Assembly (NCBI RefSeq): GCF_003675385.1
Contig: NZ_RCWZ01000004.1
Span: 496,001 to 560,000 of the forward strand
Length of the DNA: 64,000 bases
From: Mucilaginibacter kameinonensis
GTDB lineage: Bacteria; Bacteroidota; Bacteroidia; Sphingobacteriales; Sphingobacteriaceae
Direction: 5' to 3'
Made by a program: the position numbers and the translations under genes
Notes under the pieces: generated by a model
Seen by the model: only the letters and a program-made list of their open reading frames with translations
Databases searched by the model: none
What the model was told of the DNA's origin: nothing
In this document: positions 1 to 64,000 of the stretch, piece after piece
Position numbering within the stretch: position 1 is the stretch's first letter
Layout of the letters: the number at the start of each line of letters is the position of its first letter

Positions 1-2625
1 ATAACCGACCCAGAATCCGTTGGTCTGTACCTGTGTTTCGATGGTGCGGTGGTCTTCCGCCTTAAATTTATCGAGATTGATCTGAGCCGGGCCGCTTTTC
101 CTGATTTTATCTATTTCGTCAAGCGTCGAGGAGATCAATTTTTCCACATTTTGAGGTGCGCAGCCGAAAGAGATATTCAGGTTAAAACGGGGAGCTGGGT
201 ATTTTACGCTTGCAACCTTAACGCCCGGCGAATACACGCCGCTTTCTTCTTCCCTTAACCTTTCATTCAGCCTGATAGCGATAACTTCCTTCAAGGCATC
301 TAATTTGAGGTTATTCTCCATATCGTAATTAAAATCGCCGGAAAAAACCAGGTTAACGGTTGCGCGCTCCTCCGTTCCTTTATAAACGGTAGCGGTTATT
401 TTTCCGGGAGGCGTGGTGATGTGAAGGTCCCTGGCCTGTTCTATCCTTCCATTCGAGGGCAGCGCTCCTAAATACCGCGCCAGCATGGGCCTGACAGAAC
501 CTGTATCAATGCTTCCTGTGATAACAAAAGTAAATCCGGAAGCATCCGCAAATCTTTCCCGGTATATTGCAAACGCCCGGTCTAAACTGATCTGATCGAG
601 CTTTTTCTGACTCGGTCCGGTCCTGCGGGGATTATTGCTGCCGAGGATAGCGTTCACCGTATCCGCATAAACCTTTGACGGATCCTCTCCCCTGTTAACC
701 AAGGCTGCTTTAGACCGCGCTATAATCCCCTGAAATTGCAGGGAGTCCTTTCGCGGAGCCGTGAAATAAGCCAAAATTAAACGAAGTGCGGATTCAAAAT
801 CAGCAACAGAACTCCCGCCGCTTACACCCTGGGTTCTTTCGTTGATAAAAGGCCGTACATTGATTTGCTTACCTGTTAAATACCGGTTCAGTTCCAAAGT
901 ATTGAAATTGCCGGCACCAAAAGATGGAATCAAGTTTGAGGCCGCGGCAGACTGGTATTCAGCGTCGCTGTACAAAGAAGTCCCCCCATCGGAGAACCCG
1001 CTGAAAAGGATCTGATCGTTCTTAAAGCTTGTTGGTTTGAGAATTACTTTGACGCCATTACTCAAAGTTAATCTGGTAATATGGAGTTTAAGGTCTTTTT
1101 CTTCCTTCACTATTTTTCCGGCGGCCGGCAGCGCACTTAACAATTGATCAGCACTTACAGTTTCCTGATATGCCGGCATGATTTCGCTTTCAGCCTCCCG
1201 GACCCATTTCTTAAAAACAGCCTGGGCTGGTACCAAAGCTTTATCTTTTGCCGGGGCGGTGATCAGAACGTCTGTATCGCTACCTTTTGCCTCCATTCCG
1301 GCCATCGCATATAAATCAGCCAGCTTGATTCCCGGCAATTCTTTTTGGAGCAATTCATATTCGGCGGCAATACCCGGAGCTGCGGTACCACTTAAAAAAT
1401 ACTGAAGGTATTCCTTCACCAGGCTCTCCGAGGGTGTTTTATCTTTTTCTTTTAACGCGGAGGCCATCCTGCTCATGAAATTGTTTTTTGCCCGGTCCAG
1501 CTCGGCTTGTGTGAATCCTGAACGCATCACCCGGGCCTGCTCTTTCCACGCTGCTTTAAACCCGGTTTCCAACTCACCCGGCTTCGCTGTAACGGAAACA
1601 GTGTAGCAGTCAAGCCCTCCCAAAAAGGGCTCAATCCCCGCGCTTCCGCGTAAAAAAGGTGGATTCGCCTGACGTTCCAACCCGGAGAAACGGTCCCTGA
1701 CCATTGTGTTGAAAAGCTCCCTCACGAGGCTTTCCCTGTACTGGCTGGCAGTATGCAGCTGAAGTCCGATCTGCTTATGAATCACTTCGACCGTAGTGGA
1801 CGTCTGCTCCGGGTCCGTCGCGACAATGAACTGGTTCTTTCCCGTGAGTTTGACCGCATACTTCGTCCGGCTTTGTTCCTTCACGGGGTTTTTCAAATCG
1901 CTGAACCTCACCTTAACCGCATTTTCCATGGCGTCAACATTGATGTCGCCGACAATAATGATGGCCTGCAGATCAGGGCGATACCATTCATTGTAAAAAT
2001 CCCTCAGGGCTTCCGGCTTAAATGTGTTCAGGATCCCGTCGGTCCCGATAGGCAGACGCTGGGCATAACGGGAACCATTTGTCAATAAAGGAAAATAATA
2101 AGCCCTCATTCTTTCATCGGCACCTTTTCCCAACCTCTTCTCTTCCAAAACCACCCCGCGTTCCTTATCGATCTCGGCCGGGTCCAGTGTTGCGCCCTGT
2201 GCCCAGTCCCGCATAATTTGTAATCCGCGCCCGACTACTACCGGGTCATCGGCAGGCAGCGGCAACTGGTAAACCGTCTCGTCAAAACTGGTATAGGCGT
2301 TTAGGTCGGCCCCGAACCGTACACCTGATTTCTGCAGGTAATTAACCAGCTCATTTTTGGGATAATGAACGGTGCCATTGAAACTCATGTGTTCCGTAAA
2401 ATGTGCAAACCCCCTTTGCTCCTCCGTTTCGAGAATAGATCCAACCTTGTTCGCCAGGTAAAATATGACCCGTTTTCCGGGGTTCTCATTGTGCCTGATA
2501 TAATAGGTAAACCCATTGGGCAACCTGCCGGTACGCACCGCGGGGTCTAAGGGCAGGTCTTGCGCATGGGCGATACCGCATGCGCCTGCCAGGTAAAGCC
2601 AGGCGAAAATATTGCTGATTTTCAT
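1..2625 (-). CDS. M16 family zinc peptidase (PqqL-like), C-terminus beyond the window
   Basis: The reading frame starts at the ATG complementary to 2623-2625 and stays open to base 1, giving 875 residues without a stop. About 930 residues is usual for PqqL-type M16 proteins, so the last few dozen are missing. The first 21 residues look like a Sec signal peptide ending in HA/AHAQ. The inverted zinc motif HFTEH lies at residues 75-79 inside GFAHFTEHMSFNG, where the histidines bind zinc and the glutamate is the catalytic base; this is the hallmark of the family. M16 enzymes degrade short peptides inside a closed chamber, here probably in the periplasm or on the outer membrane. It is the last visible gene of the SusCD/ABC/MutS run, 18 bp after the thioredoxin gene. 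Function in peptide processing is inferred; the family assignment is firm. Confidence 0.88.
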   Translation of the reverse strand, partial: MKISNIFAWLYLAGACGIAHAQDLPLDPAVRTGRLPNGFTYYIRHNENPGKRVIFYLANKVGSILETEEQRGFAHFTEHMSFNGTVHYPKNELVNYLQKSGVRFGADLNAYTSFDETVYQLPLPADDPVVVGRGLQIMRDWAQGATLDPAEIDKERGVVLEEKRLGKGADERMRAYYFPLLTNGSRYAQRLPIGTDGILNTFKPEALRDFYNEWYRPDLQAIIIVGDINVDAMENAVKVRFSDLKNPVKEQSRTKYAVKLTGKNQFIVATDPEQTSTTVEVIHKQIGLQLHTASQYRESLVRELFNTMVRDRFSGLERQANPPFLRGSAGIEPFLGGLDCYTVSVTAKPGELETGFKAAWKEQARVMRSGFTQAELDRAKNNFMSRMASALKEKDKTPSESLVKEYLQYFLSGTAAPGIAAEYELLQKELPGIKLADLYAMAGMEAKGSDTDVLITAPAKDKALVPAQAVFKKWVREAESEIMPAYQETVSADQLLSALPAAGKIVKEEKDLKLHITRLTLSNGVKVILKPTSFKNDQILFSGFSDGGTSLYSDAEYQSAAASNLIPSFGAGNFNTLELNRYLTGKQINVRPFINERTQGVSGGSSVADFESALRLILAYFTAPRKDSLQFQGIIARSKAALVNRGEDPSKVYADTVNAILGSNNPRRTGPSQKKLDQISLDRAFAIYRERFADASGFTFVITGSIDTGSVRPMLARYLGALPSNGRIEQARDLHITTPPGKITATVYKGTEERATVNLVFSGDFNYDMENNLKLDALKEVIAIRLNERLREEESGVYSPGVKVASVKYPAPRFNLNISFGCAPQNVEKLISSTLDEIDKIRKSGPAQINLDKFKAEDHRTIETQVQTNGFWVGY

Positions 2626-2643
2626 AAAATTCGTATCAGGAGG

Positions 2644-3777
2644 CTAGCGTTTAAATAATGAGGCCAGTTTTTTATTCAACTCATCCCCGCGCAGGTTTTT
2701 TCCAATGATTTTACCATTCGGGTCAATCAGGAAATTCTGGGGGATCGCTGTGACGTTGTACAATTTGGCAGCTTCGCTGTTCCAGAATTGTAAATCGGAC
2801 ACCTGGGTCCAGGTCAGGCCATCTGCTTTGATCGCCGCGAGCCAGTCGCTCTTTTTTCCGGGCCTGTCCAGTGAAACCCCTAATACGGTAAAATTTTGGT
2901 CTTTATATGCCTGGTAAGCTTTAACAACATTCGGGTTTTCATTTCTGCAGGGCATACACCAGGAAGCCCAGAAATCAAGTAATACATACTTACCTCTGAA
3001 ACCCGCGAGGGAAACCGGCTGATCATTAACATCATTTAATGTAAAAACGGGCGCCGTTGCACCGATCTCTGTAGCATTTACCGCGGCAAGCGATTTCCCG
3101 AGTGATTTCCCGGCCATTGTATTCCTCACGCTCAGGGTAAGTCCGTTGTATAAGGGAAGCACCGTCGCCACATCGATATCCTGTCCGGCTAATTCCGTCA
3201 ATGCCAGAAGGCTGATATAAGAATCAGGGTTTTGTTTAATAAATTCCCGCTGCAGTGTTTTCCGGTCTCCCATCAGCTTATCTGCCCGCGACTGCAGGTC
3301 CCTGATAAAATCCTGGTCCTGTTTTTTTTCCGCAGGGGCTGCAATATACTCGCTGTTAAGCCGGGCAATAGCTTTTTCAGGCACCGCAATAAACTGCTTG
3401 TACTTCAGGTTGTCATCATTGAGCCCGGAGCCGCTGATCAACGCTTTTTTTACCGAATCACCCGCAGTCATGTTGATCGTCCCCTTTTCCAGATAGAAGA
3501 GGGTAAAATCCGCGGTCCGGTTCAGCTTATTTAATCCGGCTCCCTGGTGATCCAGAATGAGCTGGGCGACCAGCGGATCGGTCAGCGTACCTTTGAATTC
3601 AAAATTGCCTTTGACTACAAGTGCCGAGTCCCTGATCACTTTTCCGTCTTGCTTGTAAACGAGGTATGCCTTTTCCGGCGCACTACCTTCCCCGATCTTC
3701 GCTTTCAATGTAAAATTGCTTTGGGCCAGCAAAGGGGCCGGCAAAAAAGCGAATGCCGCTAACCATACTTTTTTCAT
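2644..3777 (-). CDS. TlpA-like thiol:disulfide oxidoreductase with N-terminal DUF4369-type domain
   Basis: A 377-residue exported protein. Residues 1-19 form a signal peptide ending in LLAQ. Residues about 20-235 resemble the DUF4369 domain that often precedes thioredoxin domains in Bacteroidota. Residues about 238-377 are an AhpC/TSA-TlpA thioredoxin fold, with WCMPC placing the redox cysteines at 274 and 277 and a cis-proline loop in TAIPQNF. Such proteins are anchored in or free in the periplasm and reduce disulfides of client proteins. The gene lies 11 bp after the second MutS-like gene and 18 bp before the M16 peptidase, so it is probably co-transcribed. A plausible job is to reduce a disulfide-containing substrate or to keep the neighbouring secreted proteins reduced; this is inference. 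Confidence 0.9.
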   Translation of the reverse strand: MKKVWLAAFAFLPAPLLAQSNFTLKAKIGEGSAPEKAYLVYKQDGKVIRDSALVVKGNFEFKGTLTDPLVAQLILDHQGAGLNKLNRTADFTLFYLEKGTINMTAGDSVKKALISGSGLNDDNLKYKQFIAVPEKAIARLNSEYIAAPAEKKQDQDFIRDLQSRADKLMGDRKTLQREFIKQNPDSYISLLALTELAGQDIDVATVLPLYNGLTLSVRNTMAGKSLGKSLAAVNATEIGATAPVFTLNDVNDQPVSLAGFRGKYVLLDFWASWCMPCRNENPNVVKAYQAYKDQNFTVLGVSLDRPGKKSDWLAAIKADGLTWTQVSDLQFWNSEAAKLYNVTAIPQNFLIDPNGKIIGKNLRGDELNKKLASLFKR

Positions 3778-3788
3778 GATGTATCTTC

Positions 3789-5162
3789 TTATTTAATCTT
3801 ATTGGTGTTTGTTAATTTTTCAGGGGAGGCATCGGATCGCTGAATTTCATTGATCAGATCGAGAATCCCCTCATTTTCAATGATGGTCATCCCATGCCTG
3901 TCTGCTGTGATCCCTTCTTTAAGCCGGTAGCTATATGTAGGCTTTGAAGCCTCCATAACCGTTGGGAGGTAGGCGAATTGGAAATTGGCACACCGGCTAC
4001 GGAGCTCCTCTCCCACTTCGGTGATATGTGTTGAAATAATAAAAAAGCTATTCCTGTTTTCAGCAAAGGCTTCGCTGATGGCCAGTGTAGCATCGTAGGC
4101 ATCTTTGACATTGGTGCCTTTGAAAAGCTCATCGAAAATCACCAACAATGTCCTTCCGGCAGCTACATCTTCAGCTACTTTTTTGACCCTGAGTATTTCC
4201 GCATAAAAATGGCTGTAGCCAAGCCCGATATTATCGGGGACATTGATCGATGAGTACAGCCCGTCTTTAACTGAAAATACCATTTCATCCGCGGCAACCG
4301 GAAATCCCATGTGCGCGAGGTAAAAGGCGATCCCCGCTGCTTTCATCAAGGTGGATTTACCCGCCATATTGGCCCCCGTCAGAAAGACCACGTTAGAACC
4401 GGTATCAGATGCCAGCTTATTACCTACTGCATTCCTGATCCCCGGGTGACGAAGTCCGCTGATATGCAGCCTGTTGCTTTCCGAGGGCAGCGCTTCTGGA
4501 TAACAAAACCCATTTCTTGCTGCGACGGCCGCTACGGCAATGTATACATCCAGCCGGTAGATCAAACTTATCAATTCGGCCATTTGCGCGCTCAGAACGC
4601 CGCGGAGCAAACGGTCATACGTGATCAGTTTCGCCAGGGATATCTCCGGGGATATATTATCTTCTTCAATGGCCAACAACAGAGAGTTCCCCAGTATAGC
4701 CTTAAATGCCGACAGCGTCTGCGAAAACGGGCCTCCGTCATCGTCCATTCCCCAAATAAAACCCTGAAATTTCCGCAAAGCGGAGACTGTAACTGTCAAC
4801 GCTTTTTTCAGTGAATCAAAGCTATCGTCTTTTGCTGCTGCCTGGAGTACCTTTTTAACCAGCAAGTTCTTTGAAACCGCCAGGATATTGCGGCTCCCGC
4901 CCGAATGAAGGTATTCTTCCATCATGGAAAACTCCTCCTCCTGCACCGGAAAAGAATAGCTCCGGGCAGTAAAGTATTCAAAAATCCCGCTGCGTTCATT
5001 AATCTGCGCTTCATTGGTCAAGGGGTTCCGGAACATTTCGTCCAGTAATTTTGCCCCCCCCGGAGTGATGGTTTCATCAAATATCCTGGCAACTGAATTA
5101 TTTTTATGCCTGCCTGGTATGTTCAGGTCATCAAGCGTCTGTTTATCTGCAAAAGTATTCAT
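3789..5162 (-). CDS. MutS-like ATPase, second of a tandem pair
   Basis: A 457-residue protein with the core/lever part of MutS (residues about 5-225) and the ABC-type ATPase domain V. Walker A is GANMAGKST at 263-271, Walker B is VIFDELFKGT with the catalytic D344/E345, and STHI near 377 is the switch histidine. It lacks the N-terminal mismatch-recognition domain with its Phe-x-Glu motif, and at about 460 residues it is roughly half the size of MutS. Its start codon overlaps the stop of the paralogous upstream gene in an ATGA, indicating translational coupling. The surroundings are transport and peptidase genes rather than repair genes, so a role in mismatch repair is unlikely. What it acts on is unknown. 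Confidence 0.85.
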   Translation of the reverse strand: MNTFADKQTLDDLNIPGRHKNNSVARIFDETITPGGAKLLDEMFRNPLTNEAQINERSGIFEYFTARSYSFPVQEEEFSMMEEYLHSGGSRNILAVSKNLLVKKVLQAAAKDDSFDSLKKALTVTVSALRKFQGFIWGMDDDGGPFSQTLSAFKAILGNSLLLAIEEDNISPEISLAKLITYDRLLRGVLSAQMAELISLIYRLDVYIAVAAVAARNGFCYPEALPSESNRLHISGLRHPGIRNAVGNKLASDTGSNVVFLTGANMAGKSTLMKAAGIAFYLAHMGFPVAADEMVFSVKDGLYSSINVPDNIGLGYSHFYAEILRVKKVAEDVAAGRTLLVIFDELFKGTNVKDAYDATLAISEAFAENRNSFFIISTHITEVGEELRSRCANFQFAYLPTVMEASKPTYSYRLKEGITADRHGMTIIENEGILDLINEIQRSDASPEKLTNTNKIK

Positions 5163-6508
5163 GGCTGTTCAGCTTTTGTTTTAGCCTTTCCGAGAATTTC
5201 CAGGATGCGCTCATTGTTGATGATCACCATCCCGTGTCTGTCTGAGGTGATCCCGCTTTCTAATTTGTAGGTATATACGGGCCTGCTGCCATCCATTACC
5301 GTAGGCAGGTAAACGAAATTGATATTGCTGCAGCGTTCTTTAAGTATTTCTCCCGCCTCGATGATGTGCGTCGAGAGGATAAACGCACAATTTGGCCGTC
5401 TGGCAAAAGCGGCTGTCAGCGCAACCGTTCCTTCGCATGCGTCACGGACATTGGTGCCCCTGAAGAGCTCGTCGAAAATAACGAACAGGTTTCTACCGGC
5501 AGCGATTTCCTTCGCGATTTTTTTCACACGTAATACTTCAGCATAAAAATGGCTGTTTCCCGACGAAAGGTCATCTGGCAGGTTGATGGTCGTATAAATA
5601 CCGTCGCGCAAAGCAAACTCCATCTTTAGCGCAGGCACCGGAAAGCCAAGGTGGGCCAGGTAAAGCGCTATGCCGATCGACTTCATGAAGGTAGATTTAC
5701 CTGCCATATTAGCGCCGGTAAGAAATACGACAGACCCCTCTGGCCCGACACTTAATTTATTGGATACAGGATCGGGCACTTGCGGGTGGAACACACCTTC
5801 CAGCAGCAGGTTATTTTGATCTGCTGATAATAGAACGGGGAGTACGAAACGCTGTTCGGTCGCGACCCTGGCCACCGACCGGAAAACATCCAGCCGGTAC
5901 ACCCATTGCAATAAGTTATCAATTTCCTTACGAAATTCAAACCGGAGAAATTGATCTGCGTCCGAGATTTCCTCAAAAGAAAGTGATGACCTGAGCAATC
6001 CGGCCCGCAACGGGCCGGACACCGATCTGTCCAACGGACTTAATATTTTCCCCAATTCGCTTTTCAGCACCTCCGGCAGGGCGACTGTGGCTTCATCGGA
6101 AATCATTGCCAGGAGATCTTTTATTAAACCCAGGGTTGCCGAGACACCCGCTTTAATATTCCGGTGCCTTGTATCCCCGGCAATAAACGTATATAATTTC
6201 CTTTTCAGGCCGAAGGGTTCATCAGGCAACCGGTATCTTTCATCCGTTTCAGCCATATATTGCTCTATCGCGTCAAGTTCACTCCCATGAAAGGGGAAGG
6301 AAAAAGGAGCGGCCTGAAAAAATCCCAGCATTGCTATCCGGTAGCGGATAGCGTCCGGATCGTTAAGCGGGTTTAAAAAAACAGCTTCCAGCATCTCCGC
6401 CCCTCCACGGGTAGCTGTATGATTGAACATGGTGAATATAGAATTCCCACCCCGTTTACCGATGATATTCAGGTCGTCAAGCGTTTGTTTGTCTGTTTGG
6501 AACGCCAT
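5159..6508 (-). CDS. MutS-like ATPase, first of a tandem pair
   Basis: A 449-residue paralogue of the next gene: both open with the same DKQTLDDLNI and share most ATPase motifs. Walker A is GANMAGKST at 265-273 and Walker B is VIFDELFRGT. As in its partner, the MutS lever/core and ATPase domains are present but the mismatch-binding and connector domains are missing. MutS ATPases work as dimers with composite active sites, so the two products may form a heterodimer; that is inference from the pairing and the 4-bp overlap. The gene starts 3 bp after the stop of the fused ABC permease gene, pointing to a common transcript with the transporter. Confidence 0.85.
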   Translation of the reverse strand: MAFQTDKQTLDDLNIIGKRGGNSIFTMFNHTATRGGAEMLEAVFLNPLNDPDAIRYRIAMLGFFQAAPFSFPFHGSELDAIEQYMAETDERYRLPDEPFGLKRKLYTFIAGDTRHRNIKAGVSATLGLIKDLLAMISDEATVALPEVLKSELGKILSPLDRSVSGPLRAGLLRSSLSFEEISDADQFLRFEFRKEIDNLLQWVYRLDVFRSVARVATEQRFVLPVLLSADQNNLLLEGVFHPQVPDPVSNKLSVGPEGSVVFLTGANMAGKSTFMKSIGIALYLAHLGFPVPALKMEFALRDGIYTTINLPDDLSSGNSHFYAEVLRVKKIAKEIAAGRNLFVIFDELFRGTNVRDACEGTVALTAAFARRPNCAFILSTHIIEAGEILKERCSNINFVYLPTVMDGSRPVYTYKLESGITSDRHGMVIINNERILEILGKAKTKAEQP

Positions 6509-6511
6509 TTC

Positions 6512-8812
6512 TTATTTCCTTTTTCTGCGGATTAATAATACCGTGCCAGAGATCAGCATCAGGCCGGGTATGACAAACAGGTAAATAACCTTCATAAATT
6601 TCACCTGAATTGCGGATACCGTTATCAGGTTATCTACCGGTGGCAGGCGCCTGGTATACAGCGGAAATTCGTTGTGCGCAAACCAGCTGAAAACAGCATT
6701 CGCAAAATCATAGTTTGCTGTTCTGATATTCGCCTGGTTCAACTCGCCGTTACTCATAAAATCGGCATCGCTGGTAACGATAATACGCTGTTCCTTTTTG
6801 CCTATCTTCCTGGTGAGCGCGAGCGCCGTAGGATAAGCACCGGACTGATCGCCGGACTTCGGGTCAAAAGCGAGTGCTGCAGAATCAAGCACCAGTTTCC
6901 CGGTGCGGTTCCAGCTCTTCTTTTCAGGAGAAACGAGCAGGGTATCCACTGCAAAACCATTATTCTTATCAAATGCCAAACCGGAAACCGCAGGCATGGA
7001 TACCGGGATATCGCCTTCATAATCATCTTTCAGCATCGGAGACAGGAGCGCACCGCCTTTTGTGATCTGCGCGGTCACCATATCCGGCGGAAAGTCTTTG
7101 CTCGGCTGCACAATGGTTCCTTCCATCAATCGTACGCCCAGCTGTTTTAAAACCTCATTGTTTAATGCTCTCTTGCTGCTTTCGGCCGCGATCATCAGGT
7201 TTCCGCCTGCATTGATATAGTTACGCAGCTTCTTCATGCTCACGCTGTCATAACCGGCTCTCCGGTCGGCAATAACAAGCACGGAGAGGTCCTGAGGGAT
7301 TTCCTGGTCTTTCAGCGCGATGGAATCGATGCTGAAACCACGGTTGATCAGCGAAGACCTGTTTGTTCTTACATTGGTTAATACCTTGTAATCCTTGCTT
7401 CCAATTTTATCGATACTCCGTTCATAGCCATCGCTTGCGAACACGATCCTCGGCGGATTGGTCATCAGGCGTTTTAAAGCGGTCGCCACTTCAGTCTCTC
7501 CCGGCCAAAAATCGTTATCGTCAAAAACACGCAGGAAGGTTGACTGACCTTTATAGCTGAGCTGCATGACCAGCCGGTTGTGCTCATCCCGCAGGTCAGC
7601 CAATTGGTGAACCTCCATCGGGGATTTGAAACGTCCGGGGTCAATCTCCAGGAACCTGGCCTTTTTGTCAAAAATTTCCTTCAGGGATTTTCCCGTGTTC
7701 ATACCCGTATTAAAGTAGGGGTCAGGAATGGCGTCGTAGTAGTAAACCCATTTTAACCGGATATTTGATTTGAACCGGAGGTAGGGTTCCCAACGGTCCA
7801 GTTCCCTGATCCGTTCCTCAGCCGCGGCCCTGCCGTATGTACCGTCAAGCAGGTTGACGTATTCGGTAACCTCAATAGGATCGGCACCGGTTTGCTTCAG
7901 CACCTCCTGTGTCTTCTGCTGAAGCGTATTACGTTTAGTGGCGGTGGCATCGTAGTAGCCGATAAATTGCTGCCTGGAGCTGAGGTAGGTCACAGAGATC
8001 CCTGAAATTATAATGAAAGCATAACCAGAGATCCTGGCTAACAAACTTCCGGCATCCCTTGCCATGCGGAGTTTAAAAATCGTGAAAGACAGAAAGATGT
8101 AAACGATCATCACGAAATAAATAACATCCCTGGTGGTCAGAAACCCTCCGAGCATCTTCACGGTCCTTCCCGGCATCGATAAACTGAAAGTCAAATCCCT
8201 CAAAAAATCTTTGTCCTGCCAGAGACTGCCGATATACGACAATAAAGCAAAAACCATAAACGTGGTGACGGCGGCCACGACCTGATAAGTGGTAAGACTG
8301 GACATAAAGAGCCCTATGGCAGCATAAGCACAAAGCAGTAAATAAATTCCCAGTAAGGCGGAGAGCAGCTGCATATAACCAAAATGATCAATAGATATCG
8401 CGCCACCGATAACAACCAGGGACAACAATCCTATCAGCACCAGATTATAATAGACCATAGCCAGGAATTTACCCAAGACGATCTGCGAGATCGTTAGTGG
8501 GGATGAATACAAGAGCTTGATGGTACCACTGCTTGTTTCCCTGCTGATCAGGCTCATGGTCACCAGCGGAATATACAGGTAAAGTGTAGAAAGCAGGTTA
8601 CTGAAGATGCCCTGCCCATTTTTGGTAAACACGTTGCTGGTCAGGAAAGAGTAGGACATTTTATACCATTCCTGCGAGCGTTGCATACCTTCTATGGCCC
8701 CGGTAAAACCATAGGCCACCTGAAAAAACAGCGCGATCATAAGCAACCATGCTATTGGGGAATAAAAAAGCAGGCTCAGTTCCAGACGTGCTATTTGAAG
8801 AGTTTTTTTCAT
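6512..8812 (-). CDS. ABC transporter permease fused to a GldG-like extracytoplasmic domain
   Basis: A 766-residue membrane protein. The first roughly 265 residues hold about six transmembrane segments of the ABC-2/GldF type, including the typical ETSSGTIKLLYSSPL loop. Residues about 290-730 form a large extracytoplasmic region like GldG, with a ThuA/glutamine-amidotransferase-like stretch (VLVIADRRAG, GGNLMIAAE). A last transmembrane helix precedes the basic C-terminus RRKRK. In gliding bacteria GldF and GldG are separate proteins working with the ATPase GldA; here the two are one chain. The ATPase gene ends 5 bp upstream. No other gliding genes lie nearby, so a dedicated exporter or a machine driving envelope work for this operon is more likely than gliding. 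The substrate is unknown. Confidence 0.83.
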   Translation of the reverse strand: MKKTLQIARLELSLLFYSPIAWLLMIALFFQVAYGFTGAIEGMQRSQEWYKMSYSFLTSNVFTKNGQGIFSNLLSTLYLYIPLVTMSLISRETSSGTIKLLYSSPLTISQIVLGKFLAMVYYNLVLIGLLSLVVIGGAISIDHFGYMQLLSALLGIYLLLCAYAAIGLFMSSLTTYQVVAAVTTFMVFALLSYIGSLWQDKDFLRDLTFSLSMPGRTVKMLGGFLTTRDVIYFVMIVYIFLSFTIFKLRMARDAGSLLARISGYAFIIISGISVTYLSSRQQFIGYYDATATKRNTLQQKTQEVLKQTGADPIEVTEYVNLLDGTYGRAAAEERIRELDRWEPYLRFKSNIRLKWVYYYDAIPDPYFNTGMNTGKSLKEIFDKKARFLEIDPGRFKSPMEVHQLADLRDEHNRLVMQLSYKGQSTFLRVFDDNDFWPGETEVATALKRLMTNPPRIVFASDGYERSIDKIGSKDYKVLTNVRTNRSSLINRGFSIDSIALKDQEIPQDLSVLVIADRRAGYDSVSMKKLRNYINAGGNLMIAAESSKRALNNEVLKQLGVRLMEGTIVQPSKDFPPDMVTAQITKGGALLSPMLKDDYEGDIPVSMPAVSGLAFDKNNGFAVDTLLVSPEKKSWNRTGKLVLDSAALAFDPKSGDQSGAYPTALALTRKIGKKEQRIIVTSDADFMSNGELNQANIRTANYDFANAVFSWFAHNEFPLYTRRLPPVDNLITVSAIQVKFMKVIYLFVIPGLMLISGTVLLIRRKRK

Positions 8813-8817
8813 AGAAA

Positions 8818-9774
8818 CTATTTGTTTTTATTTTGTTTACCGGATACTTTGGAGAGCTGCGCGAAGGTTTCATTAAGTGAATTTTTTTCTGCCATGATTT
8901 CGCTCAGCCGCCAGCCTGACCCCGCACTGGCCAGGACAATTTTTTCCGCTACGGTCTTATCTCCGTTAAAATAGATGCGGGCCTGCTTTTCGGTCAGGAA
9001 GTCGACGCGCGCGATACCGGGTATTTCCATCAGGCTGTCGGCTGCGGGGGCCTCTTCCATCGTGACCAGAAGACAATTGGGAGCGATATAGTTGTCGAAT
9101 GCCTCCATGGTATCAGAAAAGACAATACGCCCGTTTTCAATCATCTTGATATCCTTGCAGAGATATTGCACTTCAGAAAGCATATGGGTAGAAAGGATAA
9201 CGGCGTGCTCTTCAGCGATATCCCTGATCAGTGCTCTCACTTCGATAATCTGATTGGGGTCTAGACCGTTGGTAGGCTCATCAAGTACGACCAGGCTGGG
9301 GCGGTGAATGATGGCCTGCGCAATCCCAACCCTTTGTTTGTAACCGCCGGACAGGTTCCTGATCAATCGTTTACTGATATGGGAGAGGCCACAGCGGCTC
9401 TTCGCTTCATCAAGTGCGCCCGGAAGGTTCACCTTTTCAACAGACCTGATCATTGCGCAGTGCGTTAAATATTCATCTACCGTAAGATCGGTATATAACG
9501 GTGGCGTTTGTGGCAGAAAACCTATCAATTGTTTGGCTTTTTCCGGTTGTTTCCTGAGATCTATCCCGTTGATATATACATCGCCCTCGGTCTGGGTCAA
9601 TACGCCGCAGAGAATGTTCATGGTTGTGGATTTTCCGGCTCCGTTAGAGCCCAGTAATCCGGTAATACCATTTTTAACGATTTCTATTTCGATGTCGCGG
9701 ATGGCCCAATTGGAATTGTAACGGTGCGACAAACCCGTGATCCTGAGAATAGGTTCCTTATTTATAGTGGTCAT
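8818..9774 (-). CDS. ABC transporter ATP-binding protein (GldA-like)
   Basis: A 318-residue ABC ATPase of the ABC-2 exporter class. Walker A GSNGAGKST is at 42-50, the signature LSGGY at 141-145, Walker B LVVLDEP at 161-167, and STHML is the switch histidine. The C-terminal extension of about 80 residues is usual in GldA/CcmA-type subunits. It is encoded directly upstream of its probable permease, the fused GldF-GldG-like protein, with a 5-bp gap, and 18 bp after the metallohydrolase-like lipoprotein gene. It should power the permease from the cytoplasmic side. The family is certain; the transported substrate cannot be read from sequence. Confidence 0.92.
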   Translation of the reverse strand: MTTINKEPILRITGLSHRYNSNWAIRDIEIEIVKNGITGLLGSNGAGKSTTMNILCGVLTQTEGDVYINGIDLRKQPEKAKQLIGFLPQTPPLYTDLTVDEYLTHCAMIRSVEKVNLPGALDEAKSRCGLSHISKRLIRNLSGGYKQRVGIAQAIIHRPSLVVLDEPTNGLDPNQIIEVRALIRDIAEEHAVILSTHMLSEVQYLCKDIKMIENGRIVFSDTMEAFDNYIAPNCLLVTMEEAPAADSLMEIPGIARVDFLTEKQARIYFNGDKTVAEKIVLASAGSGWRLSEIMAEKNSLNETFAQLSKVSGKQNKNK

Positions 9775-9792
9775 AAGTCTGTGTTGTACCGT

Positions 9793-10674
9793 TTATTGCG
9801 GTACTGTAAAGTTGATGGTCTTAAAGATTTCGAGGAGGTAAGTGTATTTTTGCATGACAAGCGGATAGCTTTGATATGTTGTCACAAAATCGGAGGACGA
9901 CAGTGTTAACACCGTGTCCAGGTAAGCCGATAAATCTTCTATGGCTCCGCGCACATCGTAATAAGTAGGCTGTTCGGTGCCGTCGTTCAGCAATCCATAG
10001 GTCGGTTTAGGTTTAAAAGGGATGAGCTGTCCGCTTGAAACCCTGCCAAAGGCTGTCTTGCCATAGTAAGCGCTGCTAACTGCATAAAATTTTGCGGTCA
10101 GGTTAGGGTCAGCATTGATCTTTGCCGTAAGGATCGTTTTCAGGATATCATTGCGGTATTTTTTTAGTTGTAAGGCATCCATGCTTTTGATTGCAGGTAC
10201 GTAAGAGATAGCCACCGTATTAAAACCTAAATAGCTGCTTAGCGGCACCCTGACCAATGCCCCGCTGCCGGAAGGATCCGGCGTGAAAGTATAAACCGAA
10301 TCGGTCAGCAGGATAGAGTATGGCCTTAGAGCCTTACTTAAGTTCGGTACGATCTGTGTTTTTACAAAATCAAGGCCGGCCAGAACATCAGCTTCATTGT
10401 GCATATACTTTGCCGTAACCATAGAGTCTATTGTAGTGAGATGGTAACTGAGGTTCAGCTTTTGCAAAGGTGTTTTACTAAGCGTATCACTATACAGTAC
10501 CGGAAAGCCGGTTTCCTGATAGAACAGGTAAATCTGGTGATCTGCTGCGCTTTGTGGATTATCAAGCCTTGCAAATGGATCTGCGGTTACCGGAGATGCC
10601 TGAGGTATGCTTTCTTTTTTACAAGAACACCATACCATCAATGCGGCTATGAGATAAAAGAGGTATTTTTTCAT
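9793..10674 (-). CDS. SusCD-associated lipoprotein resembling zinc metallohydrolases but lacking HExxH
   Basis: A 293-residue lipoprotein: hydrophobic residues 4-15 are followed by CSC (Cys16/Cys18) and KK, a lipid-attachment pattern. The layout (a helical first part, a GFNTVAISYV strand, then a helix and KFYAVSSAYYG) resembles the substrate-import-associated zinc metallohydrolase lipoproteins that sit next to SusC/SusD pairs. Where those carry HExxH, this protein has KTILTAKI, with no histidine at all, so it cannot bind zinc in that way. It may be a substrate-binding relic of the enzyme. It follows SusD by 25 bp and precedes the ABC ATPase by 18 bp. The relationship is judged from overall pattern, not from a profile search. 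Confidence 0.6.
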   Translation of the reverse strand: MKKYLFYLIAALMVWCSCKKESIPQASPVTADPFARLDNPQSAADHQIYLFYQETGFPVLYSDTLSKTPLQKLNLSYHLTTIDSMVTAKYMHNEADVLAGLDFVKTQIVPNLSKALRPYSILLTDSVYTFTPDPSGSGALVRVPLSSYLGFNTVAISYVPAIKSMDALQLKKYRNDILKTILTAKINADPNLTAKFYAVSSAYYGKTAFGRVSSGQLIPFKPKPTYGLLNDGTEQPTYYDVRGAIEDLSAYLDTVLTLSSSDFVTTYQSYPLVMQKYTYLLEIFKTINFTVPQ

Positions 10675-10699
10675 TGTGTCGAATGCTGATTAGGATCGG

Positions 10700-12211
10700 T
10701 TAAAAAGTTCTGTTCTGACGTGCAGGGTTTTGCTTTAATGCCCCCTGGTTAAAAGTAATTGCATCCAGCGGTATGGGAACCAGGTAGTCCGGGTCACCCG
10801 GCTGGAGGACGAGACTGGCTTTCAAAAATGGACTTGCACCGTAACTGACGTCTGAATAATTATGAACGATTGTCGTTGTGAAGGGATATGCCGTGTTGAC
10901 AGCATAACGTTTCAGATCGAACCAGCGATGGCCTTCAAAGCAAAGTTCCCTCCGGCGTTCGTCCCTGACGAAGCTGACCAACTGGGCTCCTGAATAATTT
11001 ACGGGCACGAAAGTAGATGGATCAAAACGTGATTGACGCAGGGTATTAACTGCGGCATTCGCATCTGCCGTGCGCCCCAGCATGGAAGCAGCTTCCGCCT
11101 TGTTCAAATAGGCTTCAGCATTCCGGAGAAAATAGTTGTCCGAGAATATCTCTGTCGGAAACACGTTGTTAGCGCGTGAGCGGTACATTTTTGTATACCG
11201 AACCTTCCCGGCTGCATCGGTTTCAAAATACGCGGTACGGCGAAGGTCACTGGTTTCATAAAGGTTCATGAGCGCGGGGCTGGCCTGAAATGATTTGGTG
11301 AGCCCATCCCCCATCAGGTAAACCATGGCATTCCCCCCTTCATTAAAAATGGCCTCGGGGTTATCTCTTGAAAAAAAACTGGTCAATGGTTTATAATTGG
11401 TAAGGCTGGACAGGGTCGGCCTGCGTGCAATTACTTTATCCGCGGCGGTTATGGCTTCTTCCCATGACTGCATATAGAGGTAAATTCTGCTTTGCAACAG
11501 GTTCACAGCGTCGACATTGGCATAATAAATGGATGAAGGGGTTAGTCCTGTAAGGCATTTTTCAGAAGCGTCCAGATCAACGAGCATCTGCTGGTAGACA
11601 CTGTCGACCGTAGAACGCGTGAAAAATTTATCCTCTACAAACTCCGTTGTTTTCAGGGGCACCCCCATATCCGTTTTAGCGGTTTGTTTATTATAAGCCT
11701 GGGCATAAGTGTTTACCAGGTAGAAATAATAATAAGCGCGCAGGAACAACGCCTCGCCCCTGATGCGCTTTAATTGTTCGGGGTTATCATGCAACTGCCC
11801 GGCCTGATAAATCATGATATTGGCAGCATTGATTGATTTGTAAACTTTCGGCCAGGTATCATCAACGTAGGGCAGAAATGTTTTGTCGACGCAGGGGTTG
11901 GATTGCCAGGTGTAAAACCCGAACACGTCGTCCCTGTTGTCGATATAATAGGGCGCGCTTACAAATTCGGTAATGTCGTCATCCATCGCGTTCAGCCATG
12001 GGAAATAAACCGCCGTACCGGATTCTTTAAATGAAGTGCTTGGTGGCGTGGTAAAATGTTTCATATAAACCTCGCCTTGCATCACTTCGTCCATTTTTTG
12101 CCAGGTGTCGGCATAGGCCAGGTCCTGCGATTGTTCCTCTAAAAATTTCTTGCACCCGGTTAGTGTAAATGCCATACACCAAATCCCGATATATATAAAT
12201 GCTTTTCTCAT
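10700..12211 (-). CDS. SusD/RagB-type outer-membrane lipoprotein
   Basis: About 503 residues, read from the ATG at 12211 (MRKAFIYIG); an in-frame TTG two codons upstream is less likely. The lipobox LTGCKKF puts the lipidated cysteine near residue 20. The tetratricopeptide-rich fold of the family shows in LFLRAYYYFYLVNTYAQAYN, and the C-terminal part has RDERRRELCFEGHRWFDLKRY, the classic SusD signature. SusD proteins lie on the cell surface as a lid over the SusC channel and bind the substrate. It follows SusC by 11 bp. Because its operon lacks glycoside hydrolases and contains peptidase and thioredoxin genes, its ligand may be a peptide or protein rather than a sugar; that is inference. Confidence 0.95.
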   Translation of the reverse strand: MRKAFIYIGIWCMAFTLTGCKKFLEEQSQDLAYADTWQKMDEVMQGEVYMKHFTTPPSTSFKESGTAVYFPWLNAMDDDITEFVSAPYYIDNRDDVFGFYTWQSNPCVDKTFLPYVDDTWPKVYKSINAANIMIYQAGQLHDNPEQLKRIRGEALFLRAYYYFYLVNTYAQAYNKQTAKTDMGVPLKTTEFVEDKFFTRSTVDSVYQQMLVDLDASEKCLTGLTPSSIYYANVDAVNLLQSRIYLYMQSWEEAITAADKVIARRPTLSSLTNYKPLTSFFSRDNPEAIFNEGGNAMVYLMGDGLTKSFQASPALMNLYETSDLRRTAYFETDAAGKVRYTKMYRSRANNVFPTEIFSDNYFLRNAEAYLNKAEAASMLGRTADANAAVNTLRQSRFDPSTFVPVNYSGAQLVSFVRDERRRELCFEGHRWFDLKRYAVNTAYPFTTTIVHNYSDVSYGASPFLKASLVLQPGDPDYLVPIPLDAITFNQGALKQNPARQNRTF

Positions 12212-12222
12212 GATCAATTCTT

Positions 12223-15200
12223 TTAAAATGAAACGTCCAGTGTGATTGAATAGGTAGATCTCGGTGACAATTGTGTATTATCGCCGAAGCCTGCCTGCTC
12301 CGGGTCCTGCCCCTCCAACTTTTTGCTTGCCCAGGTATGGACATTGGTAGCTGAAAACATGACCGAAGTCTGCTTGATCCGGAGGCGCCTGGTCAACGCA
12401 TCGCTCAGGTTATATCTCAGATTAAGCGTTCTGAGTTTCAGGTAATTTCCACTTGCTACCCTGGCGTCTGAATTATCGTACATCTGCCAGATGTTGTCGG
12501 CATACTGATAACTTTGCCCTGTTGACCATAGGTTGAGCGTATTGGCATACGCGGCACCGCCGACTAAAGCAGGAATAATTGTATGGGCTTCATCACCCGG
12601 TTTGCGCCAGCGGTTTACAAAATCCAGGTTTACATTATTTTCAGGCAGTGGCGCAGAAACCGTAGATGAAACAATGCCGTTCACCGTGTTACTGTATAGT
12701 TTCTGAAGCCTGACTTTACTCCCAAGGCTGTAAGTCATATTAAAGCTGAACGAAAACTGTCTGTAACTGAACACGTTCAGAATTCCGCCCTGAACAGTAG
12801 GGACCCGGTTACCTGAAGGCACCATTACCTCTTTAACAACTTCATCTAAAGTCATACCCTTGTATTTATCAGCCATCGAGGGATCATTGTTCGCAAAGGT
12901 CGGGAGCCCTGTCAGGTGATCCAGTCCGGTAAAATGATAAGAGTAAAAGGTATTACTGGCTTTACCGTCAATGATCTGACTGCCGGTAAGGTAATTATTA
13001 TAGACGTTAGCGTTAGACTCACCCACATTCTGGCTGTTAACGCTCCTGGCAAGCAGCTTATTGATTACCTGTCCTAATTGCGGATCAATTCGCCAGGTGA
13101 AGCCCCCTTTTTTACCATTGGGCCCCAGATTATTGATCGGCGTAAAGCTGAGCGTAACTTCAATACCCCTGTTTTTTACAGTTCCGGAGTTAACTACGTA
13201 CGATGGAACGCCATTGATATCTGCTACTTCCTTGCTTAAAAAAGCATCACTCGTTGTTTTGTTAAAATAATTTACAGTTCCCTGTACCTTATTGTTGAAA
13301 AAACCAAAATCCAGGCCGATATTGACTTCCTTGTTCTTCTCCCATTTCAGGTTCGGATTCGGGTAATATGCGATATTGGAATAATAGGCTTGTGTTATGG
13401 GATCTACGGCCCCTTGTTTGATGATCAGGTTGGGCGTTTGATTATCAAGCATATTTCCCTGAAAACCGTAAGATGCTTTCAGGGCCAGCATATTTACTGA
13501 CTCACTGTTTTTAAAAAAATCCTTATCGATATCCCATCGTCCGGATACAGACCAGGTAGGCAGGAATTTCTCTTTTGCACGGGAACCAAATTTATTGGAA
13601 AAGTCCGTCCGTGTATTAAAGTTCACGATATACTTATCGTTAATGGTATAGCTGCTTGAAAAATAAGCAGAGGCCAGGTTCGTCAGTTCATCCCTCACGA
13701 TATCCATATCACTCAGGTTGGCCCATTGGGCATACGAGGGGTATTTTACCGGATCTATTGCGGCGTAGGTCTCACCACGATCAGGAAGGTACCCCCTCCT
13801 GTCTATATTGTAGCCCTTGTAGGTATTGGAAGAAATCTCCCCACCTAGGGTAACATTCAAATTATCCCTGGACGTGGCACCTATCGGGCGATCATAATTT
13901 AACTGGCCCCGCACCAAATAAGAATCATTACGCACCTGGTTCGATTTCAATTCCCCGCCAAAAGGCATTAAGCTGGTTGTGGGAGCGGGTGTTCCATATT
14001 CGCTTCTTCTGAGGCTGGCTGCATAGAACGTATTTTCCTCGTAAACTGTCTGGTCATTGCTATTGTTGTTGCCGTAAGAAAGCAGCACGGTTCCGTTCAG
14101 GTGTGAGCTTACTTTAACATTCAGGTCTGTCAGCAGGTTGATGCCTGAAGTGTTGATCAGGTCCCGGGAATGCTGCATCTCGTTTAAGATGTTAAATTTA
14201 TAATAGCTCGCCGATGTGGCGCCCGCGCTAAATTTCTGATAGTAGCTTAAACTGCCGTCCTCATTGAAAGCAGGAACAGCACGACTGGTGTTATAAGCGT
14301 AAGAAAGTGCATTTACCGACCCGGCCACATAGTCGCTTTTTTGATTGTTGCCACGTAAGGTCATATCCCAGGTCAGGCGAGGTGTAAGGGAAGCGCTCAG
14401 CTTGACCAGGGCAGTAAACTGATCAGTTTTGTCCCCCCTGACAGTGCCGCGTTGTGTTGCAGCACCAACAGATGCGTAATAGGTCATTTTATTACTGCCA
14501 CCCGAAACACTGATGTTGTTTTGCGTGGATATGGCATCTTTTAGTATAGTACCAAACCAATCCGTATTCATAGTTTCCATTTGACTGACCTGGGCCTGAA
14601 ACTGGTCATACGTGATTTTGCCGGTGTAAAGGTTATTAAGCGCGCCTTCATAGCCTACATAGTTGATGTTACCGCTGTATTCCAGTCCGCTGTTGATAAT
14701 ATCTTTGGAATAATCCACCCGTTGGCGGGAGTTCATCAGGCGGATGTTGTTATCTGTATAGCGTGGCCTTTTGGTTAGTGTGGTTGATTGGTCGAAGTTG
14801 ATAACCGGTTCGCCTATTTTCCCCTTTTTAGTGGTAATGACGATGACGCCGTTCGCCGCCCGTACACCATACAGCGCGGTGGCCGAAGCGTCTTTAAGTA
14901 CGTCAATCTGATCGATATCATAGGGTTTAAGTCCCGAGATCGCGTTGCCAAGCCGGTTCACGAAATCCAGGTCATTGATCGTGGACGGGTCAATTCCTAC
15001 CGGATCGTTCACCACAACCCCATCCACGACCCAGATCGGATCGCGGTTACCGAGAATAGTTGACGTACCCCGGACGCGGATTTTAGGGGATACGCCGATA
15101 TCTCCGGAATTGTTCAACACAAATAAGCCTGGTATCCTGCCTTCGAGGGCCTGGTCAATTGTAAAGAAAGCCGGGTTGGTGATATCGGCGGCCTTAACAG

Positions 15201-15900
15201 ATGTAATGGCGCTTGTCAGCTTCCTCCGCTCTATTTTTTGATAACCGTTAGTAACCACAACCTCATCGAGACTGGCTACTTTAATTTTCAACCTGACCGT
15301 TTTAGGTTCGCGTGTCGCCTGAATTTCTATTGGCTCATACCCGGTAAAAGAAATAACAAGTGTGGCTTTTTCCTCAACATCCAATAAGGTAAAATTGCCT
15401 TCTCCATTTGTCAGGACGCCCCGGCTTTTCCCTTTAACGATCACCGTGGCACCTGCAAGCGGGCTGCCGTCTTCGTTTACAACTTTCCCGGTCACCGTAA
15501 TGACGGCAGGATCAGGAATCTTGGGTGCAGGAACACCTGGTGCCTTTTCCTTGATGATGACGGTCTTGTCATCGATAGTAAAAGTCATTCCTGTGCCGCT
15601 GATCAATGCTTTGATAACATCGCTCAACGGCGTGTCCCTAAAATCAATATCAATCAGCTGGCTTGTTTTAAACCGGGAGGTAAATACGATAACATCGTAG
15701 CCGGTTTGTTCACTGATTGCCTTGAACACTTTTTCCACTGAAACATTTTTTCCTTTCAGGGTGAGCTTCTGTCCAAATGTCGCGGCGCTGACCTGCATAA
15801 GCGCTGCAACCAGAATGAGAACGGTTAGCTTCATGATTAATAGTAATTTATGGGTATAGGCTGGAGGAGCCCACCAATTTCTGGTAGAATTTTTATACAT
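12223..15900 (-). CDS. SusC/RagA TonB-dependent transporter with STN signalling domain
   Basis: A 1225-residue outer-membrane transporter. After an N-terminal leader (a second signal-like start is the MKLTVLIL methionine at residue 23) comes a secretin/TonB short N-terminal domain (about 45-110), a carboxypeptidase-like regulatory domain (about 135-210), a plug with GVRAANGVIVITTKKGK, and a long beta-barrel ending in the aromatic SITLDVSF. The STN domain is the part that talks to a FecR anti-sigma factor, and one is encoded just upstream (16174-17340). SusC imports its substrate with TonB energy under the SusD lid. The 273-bp gap to fecR is longer than any other in this run and holds a plus-strand terminator opposite the SusC leader. 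Confidence 0.95.
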   Translation of the reverse strand: MYKNSTRNWWAPPAYTHKLLLIMKLTVLILVAALMQVSAATFGQKLTLKGKNVSVEKVFKAISEQTGYDVIVFTSRFKTSQLIDIDFRDTPLSDVIKALISGTGMTFTIDDKTVIIKEKAPGVPAPKIPDPAVITVTGKVVNEDGSPLAGATVIVKGKSRGVLTNGEGNFTLLDVEEKATLVISFTGYEPIEIQATREPKTVRLKIKVASLDEVVVTNGYQKIERRKLTSAITSVKAADITNPAFFTIDQALEGRIPGLFVLNNSGDIGVSPKIRVRGTSTILGNRDPIWVVDGVVVNDPVGIDPSTINDLDFVNRLGNAISGLKPYDIDQIDVLKDASATALYGVRAANGVIVITTKKGKIGEPVINFDQSTTLTKRPRYTDNNIRLMNSRQRVDYSKDIINSGLEYSGNINYVGYEGALNNLYTGKITYDQFQAQVSQMETMNTDWFGTILKDAISTQNNISVSGGSNKMTYYASVGAATQRGTVRGDKTDQFTALVKLSASLTPRLTWDMTLRGNNQKSDYVAGSVNALSYAYNTSRAVPAFNEDGSLSYYQKFSAGATSASYYKFNILNEMQHSRDLINTSGINLLTDLNVKVSSHLNGTVLLSYGNNNSNDQTVYEENTFYAASLRRSEYGTPAPTTSLMPFGGELKSNQVRNDSYLVRGQLNYDRPIGATSRDNLNVTLGGEISSNTYKGYNIDRRGYLPDRGETYAAIDPVKYPSYAQWANLSDMDIVRDELTNLASAYFSSSYTINDKYIVNFNTRTDFSNKFGSRAKEKFLPTWSVSGRWDIDKDFFKNSESVNMLALKASYGFQGNMLDNQTPNLIIKQGAVDPITQAYYSNIAYYPNPNLKWEKNKEVNIGLDFGFFNNKVQGTVNYFNKTTSDAFLSKEVADINGVPSYVVNSGTVKNRGIEVTLSFTPINNLGPNGKKGGFTWRIDPQLGQVINKLLARSVNSQNVGESNANVYNNYLTGSQIIDGKASNTFYSYHFTGLDHLTGLPTFANNDPSMADKYKGMTLDEVVKEVMVPSGNRVPTVQGGILNVFSYRQFSFSFNMTYSLGSKVRLQKLYSNTVNGIVSSTVSAPLPENNVNLDFVNRWRKPGDEAHTIIPALVGGAAYANTLNLWSTGQSYQYADNIWQMYDNSDARVASGNYLKLRTLNLRYNLSDALTRRLRIKQTSVMFSATNVHTWASKKLEGQDPEQAGFGDNTQLSPRSTYSITLDVSF

Positions 15901-16028
15901 TTACGGGTCTGGTTTAGGCTATATGAAAAGTTGTGAAGCACCTGCATACAGCCAATTAATAAAATATTGGTTACTCAATGTTTTAAACCTGATCAAAGGG
16001 CTTCGACCACGAATCGAGGTCCTTTTTT
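15896..16028 (+). ncRNA. Candidate antisense RNA to the SusC leader, locus 1
   Basis: On the plus strand a -7-like box TACATTTA (15896-15903, seven of eight matches to TAnnTTTG) overlaps the SusC start codon region, and about 100 bp further a Rho-independent terminator ends at 16028. A transcript from about 15910 to 16028 would be near 118 nt and complementary to the fecR-susC intergenic leader. The same arrangement is present in the second SusC locus. Bacteroides is known to carry cis-antisense RNAs of the DonS type at this place in ECF-regulated loci. No -33 element is clear, so this rests on position and on the terminator. Confidence 0.35.
15995..16028 (+). terminator. Intrinsic terminator in the fecR-susC gap, antisense to susC
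   Basis: AAAGGGCTTCGA (15995-16006) pairs over 12 bp, with two G-U pairs, with TCGAGGTCCTTT (16014-16025) across the loop CCACGAA. Six Ts run from 16023 to 16028. The T-run is on the plus strand only, so it ends transcripts opposite to the SusC operon. Confidence 0.6.
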
Positions 16029-16173
16029 GGGTTTACGGGCCTGTCTAAAAGAAGGAGTCTTTTCTCATCGTTTGTTGCTTTGGTGTTTAAAATCTGTTAA
16101 TTAAAAAGGGTTATTAAAATATCCGCGCTTCTCGTTTTTGTCCACCTTTACCCTGGTACCAATCATTTTTCGG

Positions 16174-17340
16174 CTATTGTTTCCTGCTTATAGTGATCGT
16201 ATTCCCCTCCACTTTGAACCTGACTTTTTCTGTTTTTTCCATGAGCTTCAATATTTTATCGATCCGCTCGTACCTGCTTAGTTTGGCGTATAAGGTTTCT
16301 CTCTTCAGGCTTTCATCCTCATAAATAATTTTGGTGTCATACCACCGCGAGAGCCGTTGCATGATGCTGCCCAGATCCTCATTATTAAATAGAAAGTAAC
16401 CTTCTTTCCAGGCTATAGCGTCGCGGCTATCGACATCATTGACAACAATACCCTTAGCAGATAACATGGATTGCTGGTCGGGACTCAACAGGGTCCGGCT
16501 TAATTTTCCGGGCGCAGTGGCGGTATTAATCCTCGGGGAAACCGCAACGCGCCCCTCAAGCAATGTCGTTTTTGTGGTTGCGTCTTCACCATACGCGTCG
16601 ATATTGAAATGCGTTCCGAGTACCTCAACCTCCTGCATTGAGGTTCGGACCTGAAAAGGATGGTTTTTGTCTTTGGAAACTTCAAAATACCCCTCGCCTT
16701 CCAGCTCAACGCTTCTTTTGAGATTCCCGGCAAAACTGGAAGGGAACCTCAGTGAACTTGCGGCATTCAACCAGACTTTGGTGCCATCGGAAAGCTCTAC
16801 CTGATACATGCCCCCTTTGGGTGTCCGCACAGTTGTAAATAATGTTCCTGAATTTGTCTTTCCGTCTGCTACTGCGGAGTCGCCCAGGGCAGCCCCGTCG
16901 TTATAGGCTATGTCACCGGCTTTGATGACTACTCCGGTTTTCTTGCTGCTCAGGTTTATTTTTTTGCCGTTGGCCAGCTCTAAAACAGCAACGTTGCGCC
17001 CCGGGCGGATGACGGCGCTATAACCGGGTCGCTGGGGTTTATCCGTGCGGTGTATACTGAAATACAACCAACCCGCACCTGCGACCAATATAACAGCCGC
17101 CGCCGAGGCTATTTTTTGCCACAGCACGAACCGCTTCGCGACGGATGGTAAAATTCCGATATGGGCGCTGAGGTTATCCCAGACTTCCAGGTTATCCTCC
17201 TGTAGCTCCCGCTCTGTAGGAAAAACTTTACTTTGCTTAAGAAATTCATGGAAATAATATTCAACCAGCTGCTTTTCGTCCTGCGTAGCGGTGCCGTCGA
17301 TGTATTTCTTTATTAAAACTTCTGCCTGAGATCTGTTCAT
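16174..17340 (-). CDS. FecR-type anti-sigma factor
   Basis: A 388-residue inner-membrane protein. The first 80 or so residues are cytoplasmic and should hold the ECF sigma factor; a single transmembrane helix follows (KIASAAAVILVAGAGWLYF, about 87-105). The periplasmic part has the FecR domain (about 165-260, with VWLNAASSLRFP and GEGYFEV) and a C-terminal DUF4974-like domain that resembles an STN partner fold (EDLGSIMQRLSRWYDTKIIYED). In this family the STN domain of the outer-membrane transporter contacts FecR when the substrate is bound and frees the sigma factor. Its sigma gene lies 141 bp upstream and SusC 273 bp downstream. Confidence 0.93.
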   Translation of the reverse strand: MNRSQAEVLIKKYIDGTATQDEKQLVEYYFHEFLKQSKVFPTERELQEDNLEVWDNLSAHIGILPSVAKRFVLWQKIASAAAVILVAGAGWLYFSIHRTDKPQRPGYSAVIRPGRNVAVLELANGKKINLSSKKTGVVIKAGDIAYNDGAALGDSAVADGKTNSGTLFTTVRTPKGGMYQVELSDGTKVWLNAASSLRFPSSFAGNLKRSVELEGEGYFEVSKDKNHPFQVRTSMQEVEVLGTHFNIDAYGEDATTKTTLLEGRVAVSPRINTATAPGKLSRTLLSPDQQSMLSAKGIVVNDVDSRDAIAWKEGYFLFNNEDLGSIMQRLSRWYDTKIIYEDESLKRETLYAKLSRYERIDKILKLMEKTEKVRFKVEGNTITISRKQ

Positions 17341-17481
17341 AGCCCCGAGTTAACATAATTTAAATACATGTCCTTTAACTCGCGGTATTTTCCCGGTTTA
17401 TTTTAAAATAATTGAAACTTGTTGTTAAATCATCATAATAAGAAAGAAAAAGCAAAAATTTCCGGGGCAATATTCGAAATT

Positions 17482-18057
17482 TCAGTAAAATAAAAGAAAA
17501 GAAAGCATTGAAAAGCCAAGTTTTGGCTTTAAACGGGATGAAGCTTCGCTGATAAGGTTCTGCACAGTTTTTTCCGAAATATTAAGTTCCTCCGCTATTT
17601 CCTTATAACTGAAAAACTCCAGTTTACTCATCACAAAAGCGCGGGCCATTTTTGGCGGTAAGGCAGAGATGAGCCTTTCCAGTGTCCTGGCCAGGTCTTT
17701 TTCTTCCAGATAGGTCTCCGTGTTGCTGACACCGTTTACCATCGTATTTAAAAATCTTTCCGCGTAACCCGATTTTATTTTTTCACTGGCTGTCTGCTTA
17801 AGAAATTTATAGCGCACGGCTGTATAAAGGTAGGCTGAAATCGAAGTCCTGAAATTAGTGGCTGACCGGTTATCCCATAAGGAGATGAAAAGATCCTGAA
17901 CAATATCTTTGCTGCTATCCCTATCGGCAGTAAGTTTAAAAGCATACACATATAATAAACCGGCGTAACGCTCATAAATCTCAGTAAAGGCATGATGATT
18001 ATTATCCTTCAGCAGGTCCGATAACTCCAGATCATTTAGTTTACTGTAATTTGCCAT
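17482..18057 (-). CDS. ECF RNA polymerase sigma factor (Bacteroidetes expansion type)
   Basis: A 191-residue sigma-70 family protein with region 2 (about 15-95; DSSKDIVQDLFISLWDNR is region 2.2-2.3) and region 4 (about 125-175; FFSYKEIAEELNISEKTV is the helix-turn-helix for the -35 element). It has no region 1.1 or 3, as expected for ECF factors. Together with the FecR gene downstream and SusC with its STN domain it forms a complete surface-signalling chain that should switch on the SusCD/ABC/MutS/M16 operon when the substrate is present. A 23-bp perfect dyad lies about 70 bp upstream of the start. Confidence 0.93.
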   Translation of the reverse strand: MANYSKLNDLELSDLLKDNNHHAFTEIYERYAGLLYVYAFKLTADRDSSKDIVQDLFISLWDNRSATNFRTSISAYLYTAVRYKFLKQTASEKIKSGYAERFLNTMVNGVSNTETYLEEKDLARTLERLISALPPKMARAFVMSKLEFFSYKEIAEELNISEKTVQNLISEASSRLKPKLGFSMLSFLLFY

Positions 18058-18128
18058 GAATCTTTTCTGCTGCCGGGACCCGGTTAAAATGTAGTCTATT
18101 TTATTTCTATGATTCCTCCCCTGCCTGA

Positions 18129-18151
18129 CATTTCCGAAACTATCGGAAATG
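18129..18151. promoter_or_regulatory. 23-bp perfect dyad upstream of the ECF sigma gene
   Basis: CATTTCCGA (18129-18137) and TCGGAAATG (18143-18151) are exact inverted repeats around the 5-bp centre AACTA. The element lies 72 bp upstream of the sigma start. It lacks a T-run on either strand, so it fits a dimeric regulator operator better than a terminator. The binding protein is unknown. Confidence 0.4.
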
Positions 18152-18435
18152 ACCAGCTGTGTATGGTACTTTAATTAAATCCGTCCCTGTCCGGGCTGAT
18201 GGCAGCGGATCACTTGCATAATTGATCAGATGGTTACAGATAAATCGGTCCGACATCATTATGCTGATTTAAACCCTAACCGTTGAAAACCTTTATAAAG
18301 TCAGAAAGATAAAAAAAAATGGCGTATTGTTAAAGCATTTGTTAACATCGGTGCAAAAAGTTCATATCATCCTTTGGATCAAACCCCTGATGTACTTCCC
18401 CTCAATGTCCGCCTTTATACCTACCCGCTAAGGGG

Positions 18436-18470
18436 AAAAGAAAAGGGAACACTGATTGAAGTGTTCCCTT
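18436..18470 (-). terminator. Intrinsic terminator after the fucosidase locus
   Basis: AAGGGAACAC (18443-18452) and GTGTTCCCTT (18461-18470) form a perfect 10-bp stem with an 8-nt loop. Read on the minus strand the hairpin is followed by TTCTTTT. It lies 70 bp beyond the alpha-L-fucosidase stop and closes the second import locus. Confidence 0.75.
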
Positions 18471-18539
18471 AGAAAAACCAGATAAATCATCCGTCAACCC
18501 GGAGCAAAGATATCTTTCATCAGATCGCAAGGTCACTAT

Positions 18540-19946
18540 TTATCGCTGATCCGGCTCATTATAAACACCAAACTCTGCAATAGAGGGCGGGGTCTCGTAG
18601 CTTTCGATGCTGATCCTTACTTTTTCTGCTTTTACTGCGGCGAAACGGTGTTGTTTAACCCGTTCCTCTTTTTCTCCATGGAACAAGATATTCCATTTAT
18701 TACCTGTAAAATATTCAAGCTTATATTTTTTGATGTTGGCCTTTCGTTCGAAAATGACCACTTCATTGAAAGTTTGAGGAGACCGGAAATCGACTTCGTA
18801 CCAAGGATTTTTAATTTCAGGATTAGACTGCCAGGACGACCCGAAATCGTCATCGTTGGCAAAATCCATGATGTTCATATCATCGCTCCAGCTCGAATTG
18901 GCTGGCTGATGCTTAGCTAAATTCGAAGCGATGACCGGCGCACCTGTCGGTCTGAAGTCCGCCTTTGAACCATCGCTGTGCCAAAGCCTGCCAATTTCTT
19001 TCAACGCTGCTACTGCGTTGTCATCGAACAGGCCATCGCGGTTCGGGGCGACATTTAAAATAAAATTGCAATTCGCTTTATTAAGTGGCAAAAGCGTTTC
19101 TTCAACCAGCTTCGCAGGTTCTTTAACCGGCACCGTCAGGAAATCAGTTTTCCAGAACCATGATGATTGCAGCGGAAGGCAGGCCAGCGAAGGCATCTGA
19201 TTGATGTCTTTGGACATACGCTGACCGGCACCCATTTCATACGTCTTTATATCGGTGTAGTAAAGACCATCCTTAGGGTACTTGGCACCATTGAGGTCCA
19301 TCAGCACACAATTCGGCTGCAATGACTTAACCAGCTTGTAAATCTGCTCAAACGGAACATCATCATAGGAGATCCTCGACCAGGGTGCATCCCAGCCGTC
19401 AATGATGATAGCCTCGATCTGCCCGTAATTGGTAAGCAGCTCTGTCAGTTGTTTTTTTACCATTTCAATATGGGCCGGCTTGATCTCGTTAGGGCGTAAT
19501 TTATGGTGGGTATCCAAAATAGAATAATACAACATCACTTTCAGACCATTTGCCCGGAAAGCGTCGACGAACTGCCTTACCACATCCTTTTTATAAGGGC
19601 TGTGCATCACATTATAATCGGTCGTTTTGGTATCCCAGATACAAAAACCGCTATGATGTTTGGTGGTCAGGCATCCGTAGGTCATGTTTGCGGATTTTGC
19701 CGCTTTAGCCCATTGGTCAGCATCAAGTTTTGTCGGGTTGAAAGCTGACGGCGAAGCTTCAGGATCGGGCCAGTCCTGGTTAAAATAGGTCGGTATATTG
19801 AAATGGATAAACATACCGAATTTAAGGTCAACGAAAGATTGTTGCAGCTCGCCGAGTGTTTTTTTCGGTGCCTGGGCAAAAGCACCCACGACCAGCAGTT
19901 TTAGGATAAGCAGGAAACAGGTGTTTAAAAAGAATCTGATTTTCAT
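18540..19946 (-). CDS. GH29 alpha-L-fucosidase with C-terminal discoidin-like domain
   Basis: A 468-residue secreted enzyme with a signal peptide ending in GAFAQA. The catalytic barrel (about 30-340) has the family landmarks FGMFIHFN, KHHSGFCIWDTKTTDYNV and IIIDGWDAPWS, where the aspartate of IIDGW is the likely nucleophile by position. GH29 enzymes hydrolyse terminal alpha-L-fucose with retention. Residues about 350-468 resemble an F5/8-type C (CBM32-like) domain, with WYEVDFRSPQTFNEVVIFE. It is the only sugar hydrolase in the window and ends the second SusCD locus, which therefore probably handles fucosylated glycans. A hairpin separates it from SusD. Confidence 0.9.
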   Translation of the reverse strand: MKIRFFLNTCFLLILKLLVVGAFAQAPKKTLGELQQSFVDLKFGMFIHFNIPTYFNQDWPDPEASPSAFNPTKLDADQWAKAAKSANMTYGCLTTKHHSGFCIWDTKTTDYNVMHSPYKKDVVRQFVDAFRANGLKVMLYYSILDTHHKLRPNEIKPAHIEMVKKQLTELLTNYGQIEAIIIDGWDAPWSRISYDDVPFEQIYKLVKSLQPNCVLMDLNGAKYPKDGLYYTDIKTYEMGAGQRMSKDINQMPSLACLPLQSSWFWKTDFLTVPVKEPAKLVEETLLPLNKANCNFILNVAPNRDGLFDDNAVAALKEIGRLWHSDGSKADFRPTGAPVIASNLAKHQPANSSWSDDMNIMDFANDDDFGSSWQSNPEIKNPWYEVDFRSPQTFNEVVIFERKANIKKYKLEYFTGNKWNILFHGEKEERVKQHRFAAVKAEKVRISIESYETPPSIAEFGVYNEPDQR

Positions 19947-19981
19947 TATGGATCTTATTTTGTGTACGAAAGGGCAAAGTA

Positions 19982-20006
19982 AAGGGCAGCAACAGCCGCT
20001 GCCCTT
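19982..20006 (-). promoter_or_regulatory. Intercistronic hairpin between SusD and fucosidase genes
   Basis: AAGGGCAGC (19982-19990) and GCTGCCCTT (19998-20006) form a 9-bp GC-rich stem with a 7-nt loop, starting right after the SusD stop. On the minus strand only a short mixed tail (TACTTTG) follows, so it may act as a weak terminator or RNA-stability element that lowers fucosidase expression relative to SusCD. Confidence 0.4.
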
Positions 20007-20012
20007 AAATGA

Positions 20013-21635
20013 TTATTTCCAGAGTGGATTCTGCGTCAGTATGCCCTTTGAATCATCTATGGCAAATTGCGGTATAGGCCAAACATAAAACTTAGCATTA
20101 TTAAAGAAACGTTGCTCGACAACGGTTTTAGGATATTTGTTGATGTGCCCGTTGGCCGTGCTGATATTCGTGATCCCTGCAGAGGCATCAACTGTATAGA
20201 TTGCGCCCTGCAAAACCTGCTCGCCAATTTTCCATCTCAGCACGTCAAAATAACGCAGCCCTTCTCCTGCCAGTTCGATCCGCCGCTCGTGACGGATGAA
20301 ATTGCGCATATTGGTTTGGTTCAACGCCAGACCGTTGATGCTGAATGTTTGCGCGATTGTTGGCATACCGGCCCTGGAACGGACCTGGTCAAGGGCTGCT
20401 ATCACGTCGGCGGCAGGCCCCGCAACCTCATTCTGAGCTTCTGCATAGTTCAGGAGCACCTCCGCGTAGTGAAATGCCTTCCAGTTGTTGACACCGGAAC
20501 GTACATAATCGTACCTGTCAACATTTTTGCACCATGAATAGCCCGACCTCGATCCCAGGTCACCGCCGATACGGTCGCCCTGGTTATTGAACGGATCGTA
20601 TTGATTAATATCGGCAAAATAAGGATAAGGGTAAATGTCCCCGGGGCACAATACAGTCTGCCTCAGGCGGGGATCCCTGTTATTATACGGATCTGTAGCC
20701 ACGAAAGCAGGATCTTTGGTGTAAGGATAATAGCCGTTTTTGCTTTCATAGTCGTTAACCAGTTCAGATGTTGGGTCGAGAATATTTCTTCCGTTCATCA
20801 ATGCCTGCGATCCCAATATATCACGCAAGCCGTTTTGGTGAACGGAAAGTGTATAGCCAAATGACCAGATATCTTCGGAAGAATAATCCCCATCCTTTTG
20901 AAAAAAGTCGAAATAGGTAGGATAAAGCTTGTACAGGTTAAGGTCCATCACCGCTTTAGCAGCCGCAGCAGCGTTCTGATAATCGCCGGCGTACAAATAG
21001 ATACGTGCTTTTAAAGCCATTGCCGCACCTTTGGTAGCCCTGCCGAGATCAGCACCCGTATAGCTGAGCGGCAGGTCGGCCGCGGCTTCGTCCAGCCAGT
21101 CCAATTCTGCCTTCATAATATCGGCTTTCGGTGTTTTGGGAAGATCCGCTTTTGTCGGATCCGTGATCAGGCTATTGACAAAAGGGATATCGCCGTAAAG
21201 CGTGGTCATGATGAAATACCGGTAGGCCAGCACGAATTTCACTTCTGCCGTCAGCCTCTTTTTAAGCGCCGGGTCCATACCCGGAACTTTGTCCACATTG
21301 GCGAAAAAACTGAAGGCCTGGCGCATCGGTTCATAGCTCCATTCCTTACTGCTGATCGTAGGGTCCTGTGTGCTGTTACCAAAGCGGCGGGTGGTCTGGT
21401 CGTTGCTGATGCCATTATCGCTCATCCCTTCGTAATAAACGAAGTTGTCCTGGGGCATATAAGTGTACATCCGGGTGGCGAACATCGTCGCGTCATCTGA
21501 AGTCTGCCAATAGGTTTCGTCGGTGATCTGGTTGAGCGGATGCTGATCAAGCAGGCCTTTTTTACATCCTGCCAGCCCCACTGCCATTGCGAAGGCAATG
21601 AAAACGGTTATTATCGTATATCTTTTATTTTTCAT
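20013..21635 (-). CDS. SusD/RagB-type outer-membrane lipoprotein, fucosyl-glycan locus
   Basis: About 540 residues from the ATG at 21635 (MKNKRYTII), chosen because it starts directly at the signal peptide; an in-frame ATG seven codons upstream at 21656 is the alternative. The lipobox VGLAGCKKG gives the lipidated cysteine. Family landmarks include KFVLAYRYFIMTTLYGDIPF in the helical part and FIRHERRIELAGEGLRYFDVLRW near the C-terminus. It should bind glycan at the surface together with the SusC encoded immediately upstream. The downstream fucosidase points to fucose-containing substrates. Confidence 0.94.
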   Translation of the reverse strand: MKNKRYTIITVFIAFAMAVGLAGCKKGLLDQHPLNQITDETYWQTSDDATMFATRMYTYMPQDNFVYYEGMSDNGISNDQTTRRFGNSTQDPTISSKEWSYEPMRQAFSFFANVDKVPGMDPALKKRLTAEVKFVLAYRYFIMTTLYGDIPFVNSLITDPTKADLPKTPKADIMKAELDWLDEAAADLPLSYTGADLGRATKGAAMALKARIYLYAGDYQNAAAAAKAVMDLNLYKLYPTYFDFFQKDGDYSSEDIWSFGYTLSVHQNGLRDILGSQALMNGRNILDPTSELVNDYESKNGYYPYTKDPAFVATDPYNNRDPRLRQTVLCPGDIYPYPYFADINQYDPFNNQGDRIGGDLGSRSGYSWCKNVDRYDYVRSGVNNWKAFHYAEVLLNYAEAQNEVAGPAADVIAALDQVRSRAGMPTIAQTFSINGLALNQTNMRNFIRHERRIELAGEGLRYFDVLRWKIGEQVLQGAIYTVDASAGITNISTANGHINKYPKTVVEQRFFNNAKFYVWPIPQFAIDDSKGILTQNPLWK

Positions 21636-21667
21636 GATCTTATTTTCAAAATTCATAAACCCAATGA

Positions 21668-24600
21668 TCAGAAGGTTACATTTAAACCAAGGCTGAGATT
21701 GCGGACCTGCGGATAGTTTGATCCGTCACCATAATTGGCGATCTCGGGGTCAAGGTTTTTCGGGAAATTCTTACTGGTGATCAGGAACAGATTATCCCCG
21801 GTTACAAAGATCCTCGCCGAACCGATTCCCAGTCTTTTGGTCAGCTTCTCCGCGAACGTATAGCCGACCTGCGCGTTTTTAAACCGCATATAGGCAGCTT
21901 TAAATAACCACCAGCTGTTGAACTGTCCATTATTGATAGACTGATCTGTACGGAGCACGGGGTAACGCGCATTGGGGTTTGAAGGTGACCAGTAATCCAG
22001 CTGCGACTGCAGGATATTGCCGTCCCCGTTAAAGAAGAAAGGCACCTGCGCGCCGCCCTGAACCCGAAGCAGGTTGCTGAATACCCCCTGCATAAGTACA
22101 GAAACGTCAAAGCCCTTATAGCTTGCCCCCAGGCTGATGCCATAACGGTAATGCGGGGTTGCCTGGCCAAGGATAACACGGTCATCAGGCGTAATTTTTC
22201 CGTCGCCGTTGACGTCTTTGTACTTGATGTCACCCGGGATATCACGCGGGTCCTGTGTGGCATGGTTGGCGATATCATCTTTTGACTGGAACAGCCCTTC
22301 AGCCTGCAGGCCGTACCAGATCCAGCGGGACTGCCCGACCAGTAAAGGATTGTCACCCAACTGCTCGGGGGTACCACCGAGGCTCAGGATTTTGTTTCTT
22401 GTGTCTGAAAAATTGACCGCAACACGGTAATTCAGCTGACCGATATTATTCTTATAGGCAATATTAAGCTCGAATCCCTGGTTACGCAGGCTGCCCACAT
22501 TCTGTTGAGGTCCATCTATACCGTAAGATGAAGCAACCTTAGGAACAAGAAGAATACCGGTAGTCTTATCCCTGAACAGGTCAATATTGAAATCCAGGTG
22601 CTTGAGCAGCGTCAGGTCCAGACCAAGGTTAACGGTAGTTTTCACCTCCCAGGTAAGGTTTGGATTTGGGGAATTATTATAATAAGTGGTAGTTGAAGCA
22701 GCTTTATTGAGCACGTATTTATCCTGCGCAATGGTATTCGCGTACGGATACAGGCCCCCGGCGTTCTGGTTGCCTACCTGGCCCAATGAACCCCTTACTT
22801 TCAGAAAATCAACCGTATTCGCCAATGGTTTGAAGAAATCCTCCTCAGAAGCTATCCAACCAGCAGATACGGACGGAAAAAAACCGTATTTCTTATTTTG
22901 AAATACCGACGTACCGTCGTAGCGGGCATTGGCTTCAATAAGGTATTTCCCGCTGAAATCGTAATTCACGCGTCCGAACCAGGATCGGATCGCATAAGAG
23001 GTTGCGTTGCCGGACACATTGGTCAGGGTGGGATCCGATGAACCGGCATCGATCTGGTCAAGGGAGTTGTTCAGGAAACCGTAACGGGTGATACTGTTGT
23101 AGTCATAACGGTCCTGCTCCTGCGAGTAACCCGCCAAAGCTTTAAGGTTATGTTTGCCGAAAGCCTTGTTGTAATTCAAGGTGATCAATGTTGTAGGGTG
23201 GGACCTGGAATAATTGGCCTTATAGGCGCTGTTCGGGTTATTATTATAAGATACGATCTGTTCGTCATCATTATACAAAGGATACTTATTATTAAAGCCC
23301 GACAGGAAACTGCTCGTGTAATTATAGCCATAAGTGCCGTTCAGTAACAGGTCATCGGTGATCCTGAACTCCGCCAGGAAATTGGTATTGATCGTATTCA
23401 GGGTTTCGTTCTGAACCCCGGCTTTCGTCATGATGTCATTGGGCTGGTCGCCTCCGCGGTAAGAACGGTCATGTCCGTCTTTGGTGTAAGGATATTCCGT
23501 TACCGGTACGATGTATGACCATTGCAGCGCACTTCCGATACCATAGGAAGGTTGCTGCTTATCTTCTTTCGTTAAAACAGTATTGATACCCAATTTCCAT
23601 CGTTTTGATACCTGTACGTTCACATTGGCCCTGGTACTGTAACGCTTATAATCCACATTTTTGATCAAACCGCCCTGGTTGAGATAGCCACCCGACACAA
23701 AGTAGTCCGCTGTTCCGGACCCTCCTGCAACGCTCAGGTTCTGCTGGTTTTGCAAAGCCTGATTATGCAGAATGTAGGGCAGCCAGTTGGTGCTCGGCAG
23801 CTCTCCTGACTTGTATTTCTGCACCAGCTCGGGCGTGAATTTCACCTGCGCCCCGGGGTTATCATTTAGCTGCGCCTGGTTGTACAGGTCTACAAACTGC
23901 GGAGCATCGACAAACTTTGGCAACCTTGCCGGGCGCTGATAACCGAATATCGAGCTGTATTGTACAACGGGCTTGCTGTTGAGCTTACCTTTTTTGGTTG
24001 TTACCAGTAAAACGCCGCCTGATGCCCTCGCGCCATAAATAGCAGTGGCAGACGCGTCTTTCAGGATACTAACCGATTCGATGTCGTTCGGGTTCAGGTA
24101 ATCAATGCCGTTGACGGCCATACCGTCAACGATGTACAGCACCGGATTATTTGACAGGGTGCTGTTTCCGCGGATATCAATAGAAGTTGATCCGTAACCC
24201 GGATTTCCATCAGTTTGCTGGATGTTCAGGCCTGCCGCTTCACCCTGCAAAATGTTCAGGACGGAAGGAACGGGACGGTTCACTATTTCTTTGCTTGAAA
24301 CCGTTTCAACCGAGCTCGTAACATTGGCTTTTTGCTGGGTTCCGTAACCTACGACCACAACTTCACTCAGGCTTGCGGATAAGGTGGCCAATGTTACGGT
24401 AAGTTCCCGGTGATCGCCGTCAACCGTCAGGGACCGTTCAAAACGGACCGAACCTACCATCGTTACGACAACATAGTAATTACCCTCCGGCACCCCTTCA
24501 AACGTAAAATCACCGTTGGCATCGGAAATGGCACCTTTTTCGTAATTTTTACCCTTGATACTGATTGTAGCGCCGGGTAGCGGCTGACCTTTGTCATCAA

Positions 24601-25024
24601 CCACTTTGATATGAAAATTAATGACGCTGAAGATCGAACGGACCTGATCGAACAGCGACGCCCTCTTCCGTTGTACAACAATTGTTTTGTCCGAAATAGT
24701 ATAGCTAAGTGACAGACCTTCAAACACTTTATCAAGCGCAACATTGAGCGGTGCATTTTCGACCTGTACTGATAGCTTAATGTCAGCAATATCATCCCCA
24801 TCCTCCCAGAAGAACCGGTAGCCAGTTTCCTTTTGTATTTGTTGAAAGACCTCTGTTATCGGTTTGTTCCTGGCATCAAGCGTTACTTTTTGTGCAAAGC
24901 TTTTGGCAGATACTTGTAAGCAGGCGATGGTGATCATTATCATAATGAGTTTCATTACCATCAAAAATTTAAGTACGGTACGTCGTAAATAAAAGACTGG
25001 TACCGCACGAATGTTTAAATTCAT
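21668..25024 (-). CDS. SusC/RagA TonB-dependent transporter with STN domain, fucosyl-glycan locus
   Basis: An 1118-residue outer-membrane transporter. A long leader (a second start-like methionine at residue 22) ends in VSAKSFAQ. The STN domain covers about 50-115, a carboxypeptidase-like regulatory domain follows (about 135-215), then SEVVVVGYGTQQKANVT leads into the plug with GARASGGVLLVTTKKGK, and the barrel ends in LSLGLNVTF. The STN domain pairs it with the FecR protein encoded 196 bp upstream. SusC and SusD act as a hinged bucket for oligosaccharide import. On the plus strand an exact TAnnTTTG box (TACTTTTG, 25024-25031) overlaps the start codon. Confidence 0.95.
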   Translation of the reverse strand: MNLNIRAVPVFYLRRTVLKFLMVMKLIMIMITIACLQVSAKSFAQKVTLDARNKPITEVFQQIQKETGYRFFWEDGDDIADIKLSVQVENAPLNVALDKVFEGLSLSYTISDKTIVVQRKRASLFDQVRSIFSVINFHIKVVDDKGQPLPGATISIKGKNYEKGAISDANGDFTFEGVPEGNYYVVVTMVGSVRFERSLTVDGDHRELTVTLATLSASLSEVVVVGYGTQQKANVTSSVETVSSKEIVNRPVPSVLNILQGEAAGLNIQQTDGNPGYGSTSIDIRGNSTLSNNPVLYIVDGMAVNGIDYLNPNDIESVSILKDASATAIYGARASGGVLLVTTKKGKLNSKPVVQYSSIFGYQRPARLPKFVDAPQFVDLYNQAQLNDNPGAQVKFTPELVQKYKSGELPSTNWLPYILHNQALQNQQNLSVAGGSGTADYFVSGGYLNQGGLIKNVDYKRYSTRANVNVQVSKRWKLGINTVLTKEDKQQPSYGIGSALQWSYIVPVTEYPYTKDGHDRSYRGGDQPNDIMTKAGVQNETLNTINTNFLAEFRITDDLLLNGTYGYNYTSSFLSGFNNKYPLYNDDEQIVSYNNNPNSAYKANYSRSHPTTLITLNYNKAFGKHNLKALAGYSQEQDRYDYNSITRYGFLNNSLDQIDAGSSDPTLTNVSGNATSYAIRSWFGRVNYDFSGKYLIEANARYDGTSVFQNKKYGFFPSVSAGWIASEEDFFKPLANTVDFLKVRGSLGQVGNQNAGGLYPYANTIAQDKYVLNKAASTTTYYNNSPNPNLTWEVKTTVNLGLDLTLLKHLDFNIDLFRDKTTGILLVPKVASSYGIDGPQQNVGSLRNQGFELNIAYKNNIGQLNYRVAVNFSDTRNKILSLGGTPEQLGDNPLLVGQSRWIWYGLQAEGLFQSKDDIANHATQDPRDIPGDIKYKDVNGDGKITPDDRVILGQATPHYRYGISLGASYKGFDVSVLMQGVFSNLLRVQGGAQVPFFFNGDGNILQSQLDYWSPSNPNARYPVLRTDQSINNGQFNSWWLFKAAYMRFKNAQVGYTFAEKLTKRLGIGSARIFVTGDNLFLITSKNFPKNLDPEIANYGDGSNYPQVRNLSLGLNVTF

Positions 25025-25151
25025 ACTTTTGTACGTTTGGGTTTAATGTGATACATAAAAATCTCTGTCGAATCCTGGCAACTGCCAGTTTAGTAGGGAA
25101 GCCCAGACATAGCCGGGGATGGGTTCCAATCACGCCCCGGCTTCTTTTTTT
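25024..25151 (+). ncRNA. Candidate antisense RNA to the SusC leader, locus 2
   Basis: TACTTTTG at 25024-25031 matches the Bacteroidota -7 consensus TAnnTTTG exactly on the plus strand, and an intrinsic terminator ends at 25151. A transcript from about 25038 would be near 113 nt and complementary to the susC leader. Size, position and strand match the candidate in the first locus, which argues for a conserved regulatory RNA such as the DonS-type antisense RNAs known in Bacteroides. A clear -33 TTTG is missing. Confidence 0.4.
25111..25151 (+). terminator. Intrinsic terminator in the fecR-susC gap, antisense to susC
   Basis: AGCCGGGG (25111-25118) pairs exactly with CCCCGGCT (25135-25142) over a 16-nt loop, and seven Ts follow at 25145-25151. 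The orientation is plus, opposite to all genes around it. Confidence 0.65.
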
Positions 25152-25220
25152 CCCCTCGAATAGTGTGGCATATTATTTTCTCATAGGCTATTACTTATAG
25201 GTTTATATTTTATAGGTTGG

Positions 25221-26387
25221 TTATGGTATCAAGGTAAGCCGGCTGCGGTGATCCGGCCCGGCCGGCTTTTCGACTTTAAAATTCACTTTGCTGATCCTGA
25301 GCACATCCAAAACCTGGAGTAAAGTGTAGGACCGTTCTATCGACCCGGAGAATGTCCTGTTTTTGATATCGCCCTGGTAAACGACATCAATATTGTACCA
25401 GCGCGACAGCTGCCGCATCAGCGGACGGATCCCGGTGTGGTTAAACACAAAGAGGCCGTCTTTCCAGCCAGCCGCTCCCTCGGCATCCACATTGATAATT
25501 TTCAATTTACCGTCCCCGCCTTCAGCCTGCTGTCCGGGAGCGATAGTTACCTGCGCCTGATACCGTTGATTGGATATTCGGACAGATCCTTCCAGGAGCG
25601 TTGTGCGCTGTACCTGTTCGTCCGCGTATGCATTGATATTAAAATGGGTGCCGAGTACTTCCACGCGTTCATTGGTGGTGCTGACATCGAAAGGCTTTGC
25701 TTTATTTTTTGCGACCTCGAAATAGGCTTCGCCGGTTAGTGCGACCGGCCGTTTATGATCTGAAAAGCGGGATGGAAAAGTCAGTGAGGACATCGCGTTC
25801 AGCCAGACTTTGGTGCCGTCCGCGAGTACAACCCGGAATTGCCCGCCAGAGGGCGTGGTCAGTGTATTCATTTCCGAAGCAGCCTGGCCGGTCCCTTTCC
25901 CTTCATGGTAACTGATCTCCCCGTTGGCATCCTTAGTAATTTCCAGCCCCTTCTTTAAATATATCCGGCCATTTTTAGCAAGGTTAAGATCAATTCTTTG
26001 TCCGCTGGAAAGTGTCAGGACCGCCACATCTTTACCCGGCATCACATCCAGCTTGGAGGACTGTGCTACGTTAAATACGGGCGTCACCCTGAACACAAAA
26101 AAGACAGCAGTCATCACCGAAACAACAATAACAGAAACCAGGGCGTTTCGCAATGCCTTCCTGCGGGTCTCCCCTCCATCAGTCCTCTCCCCTGCCGATC
26201 TACGTATATTACGAAACATGCCCTCCCTTGCAGCCGCAAGCTGCTCTTTGGTGTACCCGGCTGTAAGTTCAGGATCGCTTTCAAAGGAAGCGTACCAGCG
26301 GTCTAACTCACCAATTTCTTCTGGGGAGGCAGTTCCGTTGTTAAATTTCTCGAGCAGGTCTATAATTCTGCGCTGGGCGTCGTTCAT
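25221..26387 (-). CDS. FecR-type anti-sigma factor, fucosyl-glycan locus
   Basis: A 388-residue protein with a cytoplasmic sigma-binding N-terminus (about 1-75), one membrane helix (ALVSVIVVSVMTAVFFVF, about 84-101), a periplasmic FecR domain (VWLNAMSSLTFPSRF, GEAYFEVAKN) and the C-terminal DUF4974-like domain (IRPLMRQLSRWYNIDVVYQG). It transmits the substrate-bound state of the downstream SusC to the upstream sigma factor. It is the paralogue of the FecR protein at 16174-17340 with the same length and layout. Confidence 0.93.
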   Translation of the reverse strand: MNDAQRRIIDLLEKFNNGTASPEEIGELDRWYASFESDPELTAGYTKEQLAAAREGMFRNIRRSAGERTDGGETRRKALRNALVSVIVVSVMTAVFFVFRVTPVFNVAQSSKLDVMPGKDVAVLTLSSGQRIDLNLAKNGRIYLKKGLEITKDANGEISYHEGKGTGQAASEMNTLTTPSGGQFRVVLADGTKVWLNAMSSLTFPSRFSDHKRPVALTGEAYFEVAKNKAKPFDVSTTNERVEVLGTHFNINAYADEQVQRTTLLEGSVRISNQRYQAQVTIAPGQQAEGGDGKLKIINVDAEGAAGWKDGLFVFNHTGIRPLMRQLSRWYNIDVVYQGDIKNRTFSGSIERSYTLLQVLDVLRISKVNFKVEKPAGPDHRSRLTLIP

Positions 26388-26458
26388 TAAGGTGTTTTAA
26401 CCTAAGTCACTTAACTGCCACGCAGGTGCTAATAAAAAAACATTTTTTTAAAAAAAAA

Positions 26459-27070
26459 TTACAAACGGCTTGCCAGAACGGCAAAAAGACAGACGGCCAG
26501 CAGGTCTAACTGGTTCTCACGCAGCTCGCTCCTGAGGTAAGTGAACGCCCGTGTGAGATGTTTTTTAACGGTGCTTACCGAAATCCCCATCCGGTCCGAA
26601 ATTTCCTGCTGGGACAGGTGTTCAAAACGGCTTAACAGGAAAACTTCCCGGCATTTATCAGGTAATTTAGCGGCGGCCAACCTGACTTTTTCCCGGATTT
26701 CTTTCAGGATCATTTCTTCATCCGGCCTCAACGGTGAAATTTGTTTTTGCCGTATGATTTCGTTCAGGTGCGCAAGGTGTACCTGCTGTGACCTGTAGAT
26801 ATTGAACACTTTATACTTGAGGGCCGTTTTAAGCCATGCTTCCAGACTGGTATCAATAACCAGTTCCTGCCGTTTCAGGAAGAGACTGACCATCACTTCC
26901 TGGACAACCTCTTCCGCAGCCTCTTTCGACTTCAGGCGCTGATAGGCCGTATCCAATAATTTACGCCAGTAACGATGATAAATTTCTTCAAATGCTGCAA
27001 AGTCATCACGTTCGCTTAGCAGCGAAAGCAGCCTTTGGTCGGTAAAGATGGGCAATTGATATTTCCGCAT
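26459..27070 (-). CDS. ECF RNA polymerase sigma factor, fucosyl-glycan locus
   Basis: A 203-residue ECF sigma factor with region 2 (about 20-95; EAAEEVVQEVMVSLFLKRQ) and region 4 (about 130-185; HLSQQEISDRMGISVSTVKKHL as helix-turn-helix). It is followed 71 bp downstream by its FecR partner. A perfect TAnnTTTG box lies 17-24 bp upstream of the start on the minus strand. The C-terminus is a short hydrophobic tail (LLAVCLFAVLASRL), as in other Bacteroidota members. Confidence 0.93.
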   Translation of the reverse strand: MRKYQLPIFTDQRLLSLLSERDDFAAFEEIYHRYWRKLLDTAYQRLKSKEAAEEVVQEVMVSLFLKRQELVIDTSLEAWLKTALKYKVFNIYRSQQVHLAHLNEIIRQKQISPLRPDEEMILKEIREKVRLAAAKLPDKCREVFLLSRFEHLSQQEISDRMGISVSTVKKHLTRAFTYLRSELRENQLDLLAVCLFAVLASRL

Positions 27071-27086
27071 TTGAATTCTGTGCCAA

Positions 27087-27094
27087 CAAATCTA
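27087..27094 (-). promoter_or_regulatory. -7 promoter box for the second sigma gene
   Basis: TAGATTTG on the minus strand fits the Bacteroidota -7 consensus TAnnTTTG exactly and sits 17-24 bp before the ATG. No TTTG at the usual -33 distance was found, so the call is tentative. Confidence 0.35.
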
Positions 27095-27295
27095 AATCAT
27101 AATATCCAATTTGAAGGATTTGTTAAATTAAAGTTACAAACCGGATTTTCGTCTGTTGTTTTTTTCATGGCCAACTGGCGGTTAAGGATCTCCGGTAGCT
27201 GACCAGTCCGTGCCTAACAGGTATTCCCGGGCTCCCCAAGCGTGAGGCGGACAGGAGCGGCCGGGTCGTTCCCCGGGCGCAGACCGTAAAACAGG

Positions 27296-27324
27296 AAAAA
27301 GCACCCGCTTCAGGAGGTGCTTTT
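27296..27324 (-). terminator. Intrinsic terminator of the cysteine-synthase/DsbD operon
   Basis: AAAAAGCACC (27296-27305) pairs with GGTGCTTTT (27316-27324) over a loop of about 10 nt. A/T tracts flank both sides, so it can work in both directions. It lies 64 bp past the DsbD stop. Confidence 0.7.
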
Positions 27325-27387
27325 GTTAACTAACTAATAACTGATTTTCAAGAACGATTGAAGACTTGGTGATATCCTGTGTAATAA

Positions 27388-29058
27388 CTAATTGTCAAAA
27401 GCCTTTAAACCGCTGCTCAGATAAGCCTGGTAGATACCGGGATCATATTCAGCGCCCCGCGGCTCGGCCAGGGGCGCCTGGGTATCTGGGTTGAGCAGCA
27501 CATAAAAAGGCTGTGAATTGGAAACGAACCTGCTGGTCTGTAAATAGCTCCATTTATCACCGATAGTTTTGAGTTTCCCTCCTTCGGGGGTAGTTAATTG
27601 CTCCGCAGCAGCCAGTTCAGTCTTGTCATCTACATATAGCTGAATAAGCACATACTCCTGCGCCAGTATCTGGTAAACCAGTTTATCCGGCCACACGTTT
27701 GCTTCCATTTTGCGGCAGTTTACACAGGCATGCCCGGTAAAGTCGATCATCACCGGTTTATGTACCTTCCTGGCATAGGCCAGCCCCTCGTCATAATCAA
27801 AAAACGGATCAAAACCCCGGGGCTTATCGAACAGACCGGCATATTTACGTGGCCCGCCGGTATCCTGCGGCTGCCCCCCGATATTTCCGCCCGGGGCAAC
27901 TGCCGAAAGATCGAAATCCTGCGTGGCCATCGGGGGCAATAACGCGCTTATCGACTTCAGCGGCGCACCCCATAAGCCGGGCACCATGTACAAGGTAAAG
28001 GAAAGCACGGTAATGGCCAGGAACAGACGAGGCACAGAGATCAGTGCCGGCGCACTGTCATGGCTGAACCGGATCTTTCCAAGTAAATAAAAGCCCATCA
28101 TGGCAAAGGTCACTATCCACAGTACCAGGAAAACTTCCCTGTCAAACAAATGCCAGTGATAGGCAAGGTCGACGTTCGATAAAAACTTGAGCGAAAGCGC
28201 GAGCTCCAGGAAGCCCAGTACGACCTTAACGCTGTTTAACCAGCTTCCTGATTTTGGCAGTTTAGTCAGCAAGGCCGGGAACATGGCAAAGACCACGAAC
28301 GGAATTGCCAGTGCGAAGGAATAACCCAGCATACCTACGGCGGGTCCCAGTAAGGCCCCCGTTGTAGCGGCCTGTACCAGCAGCGTCCCGACAATAGGCC
28401 CGGTACAGGAGAACGATACCAGCGCAAGTGTCGCGGCCATGAAGAACAAGCCCGCCATTCCGGATTGATCTGATTTCGCATCCGCGGCATTTACCCAGCG
28501 GGACGGCAGCGTGATCTCAAAAGCTCCTAAGAACGATGCCGCGAAAATAACCAGCACAATAAAAAAAGCCATGTTGAATATACCGTTCGTCGCGAGGTTA
28601 TTGAGGGAGGTTGCCCCGAAGCTGACCGTGATCAGCAGCCCGAGCACTACATAAATAACAATAATGCTTATCCCGTAAACCAGCGCCCTGATCACGCCGC
28701 CGCTCTTTTTCTCCGGGCCCTTGGTAAAAAAGCTGATGGTCAGGGGTACCATCGGAAATATGCAGGGCATAAAAAAGGCAGCGCACCCACCGATAAAACC
28801 CGACAGGAATATTGCCCATAGCGTCTGATGCTTTTGAGGCGTACCTGCAGCTCCCGGAGCATTACCCGTCTTTTGTTTCCCAGGCGTTTTACTCCCGCCG
28901 CCATATCGTGATGTCCCGGTGGCTTTTGCGGCAGGAGTTTTAGTTTCAATAGGGGTAAATTCAATGCCCTTTGCGGATACGGTGTCATGCGCTTTAGCCA
29001 CAAAGCAAAGTGCAAATGTAAAAACAGTAAAAAGGGTCAATCTTATTTTAAACAACAT
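27388..29058 (-). CDS. dsbD: DsbD-type thiol:disulfide interchange protein, membrane and thioredoxin domains
   Basis: A 556-residue protein with a signal-like N-terminus, a linker rich in Gly/Lys/Thr (about 45-80), eight or so membrane helices (about 85-380) and a C-terminal thioredoxin domain with CVNC at 445-448. The membrane part contains the two conserved redox cysteines, in FFMPCIFPMVP and FSCTGPIVG. DsbD moves electrons from cytoplasmic thioredoxin across the membrane to periplasmic partners. The N-terminal DsbD-alpha domain is not in this chain; it is encoded separately by the gene 17 bp upstream. The protein may feed the TlpA-like protein encoded at 2644-3777, which is inference. Confidence 0.92.
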   Translation of the reverse strand: MLFKIRLTLFTVFTFALCFVAKAHDTVSAKGIEFTPIETKTPAAKATGTSRYGGGSKTPGKQKTGNAPGAAGTPQKHQTLWAIFLSGFIGGCAAFFMPCIFPMVPLTISFFTKGPEKKSGGVIRALVYGISIIVIYVVLGLLITVSFGATSLNNLATNGIFNMAFFIVLVIFAASFLGAFEITLPSRWVNAADAKSDQSGMAGLFFMAATLALVSFSCTGPIVGTLLVQAATTGALLGPAVGMLGYSFALAIPFVVFAMFPALLTKLPKSGSWLNSVKVVLGFLELALSLKFLSNVDLAYHWHLFDREVFLVLWIVTFAMMGFYLLGKIRFSHDSAPALISVPRLFLAITVLSFTLYMVPGLWGAPLKSISALLPPMATQDFDLSAVAPGGNIGGQPQDTGGPRKYAGLFDKPRGFDPFFDYDEGLAYARKVHKPVMIDFTGHACVNCRKMEANVWPDKLVYQILAQEYVLIQLYVDDKTELAAAEQLTTPEGGKLKTIGDKWSYLQTSRFVSNSQPFYVLLNPDTQAPLAEPRGAEYDPGIYQAYLSSGLKAFDN

Positions 29059-29075
29059 GTAATCAGACGATATGG

Positions 29076-29522
29076 TTATTTAACAGGAATACTGAATTCG
29101 ACTTCATCCGGCGGCAAGCACTTCTGATCGTTGCAGGTCATGTATTCCAGCTTGCCCGTCACTGTTGCCTGACCTGAGCTGAGTTTTATTTTCTGCTGGA
29201 ATATCACAGCGCTTTCAAAAAAGCTGACATCCATCCCAAACGCTTTCTCCATACGGGTGATCGGTTTAGGTTCAATAGTCCTGCCTGTCAGCATGTAAGC
29301 TTTAGACGGCGCGAAAGTAATGGTAGTTTTTACCGGGCCGCCATCTTTTACGAACTGCGAATACACATGCCATCCGGCGTCAATCGTGGCTTTTAAATAC
29401 ACTACCGCTTCCCGGGCATTGATCTTTTTGGCGGCATAGCTCCAGTGTACAGGTTGCAGGATCTGTGCCCGGGTTTGAAAAGAGGCCATTAAAACGACCA
29501 GCACAATAAGTAATTTTTTCAT
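29076..29522 (-). CDS. Separate DsbD N-terminal (alpha-like) domain protein
   Basis: 148 residues from the ATG at 29522 (MKKLLIVLV), chosen because it opens directly on a signal peptide ending in QTRAQ; a longer frame upstream would run into the preceding gene. The body is an immunoglobulin-like beta fold typical of the DsbD N-terminal domain, with VYLKATIDAGWHVYSQF and, at the end, EYMTCNDQKCLPPDEVEFSI, whose cysteine pair (CNDQKC) is the expected redox site. It should accept electrons from the DsbD thioredoxin domain in the periplasm. Gap 17 bp to dsbD and 19 bp to the cysteine-synthase-like gene. Confidence 0.85.
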   Translation of the reverse strand: MKKLLIVLVVLMASFQTRAQILQPVHWSYAAKKINAREAVVYLKATIDAGWHVYSQFVKDGGPVKTTITFAPSKAYMLTGRTIEPKPITRMEKAFGMDVSFFESAVIFQQKIKLSSGQATVTGKLEYMTCNDQKCLPPDEVEFSIPVK

Positions 29523-29541
29523 ATGATGTCTTTGGTTTATT

Positions 29542-30603
29542 TTATTTAAGCACAGGCCTGTTAAGCCTGCTGATCGGACGATAGGCTTCAAAACTGGTAC
29601 CGGCAGAGATATAGCCTTCTTTCACCGGTTCGTCCTTAAAGAGGTCTGTACTCAGGTACTTCTTGTTACTGTCTGAAAGGATCGTTACGACCACGGCATC
29701 AGGCCCTAAAGTTTCTTTGAGTTTTATAGCGCCGATGATATTCGCCCCTGAAGAAATACCTACGGCCAGCCCCAGCTCCCCGGCGAGCTTCTGCGCCATG
29801 ATAATGGCATCGCCGTCACAGGACTGCACTACCCAGTCCAGTTCATCAAGTTTCACGATCGCGGGTATAAATTCATCGCTGATGCCCTGGATCCTGTGGC
29901 TCCCGACCTTATGCCCCGTAGTCAACGTGGGCGATTCGGCCGGTTCCAGCGGATGGATTTTCATTCCGGGGTTCATGGCCTTCAGGTATTTCCCTGTGCC
30001 CATCACCGTGCCTCCTGTCCCCACCCCGGCAACGAAAGCGTCAGGTACAAGCCCGGAATTCTGCAATTGCTGCCATATTTCCGGACCGGTTGTCAATTCA
30101 TGCGCTTCGGCATTGTATTCGTTTTCAAACTGGCGGGGTAAAAAAAACCTGTCGCTGGCTTCACTCATGGCTTCCGCCAGCCTGATGCTGCCCAGGAACC
30201 CTCCCTGGGCCTTACTTACAAGATGAATTTTGGCCCCCATGCTGGTCATGATGTCTTTTCGCTCTTTGCTCAGCCAGTCGGGCATGATAATGATCACCTC
30301 GTGGCCAAGCGCCTTACCGATTGCCGAAAAAGCAATCCCGGTATTCCCGGAAGTAGCCTCCACGATCGTGTCGCCGGCCTTTATCCTTCCGAGCCTGTAG
30401 GCCTGCATCAGGATATACAGCGCCATCCGGTCTTTCAGGCTGCCGGTAAGGTTATAATGCTCGCATTTTACAAACACTTTACCGGGCTTTCCATGATACA
30501 GGTACTGCAGCTCAAGCATGGGGGTATTGCCTACCATGTGCCATAAACTTTCAAACTTTTGTTCAAGTTCGGGGCTCAGGCCATGGCATTCAGACGTGTT
30601 CAT
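29542..30603 (-). CDS. Cysteine synthase family PLP enzyme
   Basis: 353 residues from the ATG at 30603; the frame also has an upstream TTG at 30612 that I do not favour. GSLKDR puts the PLP-binding lysine at residue 57, TSGNTG (84-89) is the substrate loop, and GVGTGGT binds the PLP phosphate. This is the fold-type II family of cysteine synthase and cystathionine beta-synthase; the enzyme most likely makes cysteine from O-acetylserine and sulfide, but other beta-replacement reactions are possible. It heads an operon with the two DsbD genes and is divergent from an Lrp/AsnC regulator, an arrangement linking thiol supply and periplasmic reduction. Confidence 0.87.
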
Positions 30604-30670
30604 TGTTTTCAATCATTTACAGCATAAAGTTCAGAATAGCCGATAATAATAACAACGAACCTCTATAAAA

Positions 30671-30739
30671 CCGGAAATTATCCGGAATTTTGGCTTTTTT
30701 TTATATATTTTTCTTATCAAGACCATTTTCCGGCCCGGA
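30671..30739. promoter_or_regulatory. Candidate Lrp/AsnC operator elements between divergent genes
   Basis: Two small dyads built from the same pentamer lie in the 172-bp divergent gap: CCGGA-AATTA-TCCGG at 30671-30685 and TCCGG-C-CCGGA at 30729-30739. The centres are about 56 bp apart, close to five helical turns. The neighbouring Lrp-type protein is the obvious candidate ligand. Confidence 0.4.
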
Positions 30740-30775
30740 TATTATATATTTTTACAGCTGAAAATCCCCCGTCCG

Positions 30776-31243
30776 ATGAGCATGACTGATTTAGATAATC
30801 TGGACCTTGAAATTCTGAGGCTTCTGCAGAAAGACGCCTTGCTGACCAACAAGGAGATCTCTTTTAAAACCCGCAAATCCATCGCGACCATTCATGAAAG
30901 GATAAGGCGGTTAAAGGAACAGGGTTATATCGAGCGGTCTGTGGCCATCCTCAACCGCAAAAAGATCAACAAGGGACTGATCGCCTTCAGCCAGGTGCTC
31001 CTTAATGACCATACGATAAGTACGCTGGCCAAATTCGAGGAGGACGTCATTAAATTTCCGGAGGTAATGGAGTGTTTTCAGATGACGGGCACCTTTGATT
31101 TTATCCTCCGGATAGCGACCAGCGATATGGATGCCTATCACCAGTTTTACAGGCATAAGCTGGCTACCCTGCCTAATATTACCTCCATCCAAAGCTTTTT
31201 TGTTTTATCTGAAACCAAAAGCGATACCGCGTATCCGATTTAA
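30776..31243 (+). CDS. Lrp/AsnC family transcriptional regulator
   Basis: A 155-residue protein with an N-terminal winged helix-turn-helix (about 5-62; LTNKEISFKTRKSIATIHERIRRL is recognisable) and the C-terminal RAM ligand-binding and oligomerisation domain (about 68-145; VMECFQMTGTFDFILRI). Lrp family proteins bind amino acids and form octamers on DNA. It is transcribed away from the cysteine-synthase-like gene and probably controls it, with cysteine or a related amino acid as effector; the effector is inference. A second possible start is the ATG two codons in. Confidence 0.93.
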   Translation: MSMTDLDNLDLEILRLLQKDALLTNKEISFKTRKSIATIHERIRRLKEQGYIERSVAILNRKKINKGLIAFSQVLLNDHTISTLAKFEEDVIKFPEVMECFQMTGTFDFILRIATSDMDAYHQFYRHKLATLPNITSIQSFFVLSETKSDTAYPI

Positions 31244-31340
31244 ACCGGCACCGCTCAAATCAACGGGGACCTGACCGGAAAGCATTTCAGCCCCCCTGCA
31301 TTACCAGAGAAAAAAGGCGATAACGAACCCTGGATCTTTA

Positions 31341-31919
31341 TTATCCGGCCCGGCGGGCCCCTTCAAGTTCATTGCTCAATTGAGCGAGGTAAAGGTCCTG
31401 CAGGCTGTCGAAAGGCCTCTGGTAGGCAAACCCACTATTTTCCAGCGCCCTCCTGGCCGCATGGTTGCTGCGGTTAACCGCAGCGGCGAGCTGCCCGATG
31501 CCCCGGCGTTCCAATGCGTTTAAGACCATCGGCAGGATCGAGCTCATCAGCTTCTGGCCGGCAGCTTCCTTCCTCAGGTAAAATTCTATAAAATAAGGAT
31601 AATGTTCCAGGGTATAATATTCCCTGGACGTGGCCGGAGGGATAATATCAATGATCCCGGTCAGCCGGTGATTGTTTTTTTCAGTAATCAAGTGGACATA
31701 GTTCCTGCCGCAATAAAAATTGAGGATGGCTGTTTTCAGCCAGTCCGCCGCGTCAGCGACCGACCTGAGGTGCTTTTCAGGCAGGAAATACAGGGTCTGC
31801 CGGTCAGAAAGCAACTGGTGGATCTCCCGGACCAGCAGATCGTGCCGGCCCAGTTCTTCGGGACGAAATGTATGGACTTGCCAATGTTCGAAGTCCAGGC
31901 AGATGGGTTCCATCATCAT
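31341..31919 (-). CDS. GNAT-type N-acetyltransferase
   Basis: A 192-residue protein with the GNAT layout: strands around LITEKNNHRLTGIIDI, an acceptor strand with YFIEFYLRKEAAGQKLMSSIL and the C-terminal ANRSNHAARRALENSGFAYQ, which is the signature of acetyltransferases acting on small amines or N-termini (RimJ/RimL style). The pyrophosphate-binding Q/RxxGxG/A loop is present only in a weak form (RKEAAGQKLM). The substrate cannot be predicted. Three methionine codons start the frame; the first is used. It stands alone between the Lrp-type gene and the dehydrogenase gene. Confidence 0.75.
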   Translation of the reverse strand: MMMEPICLDFEHWQVHTFRPEELGRHDLLVREIHQLLSDRQTLYFLPEKHLRSVADAADWLKTAILNFYCGRNYVHLITEKNNHRLTGIIDIIPPATSREYYTLEHYPYFIEFYLRKEAAGQKLMSSILPMVLNALERRGIGQLAAAVNRSNHAARRALENSGFAYQRPFDSLQDLYLAQLSNELEGARRAG

Positions 31920-32069
31920 GCGGGCAAAATATTAATCTTATGCCCGCCGCGCAAGATTATTTTTAAACATGCCGCTTGCGCCGGGAACCCTTTTCAACCC
32001 GGGAAGCCGCTCATTAAATCTTTAGATTTTCGCCAAAAAAATTAAGTTTGCGACAAAATACCCCCTTCT

Positions 32070-33008
32070 ATGAAAACTCAGATCGCCGTTTTAGATGATT
32101 ATCAACAAGCTGCATTCAGATTCGCCGACTGGTCCGCCATCCGTGAAAACGCAGACCTGACCGTATTCAGTGACCATATCAGTGACCCGGATGAACTGGT
32201 TAACAGGCTGGCGCGATTCGAGGTCCTCTGTGTCATGCGGGAAAGAACGCCCCTGCCGGAACACCTGTTAAAACGGCTGCCCAGGCTCAGACTGATCATT
32301 TCGACGGGGATGCGCAATGCGTCCATCGACACCAGAGCAGCTGCTGAACTGGGTATCAGGATCAGCTACACCGGTTACGTAGAAAGCGGCGCACCGGAGC
32401 TGACCTGGGCATTGCTGATGGCTTTGTTAAGGCGTATACCCGAAGAATCCAGAAACTTCCGGGAAGGCGGATGGCAGACGACGATCGGCACAGACCTGAA
32501 AGGTAAAACGCTGGGCATTGTTGGTTTAGGCAGGATCGGCGCGAAAATGGCCAGGTTTGCCAAAGCTTTTGAAATGAAAGTGATCGCCTGGAGCGAAAAC
32601 CTTACCGAGGAAAAAGCGCACCGCGCAGGTGCCGAGCTGGTCTCCAAAGAAAGGTTATTCAAAGAAGCGGATATCGTGACTTTGCACCTTGTACTGAGTG
32701 ACCGGTCGAGGCATACCGTTGGCGAAAAAGAACTGAAGCTGATGAAACCATCGGCTTTCCTGGTCAATACCAGCCGCGGGCCACTGGTAGATGAAACGGC
32801 CCTTTTGGCCATCTTGCAATCCGGCGCAATTGCAGGGGCTGCTCTGGATGTATTTGATATTGAACCCTTACCAAATGACCACCCCTTTCGTAGTTTACCT
32901 AACGTACTGGCGACTTCCCATATCGGCTATGTAACCGAAGACACTTATAAGGTATTTTACCAGGATACGGTAAAAGAGTTACAGGAATGGCTGAAACCCC
33001 ATAGGTAA
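32070..33008 (+). CDS. D-2-hydroxyacid dehydrogenase family protein
   Basis: A 312-residue NAD-dependent enzyme of the phosphoglycerate dehydrogenase/formate dehydrogenase superfamily. The Rossmann loop GLGRIG is at 152-157, and the catalytic triad can be placed at R236 (NTSRGPL), E265 (DIEPLP) and H284 (SHIGY). It lacks the regulatory ACT domain of serine-pathway SerA, so its substrate is probably another 2-hydroxy or 2-keto acid. The gene is alone on the plus strand with no close partner. Confidence 0.9.
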   Translation: MKTQIAVLDDYQQAAFRFADWSAIRENADLTVFSDHISDPDELVNRLARFEVLCVMRERTPLPEHLLKRLPRLRLIISTGMRNASIDTRAAAELGIRISYTGYVESGAPELTWALLMALLRRIPEESRNFREGGWQTTIGTDLKGKTLGIVGLGRIGAKMARFAKAFEMKVIAWSENLTEEKAHRAGAELVSKERLFKEADIVTLHLVLSDRSRHTVGEKELKLMKPSAFLVNTSRGPLVDETALLAILQSGAIAGAALDVFDIEPLPNDHPFRSLPNVLATSHIGYVTEDTYKVFYQDTVKELQEWLKPHR

Positions 33009-33147
33009 CACGGACCGGTACCTACTGAATAAACCTGCCCCTATGTATTACATATATCCATCTCCGTTCCTGCATAACGCTCCGAGCGGATTTACCATAG
33101 CAGGCTTCTCTTCATAAGCCTCAGTTCGTGAAGGGAAGCTGCTCAAA

Positions 33148-36036
33148 CTATTTTACCATTTTTCTTTTTACCCTGAAAACCTTAAGTATAGTATCCATTT
33201 TTGAAGCAGGTTTAATAGCGTTGTACTGCAAAGCTTCCAACGCGGCATTAGAAATCTGCCAACCCAGAGGCAGTACAGGCCAGAAAGGTTTTTCCTTAAA
33301 TTTGTACGCTGCCGGCTGAAAACTAAAATAAAAATATCCGTTTCCTGGCTTTGGAAGCCTTCGGTTAATCAGTTCAGCCCTGTCGCTGTTTGCGCTTCCT
33401 ACGTTGAGGGCTCCCAGGGGAGGACCCAGCGGTTCGTAAAAACTTCTGTCGTAAGCCGGGGATTCTACGTTGGCAATGCTGTTGGGAAGTGAAAGAATAT
33501 TGATATTTATGTTTCTAAGCGCCTGATGGGTAGCTGCTAACCTCTCCCGTACCCGCTCAAACACTTTAATCACCTGCAAAGACGTTTCACCACCGGAGTT
33601 TTCGATGGTGCCGGCATCAGTAAAGTGCCTCCGGTTGTTCCACTTGCCGGTAGGGCTTACATAGGGGAACCTGGCACTCAGGAAACCTGCGGTGCTGAGG
33701 CGCAGGTCCCCCCTGCCGGGTATTTCCTGCTCCAGAAAAACAACAGAGGGGAAATCAGCGGTATCCAACGCGACGGGCGCTACGATTCCTTTATTACCGG
33801 ATATGATGTCATAGGTATTTGAAAATAAAAGCGGCACCTCCGTTTGCCCACCCTTCCACAGGGACCTGAACGGTAACTTCAGGTTAACCGCCGTATCCTG
33901 GTTTCGGGTATTCTGCTCCCAATCCATTTCCATCAACCTGCCCCTGTCCGGGATTCCCGACAATCCCAAACCGCCATAAACCATATCCCTGCCCAGCAGG
34001 GCGATCACATCGGAGGTCAGATTATCTGTACTGTACAAAGGCCATGACCTGGCTGGATAAAAGAGCGTATCGATCGCAGCATTCTTAAGGTGAGCGTACC
34101 GCGAAGCCGTCAGCAACATTAAACCAACAGTGCCGCCGGATGAACCGGAGTACGAAAAGGCGTAATGCTGGAATCCGTATTTATTGGTCATGGCCGTATC
34201 CGCACGCATTTCCTGATCCAACCTGCCAAGAACCATAGTTGTCCATATCGTCGCCCTGATCCCCCCGCCGTGCGCATTTACAAAAAACACCGGATAATTC
34301 TCATTGTATTTTTTATGATAACTATCAATTTCCGCCTCCCTTGAGATCAGCCAGTTTTCTGTGTATTTGTCCAAAGTAACCATTTGCTTATTACAGGCCG
34401 TATCCATATGGTTTGCGTTCCTGCAGTGGGTGGTGTCTGTTAAGACCGCGACACCGTGAAAATTGGTGACGCTCGTTGTTGCTCCGACAAAAGCGATCAT
34501 CAGCAATAACGTGATCCAGGTCACACCCGTTTTCCTGCCAACGAATATCAGGTAGGTAAAAAACAACAGATAGCCGGCGATCCCAAAAAACACGAATGGC
34601 ATGGTATAGAACCTGGAACTGTAGATGAAGTTGGCCAGAAAGCCCGGGAAGTTGCAGGCGATAAAAAAAACCAGGCAGGCGAAACCAGTCAGGGTTATGA
34701 CCGGAGCAACCGGCAAATTTTTGAAAGTATAACTGCAGGTGCGTAAGGTTGTGATGATTAAAAAAAGTACTGAAAAAATAATGAGATCAAGCGCAAGATG
34801 AACGATCGCATAAGGCTGGATATTATTTTTATCCATGCCCCATATCAGGACAGGAACGAGCAATACGATCAACGTAATGAAAAACTTCGTCCTATTGATG
34901 CGTCCTCCTGAATTCTTATAAAACCGGTCGATCCAGTGGTGCTCCAGCACAATTCTGTAGATCACCAGGATAATGACCAGGATTGCCAGGGGCGGGACAC
35001 CCGAAAACCAATAATCGATATGATAATTGTCCATTACTTTCAGAATACCGATCGCCGGTATCAGAAATCCTGCCGCACCCAATAAACGGGCGAAATCCAC
35101 CTGTGGCCTTGGTTTTTTTAAGGCAAGAGGGTTCGCTGCGAAGTCCACCGATTTCAGGAAAAACTGCGCATAATTCATCGGGCCGGTATATTCAAGGATC
35201 TTGGGTAAATACCAGCTCAATAAAGCGATAACCGAAGTCGAAAATAAAAATAAAACGACGCCGAATTTATCCGCGTTCAACGAGAGCAGCAGGTCCTGCC
35301 CCTGGTCGCTGATATAGAGTACGGCAAAAACGATCAGCAAGGTCAGGACAATCACCCGCCACCTCCAGCCGAGCAGTACCCCTTTTTTCAAAAAATCGGT
35401 ACTCATTCCAAGCCAGAGCAATGCGAGGCCAAGCCTGACCGATTGCCAGGCAACAACAATCACCACTACTAAGATCAACAACCATTTAATCCGTGCAGGG
35501 TAACCGATAGTGCCCGCGTCCGGTAATACCGGATGATGTGGATCCGCATACAGCCGGAGCATCTTTACTGTTCCGAAATCCTCTGCATAATCCAGCAGGC
35601 CTGCCAGAACCGTAAAAACCGCAAGCATTATAAATACCCACGCCCACTTTTTATTATAACCTGCAGTCCGGACAAGCCTGGAAAGCATCAGCAATAAGAT
35701 ACCCATATAAAATATGATAAAGCCGTAATCCGCGCTATTTTGCGCTATTACCGTATCCAGGCCCGATATTTTTTGTATCCGGGGGGTATCGGCGTTTTCA
35801 TAAATCACCAGATTTTTGTACGTGGTACTCCAATCCTTCAATATCCTGTCCCTCTTTAAATTATCAAGATTGGTTTCCCAGGACAAAATCGCCTTGGGTG
35901 CATTGGCGGTAATGACCAGATAATTATCTTTTTGCGTCAGCATTGCAGTAGTCAGTAAACCTGCGGCAAATACTAAAAAAAGAGGCCGGAAATTAAATTT
36001 GACCCAGTTCAGGAATTTAAGGAATACAGTTTTCAT
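33148..36036 (-). CDS. Polytopic membrane protein with C-terminal patatin-like hydrolase domain
   Basis: About 962 residues from the ATG at 36036; an in-frame ATG at 36069 would add 11. The first half (about 20-560) has around twelve hydrophobic segments, several with adjacent Arg/Lys. Residues about 580-960 are patatin-like: the oxyanion loop HGGGIRA near 587, the nucleophile elbow GSSGG near 632, and the DAG of the Ser-Asp dyad near 807. Patatin enzymes are lipid acyl hydrolases. The large membrane domain is unusual, suggesting action on membrane lipids from within the membrane. It lies 220 bp after the outer-membrane-like gene and may or may not share its transcript. Confidence 0.75.
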   Translation of the reverse strand: MKTVFLKFLNWVKFNFRPLFLVFAAGLLTTAMLTQKDNYLVITANAPKAILSWETNLDNLKRDRILKDWSTTYKNLVIYENADTPRIQKISGLDTVIAQNSADYGFIIFYMGILLLMLSRLVRTAGYNKKWAWVFIMLAVFTVLAGLLDYAEDFGTVKMLRLYADPHHPVLPDAGTIGYPARIKWLLILVVVIVVAWQSVRLGLALLWLGMSTDFLKKGVLLGWRWRVIVLTLLIVFAVLYISDQGQDLLLSLNADKFGVVLFLFSTSVIALLSWYLPKILEYTGPMNYAQFFLKSVDFAANPLALKKPRPQVDFARLLGAAGFLIPAIGILKVMDNYHIDYWFSGVPPLAILVIILVIYRIVLEHHWIDRFYKNSGGRINRTKFFITLIVLLVPVLIWGMDKNNIQPYAIVHLALDLIIFSVLFLIITTLRTCSYTFKNLPVAPVITLTGFACLVFFIACNFPGFLANFIYSSRFYTMPFVFFGIAGYLLFFTYLIFVGRKTGVTWITLLLMIAFVGATTSVTNFHGVAVLTDTTHCRNANHMDTACNKQMVTLDKYTENWLISREAEIDSYHKKYNENYPVFFVNAHGGGIRATIWTTMVLGRLDQEMRADTAMTNKYGFQHYAFSYSGSSGGTVGLMLLTASRYAHLKNAAIDTLFYPARSWPLYSTDNLTSDVIALLGRDMVYGGLGLSGIPDRGRLMEMDWEQNTRNQDTAVNLKLPFRSLWKGGQTEVPLLFSNTYDIISGNKGIVAPVALDTADFPSVVFLEQEIPGRGDLRLSTAGFLSARFPYVSPTGKWNNRRHFTDAGTIENSGGETSLQVIKVFERVRERLAATHQALRNININILSLPNSIANVESPAYDRSFYEPLGPPLGALNVGSANSDRAELINRRLPKPGNGYFYFSFQPAAYKFKEKPFWPVLPLGWQISNAALEALQYNAIKPASKMDTILKVFRVKRKMVK

Positions 36037-36256
36037 GGCTAAGGTTTCGTTATAATAACGCGATTGCATATATAAATTTCATTCAACACATTCATAGCCA
36101 GCAACCAAAGGCACATCTTTCGGTAACTGACTCAGGGGCGGCGGTCTCCTGTTTTCAACTGGGTTGACAGCTATCCTGAAACGCAGCCGGAATGAATTCC
36201 CGACTGCTGACAGGTGTCAAACCTCATTCAGAATGATATCTTTACCCTACAGGTAT

Positions 36257-37222
36257 TCAAAATTGAAACTGCATTGACAAACGCCAGAAATGCTGTTCCT
36301 TCAAGCCGTTCAGCGGGTCAGAACCGATGTTATAGCTGCCGCCAATGGAAACGGCGGAATCATCAGTACTTACAACGTACAAATTGATCCCTGCTTTAAA
36401 CAGCTTACTGAAACGTTCCCCGTTATCCGTGCTGTTAACAACGGCATATCTCGCCGAATAGCTTGAAATGAATTCCAGGATCTTTCTCGGTCTGATGACT
36501 CTAATCACGGTTTTCCTTACTTTTCTGCCATGTTCCCTGACGGTAATCTCTTTCATTTCCTTACGCTTATTCCATGCAAAAGATGCTGCAATATCCAGCA
36601 GAGGCCGGATAAGAGCGCCCCTCGTATGGGTGTCCGATCCCAGGTATTGCTGATATTGTACTTCGACGGAAGGGTCCAGTTGATAAGTATACCTCGCACT
36701 ATCGAGATAAGCCGGCCTTCCTAAATTAATAATCCCATCTCCATCACGATAGAATGCGAGGTTAAATGTCGCAGTAGCCGAATGTGTAGTATCGATGACG
36801 TCTCTGATATACTTCGCATTTGCCGTCATCAGCGGCGTCAGCAAGGTATCCCGCTTAAACTTAAAAACCTTCAGGTTATACCCTATCTGCCAATTATATT
36901 GCTTACTGTCTATCGACGTATTCCGGTGAAATTCCCCCACCAGTTTGGAGGTTAGCAGCCCATCACTCAGTTTACCTAAAACTACGGCAGCACCTGCGTC
37001 GACCAGCCAGTCGCTCTTACCGTTTCCCGGGAATGAAACAATAACAGATGCAGGGCTTAACTTTCCATCTTCATCCTGAAAGGTCTGCCGCATGGTAAAC
37101 TTTGAAAAAAAAGGATGGCCAGGAATCGTATCAGCCTTGCTCTTAACCGTATCCCGCCCGGCGGCCAGGCAAAAAAAACCAGAAAGCAACAGATAGACGC
37201 TCATGATCATTGCCCTGGTCAT
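36257..37222 (-). CDS. Exported outer-membrane-like protein of unknown function
   Basis: A 321-residue protein with a hydrophobic leader (residues 4-21, ending in CLAAG). The rest alternates polar and hydrophobic residues, with many aromatic strand ends (SIGGSYNIG, WRLSMQFQF), and ends in phenylalanine, as outer-membrane barrels do. No family is recognised. Its start overlaps the stop of a small acidic protein gene in ATGA, so the two are translationally coupled. Confidence 0.65.
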   Translation of the reverse strand: MTRAMIMSVYLLLSGFFCLAAGRDTVKSKADTIPGHPFFSKFTMRQTFQDEDGKLSPASVIVSFPGNGKSDWLVDAGAAVVLGKLSDGLLTSKLVGEFHRNTSIDSKQYNWQIGYNLKVFKFKRDTLLTPLMTANAKYIRDVIDTTHSATATFNLAFYRDGDGIINLGRPAYLDSARYTYQLDPSVEVQYQQYLGSDTHTRGALIRPLLDIAASFAWNKRKEMKEITVREHGRKVRKTVIRVIRPRKILEFISSYSARYAVVNSTDNGERFSKLFKAGINLYVVSTDDSAVSIGGSYNIGSDPLNGLKEQHFWRLSMQFQF

Positions 37223-37479
37223 GGTACCTGTAATTTATCTTCAACGATTTCAACAACTTCTCCCGCAGTTTTATCCGGATCAAGGTCCCCGTCATCAATA
37301 CGCTCATCAGCTCCCTGTTCTTTGACATACTGATTTAATTTGCTTTCAAGGGAGCGGCACATGGGGTCATTATAGTTTAATTCCCCAAGCGTCGTACCAT
37401 CCTCCAGACCTTCGGCACTTCCGGGCAATTTTGAAACTTTAATAATGATCGTTTTTACATCTTTCTCGGTCTGTTCCAT
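37219..37479 (-). CDS. Small acidic protein coupled to the outer-membrane-like protein
   Basis: An 86-residue strongly acidic protein without signal peptide or membrane segment, with a DERIDDGDLDPDK stretch and a predicted helix near the C-terminus. It is not recognised. The ATGA overlap with the next gene supports it as a real gene. Upstream lies a 600-bp non-coding zone. Confidence 0.6.
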   Translation of the reverse strand: MEQTEKDVKTIIIKVSKLPGSAEGLEDGTTLGELNYNDPMCRSLESKLNQYVKEQGADERIDDGDLDPDKTAGEVVEIVEDKLQVP

Positions 37480-37865
37480 GGTTTAAGTTTTTACTTGTTA
37501 ATTACTGTCAGTGCTGCTAACGATCAAACGAAAAACGATTGCAGCTCTTCCCTGATGCCGGGAAGAAAATCCGGCATGGCAGAACTCAAATCTGTTCGAT
37601 GCAACTATCGAAGCCTGTAAAGGCTATCGCCAAACTAAGTCTCAGGAAAAAAAAGACAACGCACCAAGTTAATATTCCATTTAAGATTACTAACTGATAA
37701 TGAGATAAATATAAATATTAAAGTTTGGATAAAAAGAAAATATCTCAAATTAATACCTGGTTAATATTCTAATATTCTCAATCAATCAAACAAGAACTAT
37801 AGAAAAATATTTTCTTAAATTCTAAATTTTATAACATGAAGTAATTTTCCTAATCAACAACAAAC

Positions 37866-37910
37866 AATGATATCGCGATCAAATTTCCATTCCCTTAGCC
37901 CGATATCATT
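37866..37910. repeat. Perfect 10-bp inverted repeat upstream of the tra operon
   Basis: AATGATATCG (37866-37875) and CGATATCATT (37901-37910) are exact inverted copies separated by 25 bp. The 35-bp centre spacing could suit a regulator or recombination accessory protein. No T-run follows. Confidence 0.5.
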
Positions 37911-38046
37911 ACTAAAAATTGGCTGAATCAACAGGCCTCCTCCTGTAATCAGATCTGCCCGGCATAAATGGAGCGATTCTCCGTGCTGAGCAACGCTCAC
38001 TGCAAGCTGCACCAGCCGCGTTTTTCGCCACCGTTAAAATAGTCAG

Positions 38047-38071
38047 GCTCCGACTCGGAGCAACTCGGAGC
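38047..38071. repeat. Palindrome with adjoining direct repeat just upstream of the tra operon
   Basis: GCTCCGA-C-TCGGAGC (38047-38061) is a perfect palindrome, and its right arm ACTCGGAGC (38053-38061) is repeated at 38063-38071, exactly 10 bp on. A repeat at one helical turn is typical for cooperative operators. Confidence 0.5.
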
Positions 38072-38142
38072 ATTTCGGACAGTTGCTTTGGGAGTTTTGT
38101 ACTGTCGCCGCAGCAATGGGGCTGCGGTCAAAACTACCGCTT

Positions 38143-38721
38143 ATGTTTCATCAAATCTCATGGGCCGCCTATGGCGCCGGCGTATTACTGACGGCGGCCA
38201 TCTATTATGCCGTCATCGGGCTGATTTTTTACAAAACCGGATTCCGTAACCTTTTCGACAGGCTCCGGGGCAGAACCCGCTCCAATATCAACCTATCTGC
38301 CGGGGACCTTCCTTTACCTGATCACAGTATCGTCGGCCCGACCCGGACTGAGGACGTGGATTATGTGCCCCAGAACGAACTGGTTTTCGGGCCTGCAGAG
38401 AGCGCAGACGAAGCCTCGTCATCACCATCACCTTCCGGCACTGCCACAACGGATATTGACCCTCCTGAGGATTATTCCGGGATGATCGCTGAAGTAAAAA
38501 CATTGGTCAGGGTTGTCAACGAATCCGGGGAACCCAAAGAAAACTTCGAGCTGCTTTTCCGGCTGATCGTCGGAAAATACCCCGAACTGGCCGGCTCGGC
38601 GGCGGAACAGCAGGTTAACGACTACATGCTGAACGAAGGCGCAGCAGAACTCCCCTTTCCCCTGAACGAACAGGAACTTAAAACACTATGGTTGAACGAA
38701 GATAAACTACAAACCACATGA
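38143..38721 (+). CDS. Membrane-anchored protein heading the tra operon
   Basis: About 192 residues from the ATG at 38143 (MFHQISWAAY), the start that places one transmembrane helix at residues 8-30, as in small proteins that precede TraE in related elements. In-frame alternatives are ATG 38116 and TTG 38083. The rest is soluble and acidic, with a low-complexity SSSPSPSGTATT stretch, and is cytoplasmic by charge. Its stop overlaps the TraE start in ATGA. The function is unknown, but its fixed place suggests a conjugation role. Confidence 0.7.
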   Translation: MFHQISWAAYGAGVLLTAAIYYAVIGLIFYKTGFRNLFDRLRGRTRSNINLSAGDLPLPDHSIVGPTRTEDVDYVPQNELVFGPAESADEASSSPSPSGTATTDIDPPEDYSGMIAEVKTLVRVVNESGEPKENFELLFRLIVGKYPELAGSAAEQQVNDYMLNEGAAELPFPLNEQELKTLWLNEDKLQTT

Positions 38722-39062
38722 AAACGAACACCTTAAAATCCATTTCATCGCCACTGATAAAACTGTTCAGGGCAGCAATGGCTCTCATCGGCCTGATCAT
38801 TCTTTCCATCCGGGAAGCTTCCGCGCAGGACGGTAACGCGGGAATCAACGAGGCAACCACACAGGTGAAAAGCTATTTCGATACGGGCACCAACCTGATG
38901 TACGCGATCGGGGCGATCGTAGGCCTTGTGGGGGCGATCAAGGTCTTTAAAAAATGGAATGACGGCGAGCATGACACCGGGAAAGTCGCCTCCAGCTGGT
39001 TCGGGAGCTGCATTTTCCTCGTGGTTGTAGCTACGGTGCTGAAATCATTTTTCGGCGTCTGA
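38718..39062 (+). CDS. traE: TraE-type conjugation protein (DUF4134)
   Basis: A 114-residue protein with a cleaved leader (SIREASAQDG) and two membrane helices, one at about 52-70 with the GAIVGLVGAIKVFKKW motif of the family and one at about 92-112. It resembles VirB2-like pilins in size and layout, and in CTnDOT-type systems TraE opens the transfer gene block. Coupled to the preceding gene through ATGA. Confidence 0.88.
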   Translation: MKTNTLKSISSPLIKLFRAAMALIGLIILSIREASAQDGNAGINEATTQVKSYFDTGTNLMYAIGAIVGLVGAIKVFKKWNDGEHDTGKVASSWFGSCIFLVVVATVLKSFFGV

Positions 39063-39108
39063 TCGCAGGTATGATATAAAACTGAATTAAAACACTCATC
39101 GATTCATT

Positions 39109-39423
39109 ATGGCAATCTATCAGATCAACAAAGGCATTAACCGGCCTATCGAATTCAAAGGGCTGAAAGCCCAGTATATCGGCTATCTCGGCGGGGGCCT
39201 GGTTTGCCTGCTGGTACTCTTCGCCGTGCTTTATATAGCCGGTATGCCGGTTTTACTTTGTGTACTCATCATCGTTGCTCTGGGCGGCGCATTGTTTATG
39301 CAGGTTTACCGCCTGAGCCACCGTTACGGGGAGTTCGGGCTGATGAAGCGTGCCGCCAGGCGTTACCTGCCCGGGTACCTGAAATTCCGTTCCAGAAAAT
39401 TATTTTATCATTTATCCCGTTAA
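39109..39423 (+). CDS. traF: TraF-type conjugation protein (DUF4133)
   Basis: A 104-residue inner-membrane protein with two transmembrane segments (about 25-45 and 50-68) and the family opening YQINKGINRPIEFKGLKAQY. It resembles VirB3 in size and position directly before the VirB4-type ATPase, and ends 2 bp before the TraG start. Confidence 0.9.
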   Translation: MAIYQINKGINRPIEFKGLKAQYIGYLGGGLVCLLVLFAVLYIAGMPVLLCVLIIVALGGALFMQVYRLSHRYGEFGLMKRAARRYLPGYLKFRSRKLFYHLSR

Positions 39424-39425
39424 TC

Positions 39426-41900
39426 ATGGCCATATTCAGCAGCGCAGAACAGGTTTTCCCGATCTTCAAAGTCGAACACGGTTGTATGGTTTCCATGTAT
39501 GGAGACCTGACCATAGCTTACCAGCTTTTCCTGCCCGAGATCTTCACGCTTTCGGAAGACGATTATGAAACCTACCACCAGGCCTGGATCCGGGCGGTCA
39601 GGCTCCTGCCCCGGCACTGTATCCTGCACAAGCAGGACATCTTTGTCCGGAAAACCTATAACGGCGAGCAGGGTCTTCCTGCAAATTTCCTGACGGAAGC
39701 AGCGAACAGGCATTTCAGCGGCCGTCCTTTTCGCGGTCATACCTGCTACCTCATGCTGACCCAAAAGGCAGCAGACCGCAAACAGGCCAGTACGGCTTTT
39801 TCGGGGATCATGCGCAAGAACATCTCCCCGAAACAGGTCACCGACGAACGGATGCTCCCGGAGTTCCTGGAAAAGGCGGGCCAGTTCGAACGGATCGTGT
39901 CCGACAGCGGTTTCTTAAGGCTTGAACGGCTGAACGATGAGCAGATCACCGGCAGCCGCTTAACGGCCGGCCTGCTGGAACAATATTGCTTCCTGACGGG
40001 GCCGGACGAAAAACCGGTATTGAAAGATGTGCACCTGAAGGACCGGTTACAGATCGGCGACCAGCACGCCCTTTTGTTTACCCTTGCGGATGCGGAAGAC
40101 CTGCCGGCCCTGTGCGGCAGCAGGATCAATTATGATCAATACGGTACCGACAAAACAAAATTCCCGGTCGGTTTCGCTACGCAGCTCAACCTGCTGCTGG
40201 ACTGCAACCACATCTACAACCAGTACCTGTTTACCGGGGATCCCGCGAAAACGCTGAAACAGCTGGAGGCCAGGAAGCTCCGGCTACAGTCCTTGTCCGC
40301 TTACAGCAGGGAGAACACCATCGGCCGTGATGCTACGGATGCTTTTCTGAACGAAGCCATCGGCCAGCAGCGCTTACTGGTCAGGGCCCATTTTAATGTA
40401 CTGGCCTGGACGGACAACAAAGCGGAACTGCAGGACATCAAAAACAGGGTGGGATCTTCCATGGCGCAGATCGGGGCGAGCAGCAGGCTGGAATCCGACG
40501 GCGCCGCGCAGATCTGGTGGGCGGGGATACCGGGTAACGCCGCCGATTTCCCGATGAACGATACCTTCGACACTTTCCTTGAGCAGGGCACCTGTTTCCT
40601 CAACCTGGAAAGCAATTACCGCAGCGACCCTCCCGGTGAGGGTATCCGTTTCTGCGACCGGCTGAGCAGCAAACCGGTCTTTATCGATCTCTTCGACGCG
40701 CCACGGAAAGCCGGGATCACTTCCAACATGGGCATGCTGGTCTGCGGCACCTCCGGTGGCGGAAAAAGTATGACGGTCAACCATATCCTCCGCACGCTTT
40801 ACGATCAGGGCGCTCATTGCGTGACCGTGGATATCGGCGGCAGTTACAAAGGGCTTTGCAGCCTGGTCGGCGGTTATTATTTCACTTATGAAGAAGACAA
40901 CCCGATCCGATTCAACCCTTTCTATCTGCCGGAAGGCCAGTTGCTTGATACCGAAAAAAAAGAAACCCTGAAAGCCCTGCTGGTCACCTTGTGGAAACAG
41001 GAAAATGAAAGTTTTATACGCAGCGAATATGTCGCCCTATCCAATGCCCTGCAGGGCTATTACCAATACCTGCAGCAGCACCCTGATATTTTCGCCTGCT
41101 TTGATAGTTTTTATGATTACCTGGAAAGCGGCTACCGGAAAGCGTTGCGGGAGCAGAAAGTAAAAGACAAGGATTTCGATATCGACAATTTCCTGTACGT
41201 ACTGCGCCCCTATTACCGGGGCGGCGAATTCGACTACCTGCTGAACGCTGCGGAAAACCTCGACCTGCTGGAGCAGCGCTTCGTGGTGATCGAACTGGAT
41301 TCGATCAAGGACCATCCCATTCTCTTCCCGGTAGCGACCTTACTAACCATGGAAATGTTCCTCTCCAAAATGCGCAAGTTGAAAGGTGTCCGGAAAGTAC
41401 TGACCATAGACGAAGCCTGGAAAGCCATTGCCAACTCCGGCATGGCAGGCTTCATCCAGTATGCTTTCAAAACCATGCGGAAGTTCAACGGCATCCCCAA
41501 TGTGGTCACCCAGGAACTGGACGACCTGATCAGCTCCCCCATTGTCAAAGATGCAATCATCAATAACGCGCATATCAAGATCCTGATGGACATGCGCGGT
41601 TTCATGAACAAGTTTGACAAGCTCCAGGACGTACTGGGGATGCCGGATAAAGGAAAAACGCAGGTATTATCGGTCAATAAAGACAACCGGGAGATCTATA
41701 TCGACCTCGGCGGGCAGGTCATGAAAGTTTTCAAAAACGAACTGTCCCCCGAGGAATACTGGGCGTACACGACCGAGGGCCGGGAGCGGGTGCTGGTGGA
41801 GGAATACGCCGAAAAATACGGCAGTGTCGAAAAAGGAATCGAAGCCTTGCTCAGGGACCTGAAAACCAATTCACATAACCCAGTAAAACAACAGACATGA
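39426..41900 (+). CDS. traG: TraG conjugation ATPase (VirB4-type)
   Basis: An 824-residue ATPase, read from the ATG at 39426 that directly follows traF; the longer open frame back to 39204 overlaps traF and is rejected. Walker A GTSGGGKS is at 441-448 and Walker B LTIDEAWK near 660, followed by the NVVTQELDDL and LMDMRGFMNKF stretches typical for VirB4 proteins. It drives assembly of the type IV secretion channel on the cytoplasmic side. The next gene overlaps its stop by 4 bp. Confidence 0.95.
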   Translation: MAIFSSAEQVFPIFKVEHGCMVSMYGDLTIAYQLFLPEIFTLSEDDYETYHQAWIRAVRLLPRHCILHKQDIFVRKTYNGEQGLPANFLTEAANRHFSGRPFRGHTCYLMLTQKAADRKQASTAFSGIMRKNISPKQVTDERMLPEFLEKAGQFERIVSDSGFLRLERLNDEQITGSRLTAGLLEQYCFLTGPDEKPVLKDVHLKDRLQIGDQHALLFTLADAEDLPALCGSRINYDQYGTDKTKFPVGFATQLNLLLDCNHIYNQYLFTGDPAKTLKQLEARKLRLQSLSAYSRENTIGRDATDAFLNEAIGQQRLLVRAHFNVLAWTDNKAELQDIKNRVGSSMAQIGASSRLESDGAAQIWWAGIPGNAADFPMNDTFDTFLEQGTCFLNLESNYRSDPPGEGIRFCDRLSSKPVFIDLFDAPRKAGITSNMGMLVCGTSGGGKSMTVNHILRTLYDQGAHCVTVDIGGSYKGLCSLVGGYYFTYEEDNPIRFNPFYLPEGQLLDTEKKETLKALLVTLWKQENESFIRSEYVALSNALQGYYQYLQQHPDIFACFDSFYDYLESGYRKALREQKVKDKDFDIDNFLYVLRPYYRGGEFDYLLNAAENLDLLEQRFVVIELDSIKDHPILFPVATLLTMEMFLSKMRKLKGVRKVLTIDEAWKAIANSGMAGFIQYAFKTMRKFNGIPNVVTQELDDLISSPIVKDAIINNAHIKILMDMRGFMNKFDKLQDVLGMPDKGKTQVLSVNKDNREIYIDLGGQVMKVFKNELSPEEYWAYTTEGRERVLVEEYAEKYGSVEKGIEALLRDLKTNSHNPVKQQT

Positions 41901-42271
41901 ACTATTTAAAATCAGCAGTCCTTGGCTGTATGGCCCTGGCCGTGACCGCCTGTCAATCCACCAGTGACCATACAGTTACTGGCGTTTACGCTACCCGCTA
42001 CGAAAATGAATACGCTATGGGTAATGACACGATCATTGTCACCGCTTACAACCGATCAGCCCGTACCTACGAAATCGAAAAGCGGACCGGGTACCAGAAG
42101 ATCCGTCACGGCAAAATCCTGCCAAAGGAATATGCGCACAAAAAGTGGATGGCGCAATATGATCCTGAAAAACAAGTGCTCCAGGAAACCGTATTCGGCA
42201 GGCAGCTATTTCTGAACCCTGGCAAAAAAGAACTGACGATGGGCGAAACTCATTACCGGCGCGTGGAGTGA
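41897..42271 (+). CDS. Small lipoprotein of the tra operon
   Basis: A 124-residue lipoprotein with lipobox LAVTACQST (Cys near 19). The core has GVYATRYENEYAMGNDTIIV and YDPEKQVLQETVFGRQLFLNP, reminiscent of the small lipoproteins (DUF3876-like) found between TraG and TraI in Bacteroidota elements; I am not certain of that family. ATGA overlap with traG supports co-translation. It is probably attached to the outer membrane, with a possible channel or exclusion role. Confidence 0.75.
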   Translation: MNYLKSAVLGCMALAVTACQSTSDHTVTGVYATRYENEYAMGNDTIIVTAYNRSARTYEIEKRTGYQKIRHGKILPKEYAHKKWMAQYDPEKQVLQETVFGRQLFLNPGKKELTMGETHYRRVE

Positions 42272-42310
42272 TCAAGGGCCAGTCATCATTAAAAAAGGAA
42301 GGAGTTCATC

Positions 42311-42994
42311 ATGAAAAAAACGGGAATCATCCTAATCGTAACACTCGGCTTTTCATTGTTTTCGCTGCGACCGGAAAAGGCCCGGGCCCAGATTGCCGCC
42401 GCAGATGTCATCAAACTGACAGTGACTAAGGTCATCAAGGCCATCGACCTCAAAGTGCAGCGATTGCAAAACAATACGATCTGGCTTCAGAACGCCCAGA
42501 AAGTATTGGAAAACCAGCTATCCAAGCTGAGGCTTTCCGAGATCTCCGGCTGGTCCGGTAATCAGCAGCAGCTATTCAGCGGGTATTACGACGAGCTTTG
42601 GAAGATCAAAGCCGGCATTGCTTATTACCAGCGGATCAAAGACCTGACCGCCACCCAGGTGGCCATGGTCGGAGAATACAACAAAGCCTGGTCGCTGCTC
42701 CGGCAGGACAACCATTTCAATGCTGGCGAGATCAATCAGATGGAGGCTATTTACAATGGTATCCTTTCCGCCAGTCTCAAAAACCTTGATCAGCTGCTGT
42801 TGATCATCAGCAGTGACCGTACGCAGATGACGGATGAACAGCGCCTGGAGCTGATCAACCGGGCTGGCGACCGGCTCGATGAAAATTACAACGACCTGCG
42901 CAGGTTCAGTTCAGAAAACAAAATGCTCAGCCTGCAGCGCAGCAGGGACCTGGGTGATACTCAAACTATAAAAGCATTATATGGCATCGATTAA
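42311..42994 (+). CDS. traI: TraI-type conjugation protein, first of three tandem relatives
   Basis: A 227-residue exported protein with a signal peptide ending in ARAQ and long amphipathic helices. An AAGGAAGGAG stretch 8 bp before the ATG is one of the few strong ribosome binding sites in the window. The C-terminal pattern QMTDEQRLELI, then LRRFSSENKMLSLQRSRDLGDT and LYGI recurs in the two following genes. It is VirB5-like in character, probably a periplasmic or surface part of the channel. Confidence 0.8.
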   Translation: MKKTGIILIVTLGFSLFSLRPEKARAQIAAADVIKLTVTKVIKAIDLKVQRLQNNTIWLQNAQKVLENQLSKLRLSEISGWSGNQQQLFSGYYDELWKIKAGIAYYQRIKDLTATQVAMVGEYNKAWSLLRQDNHFNAGEINQMEAIYNGILSASLKNLDQLLLIISSDRTQMTDEQRLELINRAGDRLDENYNDLRRFSSENKMLSLQRSRDLGDTQTIKALYGID

Positions 42995-43673
42995 ACAGCT
43001 CAGGCATAAAGCAGGCAGGCTTGGGCAAAGGGCGCGGGCGCTGCTCCTCTTTTCATTCGTTACCGCTATCGCTTCCGGCATGGCGGCTGAAGCGAAAGCA
43101 CAGAGCTTCGCGGAATGGTTCCGGCAAAACAGCACGCAAAAAAAGTACCTGCTGCAACAGATCGCCGCGCTTCAGGTTTACGCAGGCTACCTGAAACAAG
43201 GCTACAGCGTGGCCCGCGGCGGGCTGGGCTCCATTTCCGGCTCCCTTACTGCTGAAAACCTTTTGCATGGCAGCTACTATAACCGCCTGGCCATTCCGGG
43301 ACAGGCTGTCAAAGACAACCCGCAGGTTGCCGAGATCCTGGTTTGGCAGCAGGATATCCTCGCATTGCTGGCCAGCACCGGACAGGTCCTGGGTTTAACC
43401 CAGGCCGAAAAGGATTATTTATCCGGGGTACGCTCGGCAGTCCTGAAAGACTGCGACCTGCAGCTGACGACGCTCCAGGCGATTATCAGAGACGGGCAAG
43501 CGCAGATGAGCGATGCAGAAAGGCTGGCGGGGATCGCCGGAATCCATTCGGCCATGCAGGATAATTACCATTTCGCCGCCTCCTTTTCCGCCCAGGTCAG
43601 ATCCTACGCCTTGCAACGGGCCCGGGAACATGGCGATGCACTGACAACCAGGGCGCTTTATAATATTAAATGA
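42981..43673 (+). CDS. TraI-like conjugation protein, second of three
   Basis: A 230-residue exported protein whose start overlaps the end of traI by 14 bp. After a signal peptide (about 15-40, ending in AKAQ) come helices and the same C-terminal pattern as its neighbours: QMSDAERLAGIAGIHSAM, SYALQRAREHGDA and LYNIK. Similarity to the third gene (alternating QIAALQVYAGYLKQGYSVARGGLG and MKTGYQIYQQGYGTIS) is stronger than to the first. Confidence 0.78.
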   Translation: MASIKQLRHKAGRLGQRARALLLFSFVTAIASGMAAEAKAQSFAEWFRQNSTQKKYLLQQIAALQVYAGYLKQGYSVARGGLGSISGSLTAENLLHGSYYNRLAIPGQAVKDNPQVAEILVWQQDILALLASTGQVLGLTQAEKDYLSGVRSAVLKDCDLQLTTLQAIIRDGQAQMSDAERLAGIAGIHSAMQDNYHFAASFSAQVRSYALQRAREHGDALTTRALYNIK

Positions 43674-43680
43674 ACCGGTT

Positions 43681-44328
43681 ATGAACAGATCAATAAAAAC
43701 GCTGGCGCTCGCCTTCATCCTAGCAGCGGCCCTGTTAAAAACAGGAAGGGCAAAAGCCCAGGAGCAGGAAATGCAGCAGCTACTACTGGATATCGAAAAG
43801 CTGACGCAGATGAAAAGTATCCTCTCGGACATGAAAACGGGTTACCAGATCTACCAGCAGGGCTACGGGACGATCTCCGCCCTCTCGAAGGGCAATTTCG
43901 ACCTGCATAACCTTTACCTCAGCGGCCTGCTTGCGGTCAGTCCCGCGGTAAGGAATTACGGCAGGGTAACGGAGATCCTGCTGATGCAGTCCCGACTGGT
44001 CAGCGAGTACAAAGAAAAGAGCGGACTGTTCCGAAAAAGCGGCAGTTTCTCCATCAGCGAGCTCAACTACATGGGCACCGTTTACGCCCGGCTTGTCTCC
44101 GAAACCCTGAACGACCTGGAGGAACTGACGAACATCGTCACGGCAGGCAAACTGCGGATGTCCGATGCCGAGCGCATCCGGGGAATCGACCGGATCTATT
44201 CGGCCAGCTCCGACAAGCTCGGGTTCCTCCGCTCCTTTAATGAACAAGGGATCATACTTTCTCTTCAACGGACGAAGGAGGCCGGCGACACCCGCTCGCT
44301 CAAACAACTTTACGGCCTGAACAACTAA
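43681..44328 (+). CDS. TraI-like conjugation protein, third of three
   Basis: A 215-residue exported protein with signal peptide ending in AKAQ, starting 7 bp after the preceding stop. It shares KMRMSDAERIRGIDRIYS-like and ILSLQRTKEAGDTRSLKQLYGL elements with the two upstream genes. Its own role is unknown; together the three could form a hetero-oligomer of the channel. Confidence 0.78.
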   Translation: MNRSIKTLALAFILAAALLKTGRAKAQEQEMQQLLLDIEKLTQMKSILSDMKTGYQIYQQGYGTISALSKGNFDLHNLYLSGLLAVSPAVRNYGRVTEILLMQSRLVSEYKEKSGLFRKSGSFSISELNYMGTVYARLVSETLNDLEELTNIVTAGKLRMSDAERIRGIDRIYSASSDKLGFLRSFNEQGIILSLQRTKEAGDTRSLKQLYGLNN

Positions 44329-44342
44329 AAAACTCCAATCTT

Positions 44343-45539
44343 ATGAAAAATAAACGGACGATTACCGCTTTAGCAGCGGTGGCAGGGATGATCTTTCCCC
44401 TGTTTTCCCACGCGGAAGGGCTCGCGGACGATATCCACGGCCTGCAGGGTACGCTCGACGGCGTTTACCAGGACATGCTGCCGCTCTGCGGCCAGCTGAT
44501 CGGCATAGGCCAGGGCACCGCGGGATTTGGCGCCTTATGGTATATTGCTGCCCGGGTCTACCGGCAGATCGCCAGCGCGGAGCCCATCGACTTTTACCCG
44601 TTGCTCCGGCCCTTCGCCCTGGGGCTGGCCATTTTGCTCTTCCCCGTAGTGATCGCGGTCATTAACGGCGTGATGCAGCCAACGGTCAGCGCGACCGGCA
44701 GCATGGTACAAAACTCGGACGCGGCCGTCGCACGGCTTCTCCAAGCCAAGGAGGATGCCATCAAAAAGACGAACTCCTGGCAGATGTACCAGGGCGAAGA
44801 TGGCAGCGGCGACCGGCAGAAATGGTATAAATATACCCATCCCGACGATCAGACCGGCAACAATGAGGGCATGTTCGAGAGTATCGGCAACGATCTCAAA
44901 TTCGCCATGGCCAAGGCCTCCTATAATTTCCGCAACACGGTCAAACAGTGGATGTCGGAAATCCTCCAGGTCTGCTACGAGGCAGCAGCGCTCTGCATCA
45001 ACACCATCCGTACTTTCTTCCTCATCGTGCTGGCCATACTGGGTCCGCTCGTCTTCGGGCTGTCCGTCTTCGACGGCTTCCAGCACGCGCTGACCTCCTG
45101 GCTGGCCAAATACCTCAACGTATTCCTATGGTTGCCGGTGGCCAATATATTCGGCGCGATCATCGGTAAAGTGCAGGAAAATATGCTGAAGCTGGATATT
45201 TCACAGGTGCAGGACACCGGCGATACCTTCTTCAGCTCAACCGATACGGCCTACCTGATCTTCCTGATCATCGGGATCATCGGCTATTTCACGGTCCCCG
45301 GCGTGGCCAATTATATCATCAGCCCCGGCGGCAGCCACGGCCTGCTGCATAAGGTCAATACCATGGTCATCAACGCCGGAAATACGACGATCCAGGCCGG
45401 TTCAGCTACCGGAGCAAGGATGCAGCAGGGCGCGACCAACCTTGTTAACGCCCCCGGCGATTTTATGAAAGGTTACAACAGCCCAGAACAAGAAGGACAA
45501 AAAGGTAATTACGAAGAGAAAAAGCTGTCGGGCCGCTAA
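44343..45539 (+). CDS. traJ: TraJ conjugation membrane protein (VirB6/TrbL-like)
   Basis: A 398-residue protein with a signal-like start and several transmembrane segments, in the patterns LLRPFALGLAILLFPVVIAV and FFLIVLAILGPLVFGLSVF, and a hydrophilic C-terminal tail rich in Gly and Gln. Such proteins form the inner-membrane platform of the channel. The family segment ADDIHGLQGTLDGVYQDMLP sits at the expected N-terminal site. Confidence 0.9.
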   Translation: MKNKRTITALAAVAGMIFPLFSHAEGLADDIHGLQGTLDGVYQDMLPLCGQLIGIGQGTAGFGALWYIAARVYRQIASAEPIDFYPLLRPFALGLAILLFPVVIAVINGVMQPTVSATGSMVQNSDAAVARLLQAKEDAIKKTNSWQMYQGEDGSGDRQKWYKYTHPDDQTGNNEGMFESIGNDLKFAMAKASYNFRNTVKQWMSEILQVCYEAAALCINTIRTFFLIVLAILGPLVFGLSVFDGFQHALTSWLAKYLNVFLWLPVANIFGAIIGKVQENMLKLDISQVQDTGDTFFSSTDTAYLIFLIIGIIGYFTVPGVANYIISPGGSHGLLHKVNTMVINAGNTTIQAGSATGARMQQGATNLVNAPGDFMKGYNSPEQEGQKGNYEEKKLSGR

Positions 45540-45569
45540 GTTATTTATTGACCATCAAACCGAAAGACT

Positions 45570-46190
45570 ATGTTCACCCATCTCAAAAATATCGACACCG
45601 CATTCAAACACATCAGGCAGTTCAGCATCTGGCTGACCGTCGCCAACCTGTTGTCAATTCTGTTCTTTATATACAAAAGCGGCCTGGCCGGCGCGGAAGC
45701 CCGCAACCGGGTGTATATCCTCCATAACGGAAGACTGCTGGAAGCAGGCGCATCAGAGCGCAGGGCCAACCTCCCGGTGGAACTGCGGGACCATATCAAG
45801 AACTTTCATGAAGCATTTTTCGACCTCAGCCCGGACGATAAAGCGATCCAGTCCAATGTGAGCCGGTCGCTCTACCTGGCTGACGAATCGGCCAAGCGGC
45901 AATATGACAACCTCCGGGAATCCGGGTATTACAACAACCTGATCTCCGCGAACATCTCGCAGGAACTGACGGTCGACAGCATCAGGCTGGAGGGTAACGA
46001 CTGGCCATTCACCTTTGCCTGTTATGCCACAGAAAAACTGGTGAGGTCCAGCGGTACAGCCTACCGCCGGCTGGTCACCCGCGGACAGGTAAGGAATATC
46101 AGCATCCAGACAGACAACAATCCTCACGGCTTTCTCATTCAGAACTGGGAAATATTATCCAACCGGGACACGACCCTTCAATCACACTGA
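45570..46190 (+). CDS. traK: TraK conjugation protein (VirB8-like)
   Basis: A 206-residue protein with a short cytoplasmic tail, one membrane helix (about 19-40), and a periplasmic NTF2-like domain carrying the family stretches LRDHIKNFHEAFFDLSPDD and NISQELTVDSI. TraK is the assembly scaffold comparable to VirB8. It lies 30 bp after traJ and 1 bp before traL. Confidence 0.92.
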   Translation: MFTHLKNIDTAFKHIRQFSIWLTVANLLSILFFIYKSGLAGAEARNRVYILHNGRLLEAGASERRANLPVELRDHIKNFHEAFFDLSPDDKAIQSNVSRSLYLADESAKRQYDNLRESGYYNNLISANISQELTVDSIRLEGNDWPFTFACYATEKLVRSSGTAYRRLVTRGQVRNISIQTDNNPHGFLIQNWEILSNRDTTLQSH

Positions 46191-46191
46191 C

Positions 46192-46530
46192 ATGTTCAAG
46201 TTCAAAAAGGATACACAAACCGAAACAGTCACCGGGGGCATCGCCGCAGGGATCGCTGACCAGATCCTCAGCCAGCAGCGCCGGATTGCTGCAAAACTGA
46301 ACAGGTGGGCCGGCCGCTACCGGGCCGACAAACAGAAAAGGTTCTTATGGCTGTTCTGCGCCCTGTTCATGCTCGCCCTGACCACCAGCCTGCTCCTTAC
46401 CATCCGGATAATCAAGCTGCCCAAACAGGATGGTCACTACCTGCCCGGACACATCGGCCGGGCCTCAGACATCCCGGGCGCAGTTGCGCCCTACCGGCCA
46501 TTAACCGATTCATCGACTTTAAAAAAATAA
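46192..46530 (+). CDS. traL: TraL-type conjugation protein
   Basis: A 112-residue protein with a basic N-terminus, one transmembrane helix (about 52-72; WLFCALFMLALTTSLLLTI) and a proline-containing tail. Named from its position between traK and traM and its size and topology. It starts directly after traK. Confidence 0.75.
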   Translation: MFKFKKDTQTETVTGGIAAGIADQILSQQRRIAAKLNRWAGRYRADKQKRFLWLFCALFMLALTTSLLLTIRIIKLPKQDGHYLPGHIGRASDIPGAVAPYRPLTDSSTLKK

Positions 46531-46535
46531 ACGTT

Positions 46536-47651
46536 ATGGAAAATCAAACCAAGCTGACCAGCCAATCCCCTAACCCTGCCGGGTTGCTGAAAAAAAGAAA
46601 GTTTTACCTGGCGGTTCCTGTACTGATCCTGCCTTTCCTCACCATGGCCTTCTGGGCGCTTGGCGGCGGAAAAGATACAGGCAGATCCGCGGCGGCACCA
46701 TCCAAAGGGCTCAACATGGCCCTGCCATCGGCCCAGTTCAAGGACAAACCCGAAAAAGACAAGATGGCTATTTACCGCTCCGCGGCAAAGGACACATCTT
46801 CCGGCGGAAACGGCGTCAGTAAAAGTTTTATCCAGGCGATGGGATTTACCCCAGGGACAGCCGGAACAACGGACAAGGCGAAAACGGCCGTTATCGGCCA
46901 GTCTGCATACTCCGCCAGCGCCGACCTGCAATCTGCCCGGATAACCGCCAAACTTGCCCAGATCAACCGGCAACTCAACCAACCGGCCCAGCAAAGCAAT
47001 TATTCCCCAGCGACACCTGATCCCCAGGTCAGCAGGCTGGACAAAATGATGAAGCGACTGAATACCCCTCCCGCCGAAGACCCGGAAATGAAGCAACTGG
47101 ATCAGATGCTCAGCAAGATCCAGGCGATCCAGAACCCGGAGCCTGTTAAACCCGCTGTCAGCCCAAAAGAAGAAAACGATTCCGCGTTCAGCGCGATCCC
47201 CGCGGTGGTCGACGGGAGACAGAAGGTCATCAACGGCGGCACGGTACGGCTGAAGCTGACCGATACGGTCACGCTGAAAGGGGTTTTACTGCCCAGCGGC
47301 CAGCTACTTTTCGGGGCCTGCCAGGTCATCAACCAGCGCCTGCTGCTGCATATCCAGAACATAAGGATCGGCAAAAGTATCCTGCCGACCGACCTGACAG
47401 TTTTCAGCCTGGACGGGATGCCGGGCATACCAGCCCCTGAGGCCGAGCTCGGTGAAGCGGCCGGAAGCGGCGCCGGTAACGCTATTGCCGGTATGCAGTT
47501 CCTGGGCATGGACCAGTCGCTGGGCACCCAGGCCGCGGCCGGCGGGATAAACGCGGCCAAAGGCCTGTTCAGCAGGAAAGTCAAAAAGATCAGGGTGAAG
47601 CTTGAGGACAATTTCGCCGTACTGCTCCGCGACAACACCCATAAAAAATAA
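46536..47651 (+). CDS. traM: TraM conjugation protein (VirB10-like)
   Basis: 371 residues from the ATG at 46536 (MENQTKLTSQ), 5 bp after traL; the upstream extension to 46305 covers traL in another frame and is rejected. One membrane helix (about 25-45), a long proline/glutamine-rich periplasmic linker with repeated RLDKMMKRLNTPP-like and QLDQMLSKIQ segments, and a C-terminal barrel domain starting at about 215 with SAIPAVVDGRQKVINGGTVRLKL. TraM spans the periplasm, linking both membranes. The usual next gene, traN, is missing. Confidence 0.92.
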   Translation: MENQTKLTSQSPNPAGLLKKRKFYLAVPVLILPFLTMAFWALGGGKDTGRSAAAPSKGLNMALPSAQFKDKPEKDKMAIYRSAAKDTSSGGNGVSKSFIQAMGFTPGTAGTTDKAKTAVIGQSAYSASADLQSARITAKLAQINRQLNQPAQQSNYSPATPDPQVSRLDKMMKRLNTPPAEDPEMKQLDQMLSKIQAIQNPEPVKPAVSPKEENDSAFSAIPAVVDGRQKVINGGTVRLKLTDTVTLKGVLLPSGQLLFGACQVINQRLLLHIQNIRIGKSILPTDLTVFSLDGMPGIPAPEAELGEAAGSGAGNAIAGMQFLGMDQSLGTQAAAGGINAAKGLFSRKVKKIRVKLEDNFAVLLRDNTHKK

Positions 47652-47657
47652 AAGTCC

Positions 47658-48728
47658 ATGGAAAAATCCCTGAACCGCGTCCTTGAAGCCTGGAAGAGCT
47701 GGGAGGACAAACAGACGCAGATGGAAAAGATTGCCGGCCCCGGCAAGGAGGAAGCCGCCGTGATCCGGCGGTTAAAGCTGGAGCATTTCCAAAAGGCCAG
47801 AAATTTGTTAGCCGGAAATTTACGAAAAGATGAACAGCCCTTCCTGCCGCTGATGAACGCAGCCATCAGGAAACTGGAGAAACAGGTCTATCCCAATATC
47901 CTGGCCCGGCTGTTCTTCCGGCTGAAGCATGCTTTGTTCGATGCACCCGCGCAGCTCAAAGCCCGTGAAACCGAACGCAGGGAGAACATCGAGAGCCTGA
48001 AAGCGGAACTGGTCAAAGCCGGCTTTAAAGATTTCGCGGTCAGACTGGAAGACCGGCTCGACCCGCAATCAGCCAGGCATAGCATAGCGCTGAACAGCCA
48101 GCTGGATCAGAACCGCAGCCTGGACGTTAACCTGATCTTTGAAAAAGATGCCAATGACCAGTTTCAATTCAGGGCCATCGCTGCCACTCTCAAAGATCAG
48201 CAGGGACAACAACCGGAACGGGCATTTCAGTTCTACATGAACGAATGGCCGGGCCTGAAAGCCGCCCACGTAAAAAACTTGCTGGAAGGGCGCGCTGTCC
48301 GGCAGGATTTTACGGATGTCAGCGGCCGGTCGAACAGCCAATGGCTGGAATTACCGGAAACCGGCACCCGGCTTAAAAGATATACCCAGGATTACGGCTA
48401 CGACCTGGCGAAGGTACTGCATGATCCCCAGTTCGGTCCGCTTCAAAGCCCGAACGGCATGGATTCCCTGATCGGGAAGCTGGAACAGGGGCATATGGTT
48501 CCGGTCAAATGGGCCCATGCCAATGGCCAGGAATTAGTTTACATCAAAGCGGACCCGGCCGGAGGCGGCATCAGCATGACCGACAGCATGCAGAAAGCGG
48601 TCCGGCCGGAACAACTGAACCAGAAACTGGAAAACCGGCAGGAAAAACAACAGGCAGTCATTAAACATCTCCACCAGCCACAGGAAATCAAACAGCAAAG
48701 AAAAAGGAGCCGGGGGATTAACCATTAA
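47658..48728 (+). CDS. DUF3945-type protein, one repeat module
   Basis: A 356-residue soluble protein. Residues about 113-205 hold a module beginning LVKAGFKDFAVRLEDRL, and the C-terminal half (about 190-310) has the DUF3945 landmarks LLEGRAV, WLEL and YGYDLAKVL. It is homologous to the C-terminal part of the next protein. No catalytic motif is evident. Starting 6 bp after traM, it takes the place where traN is expected. Genes of this kind are common on Bacteroidota conjugative elements; their task is not known to me. Confidence 0.72.
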   Translation: MEKSLNRVLEAWKSWEDKQTQMEKIAGPGKEEAAVIRRLKLEHFQKARNLLAGNLRKDEQPFLPLMNAAIRKLEKQVYPNILARLFFRLKHALFDAPAQLKARETERRENIESLKAELVKAGFKDFAVRLEDRLDPQSARHSIALNSQLDQNRSLDVNLIFEKDANDQFQFRAIAATLKDQQGQQPERAFQFYMNEWPGLKAAHVKNLLEGRAVRQDFTDVSGRSNSQWLELPETGTRLKRYTQDYGYDLAKVLHDPQFGPLQSPNGMDSLIGKLEQGHMVPVKWAHANGQELVYIKADPAGGGISMTDSMQKAVRPEQLNQKLENRQEKQQAVIKHLHQPQEIKQQRKRSRGINH

Positions 48729-48737
48729 ATTACAGCC

Positions 48738-50342
48738 ATGGACAGCAGCGTCAATTTTCAGGAATTAAAGGAAGAGCTCAGGGAGCTGGGTTTTTCAGAC
48801 CCGAGGGTGACCAACCGGGTAGGTGAAATGATCTTCAAACAGGATCATTACGGCTGGGTGATGAGCGACCTGCAGAAACATGGACAGGAGGAATCATACT
48901 TTATCTTCGATTTCGGGCGCGGCGACGACGGGCGGCTTAACCTCCTTTATTACGCGGGCCACCTGTCGGTGAACGGGGACCTCGGCAACGAGCGGTTCCA
49001 GCATTTCCTGCCCGGTGTCCCAGGGGTGCAGGCACTCCGGCTCCTGGATGAACGTGCCAAATACCCCGAACTCGACTTTAACAGCTGCTATACCCCGCTG
49101 AGCCTCAAAGAAGTCAAAATCAGGCTGGAAGCCTTTAAATTACCGGTCCCCCTGGAAAAAAAGCTCCAGCCCATCATGGTCCAACTGACCGAAACTGGTT
49201 TTAATGACCCCAATCTATGCAGGGCTCTGCAACAAAAGATCGAAGAACGGCAGGAGCGTTTTTACCTTGAATCGCTTTCACCAAGCGGCCGGCATGACAT
49301 TCTTTTTACGCTCAATTTTGCGCCTGATACCTCCGGCCAAACCCGCCTGGATAATTACCGCGGCTGTTTCGTATCCCAGGATCCGATTGCCCGGCAAAAG
49401 ACAGTATCCGAACTTTACCATCCCGCTATCGGTGAGCATTTCGAAGCCGCCGTCAACAAACAACTGGCCACAACACTGCTGGAAACCCGGCCGACCGTAA
49501 AACCATCGGGGTATTATTACAATACCCCTCCCCTGACCGATAAACAAGTAACACAACTTTTAAATCAAAATAGTATGAACACACAAAATGTAGAGTTTCT
49601 GAAGAACAGCCTGCTGAACCTGGGGTTCGGCGACAAGATCAATGACCTGCTGGAGAAAAAGATCCAGGCAAAAGAACCGGAGTTCGCCCTGCTGACCAGC
49701 ATGACCTATAACCAGAAAGATGTGGCCTATGCCCTGCACTTCAAGGCCGGAAACGAAGGCGACATGTACTTTTTCAACAAGTTCGATGCCGCCCTAAACA
49801 GCAAGCCCGACGAAAAACAAAGTTTCTACATCAATAAAGGCAATGGCATTACGGCCAAAGAAGCCTTTAACCTGATGGAAGGGCGCGCCGTACACAAGAC
49901 GCTTTTCAATAAAGAGGACGAAAAATACCAGGCCTGGCTGAAACTTGACGACGACAACCTGTCCCCCGGCGGCAATAAGCTCTTCAAGCGCTGGAACGAG
50001 AATTATGGCTTCGATGTGGAAAAAGTGCTTTCCGGTAAAGGCATCAAAGAAATGGCGACTGCGGAAGGACAGGAAGCCCTGATCAAATCCTTAAAAAAAG
50101 GAAACGCGCAACAGGTCACCGTTGATATCAACGGCAAAGAACAAAAATTCTTCGTAACCGCTAACCCCCAGTTCAAAACCGTGGATGTATTCGATAACAA
50201 AATGAAAAAGGTCAAACGGGAGGAACTATTGCAACCGGAACAAAAACAAAGCAACAGCCAAAAACAAGACAACAAACAAAACCAGGGAAAGCAGCAAAAG
50301 GAGGAGCTGCCTGCAAAAAAGCAGAAGAGAGTTAAAGTATAA
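48738..50342 (+). CDS. DUF3945-type protein with three repeat modules
   Basis: A 534-residue soluble protein containing three related modules, each opening with a helix ending in GF plus a polar pair: LRELGFSDPRVTNRVGEMI (about 12), LTETGFNDPNLCRALQQKI (about 151), LLNLGFGDKINDLLEKKI (about 291). The third module runs into the DUF3945 domain (LMEGRAV, YQAWLKLDDD, YGFDVEKVL, FFVTANPQFKTVDVFD). A lysine/glutamine-rich tail closes it, suggesting nucleic-acid contact. It is the last gene of the tra transcript, which ends at the terminator 50353-50389. Confidence 0.72.
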   Translation: MDSSVNFQELKEELRELGFSDPRVTNRVGEMIFKQDHYGWVMSDLQKHGQEESYFIFDFGRGDDGRLNLLYYAGHLSVNGDLGNERFQHFLPGVPGVQALRLLDERAKYPELDFNSCYTPLSLKEVKIRLEAFKLPVPLEKKLQPIMVQLTETGFNDPNLCRALQQKIEERQERFYLESLSPSGRHDILFTLNFAPDTSGQTRLDNYRGCFVSQDPIARQKTVSELYHPAIGEHFEAAVNKQLATTLLETRPTVKPSGYYYNTPPLTDKQVTQLLNQNSMNTQNVEFLKNSLLNLGFGDKINDLLEKKIQAKEPEFALLTSMTYNQKDVAYALHFKAGNEGDMYFFNKFDAALNSKPDEKQSFYINKGNGITAKEAFNLMEGRAVHKTLFNKEDEKYQAWLKLDDDNLSPGGNKLFKRWNENYGFDVEKVLSGKGIKEMATAEGQEALIKSLKKGNAQQVTVDINGKEQKFFVTANPQFKTVDVFDNKMKKVKREELLQPEQKQSNSQKQDNKQNQGKQQKEELPAKKQKRVKV

Positions 50343-50352
50343 ATTCATCACA

Positions 50353-50389
50353 AGAGACTGTATCATTTGATTTATGATACAGCCTCTTT
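50353..50389 (+). terminator. Intrinsic terminator of the tra operon
   Basis: CTGTATCAT (50358-50366) and ATGATACAG (50374-50382) make a perfect 9-bp stem with a 7-nt loop, extended by AGAG/CTCT across one mismatch, and TTT follows. It lies about 10 bp after the last tra-operon stop. Confidence 0.75.
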
Positions 50390-50396
50390 ATTAGAA

Positions 50397-50439
50397 GTGC
50401 GCCCACCTGAACTCGAACCCTGGACCAAAAAATTATGAG
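50397..50439 (-). pseudogene. tRNA 3'-half remnant with CAT anticodon (possible att scar)
   Basis: Read on the minus strand, the anticodon loop CTCATAA leads with exactly 17 nt between anticodon and T-loop to TTCGAGT, then 12 nt and an A at the discriminator position. Those lengths are canonical. Stems no longer pair well (T-stem CAGGG against TCAGG; anticodon stem lost) and no D-arm precedes, so it is not a functional tRNA. Such 3' halves are typical traces of integration at tRNA genes. CAT would be Met or Ile2. Confidence 0.5.
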
Positions 50440-50661
50440 CGTAAAATAATATCGTTTCCTTTAGAAGTAAAACCATGTTCATCGGTTTACAAGAGCTAAT
50501 TTAAACTATCTAGTCCAATGGAAAAGTGATGAAATATGAACCTTCGGTAATCGACAGCCAACTCGATCTTTTTCGACTCACGGCAATCGCATCCACAACC
50601 TAGCTGGTATTTTAACGGTCAAAGCTTTCTGCAAAAATCTGATAACATTCATTTTCATATC
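50440..50661. other. Intergenic region between the tra operon and the defence island
   Basis: Together with the terminator and tRNA remnant, the gap is 319 bp. After 50440 the sequence is AT-rich and I see no further gene, repeat or promoter that stands out. Confidence 0.5.
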
Positions 50662-51186
50662 ATGAAAAATATAAAATCGATTGATTCATTACTTGGTGTT
50701 AAGCTTGCTGACTGCTACTTTAGAACGCACTTCCCTTTTGATGATGATCAAAAGATTAGATTTAAAATGGGCGTATTCTTAGAAGCCGTTGAGGATCTGG
50801 GCCGGCCGAAATTAATACCTCTGGTTAAGGATATCGCTGAAATGCTGATCACAAGCTCAAAAAACAGTGATAAACAAGACGGATTCGATTTAGAAAGGCC
50901 TATGAGAACCTTAGCAAGTATTGTTCGCCCATCCGATGAGGACTGGATCTTAAGCAAATTGGGGGAAACTGACTTTGGTCCGGGGCTTGAATTTCCTCAA
51001 CTTAGGCAGGCAATAGAATGTTTTGCGCGCATCGGAAGCATAAAATCTTTACCATATATACAAAAGGTTGCTATTGAGCATAAAGAAAAAACCTATGTCC
51101 CGAATGTATGTCAACTTGCATATGAACAGATCTGTAATCGTGAAAAAACATCGAAGGCAAAGGATATTTTAACGGCCAAACTATAA
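50662..51186 (+). CDS. Unknown all-helical protein, possibly HEAT-like
   Basis: A 174-residue soluble protein with regularly spaced amphipathic helices, such as PKLIPLVKDIAEMLI and FPQLRQAIECFARIGSIKSLPYIQKVA, a pattern resembling HEAT-type repeats. No known family or catalytic motif is recognised. It starts the region of lower GC right of the tra operon and is convergent with the nuclease gene 14 bp away. Confidence 0.6.
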   Translation: MKNIKSIDSLLGVKLADCYFRTHFPFDDDQKIRFKMGVFLEAVEDLGRPKLIPLVKDIAEMLITSSKNSDKQDGFDLERPMRTLASIVRPSDEDWILSKLGETDFGPGLEFPQLRQAIECFARIGSIKSLPYIQKVAIEHKEKTYVPNVCQLAYEQICNREKTSKAKDILTAKL

Positions 51187-51199
51187 TTAGACTCAGCTC

Positions 51200-52684
51200 C
51201 TATTGAACTTTATCGGCCAAAGTCCCTTCCGAGGGTGGCTTGTTTTCCCAAGGTTCCTGCATGCCAGGAAGTAAAAGCACCGGAATTATTACACTTTTAT
51301 ACCCTTTTGTCATTGGAGCCAAAAATAACCGCTCATTAAAAGATGGCGAGATCAATAGGCGCTCGTTATTTTTTATTTTCAGATTAAGGGTCGTCTCCAG
51401 TTCCACAATGCCCAGGGTTTTTAGAAAATATTTATTCAAAGTCTGATTCTTATAATCGCCGGCAAAACGTTCCATCATCTTCTGGAGTAGATACGATCTA
51501 CCCAGCTCATTCACCTGCTCATCATGCTGTCCCCCTCCCTTCCTCGAATTAACCAAAATAGGATCCGGATGGATTGCTCCTGTCAATGCGGACGGCGACC
51601 ATTTCATTAAACTAATGTAGTCCGTATAATATGCTTTTTTGATCTTCAGGTCACCCTGTATTTTCATGACCGCTTTGAAAAACCTTTCGTCGATTAGTTC
51701 CTGATATTCAGGGGAACCCAGTACCAGCAAAATGACGCTCTCTTTCAGAAACAGTTCAAAAAACCTCAGGGTATGTTTGATCGTGCCATTTCGTAAGTGA
51801 GTGCGAAGCGTAAATTTACCGTTTCCGGCCAGGATAATACCAGCATCGGATATTGTCCCAATGGCCTCTCGGATATCTTCTTCAGAGATCTTACCGGTCA
51901 CCGGCCTTACTTCCTGGATGGATTTCCTGCTGAGCATGTATTTCATGTCAACCGGCCCTTTGGCGACGAGCAAAATCGAAAGCACATATTTAACGACCGA
52001 AAGCATGCGCAGGCGTTCGGTCTCTTCGGCGCGCAGATCAACGTAATTGCGATAGACGGTATTTTGCACCACAAGATCTGCCAGCATTTTAGCCGGTCGT
52101 GCATCTAATGAACGTCCATCGGCTGAAAATATGGTAAAACTTTCGTCACTGAATACAAGCAGCCAGTAGCAAACTTTCTGGTAGTAAAGTATCTCGCTTT
52201 GAATGACCGCCTTCGAAGTCAGGCTTTTTGCTACCATTATCAATTCCGCTACAGGTAAAATATTGTCTTTAGCGCGCAGAGCCCGGAGCAGGTCCTCGCC
52301 ATCGATGAGCTGAATACCCTCCCCGCAGTTGGACAGATTTTTATAATGCCCATGTACATTGCCGTTAACGCCGTTCAACGCGATAAAACAACCCTGGATA
52401 TTTTTCGCTTGCCCGTGCTCTTTGGCGTAAAGCTTCCCAAGGAATTTCAGCCAATCAGGGATACCCAAAGGGGTCTTATAAGCTTTACATTCGCAGATCA
52501 CCTCATGAAAGATAACCTTGGCTACGCCGGGTTGCCGAAACCTCGCGCTGACGTCGATCTCGTCCCCTCCCGCTCCAACTTCGTTGGTAACCACTTTTTC
52601 GTATCCGAGATGGCCAAGGATATATTTAGTGAGTTCTTCCAATTGATGGCCCTTATCGTCCGTATTTTTTCCGAGGATGATCAT
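51200..52684 (-). CDS. Mrr-like restriction endonuclease fold protein
   Basis: A 494-residue protein. The N-terminal domain (about 8-115) has the PD-(D/E)xK nuclease core: E16/E17 in the first helix, D44 in GGDEID, and E65-C66-K67, in the order expected for Mrr-type enzymes. The long C-terminal part (about 180-494) contains a helix-turn-helix-like stretch (EEDIREAIGTISDAGIIL) but no recognised motif; it may sense or bind a target. It is divergent from the OLD nuclease gene with a 231-bp gap, and could be a separate defence gene or a partner. Confidence 0.72.
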   Translation of the reverse strand: MIILGKNTDDKGHQLEELTKYILGHLGYEKVVTNEVGAGGDEIDVSARFRQPGVAKVIFHEVICECKAYKTPLGIPDWLKFLGKLYAKEHGQAKNIQGCFIALNGVNGNVHGHYKNLSNCGEGIQLIDGEDLLRALRAKDNILPVAELIMVAKSLTSKAVIQSEILYYQKVCYWLLVFSDESFTIFSADGRSLDARPAKMLADLVVQNTVYRNYVDLRAEETERLRMLSVVKYVLSILLVAKGPVDMKYMLSRKSIQEVRPVTGKISEEDIREAIGTISDAGIILAGNGKFTLRTHLRNGTIKHTLRFFELFLKESVILLVLGSPEYQELIDERFFKAVMKIQGDLKIKKAYYTDYISLMKWSPSALTGAIHPDPILVNSRKGGGQHDEQVNELGRSYLLQKMMERFAGDYKNQTLNKYFLKTLGIVELETTLNLKIKNNERLLISPSFNERLFLAPMTKGYKSVIIPVLLLPGMQEPWENKPPSEGTLADKVQ

Positions 52685-52915
52685 GTCAGGTTTAGCTTAT
52701 ACAGTATATAAAATGTAATATTAAATAAGGGGCTGCGAAAAACCTAAATAATCAATGGCATTCTGCGATGATTAGTCAAAACTGCTAAAAACTGGTTTGA
52801 TTACACCACAGTTTTTCATTTGGCCGGACGGATAAATGCTTTTCTTATGATGTATAAGGATATGATTTCAAAAAATAAATATCTTTATTCTTGTTTATAG
52901 ATCTTATCCCTTATT
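52685..52915. other. Divergent promoter region between the Mrr-like and OLD-nuclease genes
   Basis: This 231-bp AT-rich gap must contain promoters for both directions. On the plus strand TATCTTTA (52880-52887) and TATTCTTG (52886-52893) are near matches to the -7 consensus, 23-36 bp before the OLD start. No clear operator is seen. Confidence 0.4.
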
Positions 52916-54760
52916 ATGTTTTTAGTAAACCTGAAGCTTTGGAATTTCCGAATTTTCGGAAATAACAAACCGTTTGACCTGCTCCGTCCCCACCTGAATC
53001 TCACCTTTAATCAAGGTATCAATGTATTAATCGGTGAAAACGATTCCGGGAAAACCGCGATAATCGATGCCATTAAAATCGTTCTAAAGACGCATAGTAC
53101 AGAATGGATAAGGGTCGAGGAAGAAGATTTTTTCCAGGATTCCGAAAGGTTCAGGATCGAATGTAGGTTTAAAGGCTTCACGGATGACGAGGCCAAATAT
53201 TTTACGGAATGGCTGGATTGGGAGACTGGCCCAAATGGAGGAGAACCCTACCTGACTGTTTATTATGACGTATCCCGGCGGAACGGCAGGATCATGCCAA
53301 CGGATATCAAGGCAGGTATAGATGATACGGGCCATGTCATGAATGCAGAAGCAAAGGAGATGCTACGCACGACATACTTGCGCCCGTTGAGGGATGCCAA
53401 AAGCGAACTTTCGCCCAAACGTAATTCCAGATTATCCCAGATCCTTTATTCGCACAAAGCCTTTCAAGATAAGAAAAATCACAGGCTGATCACCCTGGCC
53501 AAATTACTGAATGAGGAGATCGCTGGCTACTTCAAAGGACAGAGCGCGGACGGTCAAAGCCTTACGTCCGAGAATGACCTACTGGGCAAGGATGTTAAAG
53601 AAGTTATAGACGAATACCTGAGGCGGTTTTCTAACAAGTCGACAGAATTTAAAATGACGCGTGCCGAACTCAAAGGTATCCTCGAATCTTTAAGCTTGTT
53701 GTTCCAGGATGGCTATAACCTTGGACTAGGTAGCCACAACCTGCTTTGTATCGCCTCAGAGCTACTTCATCTCAAAAAGAACAACTGGGATGGCCTTCGT
53801 CTGGGTCTGATCGAAGAGATTGAAGCGCATCTCCATCCCCAGGTACAGTTACAGGTGGTCGAAACACTGAAGGCACATTCCGCCGATATGCAGCTTATCT
53901 TTACCACTCACAGCCCAAATATCGGTTCAAAGATTCCCTTGGAAAACCTGATCATCTGCCACGGTGGCAAAGTTTTCCCGCTCCGGAAGGGGACTACCGA
54001 ACTCGACGACGAAGATTACCAGTTCCTGGAGATATTCCTCGACACGACTAAGGCCAATCTATTTTTCGCCAAGGGGATAATCCTGGTCGAGGGTTGGGCG
54101 GAAGAGCTGCTGGTTCCTTCCCTCGCCAAAGCTATCGGAATTGATCTTACAGCCCACGGCGTTGCCATTATCAATGTGGGTAGTACCGCATATCTAAGGT
54201 ATTCGAAGATCTTTCAAAGGAAAGAGGCCCCGTTGATGGAAATCCCCGTCGCTATCGTTACTGATGTGGATATCAGAACATATGAAAAATCGCAAAAAAA
54301 GGATGCCGCCGGTAAACTGGAGCTGGATACTGAGGGAAAGAGCACTTACGTTTACATCAAACGGGATGGTCCGACAGTCGAATCAGAAACCAAAGCCGCG
54401 GTTAAACAAAAGGACGAATCATCGGGGATCATTCAGTACTACATCGGTGACAAATGGACCCTGGAATATGCCCTTTACCATTCGGAAGCTTTGCAAGTGT
54501 TGTTTAAGGAACTTGCGGAAAAAGTACACAGTAAAACGGACTGGAAAACAGGCTGGGAGGCCAAGCTTGCGGAAAAGCTGATCGAGAAACGGCTTGATAA
54601 AACGGAGATCGCCTACCGGCTGGCAAATACGATCAATCAGCACCTCGTCAAAGACCCTGAGCGGCTGCTCTCCCCTTTAAAAGAAATAAACCTCGCCGAT
54701 AGCGATTCGGATGCTATCGGCTATCTGTTAAAAGCCATTAGACATGCCTCAGGAAATTAA
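52916..54760 (+). CDS. gajA: OLD-family ATPase/TOPRIM nuclease (Gabija GajA-like)
   Basis: A 614-residue protein with an ABC/SMC-type ATPase half and a C-terminal TOPRIM nuclease. Walker A GENDSGKT lies at 40-47, the Walker B-like EEIEAHLHP near 300 and the switch histidine in TTHSP near 328. The TOPRIM glutamate is in LVEGWAEELLVP (about 391) and the metal-binding aspartates in TDVDIRTYEK (about 449). OLD proteins followed by a UvrD-like helicase are class 2 and define the Gabija anti-phage system, where GajA cuts DNA when nucleotide levels fall. The next gene overlaps by 17 bp. Activity in this strain is inferred. Confidence 0.85.
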   Translation: MFLVNLKLWNFRIFGNNKPFDLLRPHLNLTFNQGINVLIGENDSGKTAIIDAIKIVLKTHSTEWIRVEEEDFFQDSERFRIECRFKGFTDDEAKYFTEWLDWETGPNGGEPYLTVYYDVSRRNGRIMPTDIKAGIDDTGHVMNAEAKEMLRTTYLRPLRDAKSELSPKRNSRLSQILYSHKAFQDKKNHRLITLAKLLNEEIAGYFKGQSADGQSLTSENDLLGKDVKEVIDEYLRRFSNKSTEFKMTRAELKGILESLSLLFQDGYNLGLGSHNLLCIASELLHLKKNNWDGLRLGLIEEIEAHLHPQVQLQVVETLKAHSADMQLIFTTHSPNIGSKIPLENLIICHGGKVFPLRKGTTELDDEDYQFLEIFLDTTKANLFFAKGIILVEGWAEELLVPSLAKAIGIDLTAHGVAIINVGSTAYLRYSKIFQRKEAPLMEIPVAIVTDVDIRTYEKSQKKDAAGKLELDTEGKSTYVYIKRDGPTVESETKAAVKQKDESSGIIQYYIGDKWTLEYALYHSEALQVLFKELAEKVHSKTDWKTGWEAKLAEKLIEKRLDKTEIAYRLANTINQHLVKDPERLLSPLKEINLADSDSDAIGYLLKAIRHASGN

Positions 54761-56702
54761 GATCACGGACGAACAGATTAGGCTCTCCGAAGACATTTTA
54801 CTGCCAGCGTCCCGACATTTTGATAACGAACGGTTGGATTTTATCAAAGATCTGGGAACATTCGACCTGCATGCTGTGCCCGGAAGCGGCAAAACGACAG
54901 CTCTGCTTGCCAAGCTGCTTGCCCTGGAGCAACATTTGCCATTTGAGGACGGATCAGGCATCCTCGTTTTATCGCATACCAATGCCGCTGTAGACGAGAT
55001 CCGAAACAAGATCGGATCCTTGTGTCCTCGTTTGTTCAACTGTCCGAGTTTTGTCGGCACGATCCAAAGTTTCACAGACCTGTTCCTTACGATACCTTAT
55101 TACAAGATCGTTTACCGGAAAAGACCGGTCAGGATCGATGACGACATTTACCAAGAACACCATCATGTAGATTACGGTTTTCAGAAATGGCTTGATAACC
55201 GGCCTGGCGACGGCAAAAAACTTTTGCACGACTATCGCCTGAGAGACGGAGATCAGCTTACATTTAGACGAACCACGGATGCTTTTCCATTCGGGAAGAA
55301 AACCAAATCATTCCAAACGATCCTCGCACTCAAAAAGAAGCTAAGAGAAGAGGGTTTCATCTGTTATGACGATGCCTACATCCTCGCCATGGAATACCTC
55401 GATAAATTCCCGAGGATGATTAACATTATCAATAAGAGGTTTAAGTATGTCTTCGTTGATGAAATGCAGGACATGGATGCCTATCAGTATGCGCTGTTGG
55501 AAGTCCTGTTCTGTCAGGCGCGGGATGTCGGTTACCAGCGGATCGGCGATAAAAATCAATCCATTTACAGCAATGATGATGCGCTGCAAGCCATCTGGGA
55601 GGAACGTAGCGTTAAAGAATTTAATGGTAGCCACCGGCTACAGCCCCTGGTTGCGGCGATGGTCGAACCATTGGCCATCAACCCAATCCCCATCAAGGCA
55701 CAAAAAACGAACGTGGACGGGAGCCCCATCAATATTAACCCTATCCTATTTGTGTATGACAATGATACTATTGAAGAAGTGATCCCTTCGTTTGCTAGAG
55801 AGATCAAAAAACTAGCAGACAGCCGACTAATTGACACGCAAACGGAACACACCTTTAAGGCCATTGCCTGGACTACGCAAAAGGATGGCGATGATCGCAA
55901 CATATTTTGCCTCAACCATTACCACCCCGATTTTTCCAGGGAACAGCAAAAATTACAGATTAATTACCCTTGTCTCGAAAGTTACTTGCATTATTTTACT
56001 CCCGGCACAAACAAGCTGGCCTCGATTCGGAAAAGTCTACTGAACGGCCTACTGCGCGTTCTTCGTATCGAAGGTATATCCCACCCACATACCGGGCGAA
56101 CTTTTTCCAAAAGATCTTTCCTGGATTATTTAAAAATAGAACACCCGGAGTCCGAACCCAGATTTAAACTTTTTGTATTCAAATGTTCTAAGATGGTAGC
56201 GGAAGGTCAAATCCCCCAGGCTCTGAGATTTTTCTCCAGAGGAATTGAAGCCTCCCTGCAAAAATTCGGGACGACCATAAAACATTCAAGAGGGTTCATG
56301 ACCACAAGTCATGAAGGAAAAGCACCAGTCCTGGATACAAGCCCATCTGCCACCACCGTAAATCAATATATCCAGGACGGAATTGTGATCGACGTGGCAA
56401 CCGTACACTCGATTAAGGGACAGACTCATACCTGTACTCTGTATATGGAAAGCTTTTATCAGGCCAACGTTGGCAAAAAAGGCCAATATGAATCCACCCG
56501 GATCGCGGACCAGTTAAAGGGTATCGCAATTGATGAAAAGACACACAAATACATCAAACAGTCCCTGAAAATGGCTTATGTGGGTTTCTCCAGACCTACA
56601 CATCTCCTGGCATTTGCCATCCACCGTTCGAGATATGACAGCCACTATGCCGGAACGGATATGGTAAAAAAATGGGACGTTAGGGTGGTACATAAAAAAT
56701 AA
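54744..56702 (+). CDS. gajB: UvrD/Rep-like superfamily 1 helicase (Gabija GajB-like)
   Basis: A 652-residue helicase with all main SF1A motifs: I (AVPGSGKTT near 45), Ia (LSHTNAAVDEI), II (VFVDEMQDMD near 235), III (GDKNQSIYS), V (VHSIKGQTH) and VI (YVGFSRPTHLL). It overlaps the OLD nuclease gene by 17 bp, which marks it as the GajB partner. At 652 residues it is longer than the GajB protein of the original Gabija system (about 490), with extra sequence around 350-520. In Gabija, GajB is thought to sense or feed on DNA ends and nucleotides and to activate GajA. Confidence 0.83.
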   Translation: MPQEIKITDEQIRLSEDILLPASRHFDNERLDFIKDLGTFDLHAVPGSGKTTALLAKLLALEQHLPFEDGSGILVLSHTNAAVDEIRNKIGSLCPRLFNCPSFVGTIQSFTDLFLTIPYYKIVYRKRPVRIDDDIYQEHHHVDYGFQKWLDNRPGDGKKLLHDYRLRDGDQLTFRRTTDAFPFGKKTKSFQTILALKKKLREEGFICYDDAYILAMEYLDKFPRMINIINKRFKYVFVDEMQDMDAYQYALLEVLFCQARDVGYQRIGDKNQSIYSNDDALQAIWEERSVKEFNGSHRLQPLVAAMVEPLAINPIPIKAQKTNVDGSPININPILFVYDNDTIEEVIPSFAREIKKLADSRLIDTQTEHTFKAIAWTTQKDGDDRNIFCLNHYHPDFSREQQKLQINYPCLESYLHYFTPGTNKLASIRKSLLNGLLRVLRIEGISHPHTGRTFSKRSFLDYLKIEHPESEPRFKLFVFKCSKMVAEGQIPQALRFFSRGIEASLQKFGTTIKHSRGFMTTSHEGKAPVLDTSPSATTVNQYIQDGIVIDVATVHSIKGQTHTCTLYMESFYQANVGKKGQYESTRIADQLKGIAIDEKTHKYIKQSLKMAYVGFSRPTHLLAFAIHRSRYDSHYAGTDMVKKWDVRVVHKK

Positions 56703-56753
56703 AAATATCCCGATCATAAGGGAGGGTTTTACTTCCCCCTTGACAATAAACTG

Positions 56754-59700
56754 ATGAATATTTACCTTACCGTTCGCAGCATTCCTTCTTCAGATCTCAT
56801 GAAAACCGAAACTAAACCTGAAAACCAACCATTTAAAGAATATTATATTCAACCCATCCTTAATATCGTTGACGAGTTTGCAGATATCAATGATCCGGAT
56901 GCTTTCAAGCGTTATTTTTACAGACGGGACCTTCCATTCGAGGACCATATTTCCACAATTCTGGAAAGCCGGACCAGTTTTATCATCGGGGAGCCTGGTT
57001 ATGGGAAAAGCAGGCTTATCCAGGAGCTATGCAAGCATACACCTGGAGATTATGTGCGTTTTGATTGCAGGGACCTTGACCCACAGCAGGGACTTATAGT
57101 TGAACAAAACATAAAATACCTTTTTTTTGACGGCCTTGATGAAGTTGCTCCAGTAGCTTTTCTGGGAATACTTGATAGCATCAGGTCGATTATTGCCAGC
57201 CGTCCGGATTGTTCGGTTAGTATTGCGTGTCGGACCCATTACCTCGAACGCGCGAAAAGCTATCTCGTTAATTTCAAAGGGGCTAAATATGTACAGGTCA
57301 CCCCTTTTAACCATACTCAAATCTGGCGATACCTGCTGAACTACTTCAGCAACATAGATATTGCCGATGCTATTTATTACCGGTCCCGCAGTATTTCTGG
57401 AACGTCAGTCCTGCAAACACCAAGATATCTGGAGGCATTTGTAAAAGCTGTCCTGAACGAAAATATCAGCCGCGAAGAAATCAGGAACATGGCGACAACC
57501 GAGATTTTCGAGCGGGTTATTTATTTCCAGCTCAGGACCGAGCTCAAGAAAGCCAAAGAAAGTGCTGCACCACTGAAAGAGAAAAAGTTCAAGACCACCG
57601 TTCGGGAAGTCTTGTCCTATATAAAAGCATCCAATCAACCTAAAGAAAACTCAAACGAGCTTTATATTACGCAACGGGTACTTGAAAAACTGGCCTTCGT
57701 AATGGAAGTCTACCAGCGGACCCGGATCACGATGCAGGAACTGGTGACCTTTTTAGATAATACGGAGTCTAACATTAACCTAATATTCCTGCAATACAGC
57801 AGCGTGGATAAGTTTATTGAACGCACGCTAAAGAAAACCAATGATACCGTATCCTTTGAGCACAGTTCCTTTCAGGAGTACCTGGCTGCGAAGGAACTGG
57901 TACGAATGGGGGACTCTGCACAGGTTATTTACGATCTAATCCTGGAGAAAGACCTACAACTTATTTATCCCAACTGGCTAGACGTTTTGCAGTACGCCAT
58001 CGAGCTTGATGCAGAAAAAATCGCTGGTGCTTTATGTAATTTCCTGTCAGATAACGTTTCCCGTCAATTTGATGAAAAACTAGTCAATATACTCATGGGA
58101 CCCGGTATTGAACGGGCCAGTAATATAACCAAAGGCAGACTTTTCAACACCATTTTTAAGCACTACCAGTTAAGCGGCAGGTATTTATACCAGAAAAATG
58201 ATGCCCTTGCTGTTTTATTTGCCGGGCCGGCAGATATATCCCTTTTGGCTGTCCCGGATTATAAGGACTTCGACACCAATAATATCCGGCAACTGACAAA
58301 CTTGATCTTAATGATTAGTAGTCTGAATAAAATCGGGGTACTGCCGTCGGAACTTCATGAGTGCTGGAAAACGTTTATCATGGATCATATCCAAAATGGT
58401 CAGTTAAAAAACGAATACGAGATCTTATTTTTCGGGCTAGAGCATCTTGAAGCTTTTTCAGAGATCAGGGGGCTGGGCGATTTTATTGTGGGAATGGATG
58501 ATGGGCATATTGCCGCTTATCTTGATACCCTGTCACGGATCGGACCAGACCAAAGTTTACCCTTTTTCTTAAAAATTGTATCCGGCAGGCCCAACGTAAA
58601 GCGCAAAGATCGATTCTTAGATTCCATGAAGACAGAAGCCGGGATCGTCGAAATACTTCAGTTACTCATCAATGATGAGACTGCTCGTTCCAGTATTTTC
58701 AATCACCACTCCAGTTCTGTCGAATTTTATTCCTTGCCAGAAAGTATCAGGGAGCTTAAAAGTGATCCCCTTCTTAAACTGATTGAAAAAACGCTTTATG
58801 CACTTTCCGGGGATGAAGATTATGTCGACTACCCTAATAACTTGGGGCATCTTATGGAGCGGCTAGTTGCTTATCTCTTGGTTGACAGTAAGAATTTTAT
58901 GAAGCGGCTGTTACAGCGCCCAAATTTTGAAGAGATTATCCAGGAAACATCTGAGCCCTTTGCTTTAAATATGAGCGAAGCACAATTCAAGTCCCTTTTT
59001 CAAGCCCTAAGCAAACAGCGCAGAGGTAATTTCTTATTGACCCGGTTGATCAGTCACTTAAAAGTCACAGGAATTCCTGAAAGAAAAAAACTACTTGATA
59101 AACTACGTGCCAGTTACCCAATGTTTTTTCATGAACACAAAGTGTCTCCAAAAGAAATGGAGGAGGCGGAACAAATGGAAAAAGAAAAACTGTACCGACA
59201 ATTCGAAAAACGGCTAATGAAGGGTACAGCGGACGTGCAACAGTCGGTATATAAGTTTTATTTTGACAACAAGGAGAAATTGCAGGATCTGGTAACGTCC
59301 GATGATATCAAAAAAATGACCGACATTGTAAGGTCAGTGGTAGACAGAGTAAAGCCTGAAAGTTTTAAGGTCCGCATAGAAAGGCAAGGCAGTACTGTAA
59401 ACTATAATGTCAATGATACAAGCTGGTATAATTTCGGGTATTTTCTGAATGCAGCGATAGAGTTTGGAATGGAAGATCTGATAGCACGAAACCGCCGAAA
59501 AATTATTCTACATCTCCCCATGATGAATGAAAAAGCAGCTACCGGTTATGGACATCCTGGTAAATTTGCAAAATTGATAGGAACGGTAACGCCGGAAGAG
59601 GTATCAGACCTGCTTGCTTTTTGTACAAATCGCAATGATGATTACCTCTACAGCGCAGTTTCAAGCTTTACTGATTTTATTGCGGCCAATCGTTTATACG

Positions 59701-60923
59701 TTTTCAAACCCATTTTGAAAGAAATGCTCGCTGCTCCGCTACCAGAGATCTATGAAAAAGAAGCTATTCTGAAAGTGATCGGTACATTTTCCGAAAACCA
59801 AGACGATATCCTGCTTTTAAAGGCAATAGAAAAGGATTTCGATCCCGACGATGAAAGTAAGTGGAAGCTAGGCAACCTGGCAAATTCTATACTTATCACA
59901 CAATTCGGGGATGAAGAAAGTATGGGGTGGCGATTTTCGCAATTGAAATCGAGACTTCAGGCTTATCCCACTGATCCCTACTCCCGGGACGAAGGTTTGC
60001 GCCCATACCCGGAATGGGAAATTGAATTGGATGACCCTAAATTCGGCAAGTGCCTGGAAGGCATAAACAGCGAATTGATCCGTATGGAAATGGCGGGGCT
60101 ACTGAGATTCTCACTTGAAGTACGCAGGAATCCTGACTACATACGCTACAGCAGCTATATTCAACGAATTATTTCCGGTTATTTTTCGAGTATCAACTCC
60201 TTATCTGTGATCAGAGAGATCAGGTCCATCGTCGATGATCCAAAATATAAAGATACGGCCAATAGCTTCAAAGAATACCTCAGGACTATTGAGATAAACT
60301 ATACGGGGAATGTCCTATTATACAAAACGATCAGCGAACCCGTAAAAAAATTCAACTATCTGAGGACCAGAAAGTATTTATCCATCGACGATAGCCATGC
60401 GCTTGTTGCTGTAGTAGATCTTGCTTTGGAGGACCTGAAAAGCTTTGTGAACGATAAAGGATATTATATGCCCGCAAGACAGCTATCGGGGTCTATTCAA
60501 CGCGGGGCGGGCAAACCCAAACTTTTCAACGAAGATATACTTCAGAAAACGCTGAAAGTCGAATTGGAGAATAGCCTTTTACGTCGGGGGTTCCGAAATA
60601 CCGATATACTCCGCGAAGTATCTATTTACGATGATAAGCGCTTGGACCTGTATATCAAATACGGGTTCATCGGGCCTGTGATCGCCGAACTGAAATTACT
60701 GCACAATGACGAAATCCAGGATATGACGCGGCGTGCAGTATATAAAGAAAAGCTCATACAGTATAGAAAATCAGTTAACGCCGAGTATATTTATTATATC
60801 GTTTTTGATGTAAGGAAACCAGACAGGGCCACCTTCGAGGCCTACGAAGAAATGGTGAGGGAATATCAGGATATCAAAGGGTTGCAGTGTGTATATATCC
60901 CCTGCCCCCATCCAGATGATTGA
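56754..60923 (+). CDS. NACHT-type STAND NTPase with C-terminal PD-(D/E)xK nuclease
   Basis: A 1389-residue protein. The NTPase domain has Walker A GEPGYGKS (79-86), Walker B FFDGLDEV (124-131) and a sensor ACRTHY (158-163); the NACHT-typical FEHSSFQEYLAAKEL stretch follows near 365. Residues about 400-1200 are an alpha-helical region without recognised motifs, probably the sensor. The end carries a nuclease core: acidic helix, D1298 (RLDLY), E1312-L-K1314 (AELKLL) and Q1336 (LIQYRK). In most bacterial STAND defence proteins the effector is N-terminal; here it is C-terminal. The ATG at 56799 is an alternative start. Only 51 bp separate it from gajB on the same strand. Confidence 0.82.
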   Translation: MNIYLTVRSIPSSDLMKTETKPENQPFKEYYIQPILNIVDEFADINDPDAFKRYFYRRDLPFEDHISTILESRTSFIIGEPGYGKSRLIQELCKHTPGDYVRFDCRDLDPQQGLIVEQNIKYLFFDGLDEVAPVAFLGILDSIRSIIASRPDCSVSIACRTHYLERAKSYLVNFKGAKYVQVTPFNHTQIWRYLLNYFSNIDIADAIYYRSRSISGTSVLQTPRYLEAFVKAVLNENISREEIRNMATTEIFERVIYFQLRTELKKAKESAAPLKEKKFKTTVREVLSYIKASNQPKENSNELYITQRVLEKLAFVMEVYQRTRITMQELVTFLDNTESNINLIFLQYSSVDKFIERTLKKTNDTVSFEHSSFQEYLAAKELVRMGDSAQVIYDLILEKDLQLIYPNWLDVLQYAIELDAEKIAGALCNFLSDNVSRQFDEKLVNILMGPGIERASNITKGRLFNTIFKHYQLSGRYLYQKNDALAVLFAGPADISLLAVPDYKDFDTNNIRQLTNLILMISSLNKIGVLPSELHECWKTFIMDHIQNGQLKNEYEILFFGLEHLEAFSEIRGLGDFIVGMDDGHIAAYLDTLSRIGPDQSLPFFLKIVSGRPNVKRKDRFLDSMKTEAGIVEILQLLINDETARSSIFNHHSSSVEFYSLPESIRELKSDPLLKLIEKTLYALSGDEDYVDYPNNLGHLMERLVAYLLVDSKNFMKRLLQRPNFEEIIQETSEPFALNMSEAQFKSLFQALSKQRRGNFLLTRLISHLKVTGIPERKKLLDKLRASYPMFFHEHKVSPKEMEEAEQMEKEKLYRQFEKRLMKGTADVQQSVYKFYFDNKEKLQDLVTSDDIKKMTDIVRSVVDRVKPESFKVRIERQGSTVNYNVNDTSWYNFGYFLNAAIEFGMEDLIARNRRKIILHLPMMNEKAATGYGHPGKFAKLIGTVTPEEVSDLLAFCTNRNDDYLYSAVSSFTDFIAANRLYVFKPILKEMLAAPLPEIYEKEAILKVIGTFSENQDDILLLKAIEKDFDPDDESKWKLGNLANSILITQFGDEESMGWRFSQLKSRLQAYPTDPYSRDEGLRPYPEWEIELDDPKFGKCLEGINSELIRMEMAGLLRFSLEVRRNPDYIRYSSYIQRIISGYFSSINSLSVIREIRSIVDDPKYKDTANSFKEYLRTIEINYTGNVLLYKTISEPVKKFNYLRTRKYLSIDDSHALVAVVDLALEDLKSFVNDKGYYMPARQLSGSIQRGAGKPKLFNEDILQKTLKVELENSLLRRGFRNTDILREVSIYDDKRLDLYIKYGFIGPVIAELKLLHNDEIQDMTRRAVYKEKLIQYRKSVNAEYIYYIVFDVRKPDRATFEAYEEMVREYQDIKGLQCVYIPCPHPDD

Positions 60924-61058
60924 GAGGAATTACATAAGGCCAAGCTGGCATTATTTACTTGAACTCCAGAACGGTGACCGCTGGACAACAAACTGCCAAT
61001 TTTTTTATATTAGCCGCCTGTCATCTACTTATGCAGAGGGCATTAAACCAAATCTATC

Positions 61059-61907
61059 ATGAGCGAAACCAATTTTTCTATCCTCAATTACAGCCAGCAT
61101 ATCAAAATCAGTGTTAACGAAATAACAGCTTATCAAGATCATCTTCACGCATATCTACAGGTTCCTTTACACTTCATCCTTCGTGTTCTAAACCCCAAAG
61201 AGACAGCGTTCGATCTCTTACCGGGAACTTTTCGGCTTTTATTTAACCAGCCTAAGCAACTCCTTTCAGAAAACTATGGCTTGAGGGGGATTTCGGTAAG
61301 GCAAATCGAAATGAACTCAGGTTATCTGGTTACCTTCAAGATGGATCAACGGGAAATGCAATTCATTGAGCAGTCAAGAAAAGGGGATTTACAAATGGCA
61401 CTGGAGATCAATGTCAATGCTATAATTAAAAACAGGGTTGATGCTGGCGATGGAAGGTCCTTTTATTCCAGTGATCACATACACGCAGAAATTGTCGTTG
61501 TAAACTTCATAATTCCGCGTTCAATTTGGATAGAAAAATTATTACCTAAAACAGGTTTTCGCAATCTTAAATTAATAGAAATTCCGTTATCGCACTCCAA
61601 CTTAAAAGAAGCTTACAAAGACATCATTGCTGAATTTGATAAGGCGGAGCATTATTTTAACCTTCACGATTATAACAAATGCGTGGCACATTGCCGACAC
61701 ACGCTGGATGCATTGACCAGGAACCTGAGAAGCATTAAAAATGAAAGCAAGTCTGAAACCGGTTTCAAATGGCTTCAGACCGTTTCCACGGAAACGTTCA
61801 ACTGGATTGATAAAATTAACCAGTCTACATCAGCTATTGCATCAAAAACACACCTTCAGGACAGTCTGTCGACTTTGGAAGAAACGAGGCAGAATCTATT
61901 TATTTAA
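61059..61907 (+). CDS. Unknown protein, C-terminal helical domain possibly HEPN-like
   Basis: A 282-residue protein. The first 170 residues are beta-rich with no family I recognise. The C-terminal part (about 190-282) has FDKAEHYFNLHDYNKCVAHCRHTLDALTRNL, the pattern of helices seen in HEPN-type domains that often occur in defence islands. A clear RNase R-x4-6-H motif is not visible, so a nuclease role is unsupported. It lies 135 bp after the NACHT gene. Confidence 0.5.
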   Translation: MSETNFSILNYSQHIKISVNEITAYQDHLHAYLQVPLHFILRVLNPKETAFDLLPGTFRLLFNQPKQLLSENYGLRGISVRQIEMNSGYLVTFKMDQREMQFIEQSRKGDLQMALEINVNAIIKNRVDAGDGRSFYSSDHIHAEIVVVNFIIPRSIWIEKLLPKTGFRNLKLIEIPLSHSNLKEAYKDIIAEFDKAEHYFNLHDYNKCVAHCRHTLDALTRNLRSIKNESKSETGFKWLQTVSTETFNWIDKINQSTSAIASKTHLQDSLSTLEETRQNLFI

Positions 61908-61983
61908 TTATTCTCGGTTTACTCAATTATATCGGCAACCTAGAGAGATAAAAATCCTGTGATTTCAAGGTTGCTTTTGAAAT

Positions 61984-62055
61984 GTTTAGCTTTATGATAA
62001 TAATCAAGATCGCGAAGCCTTTGTAGCGATCTTTAAAGCTTATAAAAAGCTAAAC
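61984..62055 (+). promoter_or_regulatory. Nested inverted repeat in the leader of the Mrr-like nuclease gene
   Basis: An outer perfect 10-bp pair GTTTAGCTTT (61984-61993) and AAAGCTAAAC (62046-62055) encloses an inner perfect 8-bp pair AAGATCGC (62006-62013) and GCGATCTT (62026-62033). The outer arm ends one base before the ATG at 62057. As RNA it would form a long hairpin next to the start site; as DNA it could be an operator. Confidence 0.55.
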
Positions 62056-62056
62056 A

Positions 62057-62908
62057 ATGTCCGATAAAAACGAACTCAGCTGGGAGGATTATGAAGCCAT
62101 TACCCAATACATTTATGGGGCATTAGGCGAGCAAGATGGCGTCAAAGTAATCGGCTATGGCCGGAACTGCAAGGTCAAAGGAAAGTCCGGGGTAATCTAT
62201 CAAATCGATGTCCTGACCGAACAGTCTGACGGCGAAAAAACACACCGTACAGCCATCGAATGCAAATTCCTCAATGAAAAGGTCACCAATGAGACTGTCA
62301 TGAAACTCCAGTGTATCATGGAGGATGCGGGGATCGGAAGCGGGATCATTGTTTGCAAAACAGGCTTTACCCGGGATACCCTCATCTATGCAGAACATAA
62401 GGGTATCAAACTGGTCGAACTGTGGGAAGCAGGAGAAAAAGATGAGCACTTTCAAAAAACGGTCGAGATAGGAATATTAAACCTCCATATCAATGCAGTC
62501 GTGTCGCGCGGAGTCGCAACCAGCATTGATATCGGCGATAAAATAATCACAATTGCTGATGAACAAGAATTGATCGACATGCACTATGTCCAATTTTCTG
62601 ATGCCAGCGGTAACACTGTTATACTAGGCGAATTCCTGAGCGAGTTCTCTAAAGAATTACAAAACAAAGGGGAGCTTTTAAAGAGCACAACGATAACCTA
62701 TCCGCTTAACCGTACATTGTTCTATAAACAACCAAACGAGGAGATTGCATTCGATAAAATAGCCATCACCGGATACATTGCCAAGATCGACAAAAGCTCC
62801 AAAAGATCGTTCTACTTGACCGATCAGGTATGGATGATCATGAATGAGCTTTTCGATAAAAGGAAACTTACTTTATCAAAAAGCGGATTGATCTGGAACC
62901 TACCTTAA
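62057..62908 (+). CDS. Mrr-like restriction endonuclease fold protein, short form
   Basis: A 283-residue protein. The N-terminal half (about 8-130) holds a PD-(D/E)xK core with D51 (YQID) and E68-C69-K70 (AIECKF) and the later CKTGFTRDTLIYAEHKGIKLVEL strand-helix unit typical of Mrr-type enzymes. The second half is a mixed alpha/beta domain of unknown type. It differs from the other Mrr-like protein in length and partner. Expression may be held down by the inverted repeat before the start. Confidence 0.75.
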   Translation: MSDKNELSWEDYEAITQYIYGALGEQDGVKVIGYGRNCKVKGKSGVIYQIDVLTEQSDGEKTHRTAIECKFLNEKVTNETVMKLQCIMEDAGIGSGIIVCKTGFTRDTLIYAEHKGIKLVELWEAGEKDEHFQKTVEIGILNLHINAVVSRGVATSIDIGDKIITIADEQELIDMHYVQFSDASGNTVILGEFLSEFSKELQNKGELLKSTTITYPLNRTLFYKQPNEEIAFDKIAITGYIAKIDKSSKRSFYLTDQVWMIMNELFDKRKLTLSKSGLIWNLP

Positions 62909-62939
62909 TACAATTAAATCGCAAACTAAAGTCAAACAC

Positions 62940-63371
62940 ATGAATGATGTTCAAGTTACCTACCAGGGAACATCGATAACAGAAGTTAAGCCTAATATTC
63001 CCATTGATGAAAAACATGATTTTAAACACTATATATATTTTTCACCTTTTTTGACAGACATAGATGTTGACTGTAAAACAGCTCAGTTTCAGGTAAACCT
63101 TTCAAGTCAATTAGAGGGAACAACCCTCTATTACAGATTTACGACTTTATCCATTTTTAAATTTTACGGATTCTCCGCTGGAGAAGATCAATACGATCTT
63201 TTAAAAGACTACGCACAATTTAGTTACCTAAAACACTTCGAGCTATTTAAAGAGAGGTTGTCTGTTGATCTTCATGAACATTTGCGTCAGCAATTGGACA
63301 TCATCCGTAGTGATCAAGGCGGCTTGAATGCCGTAGAAACCGTGTTATCTATAGCACCAGGCAAATCATAA
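62940..63371 (+). CDS. Unknown small protein downstream of the Mrr-like nuclease
   Basis: A 143-residue soluble protein, 31 bp after the nuclease stop and so probably in the same transcript. It has a beta-rich first part and a helical end (YLKHFELFKERLSVDLHEHLRQ). No motif recognised. It could be an accessory or inhibitory partner of the nuclease. Confidence 0.6.
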   Translation: MNDVQVTYQGTSITEVKPNIPIDEKHDFKHYIYFSPFLTDIDVDCKTAQFQVNLSSQLEGTTLYYRFTTLSIFKFYGFSAGEDQYDLLKDYAQFSYLKHFELFKERLSVDLHEHLRQQLDIIRSDQGGLNAVETVLSIAPGKS

Positions 63372-63420
63372 CAGCCTGACTATTAATTGAAAGTTTAGTC
63401 GTTTCCGAATTATTCGAGAA

Positions 63421-63999
63421 CTATGTATCGAAATTGTCCCAATCATCACCTAATACCCAGCGGATTGCTGATAACTTCCCATATAGCATCCCGTATTCGA
63501 AATCATCTTTCGGTAAAAGGTTCTTTTTACCGACCTTAACCTCTAAAGCTTTTGCTGATTTTTTGGCTCCGTTCCATATTTCTTTTACGATAGTACTTTC
63601 AGGATTTTCATCATCCCAGTCTTCCGGATTAACCAGCTTGACCTTGCCTTCCTTGATCAAAGAAGCACGAACTTTATGTCGTGTATACCAAAGCCGATTG
63701 GTCAACTCATCTTCCACGCTGGTAAGTTCAGAATAGGGCCTGATCTCCCATGCCATTTCATTCCCAACCAAAATTTCAGAAACAAACTCGGGGTTGAAAT
63801 TCTGAATGGCTTCGGATAGTTTAATGAAGTATAATGACCGGCCATCTTCAAAATAATCCTGGTAATCAAGATGGGGTATTTTATCGCTACCGGCAACCAA
63901 GCTAAAGTCTTTAACATTATGTGTCACAAAAACGAAAGTATCTGATGGGGACTTTGTTCGCTCTTCGGCATAAGTTTCGATAATAAGCGCATCGTCCAT
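63421..63999 (-). CDS. C-terminal part of a PIN/DUF4935-type protein, cut by the window edge
   Basis: The visible frame has 192 residues and its in-frame ATG at 63999 lies one base from the right edge, so the gene probably begins outside. The first visible stretch, DDALIIETYAEE followed by VFVTHNVKDFS, is the C-terminal half of a PIN domain with the aspartates that bind metal, as in DUF4935 proteins. The rest is a hydrophilic helical domain. PIN proteins are metal-dependent ribonucleases; the target is unknown. It is convergent with the small gene 50 bp away. Confidence 0.6.
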   Translation of the reverse strand: MDDALIIETYAEERTKSPSDTFVFVTHNVKDFSLVAGSDKIPHLDYQDYFEDGRSLYFIKLSEAIQNFNPEFVSEILVGNEMAWEIRPYSELTSVEDELTNRLWYTRHKVRASLIKEGKVKLVNPEDWDDENPESTIVKEIWNGAKKSAKALEVKVGKKNLLPKDDFEYGMLYGKLSAIRWVLGDDWDNFDT

Positions 64000-64000
64000 A

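Follow-up and report, generated by a model that had tools for sequence, protein, structure and literature searches.

The first 18 kb of a 64,000-nucleotide stretch of the Mucilaginibacter kameinonensis genome (hereafter the window) carry an eleven-gene operon, which we tentatively read as a SusCD-type operon, regulated and linked to proteolysis, for the TonB-dependent import of peptides or proteins, equipped with an ABC machine and a MutS-core ATPase that would act on something other than DNA. Gene content and order, co-variation of the modules, pairing and fusion of the MutS-like proteins, their intact ATPase motifs and lost DNA-binding domains, and the kinship of the peptidase are established parts of this reading.

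Gene order and domain content

The open reading frame list and domain search place all eleven genes on the minus strand, in the order first described. They are given here in that order, followed by one flanking feature:

17482..18057, minus strand: ECF-type sigma factor at the operon head (Sigma70_r2 and r4_2 above cut-off)
16174..17340, minus strand: FecR anti-sigma/sensor (FecR 70 bits, FecR_C 81 bits)
12223..15900, minus strand: SusC/RagA-type TonB-dependent transporter with N-terminal STN, 1225 aa (STN, CarboxypepD_reg, Plug; TIGR04056)
10700..12217, minus strand: SusD/RagB-type surface lipoprotein (SusD_RagB and SusD-like_3; start TTG 12217 or ATG 12211)
9793..10674, minus strand: LP, surface lipoprotein of a family unassigned by Pfam/NCBIfam, in a slot variable among loci
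8818..9774, minus strand: GldA-like ABC ATPase (ABC_tran; best NCBIfam family GldA)
6512..8812, minus strand: fused GldF-GldG ABC membrane subunit (GldFG) with periplasmic GldG/IFT52-type domain (ABC2_membrane_2 and ABC_transp_aux)
5159..6508, minus strand: MutA, MutS-core ATPase (domains III+V), 449 aa (MutS_V 105 bits)
3789..5162, minus strand: MutB, MutS-core ATPase, 457 aa (MutS_V 94 bits, MutS_III 37 bits)
2644..3777, minus strand: DUF4369 plus AhpC/TSA thioredoxin-like (TlpA-type) periplasmic protein with CxxC (WCMPC)
1..2625, minus strand: M16 peptidase, PqqL/FusC-like, HFTEH active-site motif (M16 and its C domains; structure-profile matches)
18443..18470, minus strand: terminator-like hairpin between the fucosidase locus and the sigma gene, a possible but weak operon boundary

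In the nine-gene run from SusC to M16, intergenic distances range between -4 and 25 bp: SusC-SusD 5 bp (11 bp with the ATG start of SusD, two codons further in), SusD-LP 25 bp, LP-GldA 18 bp, GldA-GldFG 5 bp, GldFG-MutA 3 bp, MutA-MutB -4 bp (an overlap), MutB-TlpA 11 bp and TlpA-M16 18 bp. Ahead of this run the gaps are 141 bp (sigma-FecR) and 273 bp (FecR-SusC). Coordinates, spacing and domains all agree with the preliminary description of a one-direction nine-gene run behind a sigma/FecR pair. The C-terminal end of the M16 gene overruns position 1 of the window by 164 bp, giving a full protein of 929 aa (L007:11836-14625). The hairpin is a weak boundary because such sites are no commoner in the region than in shuffles, and sigma-70 promoter matches are likewise no more frequent than in shuffles. 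A RiPP precursor was considered and dropped, as locus maps drawn with length cut-offs of 60-90 aa contain no conserved small ORF.

SusC matches TIGR04056 at 584 bits (cut-off 368) and SusD matches SusD_RagB at 84.5 bits (cut-off 23.1), which places the pair among SusCD (RagAB-type) TonB-dependent systems. The STN domain of SusC (32.6 bits, cut-off 28.4) completes, with FecR and the ECF sigma factor, an STN-FecR-ECF sigma cell-surface signalling gene set, for which signalling is predicted from sequence. RagA is among the solved-structure relatives of SusC, and the closest solved SusCD structures are 8ypt/8ypu. LP has no Pfam or NCBIfam match; a homologue 47% identical to it stands alongside a matching SusCD in Chitinophaga terrae L130. 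The domain search finds no sugar hydrolase among the operon proteins, as previously remarked, and a GH29 enzyme occurs only in the adjoining locus, so the operon does not qualify as a polysaccharide utilisation locus, which is defined by carbohydrate-active enzymes within the operon. To our knowledge, described SusCD/RagAB systems include neither a dedicated GldA-GldFG machine nor MutS-like ATPases. The operon shares with them the SusC/RagA barrel, the SusD/RagB lid and TonB dependence. The earlier generalisation, that sugar hydrolases accompany known SusCD loci, is too narrow: RagAB of Porphyromonas gingivalis is a peptide importer (PMC11817032).

The ABC machine is built from the same ATPase and membrane/periplasmic subunit families as the GldA-GldF-GldG complex of gliding Bacteroidota. 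However, both proteins fail the NCBIfam equivalog cut-offs (GldA 245 bits against 402; GldF 69 bits against 288), and GldF and GldG are here a single polypeptide encoded among SusCD genes. The GldFG profile also matches IFT52 structures.

The M16 peptidase belongs to the FusC/PqqL subgroup. Over most of its length it matches PqqL (6ofs, E 1e-69) and FusC (6b03, E 3e-37), whereas ordinary M16 enzymes match it much less well; the closest solved M16 is 9ldy, and PqqL and FusC are the closest among named solved structures. Both come from operons that combine a TonB receptor with an ABC transporter and import protein (PMC6793856, PMC5095587). The Fus system of Pectobacterium (FusABCD) and the E. 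coli system YddA-YddB-PqqL are protease-associated importers with a known or proposed part in taking up and processing protein (PMC6793856, PMC5095587, PMC7593965). The present operon likewise unites a TonB-dependent receptor and an ABC transporter with a periplasmic M16 peptidase from that subgroup. Unlike those systems, it has a SusC/RagA receptor with a SusD lid rather than a FusA-type receptor, an ABC machine of the GldA-GldFG type and no TonB-like FusB gene among the operon proteins, and it adds sigma/FecR control, a TlpA-type protein and the MutS-core pair.

MutA and MutB as a paired MutS core

Both proteins exceed the MutS_V cut-off of 30.2 bits, and the domain V ATPase is recognised in each. 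The Walker motifs are invariant in the MutA alignment (A2); across 184 proteins, Walker A is kept in all and Walker B in 183. A predicted model of MutB from a 45-sequence alignment (pLDDT 88.5) resembles MutS and MutS2 structures with Z scores of 29-36. MutB residue 1 aligns with residue 262 of E. coli MutS, and model residues 28-222 are helical with no strand, with ~38 residues between the lever helices. That the first 222 residues are almost all helical and that alignment begins at MutS residue 262 indicate that MutB lacks the clamp sheet as well as domains I and II. MutA and MutB are MutS domains III and V alone, missing the mismatch-binding domain I, the connector domain II and the clamp domain IV. 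They share the III and V fold and intact Walker motifs with MutS/MSH and MutS2, but lack domains I, II and the clamp sheet and are encoded in a transport operon.

Among 149 genomes of one family, the number of MutS-core genes is even (2, 4, 8) wherever counts are complete, and MutA-MutB fusions arose at least four times. Because of these even counts and repeated independent fusions, MutA-MutB is very probably an obligate heterodimer, as judged from sequence, and would in this resemble MSH2-MSH6. Single MutS relatives of ~450 aa outside such operons occupy unrelated gene contexts. A model of a MutA-MutB fusion built from five sequences was of middling confidence (pLDDT 73.6, pTM 0.48), so its interface was left unused. 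Alignment A4, intended to extend the fusion alignment with unfused MutA and MutB, was dropped: MutB was only ~40-46% identical to the fusion, which suggests that MutB proteins had aligned to its MutA half.

The second best NCBIfam family of MutB is NF052383 (KamC, E 1.7e-32), a MutS-family ATPase whose NCBIfam name refers to reactivation of lysine 5,6-aminomutase rather than to DNA repair. The pair falls well below the cut-off of 300 (113 bits for MutB, 107 bits for its partner) and its operon has no aminomutase. A search for a defence role found no PADLOC match to MutA or MutB.

A conserved core with variable receptors and tail

MutA-MutB loci are found in Sphingobacteriaceae and Chitinophagaceae. 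We compared 95 fetched loci, at least four of them fetched twice; all were retrieved via MutB, on whose presence the following co-occurrence figures are conditional. GldFG lies directly upstream of the pair in 89 of 95, GldA within three genes in 86 and SusD within six genes in 81. Recurrence in most of these loci puts the gene order far beyond chance, and the combination of MutS-like pair, GldFG and SusCD thus extends across two families. The proposal of a conserved functional unit holds beyond close relatives for this part; the nine-gene set is not fixed and its tail varies. A peptidase or thioredoxin stands directly 3' of MutB in only ~30 of 80 named loci, and in 23 of the 80 the next gene is on the opposite strand; the peptidase therefore lies outside the conserved core. 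S41, tricorn, metzincin or trypsin-type peptidases fill or adjoin the M16 slot in other loci. The core is SusCD-GldA-GldFG-MutA-MutB; lipoprotein, thioredoxin and peptidase genes vary from locus to locus.

Within modules, co-variation across the 95 loci is strong (SusC-SusD r 0.97; GldA-GldFG 0.91; MutA-MutB 0.91). It is 0.71-0.78 between GldA/GldFG and MutA/MutB and 0.43-0.57 between SusCD and the remaining genes. Median identity is 25-26% for SusC/SusD against 65% for GldA, as expected of variable receptors serving a common engine, and one genome has ~24 MutA-MutB pairs. MutA-MutB is nevertheless an optional add-on: the arrangement sigma-FecR-SusC-SusD-GldA-GldFG(-M16) occurs without it in relatives and in another family, and several species have MutS-less forms with M16. 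Given such operons, MutA-MutB may have a peripheral role.

Proposed function and its alternatives

In the favoured reading, the SusD/lipoprotein lid and SusC barrel would capture a particular peptide or small protein and deliver it to the periplasm; meanwhile the SusC STN domain would signal via FecR to the ECF sigma factor and induce the operon. The TlpA-type protein would reduce disulfides in the cargo and the PqqL/FusC-like peptidase would cleave it. GldA-GldFG, with its periplasmic GldG domain, would then move the products across the inner membrane or clear them from it. MutA-MutB would form an obligate heterodimer in the cytosol, its two MutS cores devoid of the mismatch-reading and clamp domains, and could provide a second, non-DNA ATPase at the cytosolic side of the machine, regulating GldA-GldFG or remodelling cargo. 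Three elements are inferred: what class of substrate is taken up, which way the ABC machine works, and that MutA-MutB is physically linked to GldA-GldFG. A peptide-like substrate, as first suggested, is the best guess because the M16 peptidase is related to PqqL/FusC and other peptidases occupy its slot elsewhere; nothing specific points to the metal-binding substrate also put forward. The peptidase may come from elsewhere in loci that lack one, or the substrate may differ.

An unlikely alternative is sensing and resistance, in which SusCD and ECF/FecR would detect antimicrobial peptides of competitors, the peptidase and thiol reductase would inactivate them, and GldA-GldFG would expel them from the inner membrane in the manner of LanFEG immunity pumps. 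The GldA-like ATPase does score on the lantibiotic-protection family TIGR03740 (174 bits, under the cut-off of 310), but the GldA family fits it better. Many divergent receptor copies in one genome and a patchy presence fit an arms race, and a peptidase with a disulfide reductase would suit cysteine-rich peptides; yet a TonB-dependent importer is a poor opening step, SusCD with STN/FecR/sigma is the standard switch for nutrient uptake, and many loci have no peptidase. Somewhat less likely still is uptake of glycans or glycopeptides, the operon assisting neighbouring polysaccharide loci by importing N-glycopeptides deglycosylated by flanking GH29/GH92 enzymes. A GH29 fucosidase locus does adjoin at 18540-27070, the other flank (L007) has genes resembling GH29 and GH92, and GldG-type domains are related to IFT52/OST48 folds. 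However, the fucosidase locus owns a separate SusCD, FecR and sigma factor, and in other genomes the flanks differ while the core recurs with no glycosidases in the operon.

It is improbable that MutA-MutB work on DNA, for example in recombination that diversifies the adjacent receptor genes. SusCD is far more variable than the engine and segregates from it, but the mismatch-reading and clamp domains are missing, MutA-MutB co-vary more with GldA-GldFG than with SusCD, and near SusC there is neither a strong inverted repeat nor a recombinase gene; phase variation was rejected for want of such repeats. That the genes form no functional unit and co-travel only through shared descent or within a genomic island is very improbable: despite the patchy distribution and several varying tail genes, neighbouring genes are fused and, in many copies across two families, order persists although receptors are ~25% and MutS proteins ~50% identical.

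In the import reading, transport may have co-opted a fold that serves DNA repair elsewhere. We regard it as possible, with a little less confidence than the import reading itself, that a MutS heterodimer stripped of its DNA-binding parts has become a dedicated part of an import machine spanning the envelope (SusCD plus GldA-GldFG), amplified to two dozen receptor-specific copies per genome, and serves as an ATPase clamp on the transporter or its peptide cargo instead of on DNA. SusCD with MutS-like proteins is not described in the open-licence papers searched, a weak form of absence that is in keeping with the earlier suggestion of an undescribed system. This putative nutrient-uptake operon of a soil bacterium is widespread, yet apparently lacks a description in the literature; it would join a surface peptide/protein importer to a membrane pump and a MutS-core pair. 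If the import reading is true, protein-import-and-digest systems, described in Proteobacteria, would extend to SusCD-type operons of soil Bacteroidota, with a single genome holding a couple of dozen versions that differ in their receptors. The GldA/GldFG class of ABC machines would gain a role beyond gliding, and the pair would offer a tractable example of MutS-fold ATPases acting outside DNA.

The operon and its variable slots

The operon lies at one end of the window; it and the other features discussed here are as follows.

Window 1-18057, minus strand: whole operon, in the order ECF sigma, FecR, SusC (STN domain), SusD, lipoprotein, GldA-like ABC ATPase, GldF-GldG fusion (GldFG), the two MutS-core proteins MutA and MutB, DUF4369-thioredoxin, M16 peptidase
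Window 18540-27070, minus strand: GH29 fucosidase locus that includes separate SusD, SusC, FecR and sigma genes, on one flank of the operon
Window 39204-47651, plus strand: CTnDOT-type conjugative transfer genes TraG, TraJ and TraM
Window 52916-56702, plus strand: Gabija defence pair, GajA (PADLOC E 6e-218) overlapping GajB (E 5e-218)
Window 56754-60923: NACHT-domain protein (1389 aa) adjoining the Gabija pair, with no match in PADLOC

The window covers C8:496001-560000 in a genome of 7.3 Mb. From SusC onward, the intergenic gaps of the operon are 5, 25, 18, 5, 3, -4, 11 and 18 bp. The lipoprotein is assigned to no family, and the M16 peptidase is 929 aa in full, with 164 bp extending beyond the window start. 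On the opposite flank, genes reading like GH29 and GH92 are found (L007:3291-7099, a fetched locus spanning the operon and that flank). The Gabija pair, just past the transfer genes, is perhaps carried by the same element.

The preliminary description proposed that the MutS-like pair, GldFG and SusCD form a functional unit, and this combination is indeed kept beyond close relatives, in several genera. Among 95 mapped MutA-MutB loci, which include at least four counted twice, GldFG is immediately ahead of MutA in 89, GldA is at most three genes away in 86, and SusD at most six in 81; because the loci were retrieved via MutB, this co-occurrence is conditional on MutB. The six exceptions to GldFG-before-MutA comprise a contig edge (L090), an insertion (L145), a different gene context (L139) and three loci in which a SusC-GldA operon has MutA-MutB ahead of its sigma gene (L080, L091, L112). 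Single MutS relatives of equal length from the same search have unrelated gene neighbours. Of 61 genomes searched in the window's genus, ~12 have tandem pairs (counting the genome of the window), as do 14 of 149 genomes of one family other than the window's own, and SusC-SusD-GldA-GldFG-MutA-MutB is present in 15 fetched same-genus loci, as far as contigs extend. A scan of named genomes yielded 579 candidate relatives, the best 80 of them hosted by Mucilaginibacter, Pedobacter, Sphingobacterium, Chitinophaga, Niastella, Pseudoflavitalea, Longitalea and others.

Of the nine-gene set, the SusCD-GldA-GldFG-MutA-MutB order recurs, whereas the lipoprotein slot and the tail after MutB vary. The former holds DUF4843, PKD-like, weakly Peptidase_Mx1-like or family-less proteins; the latter holds M16, S41, tricorn-type S41 or a DUF4953/DUF5117 metzincin, with trypsin-PDZ proteins one gene further on in some loci. 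In the 80 named loci, the gene immediately after MutB encodes M16 in 10 and a thioredoxin-type protein in nine, and lies on the opposite strand in 23; a peptidase is therefore common, not core. S41 or metzincin proteins occur in several more of these loci.

MutA and MutB

MutB was modelled from 45 sequences (pLDDT 88.5, pTM 0.87) and matches MutS and MutS2 cores at Z 29-36. Model residues 1-440 align to E. coli MutS 262-788, so domains I and II are absent. The MutS clamp carries a sheet; the first 222 modelled residues of MutB are helical almost throughout, with ~38 residues separating the lever helices, and thus the sheet-bearing clamp is absent too. All 184 proteins keep Walker A, and 183 keep Walker B with GTN. 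An obligate heterodimer is suggested by the overlap of the two genes, by even totals wherever the count for a genome of the family outside the window's own is complete, and by fusions that arose independently at least four times; the fusion model reached a middling pLDDT of 73.6.

The nearest NCBIfam family for both proteins is MutS, at scores far under cut-off, with KamC, an enzyme reactivase, ranked second for MutB. A role in DNA repair seems unlikely. In two same-genus genomes, a lone 450-aa MutS-core protein adjoins a putative B12-dependent acyl-CoA mutase (L055:6035-11724, L056:5131-10797), apparently of the isobutyryl-CoA type when read by eye, an arrangement recalling the KamC link of MutS-fold ATPases with B12 enzymes.

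A possible import mechanism

The closest solved and named proteins to the M16 peptidase are PqqL and FusC, from operons that combine an ABC transporter with a TonB-dependent receptor; in Fus, ferredoxin is brought in and cleaved (PMC6793856, PMC5095587, PMC7593965). RagAB demonstrates that peptide import is possible for SusCD-type pairs (PMC11817032). In the simplest account, the operon would work like a Fus system, as a SusCD version of protease-associated import in which STN-FecR-sigma would act as the switch and GldA-GldFG would be the machine of the inner membrane, served from the cytosolic side by MutA-MutB as an accessory ATPase. We hold this account tentatively, at slightly under an even chance; the conserved unit is much more certain than its substrate or the MutS step. 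The operon is not classed as a Fus member because its receptor is of another class and a FusB gene is missing.

Exchange among modules

Operons of sigma-FecR-SusC-SusD-GldA-GldFG lacking MutA-MutB occur in three same-genus genomes (two with M16) and, with M16, at six loci spread over five genomes from a different family of the same class; SusCD-GldA-GldFG-peptidase can therefore stand alone, and MutA-MutB is an optional addition in Sphingobacteriaceae and Chitinophagaceae. One locus is rearranged to sigma-GldA-GldFG-FecR-SusC-SusD-M16, with the ABC genes between sigma and FecR (L183:7482-20000). When genomes were drawn evenly across the phylum, 11 of 395 carried the fused GldFG family, almost always accompanied by SusCD.

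Pairwise identities across loci correlate strongly within modules (SusC-SusD 0.97, GldA-GldFG 0.91, MutA-MutB 0.91) and at 0.71-0.78 between the GldA-GldFG and MutA-MutB modules; for SusCD against the other genes the values are 0.43-0.57. Median identities are 25-26% for SusC/SusD and 65% for GldA. Within the collection searched, the nearest operons to the window's are from the same genus. The operon is a mosaic: the best matches for its SusC (67%) and SusD (60%) are in Chitinophaga terrae and that for GldA (75%) is in Chitinophaga costaii, and relatives in the same genus have the nearest MutB (61%) and M16 (64%). Pseudoflavitalea rhizosphaerae, with a 6.7 Mb genome, yields 49 matches, or ~24 MutA-MutB pairs, and in the loci read there (L087, L088, L101 and others) median mutual identity is 25% for SusD versus 64% for MutB. 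The pattern is one of exchangeable receptors on a common engine.

Follow-up and report, generated by a model that had tools for sequence, protein, structure and literature searches.

A displaced tRNA-Met(CAT) 3′ half as the probable border of a decayed element carrying defence genes in Mucilaginibacter kameinonensis

What is a 43-base stretch resembling half a tRNA doing between a tra operon and a cluster of defence genes in Mucilaginibacter kameinonensis, and how did it come to be there? We analysed the 64,000-nucleotide stretch of DNA that contains it (the window, G000:C8:496001-560000; plain positions below are those of the window), where G000 is the genome of 7.33 Mb in 13 contigs and C8 the contig concerned. 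A preliminary description had taken the 43 bases for the 3′ half of a CAT tRNA with decayed stems and no 5′ half, left behind at an old integration site.

The 43-base stretch and its tRNA match

The fragment occupies positions 50397 to 50439 on the minus strand, and its letters, read from 50439 to 50397, are CTCATAATTTTTTGGTCCAGGGTTCGAGTTCAGGTGGGCGCAC. BLAST aligned it without gaps to the 3′ half of the intact tRNA-Met(CAT) of the same genome, from the anticodon loop to the 3′ end, with 38/43 bases identical (E 2.6e-8) and with alignment limits that coincide exactly with 50397-50439. The intact gene, found by ARAGORN at G000:C9:548604-548678 on the minus strand, is located on a different contig. 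When the 320 bases around the fragment were searched against their own genome, two matches were obtained, namely the fragment itself and C9:548604-548646 (88%), the latter covering exactly window positions 50397-50439. The alignment score of 30.5 compares with 15 for the runner-up tRNA (30 tRNA loci compared, of 55 found). The search for an intact CAT tRNA with the same 3′ end, proposed in the preliminary description, thus found its gene, and the assignment to a CAT tRNA 3′ half is borne out.

Of the five changes relative to tRNA-Met, four affect the T-arm and the fifth falls on the 3′ side of the anticodon stem, while neither the anticodon loop nor the 3′ strand of the acceptor stem differs. 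The decay ascribed to the stems therefore holds for the T-arm and for one anticodon-stem base but not for the acceptor 3′ strand, which is intact. Over the 32 bases that adjoin the fragment 5′, agreement with the 5′ half of tRNA-Met is just 7/32, so the 5′ half is absent, as had been claimed.

ARAGORN made no tRNA call in the whole window and an Rfam search found no tRNA at the fragment even at E 10; hence, the fragment is not a tRNA gene. Apart from this silence of Rfam, we found nothing in favour of a reading in which the fragment is a chance resemblance or a tRNA-like control element, and we regard that reading as extremely improbable. In eight simulated first-order Markov genomes of 7.33 Mb each, scanned on both strands, the best match of this type reached 26 to 29 of 43 bases, which we take as the chance ceiling. 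The observation stands because 38/43 was found against a simulated genome-wide maximum of 29/43, and this difference, together with the match to the tRNA-Met of the same genome, refutes such a reading.

The defence island and the second copy

The tra operon (38718 to 50342, plus strand) is located on the 3′, outer side of the fragment and encodes a DUF4134 protein, the TraG P-loop protein, TraJ, TraM and neighbours, ending with a gene for a 534-aa protein. The TraG, TraJ and TraM homologues in one operon are genes of the Bacteroidetes conjugative-element type, with a predicted role in transfer. A terminator-like hairpin (50358 to 50382, plus strand; one found, 0.2 expected) is situated between the end of the operon and the fragment. 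On the 5′ side of the fragment lies a defence island, C8:546440-573991, whose left part fills positions 50440 to 64000 and which continues beyond the window. Its first ORF (50662 to 51186, plus strand, 174 aa) has no Pfam or PADLOC family and is followed by an Mrr_cat restriction-endonuclease-like protein of 494 aa (51200 to 52684, minus strand). Next comes a predicted Gabija pair of adjacent genes on the plus strand, GajA (ATPase-TOPRIM; 52916 to 54760; E 5.7e-218) and GajB (UvrD helicase; 54744 to 56702; E 4.8e-218); a NACHT-domain protein of 1389 aa (56754 to 60923) and a second Mrr_cat protein of 283 aa (62057 to 62908), both on the plus strand, also lie in the part within the window. The island further contains Septu (PtuA, PtuB), a radical-SAM protein whose similarity to the viperin type is weak, and a GmrSD-type protein. 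The G+C content is 0.437 in the island and 0.534 in the tra operon.

The island of ~27.6 kb is bracketed by the fragment and by a second copy of it, outside the window, at C8:573992-574034 on the minus strand (34/43). This copy, 27.6 kb to the right of the first and in the identical orientation, is the sole other strong match in C8:476001-700000. Over a run of 31 positions it departs from tRNA-Met once, but its last nine bases agree at 2/9 and its 5′ side matches the tRNA-Met 5′ half at 8/32, i.e., no 5′ half exists; the Rfam tRNA score there is 21.6 bits, under the cut-off of 29. Because of the missing tRNA 5′ half and the divergent last nine bases, the second copy is not a clean attachment site. 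The second flanking copy that the preliminary description had called for is thus present in the same orientation, but as a partial match. The genes to its right encode an ECF sigma factor and a non-specific endonuclease. The fragment is built like a displaced attachment site, and the second partial copy closes a bracket around the defence genes, so that an element border between the tra operon and the island, as first suggested, is supported.

A pattern search of the whole genome (21 bases, up to three mismatches) gave seven matches, comprising the second copy, the intact tRNA-Met, four within Rfam tRNAs (two of them called tRNA-Asn) and C9:511843. The last belongs to a further tRNA-like 3′ stretch, C9:511839-511881, which carries no tRNA call; ORFs near it resemble mobilization genes, a label assigned by eye.

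No tyrosine integrase was found between the two copies, where none of the five PF00589 hits of the genome falls; nor did 14 integrase or integrase-like queries, run with tblastn, reveal the remains of one in the island. The segment C8:567067-567243, 59 codons with 85% identity to the tail of a broken integrase-family ORF in the relative G151, was considered as an integrase fossil and dropped because the intact homologue in G117 ends differently and the matched tail is not integrase sequence.

tRNA-Met elements in the genus

The tRNA-Met query matches 147 of 149 same-genus genomes. Among the matches listed, at least 15 displaced copies without the 5′ half occur in at least 14 genomes, and we read 15 of them (in G035, G018, G024, G010, G027, G117, G151, G141, G170, G086, G073, G119 and G161, and two in G026). 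Identity to the 43-base block of tRNA-Met was 43/43 in 13 copies and 42/43 in two. All 15 start at the same point as the block in our window, i.e., at the anticodon loop CTCATAA (50433 to 50439, minus strand), which may therefore be the crossover region; on the 5′ side of the block, the identity to the tRNA extends for 0 to 12 nt further. In eight genomes (G024, G010, G027, G035, G117, G151, G141 and G073), an intact tRNA-Met is situated 1.5-29 kb from the displaced copy on the same contig, and the orientation is the same in 8/8.

The neighbourhood of the intact tRNA-Met was read in 29 genomes, and in 13 of them a member of a single tyrosine-recombinase BLAST cluster of ORFs, in some cases truncated or cut, lies 3′ of the tRNA. 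Pfam tyrosine-recombinase domains were detected in four cluster members, one of which has the SAM-like domain only. Among 61 proteins scanned from four tRNA-Met elements, we found four integrase SAM-like domains, two relaxase domains and several defence-type families. The element of G010 (C2:3574501-3599464, 25 kb) has an intact tRNA-Met at one end and a displaced copy at the other, and contains an integrase-cluster ORF, a relaxase-like protein, Gabija relatives and a GmrSD-like protein. Its identities to the island proteins are 49% for GajA, 33% for GajB and 26% for the GmrSD-type protein. It thus resembles the island in its tRNA-Met bounds and in its Gabija and GmrSD-like cargo, but differs in being at the tRNA, in retaining an integrase-cluster ORF and a relaxase-like gene, and in having a GajA that is just 49% identical.

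Gabija occurs in 4/149 genomes (E 1e-90), and one of the three other than G000 has it inside a tRNA-Met element; the loci in G143 and G095 have no tRNA-Met copy within 40 kb. As a marker of tRNA-Met elements, Gabija was set aside, four of 149 genomes being too few for a test. Displaced copies also occur far from the gene. G086 and G170 have remote orphan copies 0.2-0.3 Mb from the intact tRNA-Met, and in the one-contig genome of G026 a remote copy (C1:5873749), far from tRNA-Met, is followed 3′ by an integrase-cluster ORF.

Origin of the fragment and alternative readings

The window, with both copies, lies in a 238-kb accessory segment, C8:436663-674806, that the two closest relatives found, G013 and G031, lack. 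In these two, respectively, 4.3 and 2.3 kb separate the matches to C8:436,662 and mnmE (C8:674,807), instead of 238 kb in G000. Inside the segment are also mob-type genes (C8:608699-613553) and a single integrase (C8:672795-674036), which adjoins mnmE and is 24-25% identical to two tRNA-Met integrases; a relaxase and a coupling protein of the segment lie ~60 kb from the tra operon. We also looked for a displaced mnmE 3′ end at the left edge of the segment, and the search returned mnmE alone. The end of mnmE in G000 differs from that in G013 and G031 in the final bases.

The intact tRNA-Met keeps its usual neighbourhood. Fifteen of the 29 genomes read, including G000, have a HAD hydrolase gene 5′ of it, and G013 and G031 share the 5′ context of G000, with surrounding proteins mostly 92-100% identical. 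Directly 3′ of the gene, ~4.8 kb (C9 about 543700-548600) are missing from G013. Because tRNA-Met keeps the relatives' neighbourhood elsewhere and both G013 and G031 lack the 238-kb segment, the 43-base stretch probably arrived with mobile DNA, and no tRNA gene is likely to have stood there. The idea that one formerly did finds no support, the intact gene being on another contig in its usual neighbourhood and the window in the accessory segment.

We consider it likely that an integrative element with the 3′ half of tRNA-Met(CAT) as attachment site has decayed here and that the fragment marks one of its ends; the fragment would be a probably dead site displaced from its native tRNA. By analogy with established tRNA-integrase biology, the tyrosine recombinase of such an element would recombine at the tRNA-Met anticodon loop, the 3′ half borne by the element would restore the tRNA, and the old 3′ half would be displaced to the far end, which is the anatomy observed in the relatives. 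By the same analogy, the element would sit 5′ of the displaced 3′ half. Because the island adjoins the fragment on its 5′ side, a polarity as in the relatives, the island would be the element, the tra operon the DNA that it entered, and the second copy its other end. The target was probably not a tRNA gene, since a tRNA 5′ half is missing from both copies and the genuine tRNA-Met occupies another place; it was probably a pre-existing 3′-half copy or a look-alike in the larger accessory segment that ends at mnmE. The integrase would have been lost since. In favour of this explanation we count the tRNA-Met match with its identical limits, the chance ceiling of 29/43, the second copy, the displaced copies and integrase-cluster ORFs of the relatives, the G010 element, the defence genes that fill the interval, and the lack of the 238-kb segment in G013 and G031. 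We count against this explanation the absence of an integrase from the island, the imperfect second copy, the missing empty site, the Gabija loci of G143 and G095 without tRNA-Met, and the 24-25% identity of the mnmE-side integrase. The comparison with empty-site strains put forward in the preliminary description did not yield the predicted junction, as no relative read joins the two flanks and a search with the neighbouring proteins showed no synteny in the relatives. A tblastx comparison of the island and the right flank with four loci that have related tra operons gave zero hits. In G013 and G031, a nested empty site is invisible because the whole 238-kb segment is missing there.

An unlikely alternative reverses the roles: the fragment would end the tra-bearing conjugative element, which carried a tRNA-Met 3′ half in its circular form and inserted at a secondary site, so that the 3′ side (tra) would be element and the 5′ side would not. 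A restored site has the element right after the tRNA 3′ end, where the tra operon indeed lies; the remote copy of G026 has its integrase-cluster ORF 3′ of it; and ICEs of Flavobacteriaceae and Weeksellaceae use tRNA-Met-CAT, according to the portion of PMC12561888 consulted. However, no integrase exists 3′ of our fragment, whereas the relatives have one ~200-360 nt from the block start, and none of the homologues of the last tra gene at four Mucilaginibacter loci is followed by a tRNA-Met 3′ half. The second copy and the bracketed defence genes would also be left unexplained.

We assign a small probability to the reading that homologous or illegitimate recombination brought an old tRNA-Met attachment piece into the 238-kb segment without any site-specific insertion. 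The imperfection of both copies, which lack the 5′ half and an integrase, would suit it, as would the remote orphan copies in relatives such as G086 and G170, but two copies in the same orientation flanking one defence block would then be a coincidence. Smaller still is the credence that we give to a broader idea, that orphan tRNA 3′ halves on the conjugative elements of the genus act as landing pads where defence islands dock, rather than on the chromosomal tRNA, and co-travel; the two copies here would be an occupied pad, and an orphan piece of tRNA-Arg(TCT) at C9:330003-330055 an empty one. No tra or mob homologue was found beside the seven tRNA-Met copies not seen within 30 kb of the intact gene (G018, two in G026, G086, G119, G161 and G170; flanks read over ~1 to 7 kb), which disfavours this idea.

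The families Flavobacteriaceae and Weeksellaceae belong to the same phylum as the genome studied. For these families, tRNA-Met-CAT is reported as an ICE site with a 17-bp repeat (PMC12561888, in the part consulted). By the same partial account, the decayed element preferred here is like the ICECleSHZ29-type ICEs in its target, tRNA-Met-CAT, and in the use of the 3′ end of the gene, but the repeat is 17 bp there, compared with a block of 43 bp from the anticodon loop here, and that ICE carries resistance genes, whereas the island carries defence genes and no integrase. More generally, displaced tRNA 3′ fragments mark the ends of genomic islands in tRNA genes (the Islander principle, as set out in the part of PMC4383910 consulted). 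The common feature, on that outline of Islander-type islands, is a tRNA 3′ fragment at the far end of the element, with the intact tRNA opposite in eight relatives; in contrast, both ends are decayed fragments in our case, and a different contig carries the intact tRNA. The scar class is thus textbook, and the fragment is a new decayed example away from its tRNA. A literature search on tRNA integrative elements of Mucilaginibacter produced no paper, from which it does not follow that the site is unpublished. The fragment supplies a physical border for a defence island, and the relatives indicate tRNA-Met(CAT) as a recurrent integration site across the genus, where at least one intact element carries this type of defence system. 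If the nesting is true, the locus would clearly illustrate how a defence island rides within a larger accessory segment that bears conjugation genes.

A displaced tRNA piece of another kind occurs in the same genome. The orphan 3′ part of tRNA-Arg(TCT) at C9:330003-330055 agrees with the intact gene on C6 at 52/53 positions and adjoins a relaxase and a TraJ homologue, and an integrase beside tRNA-Ser(TGA) is located ~22 kb from it.
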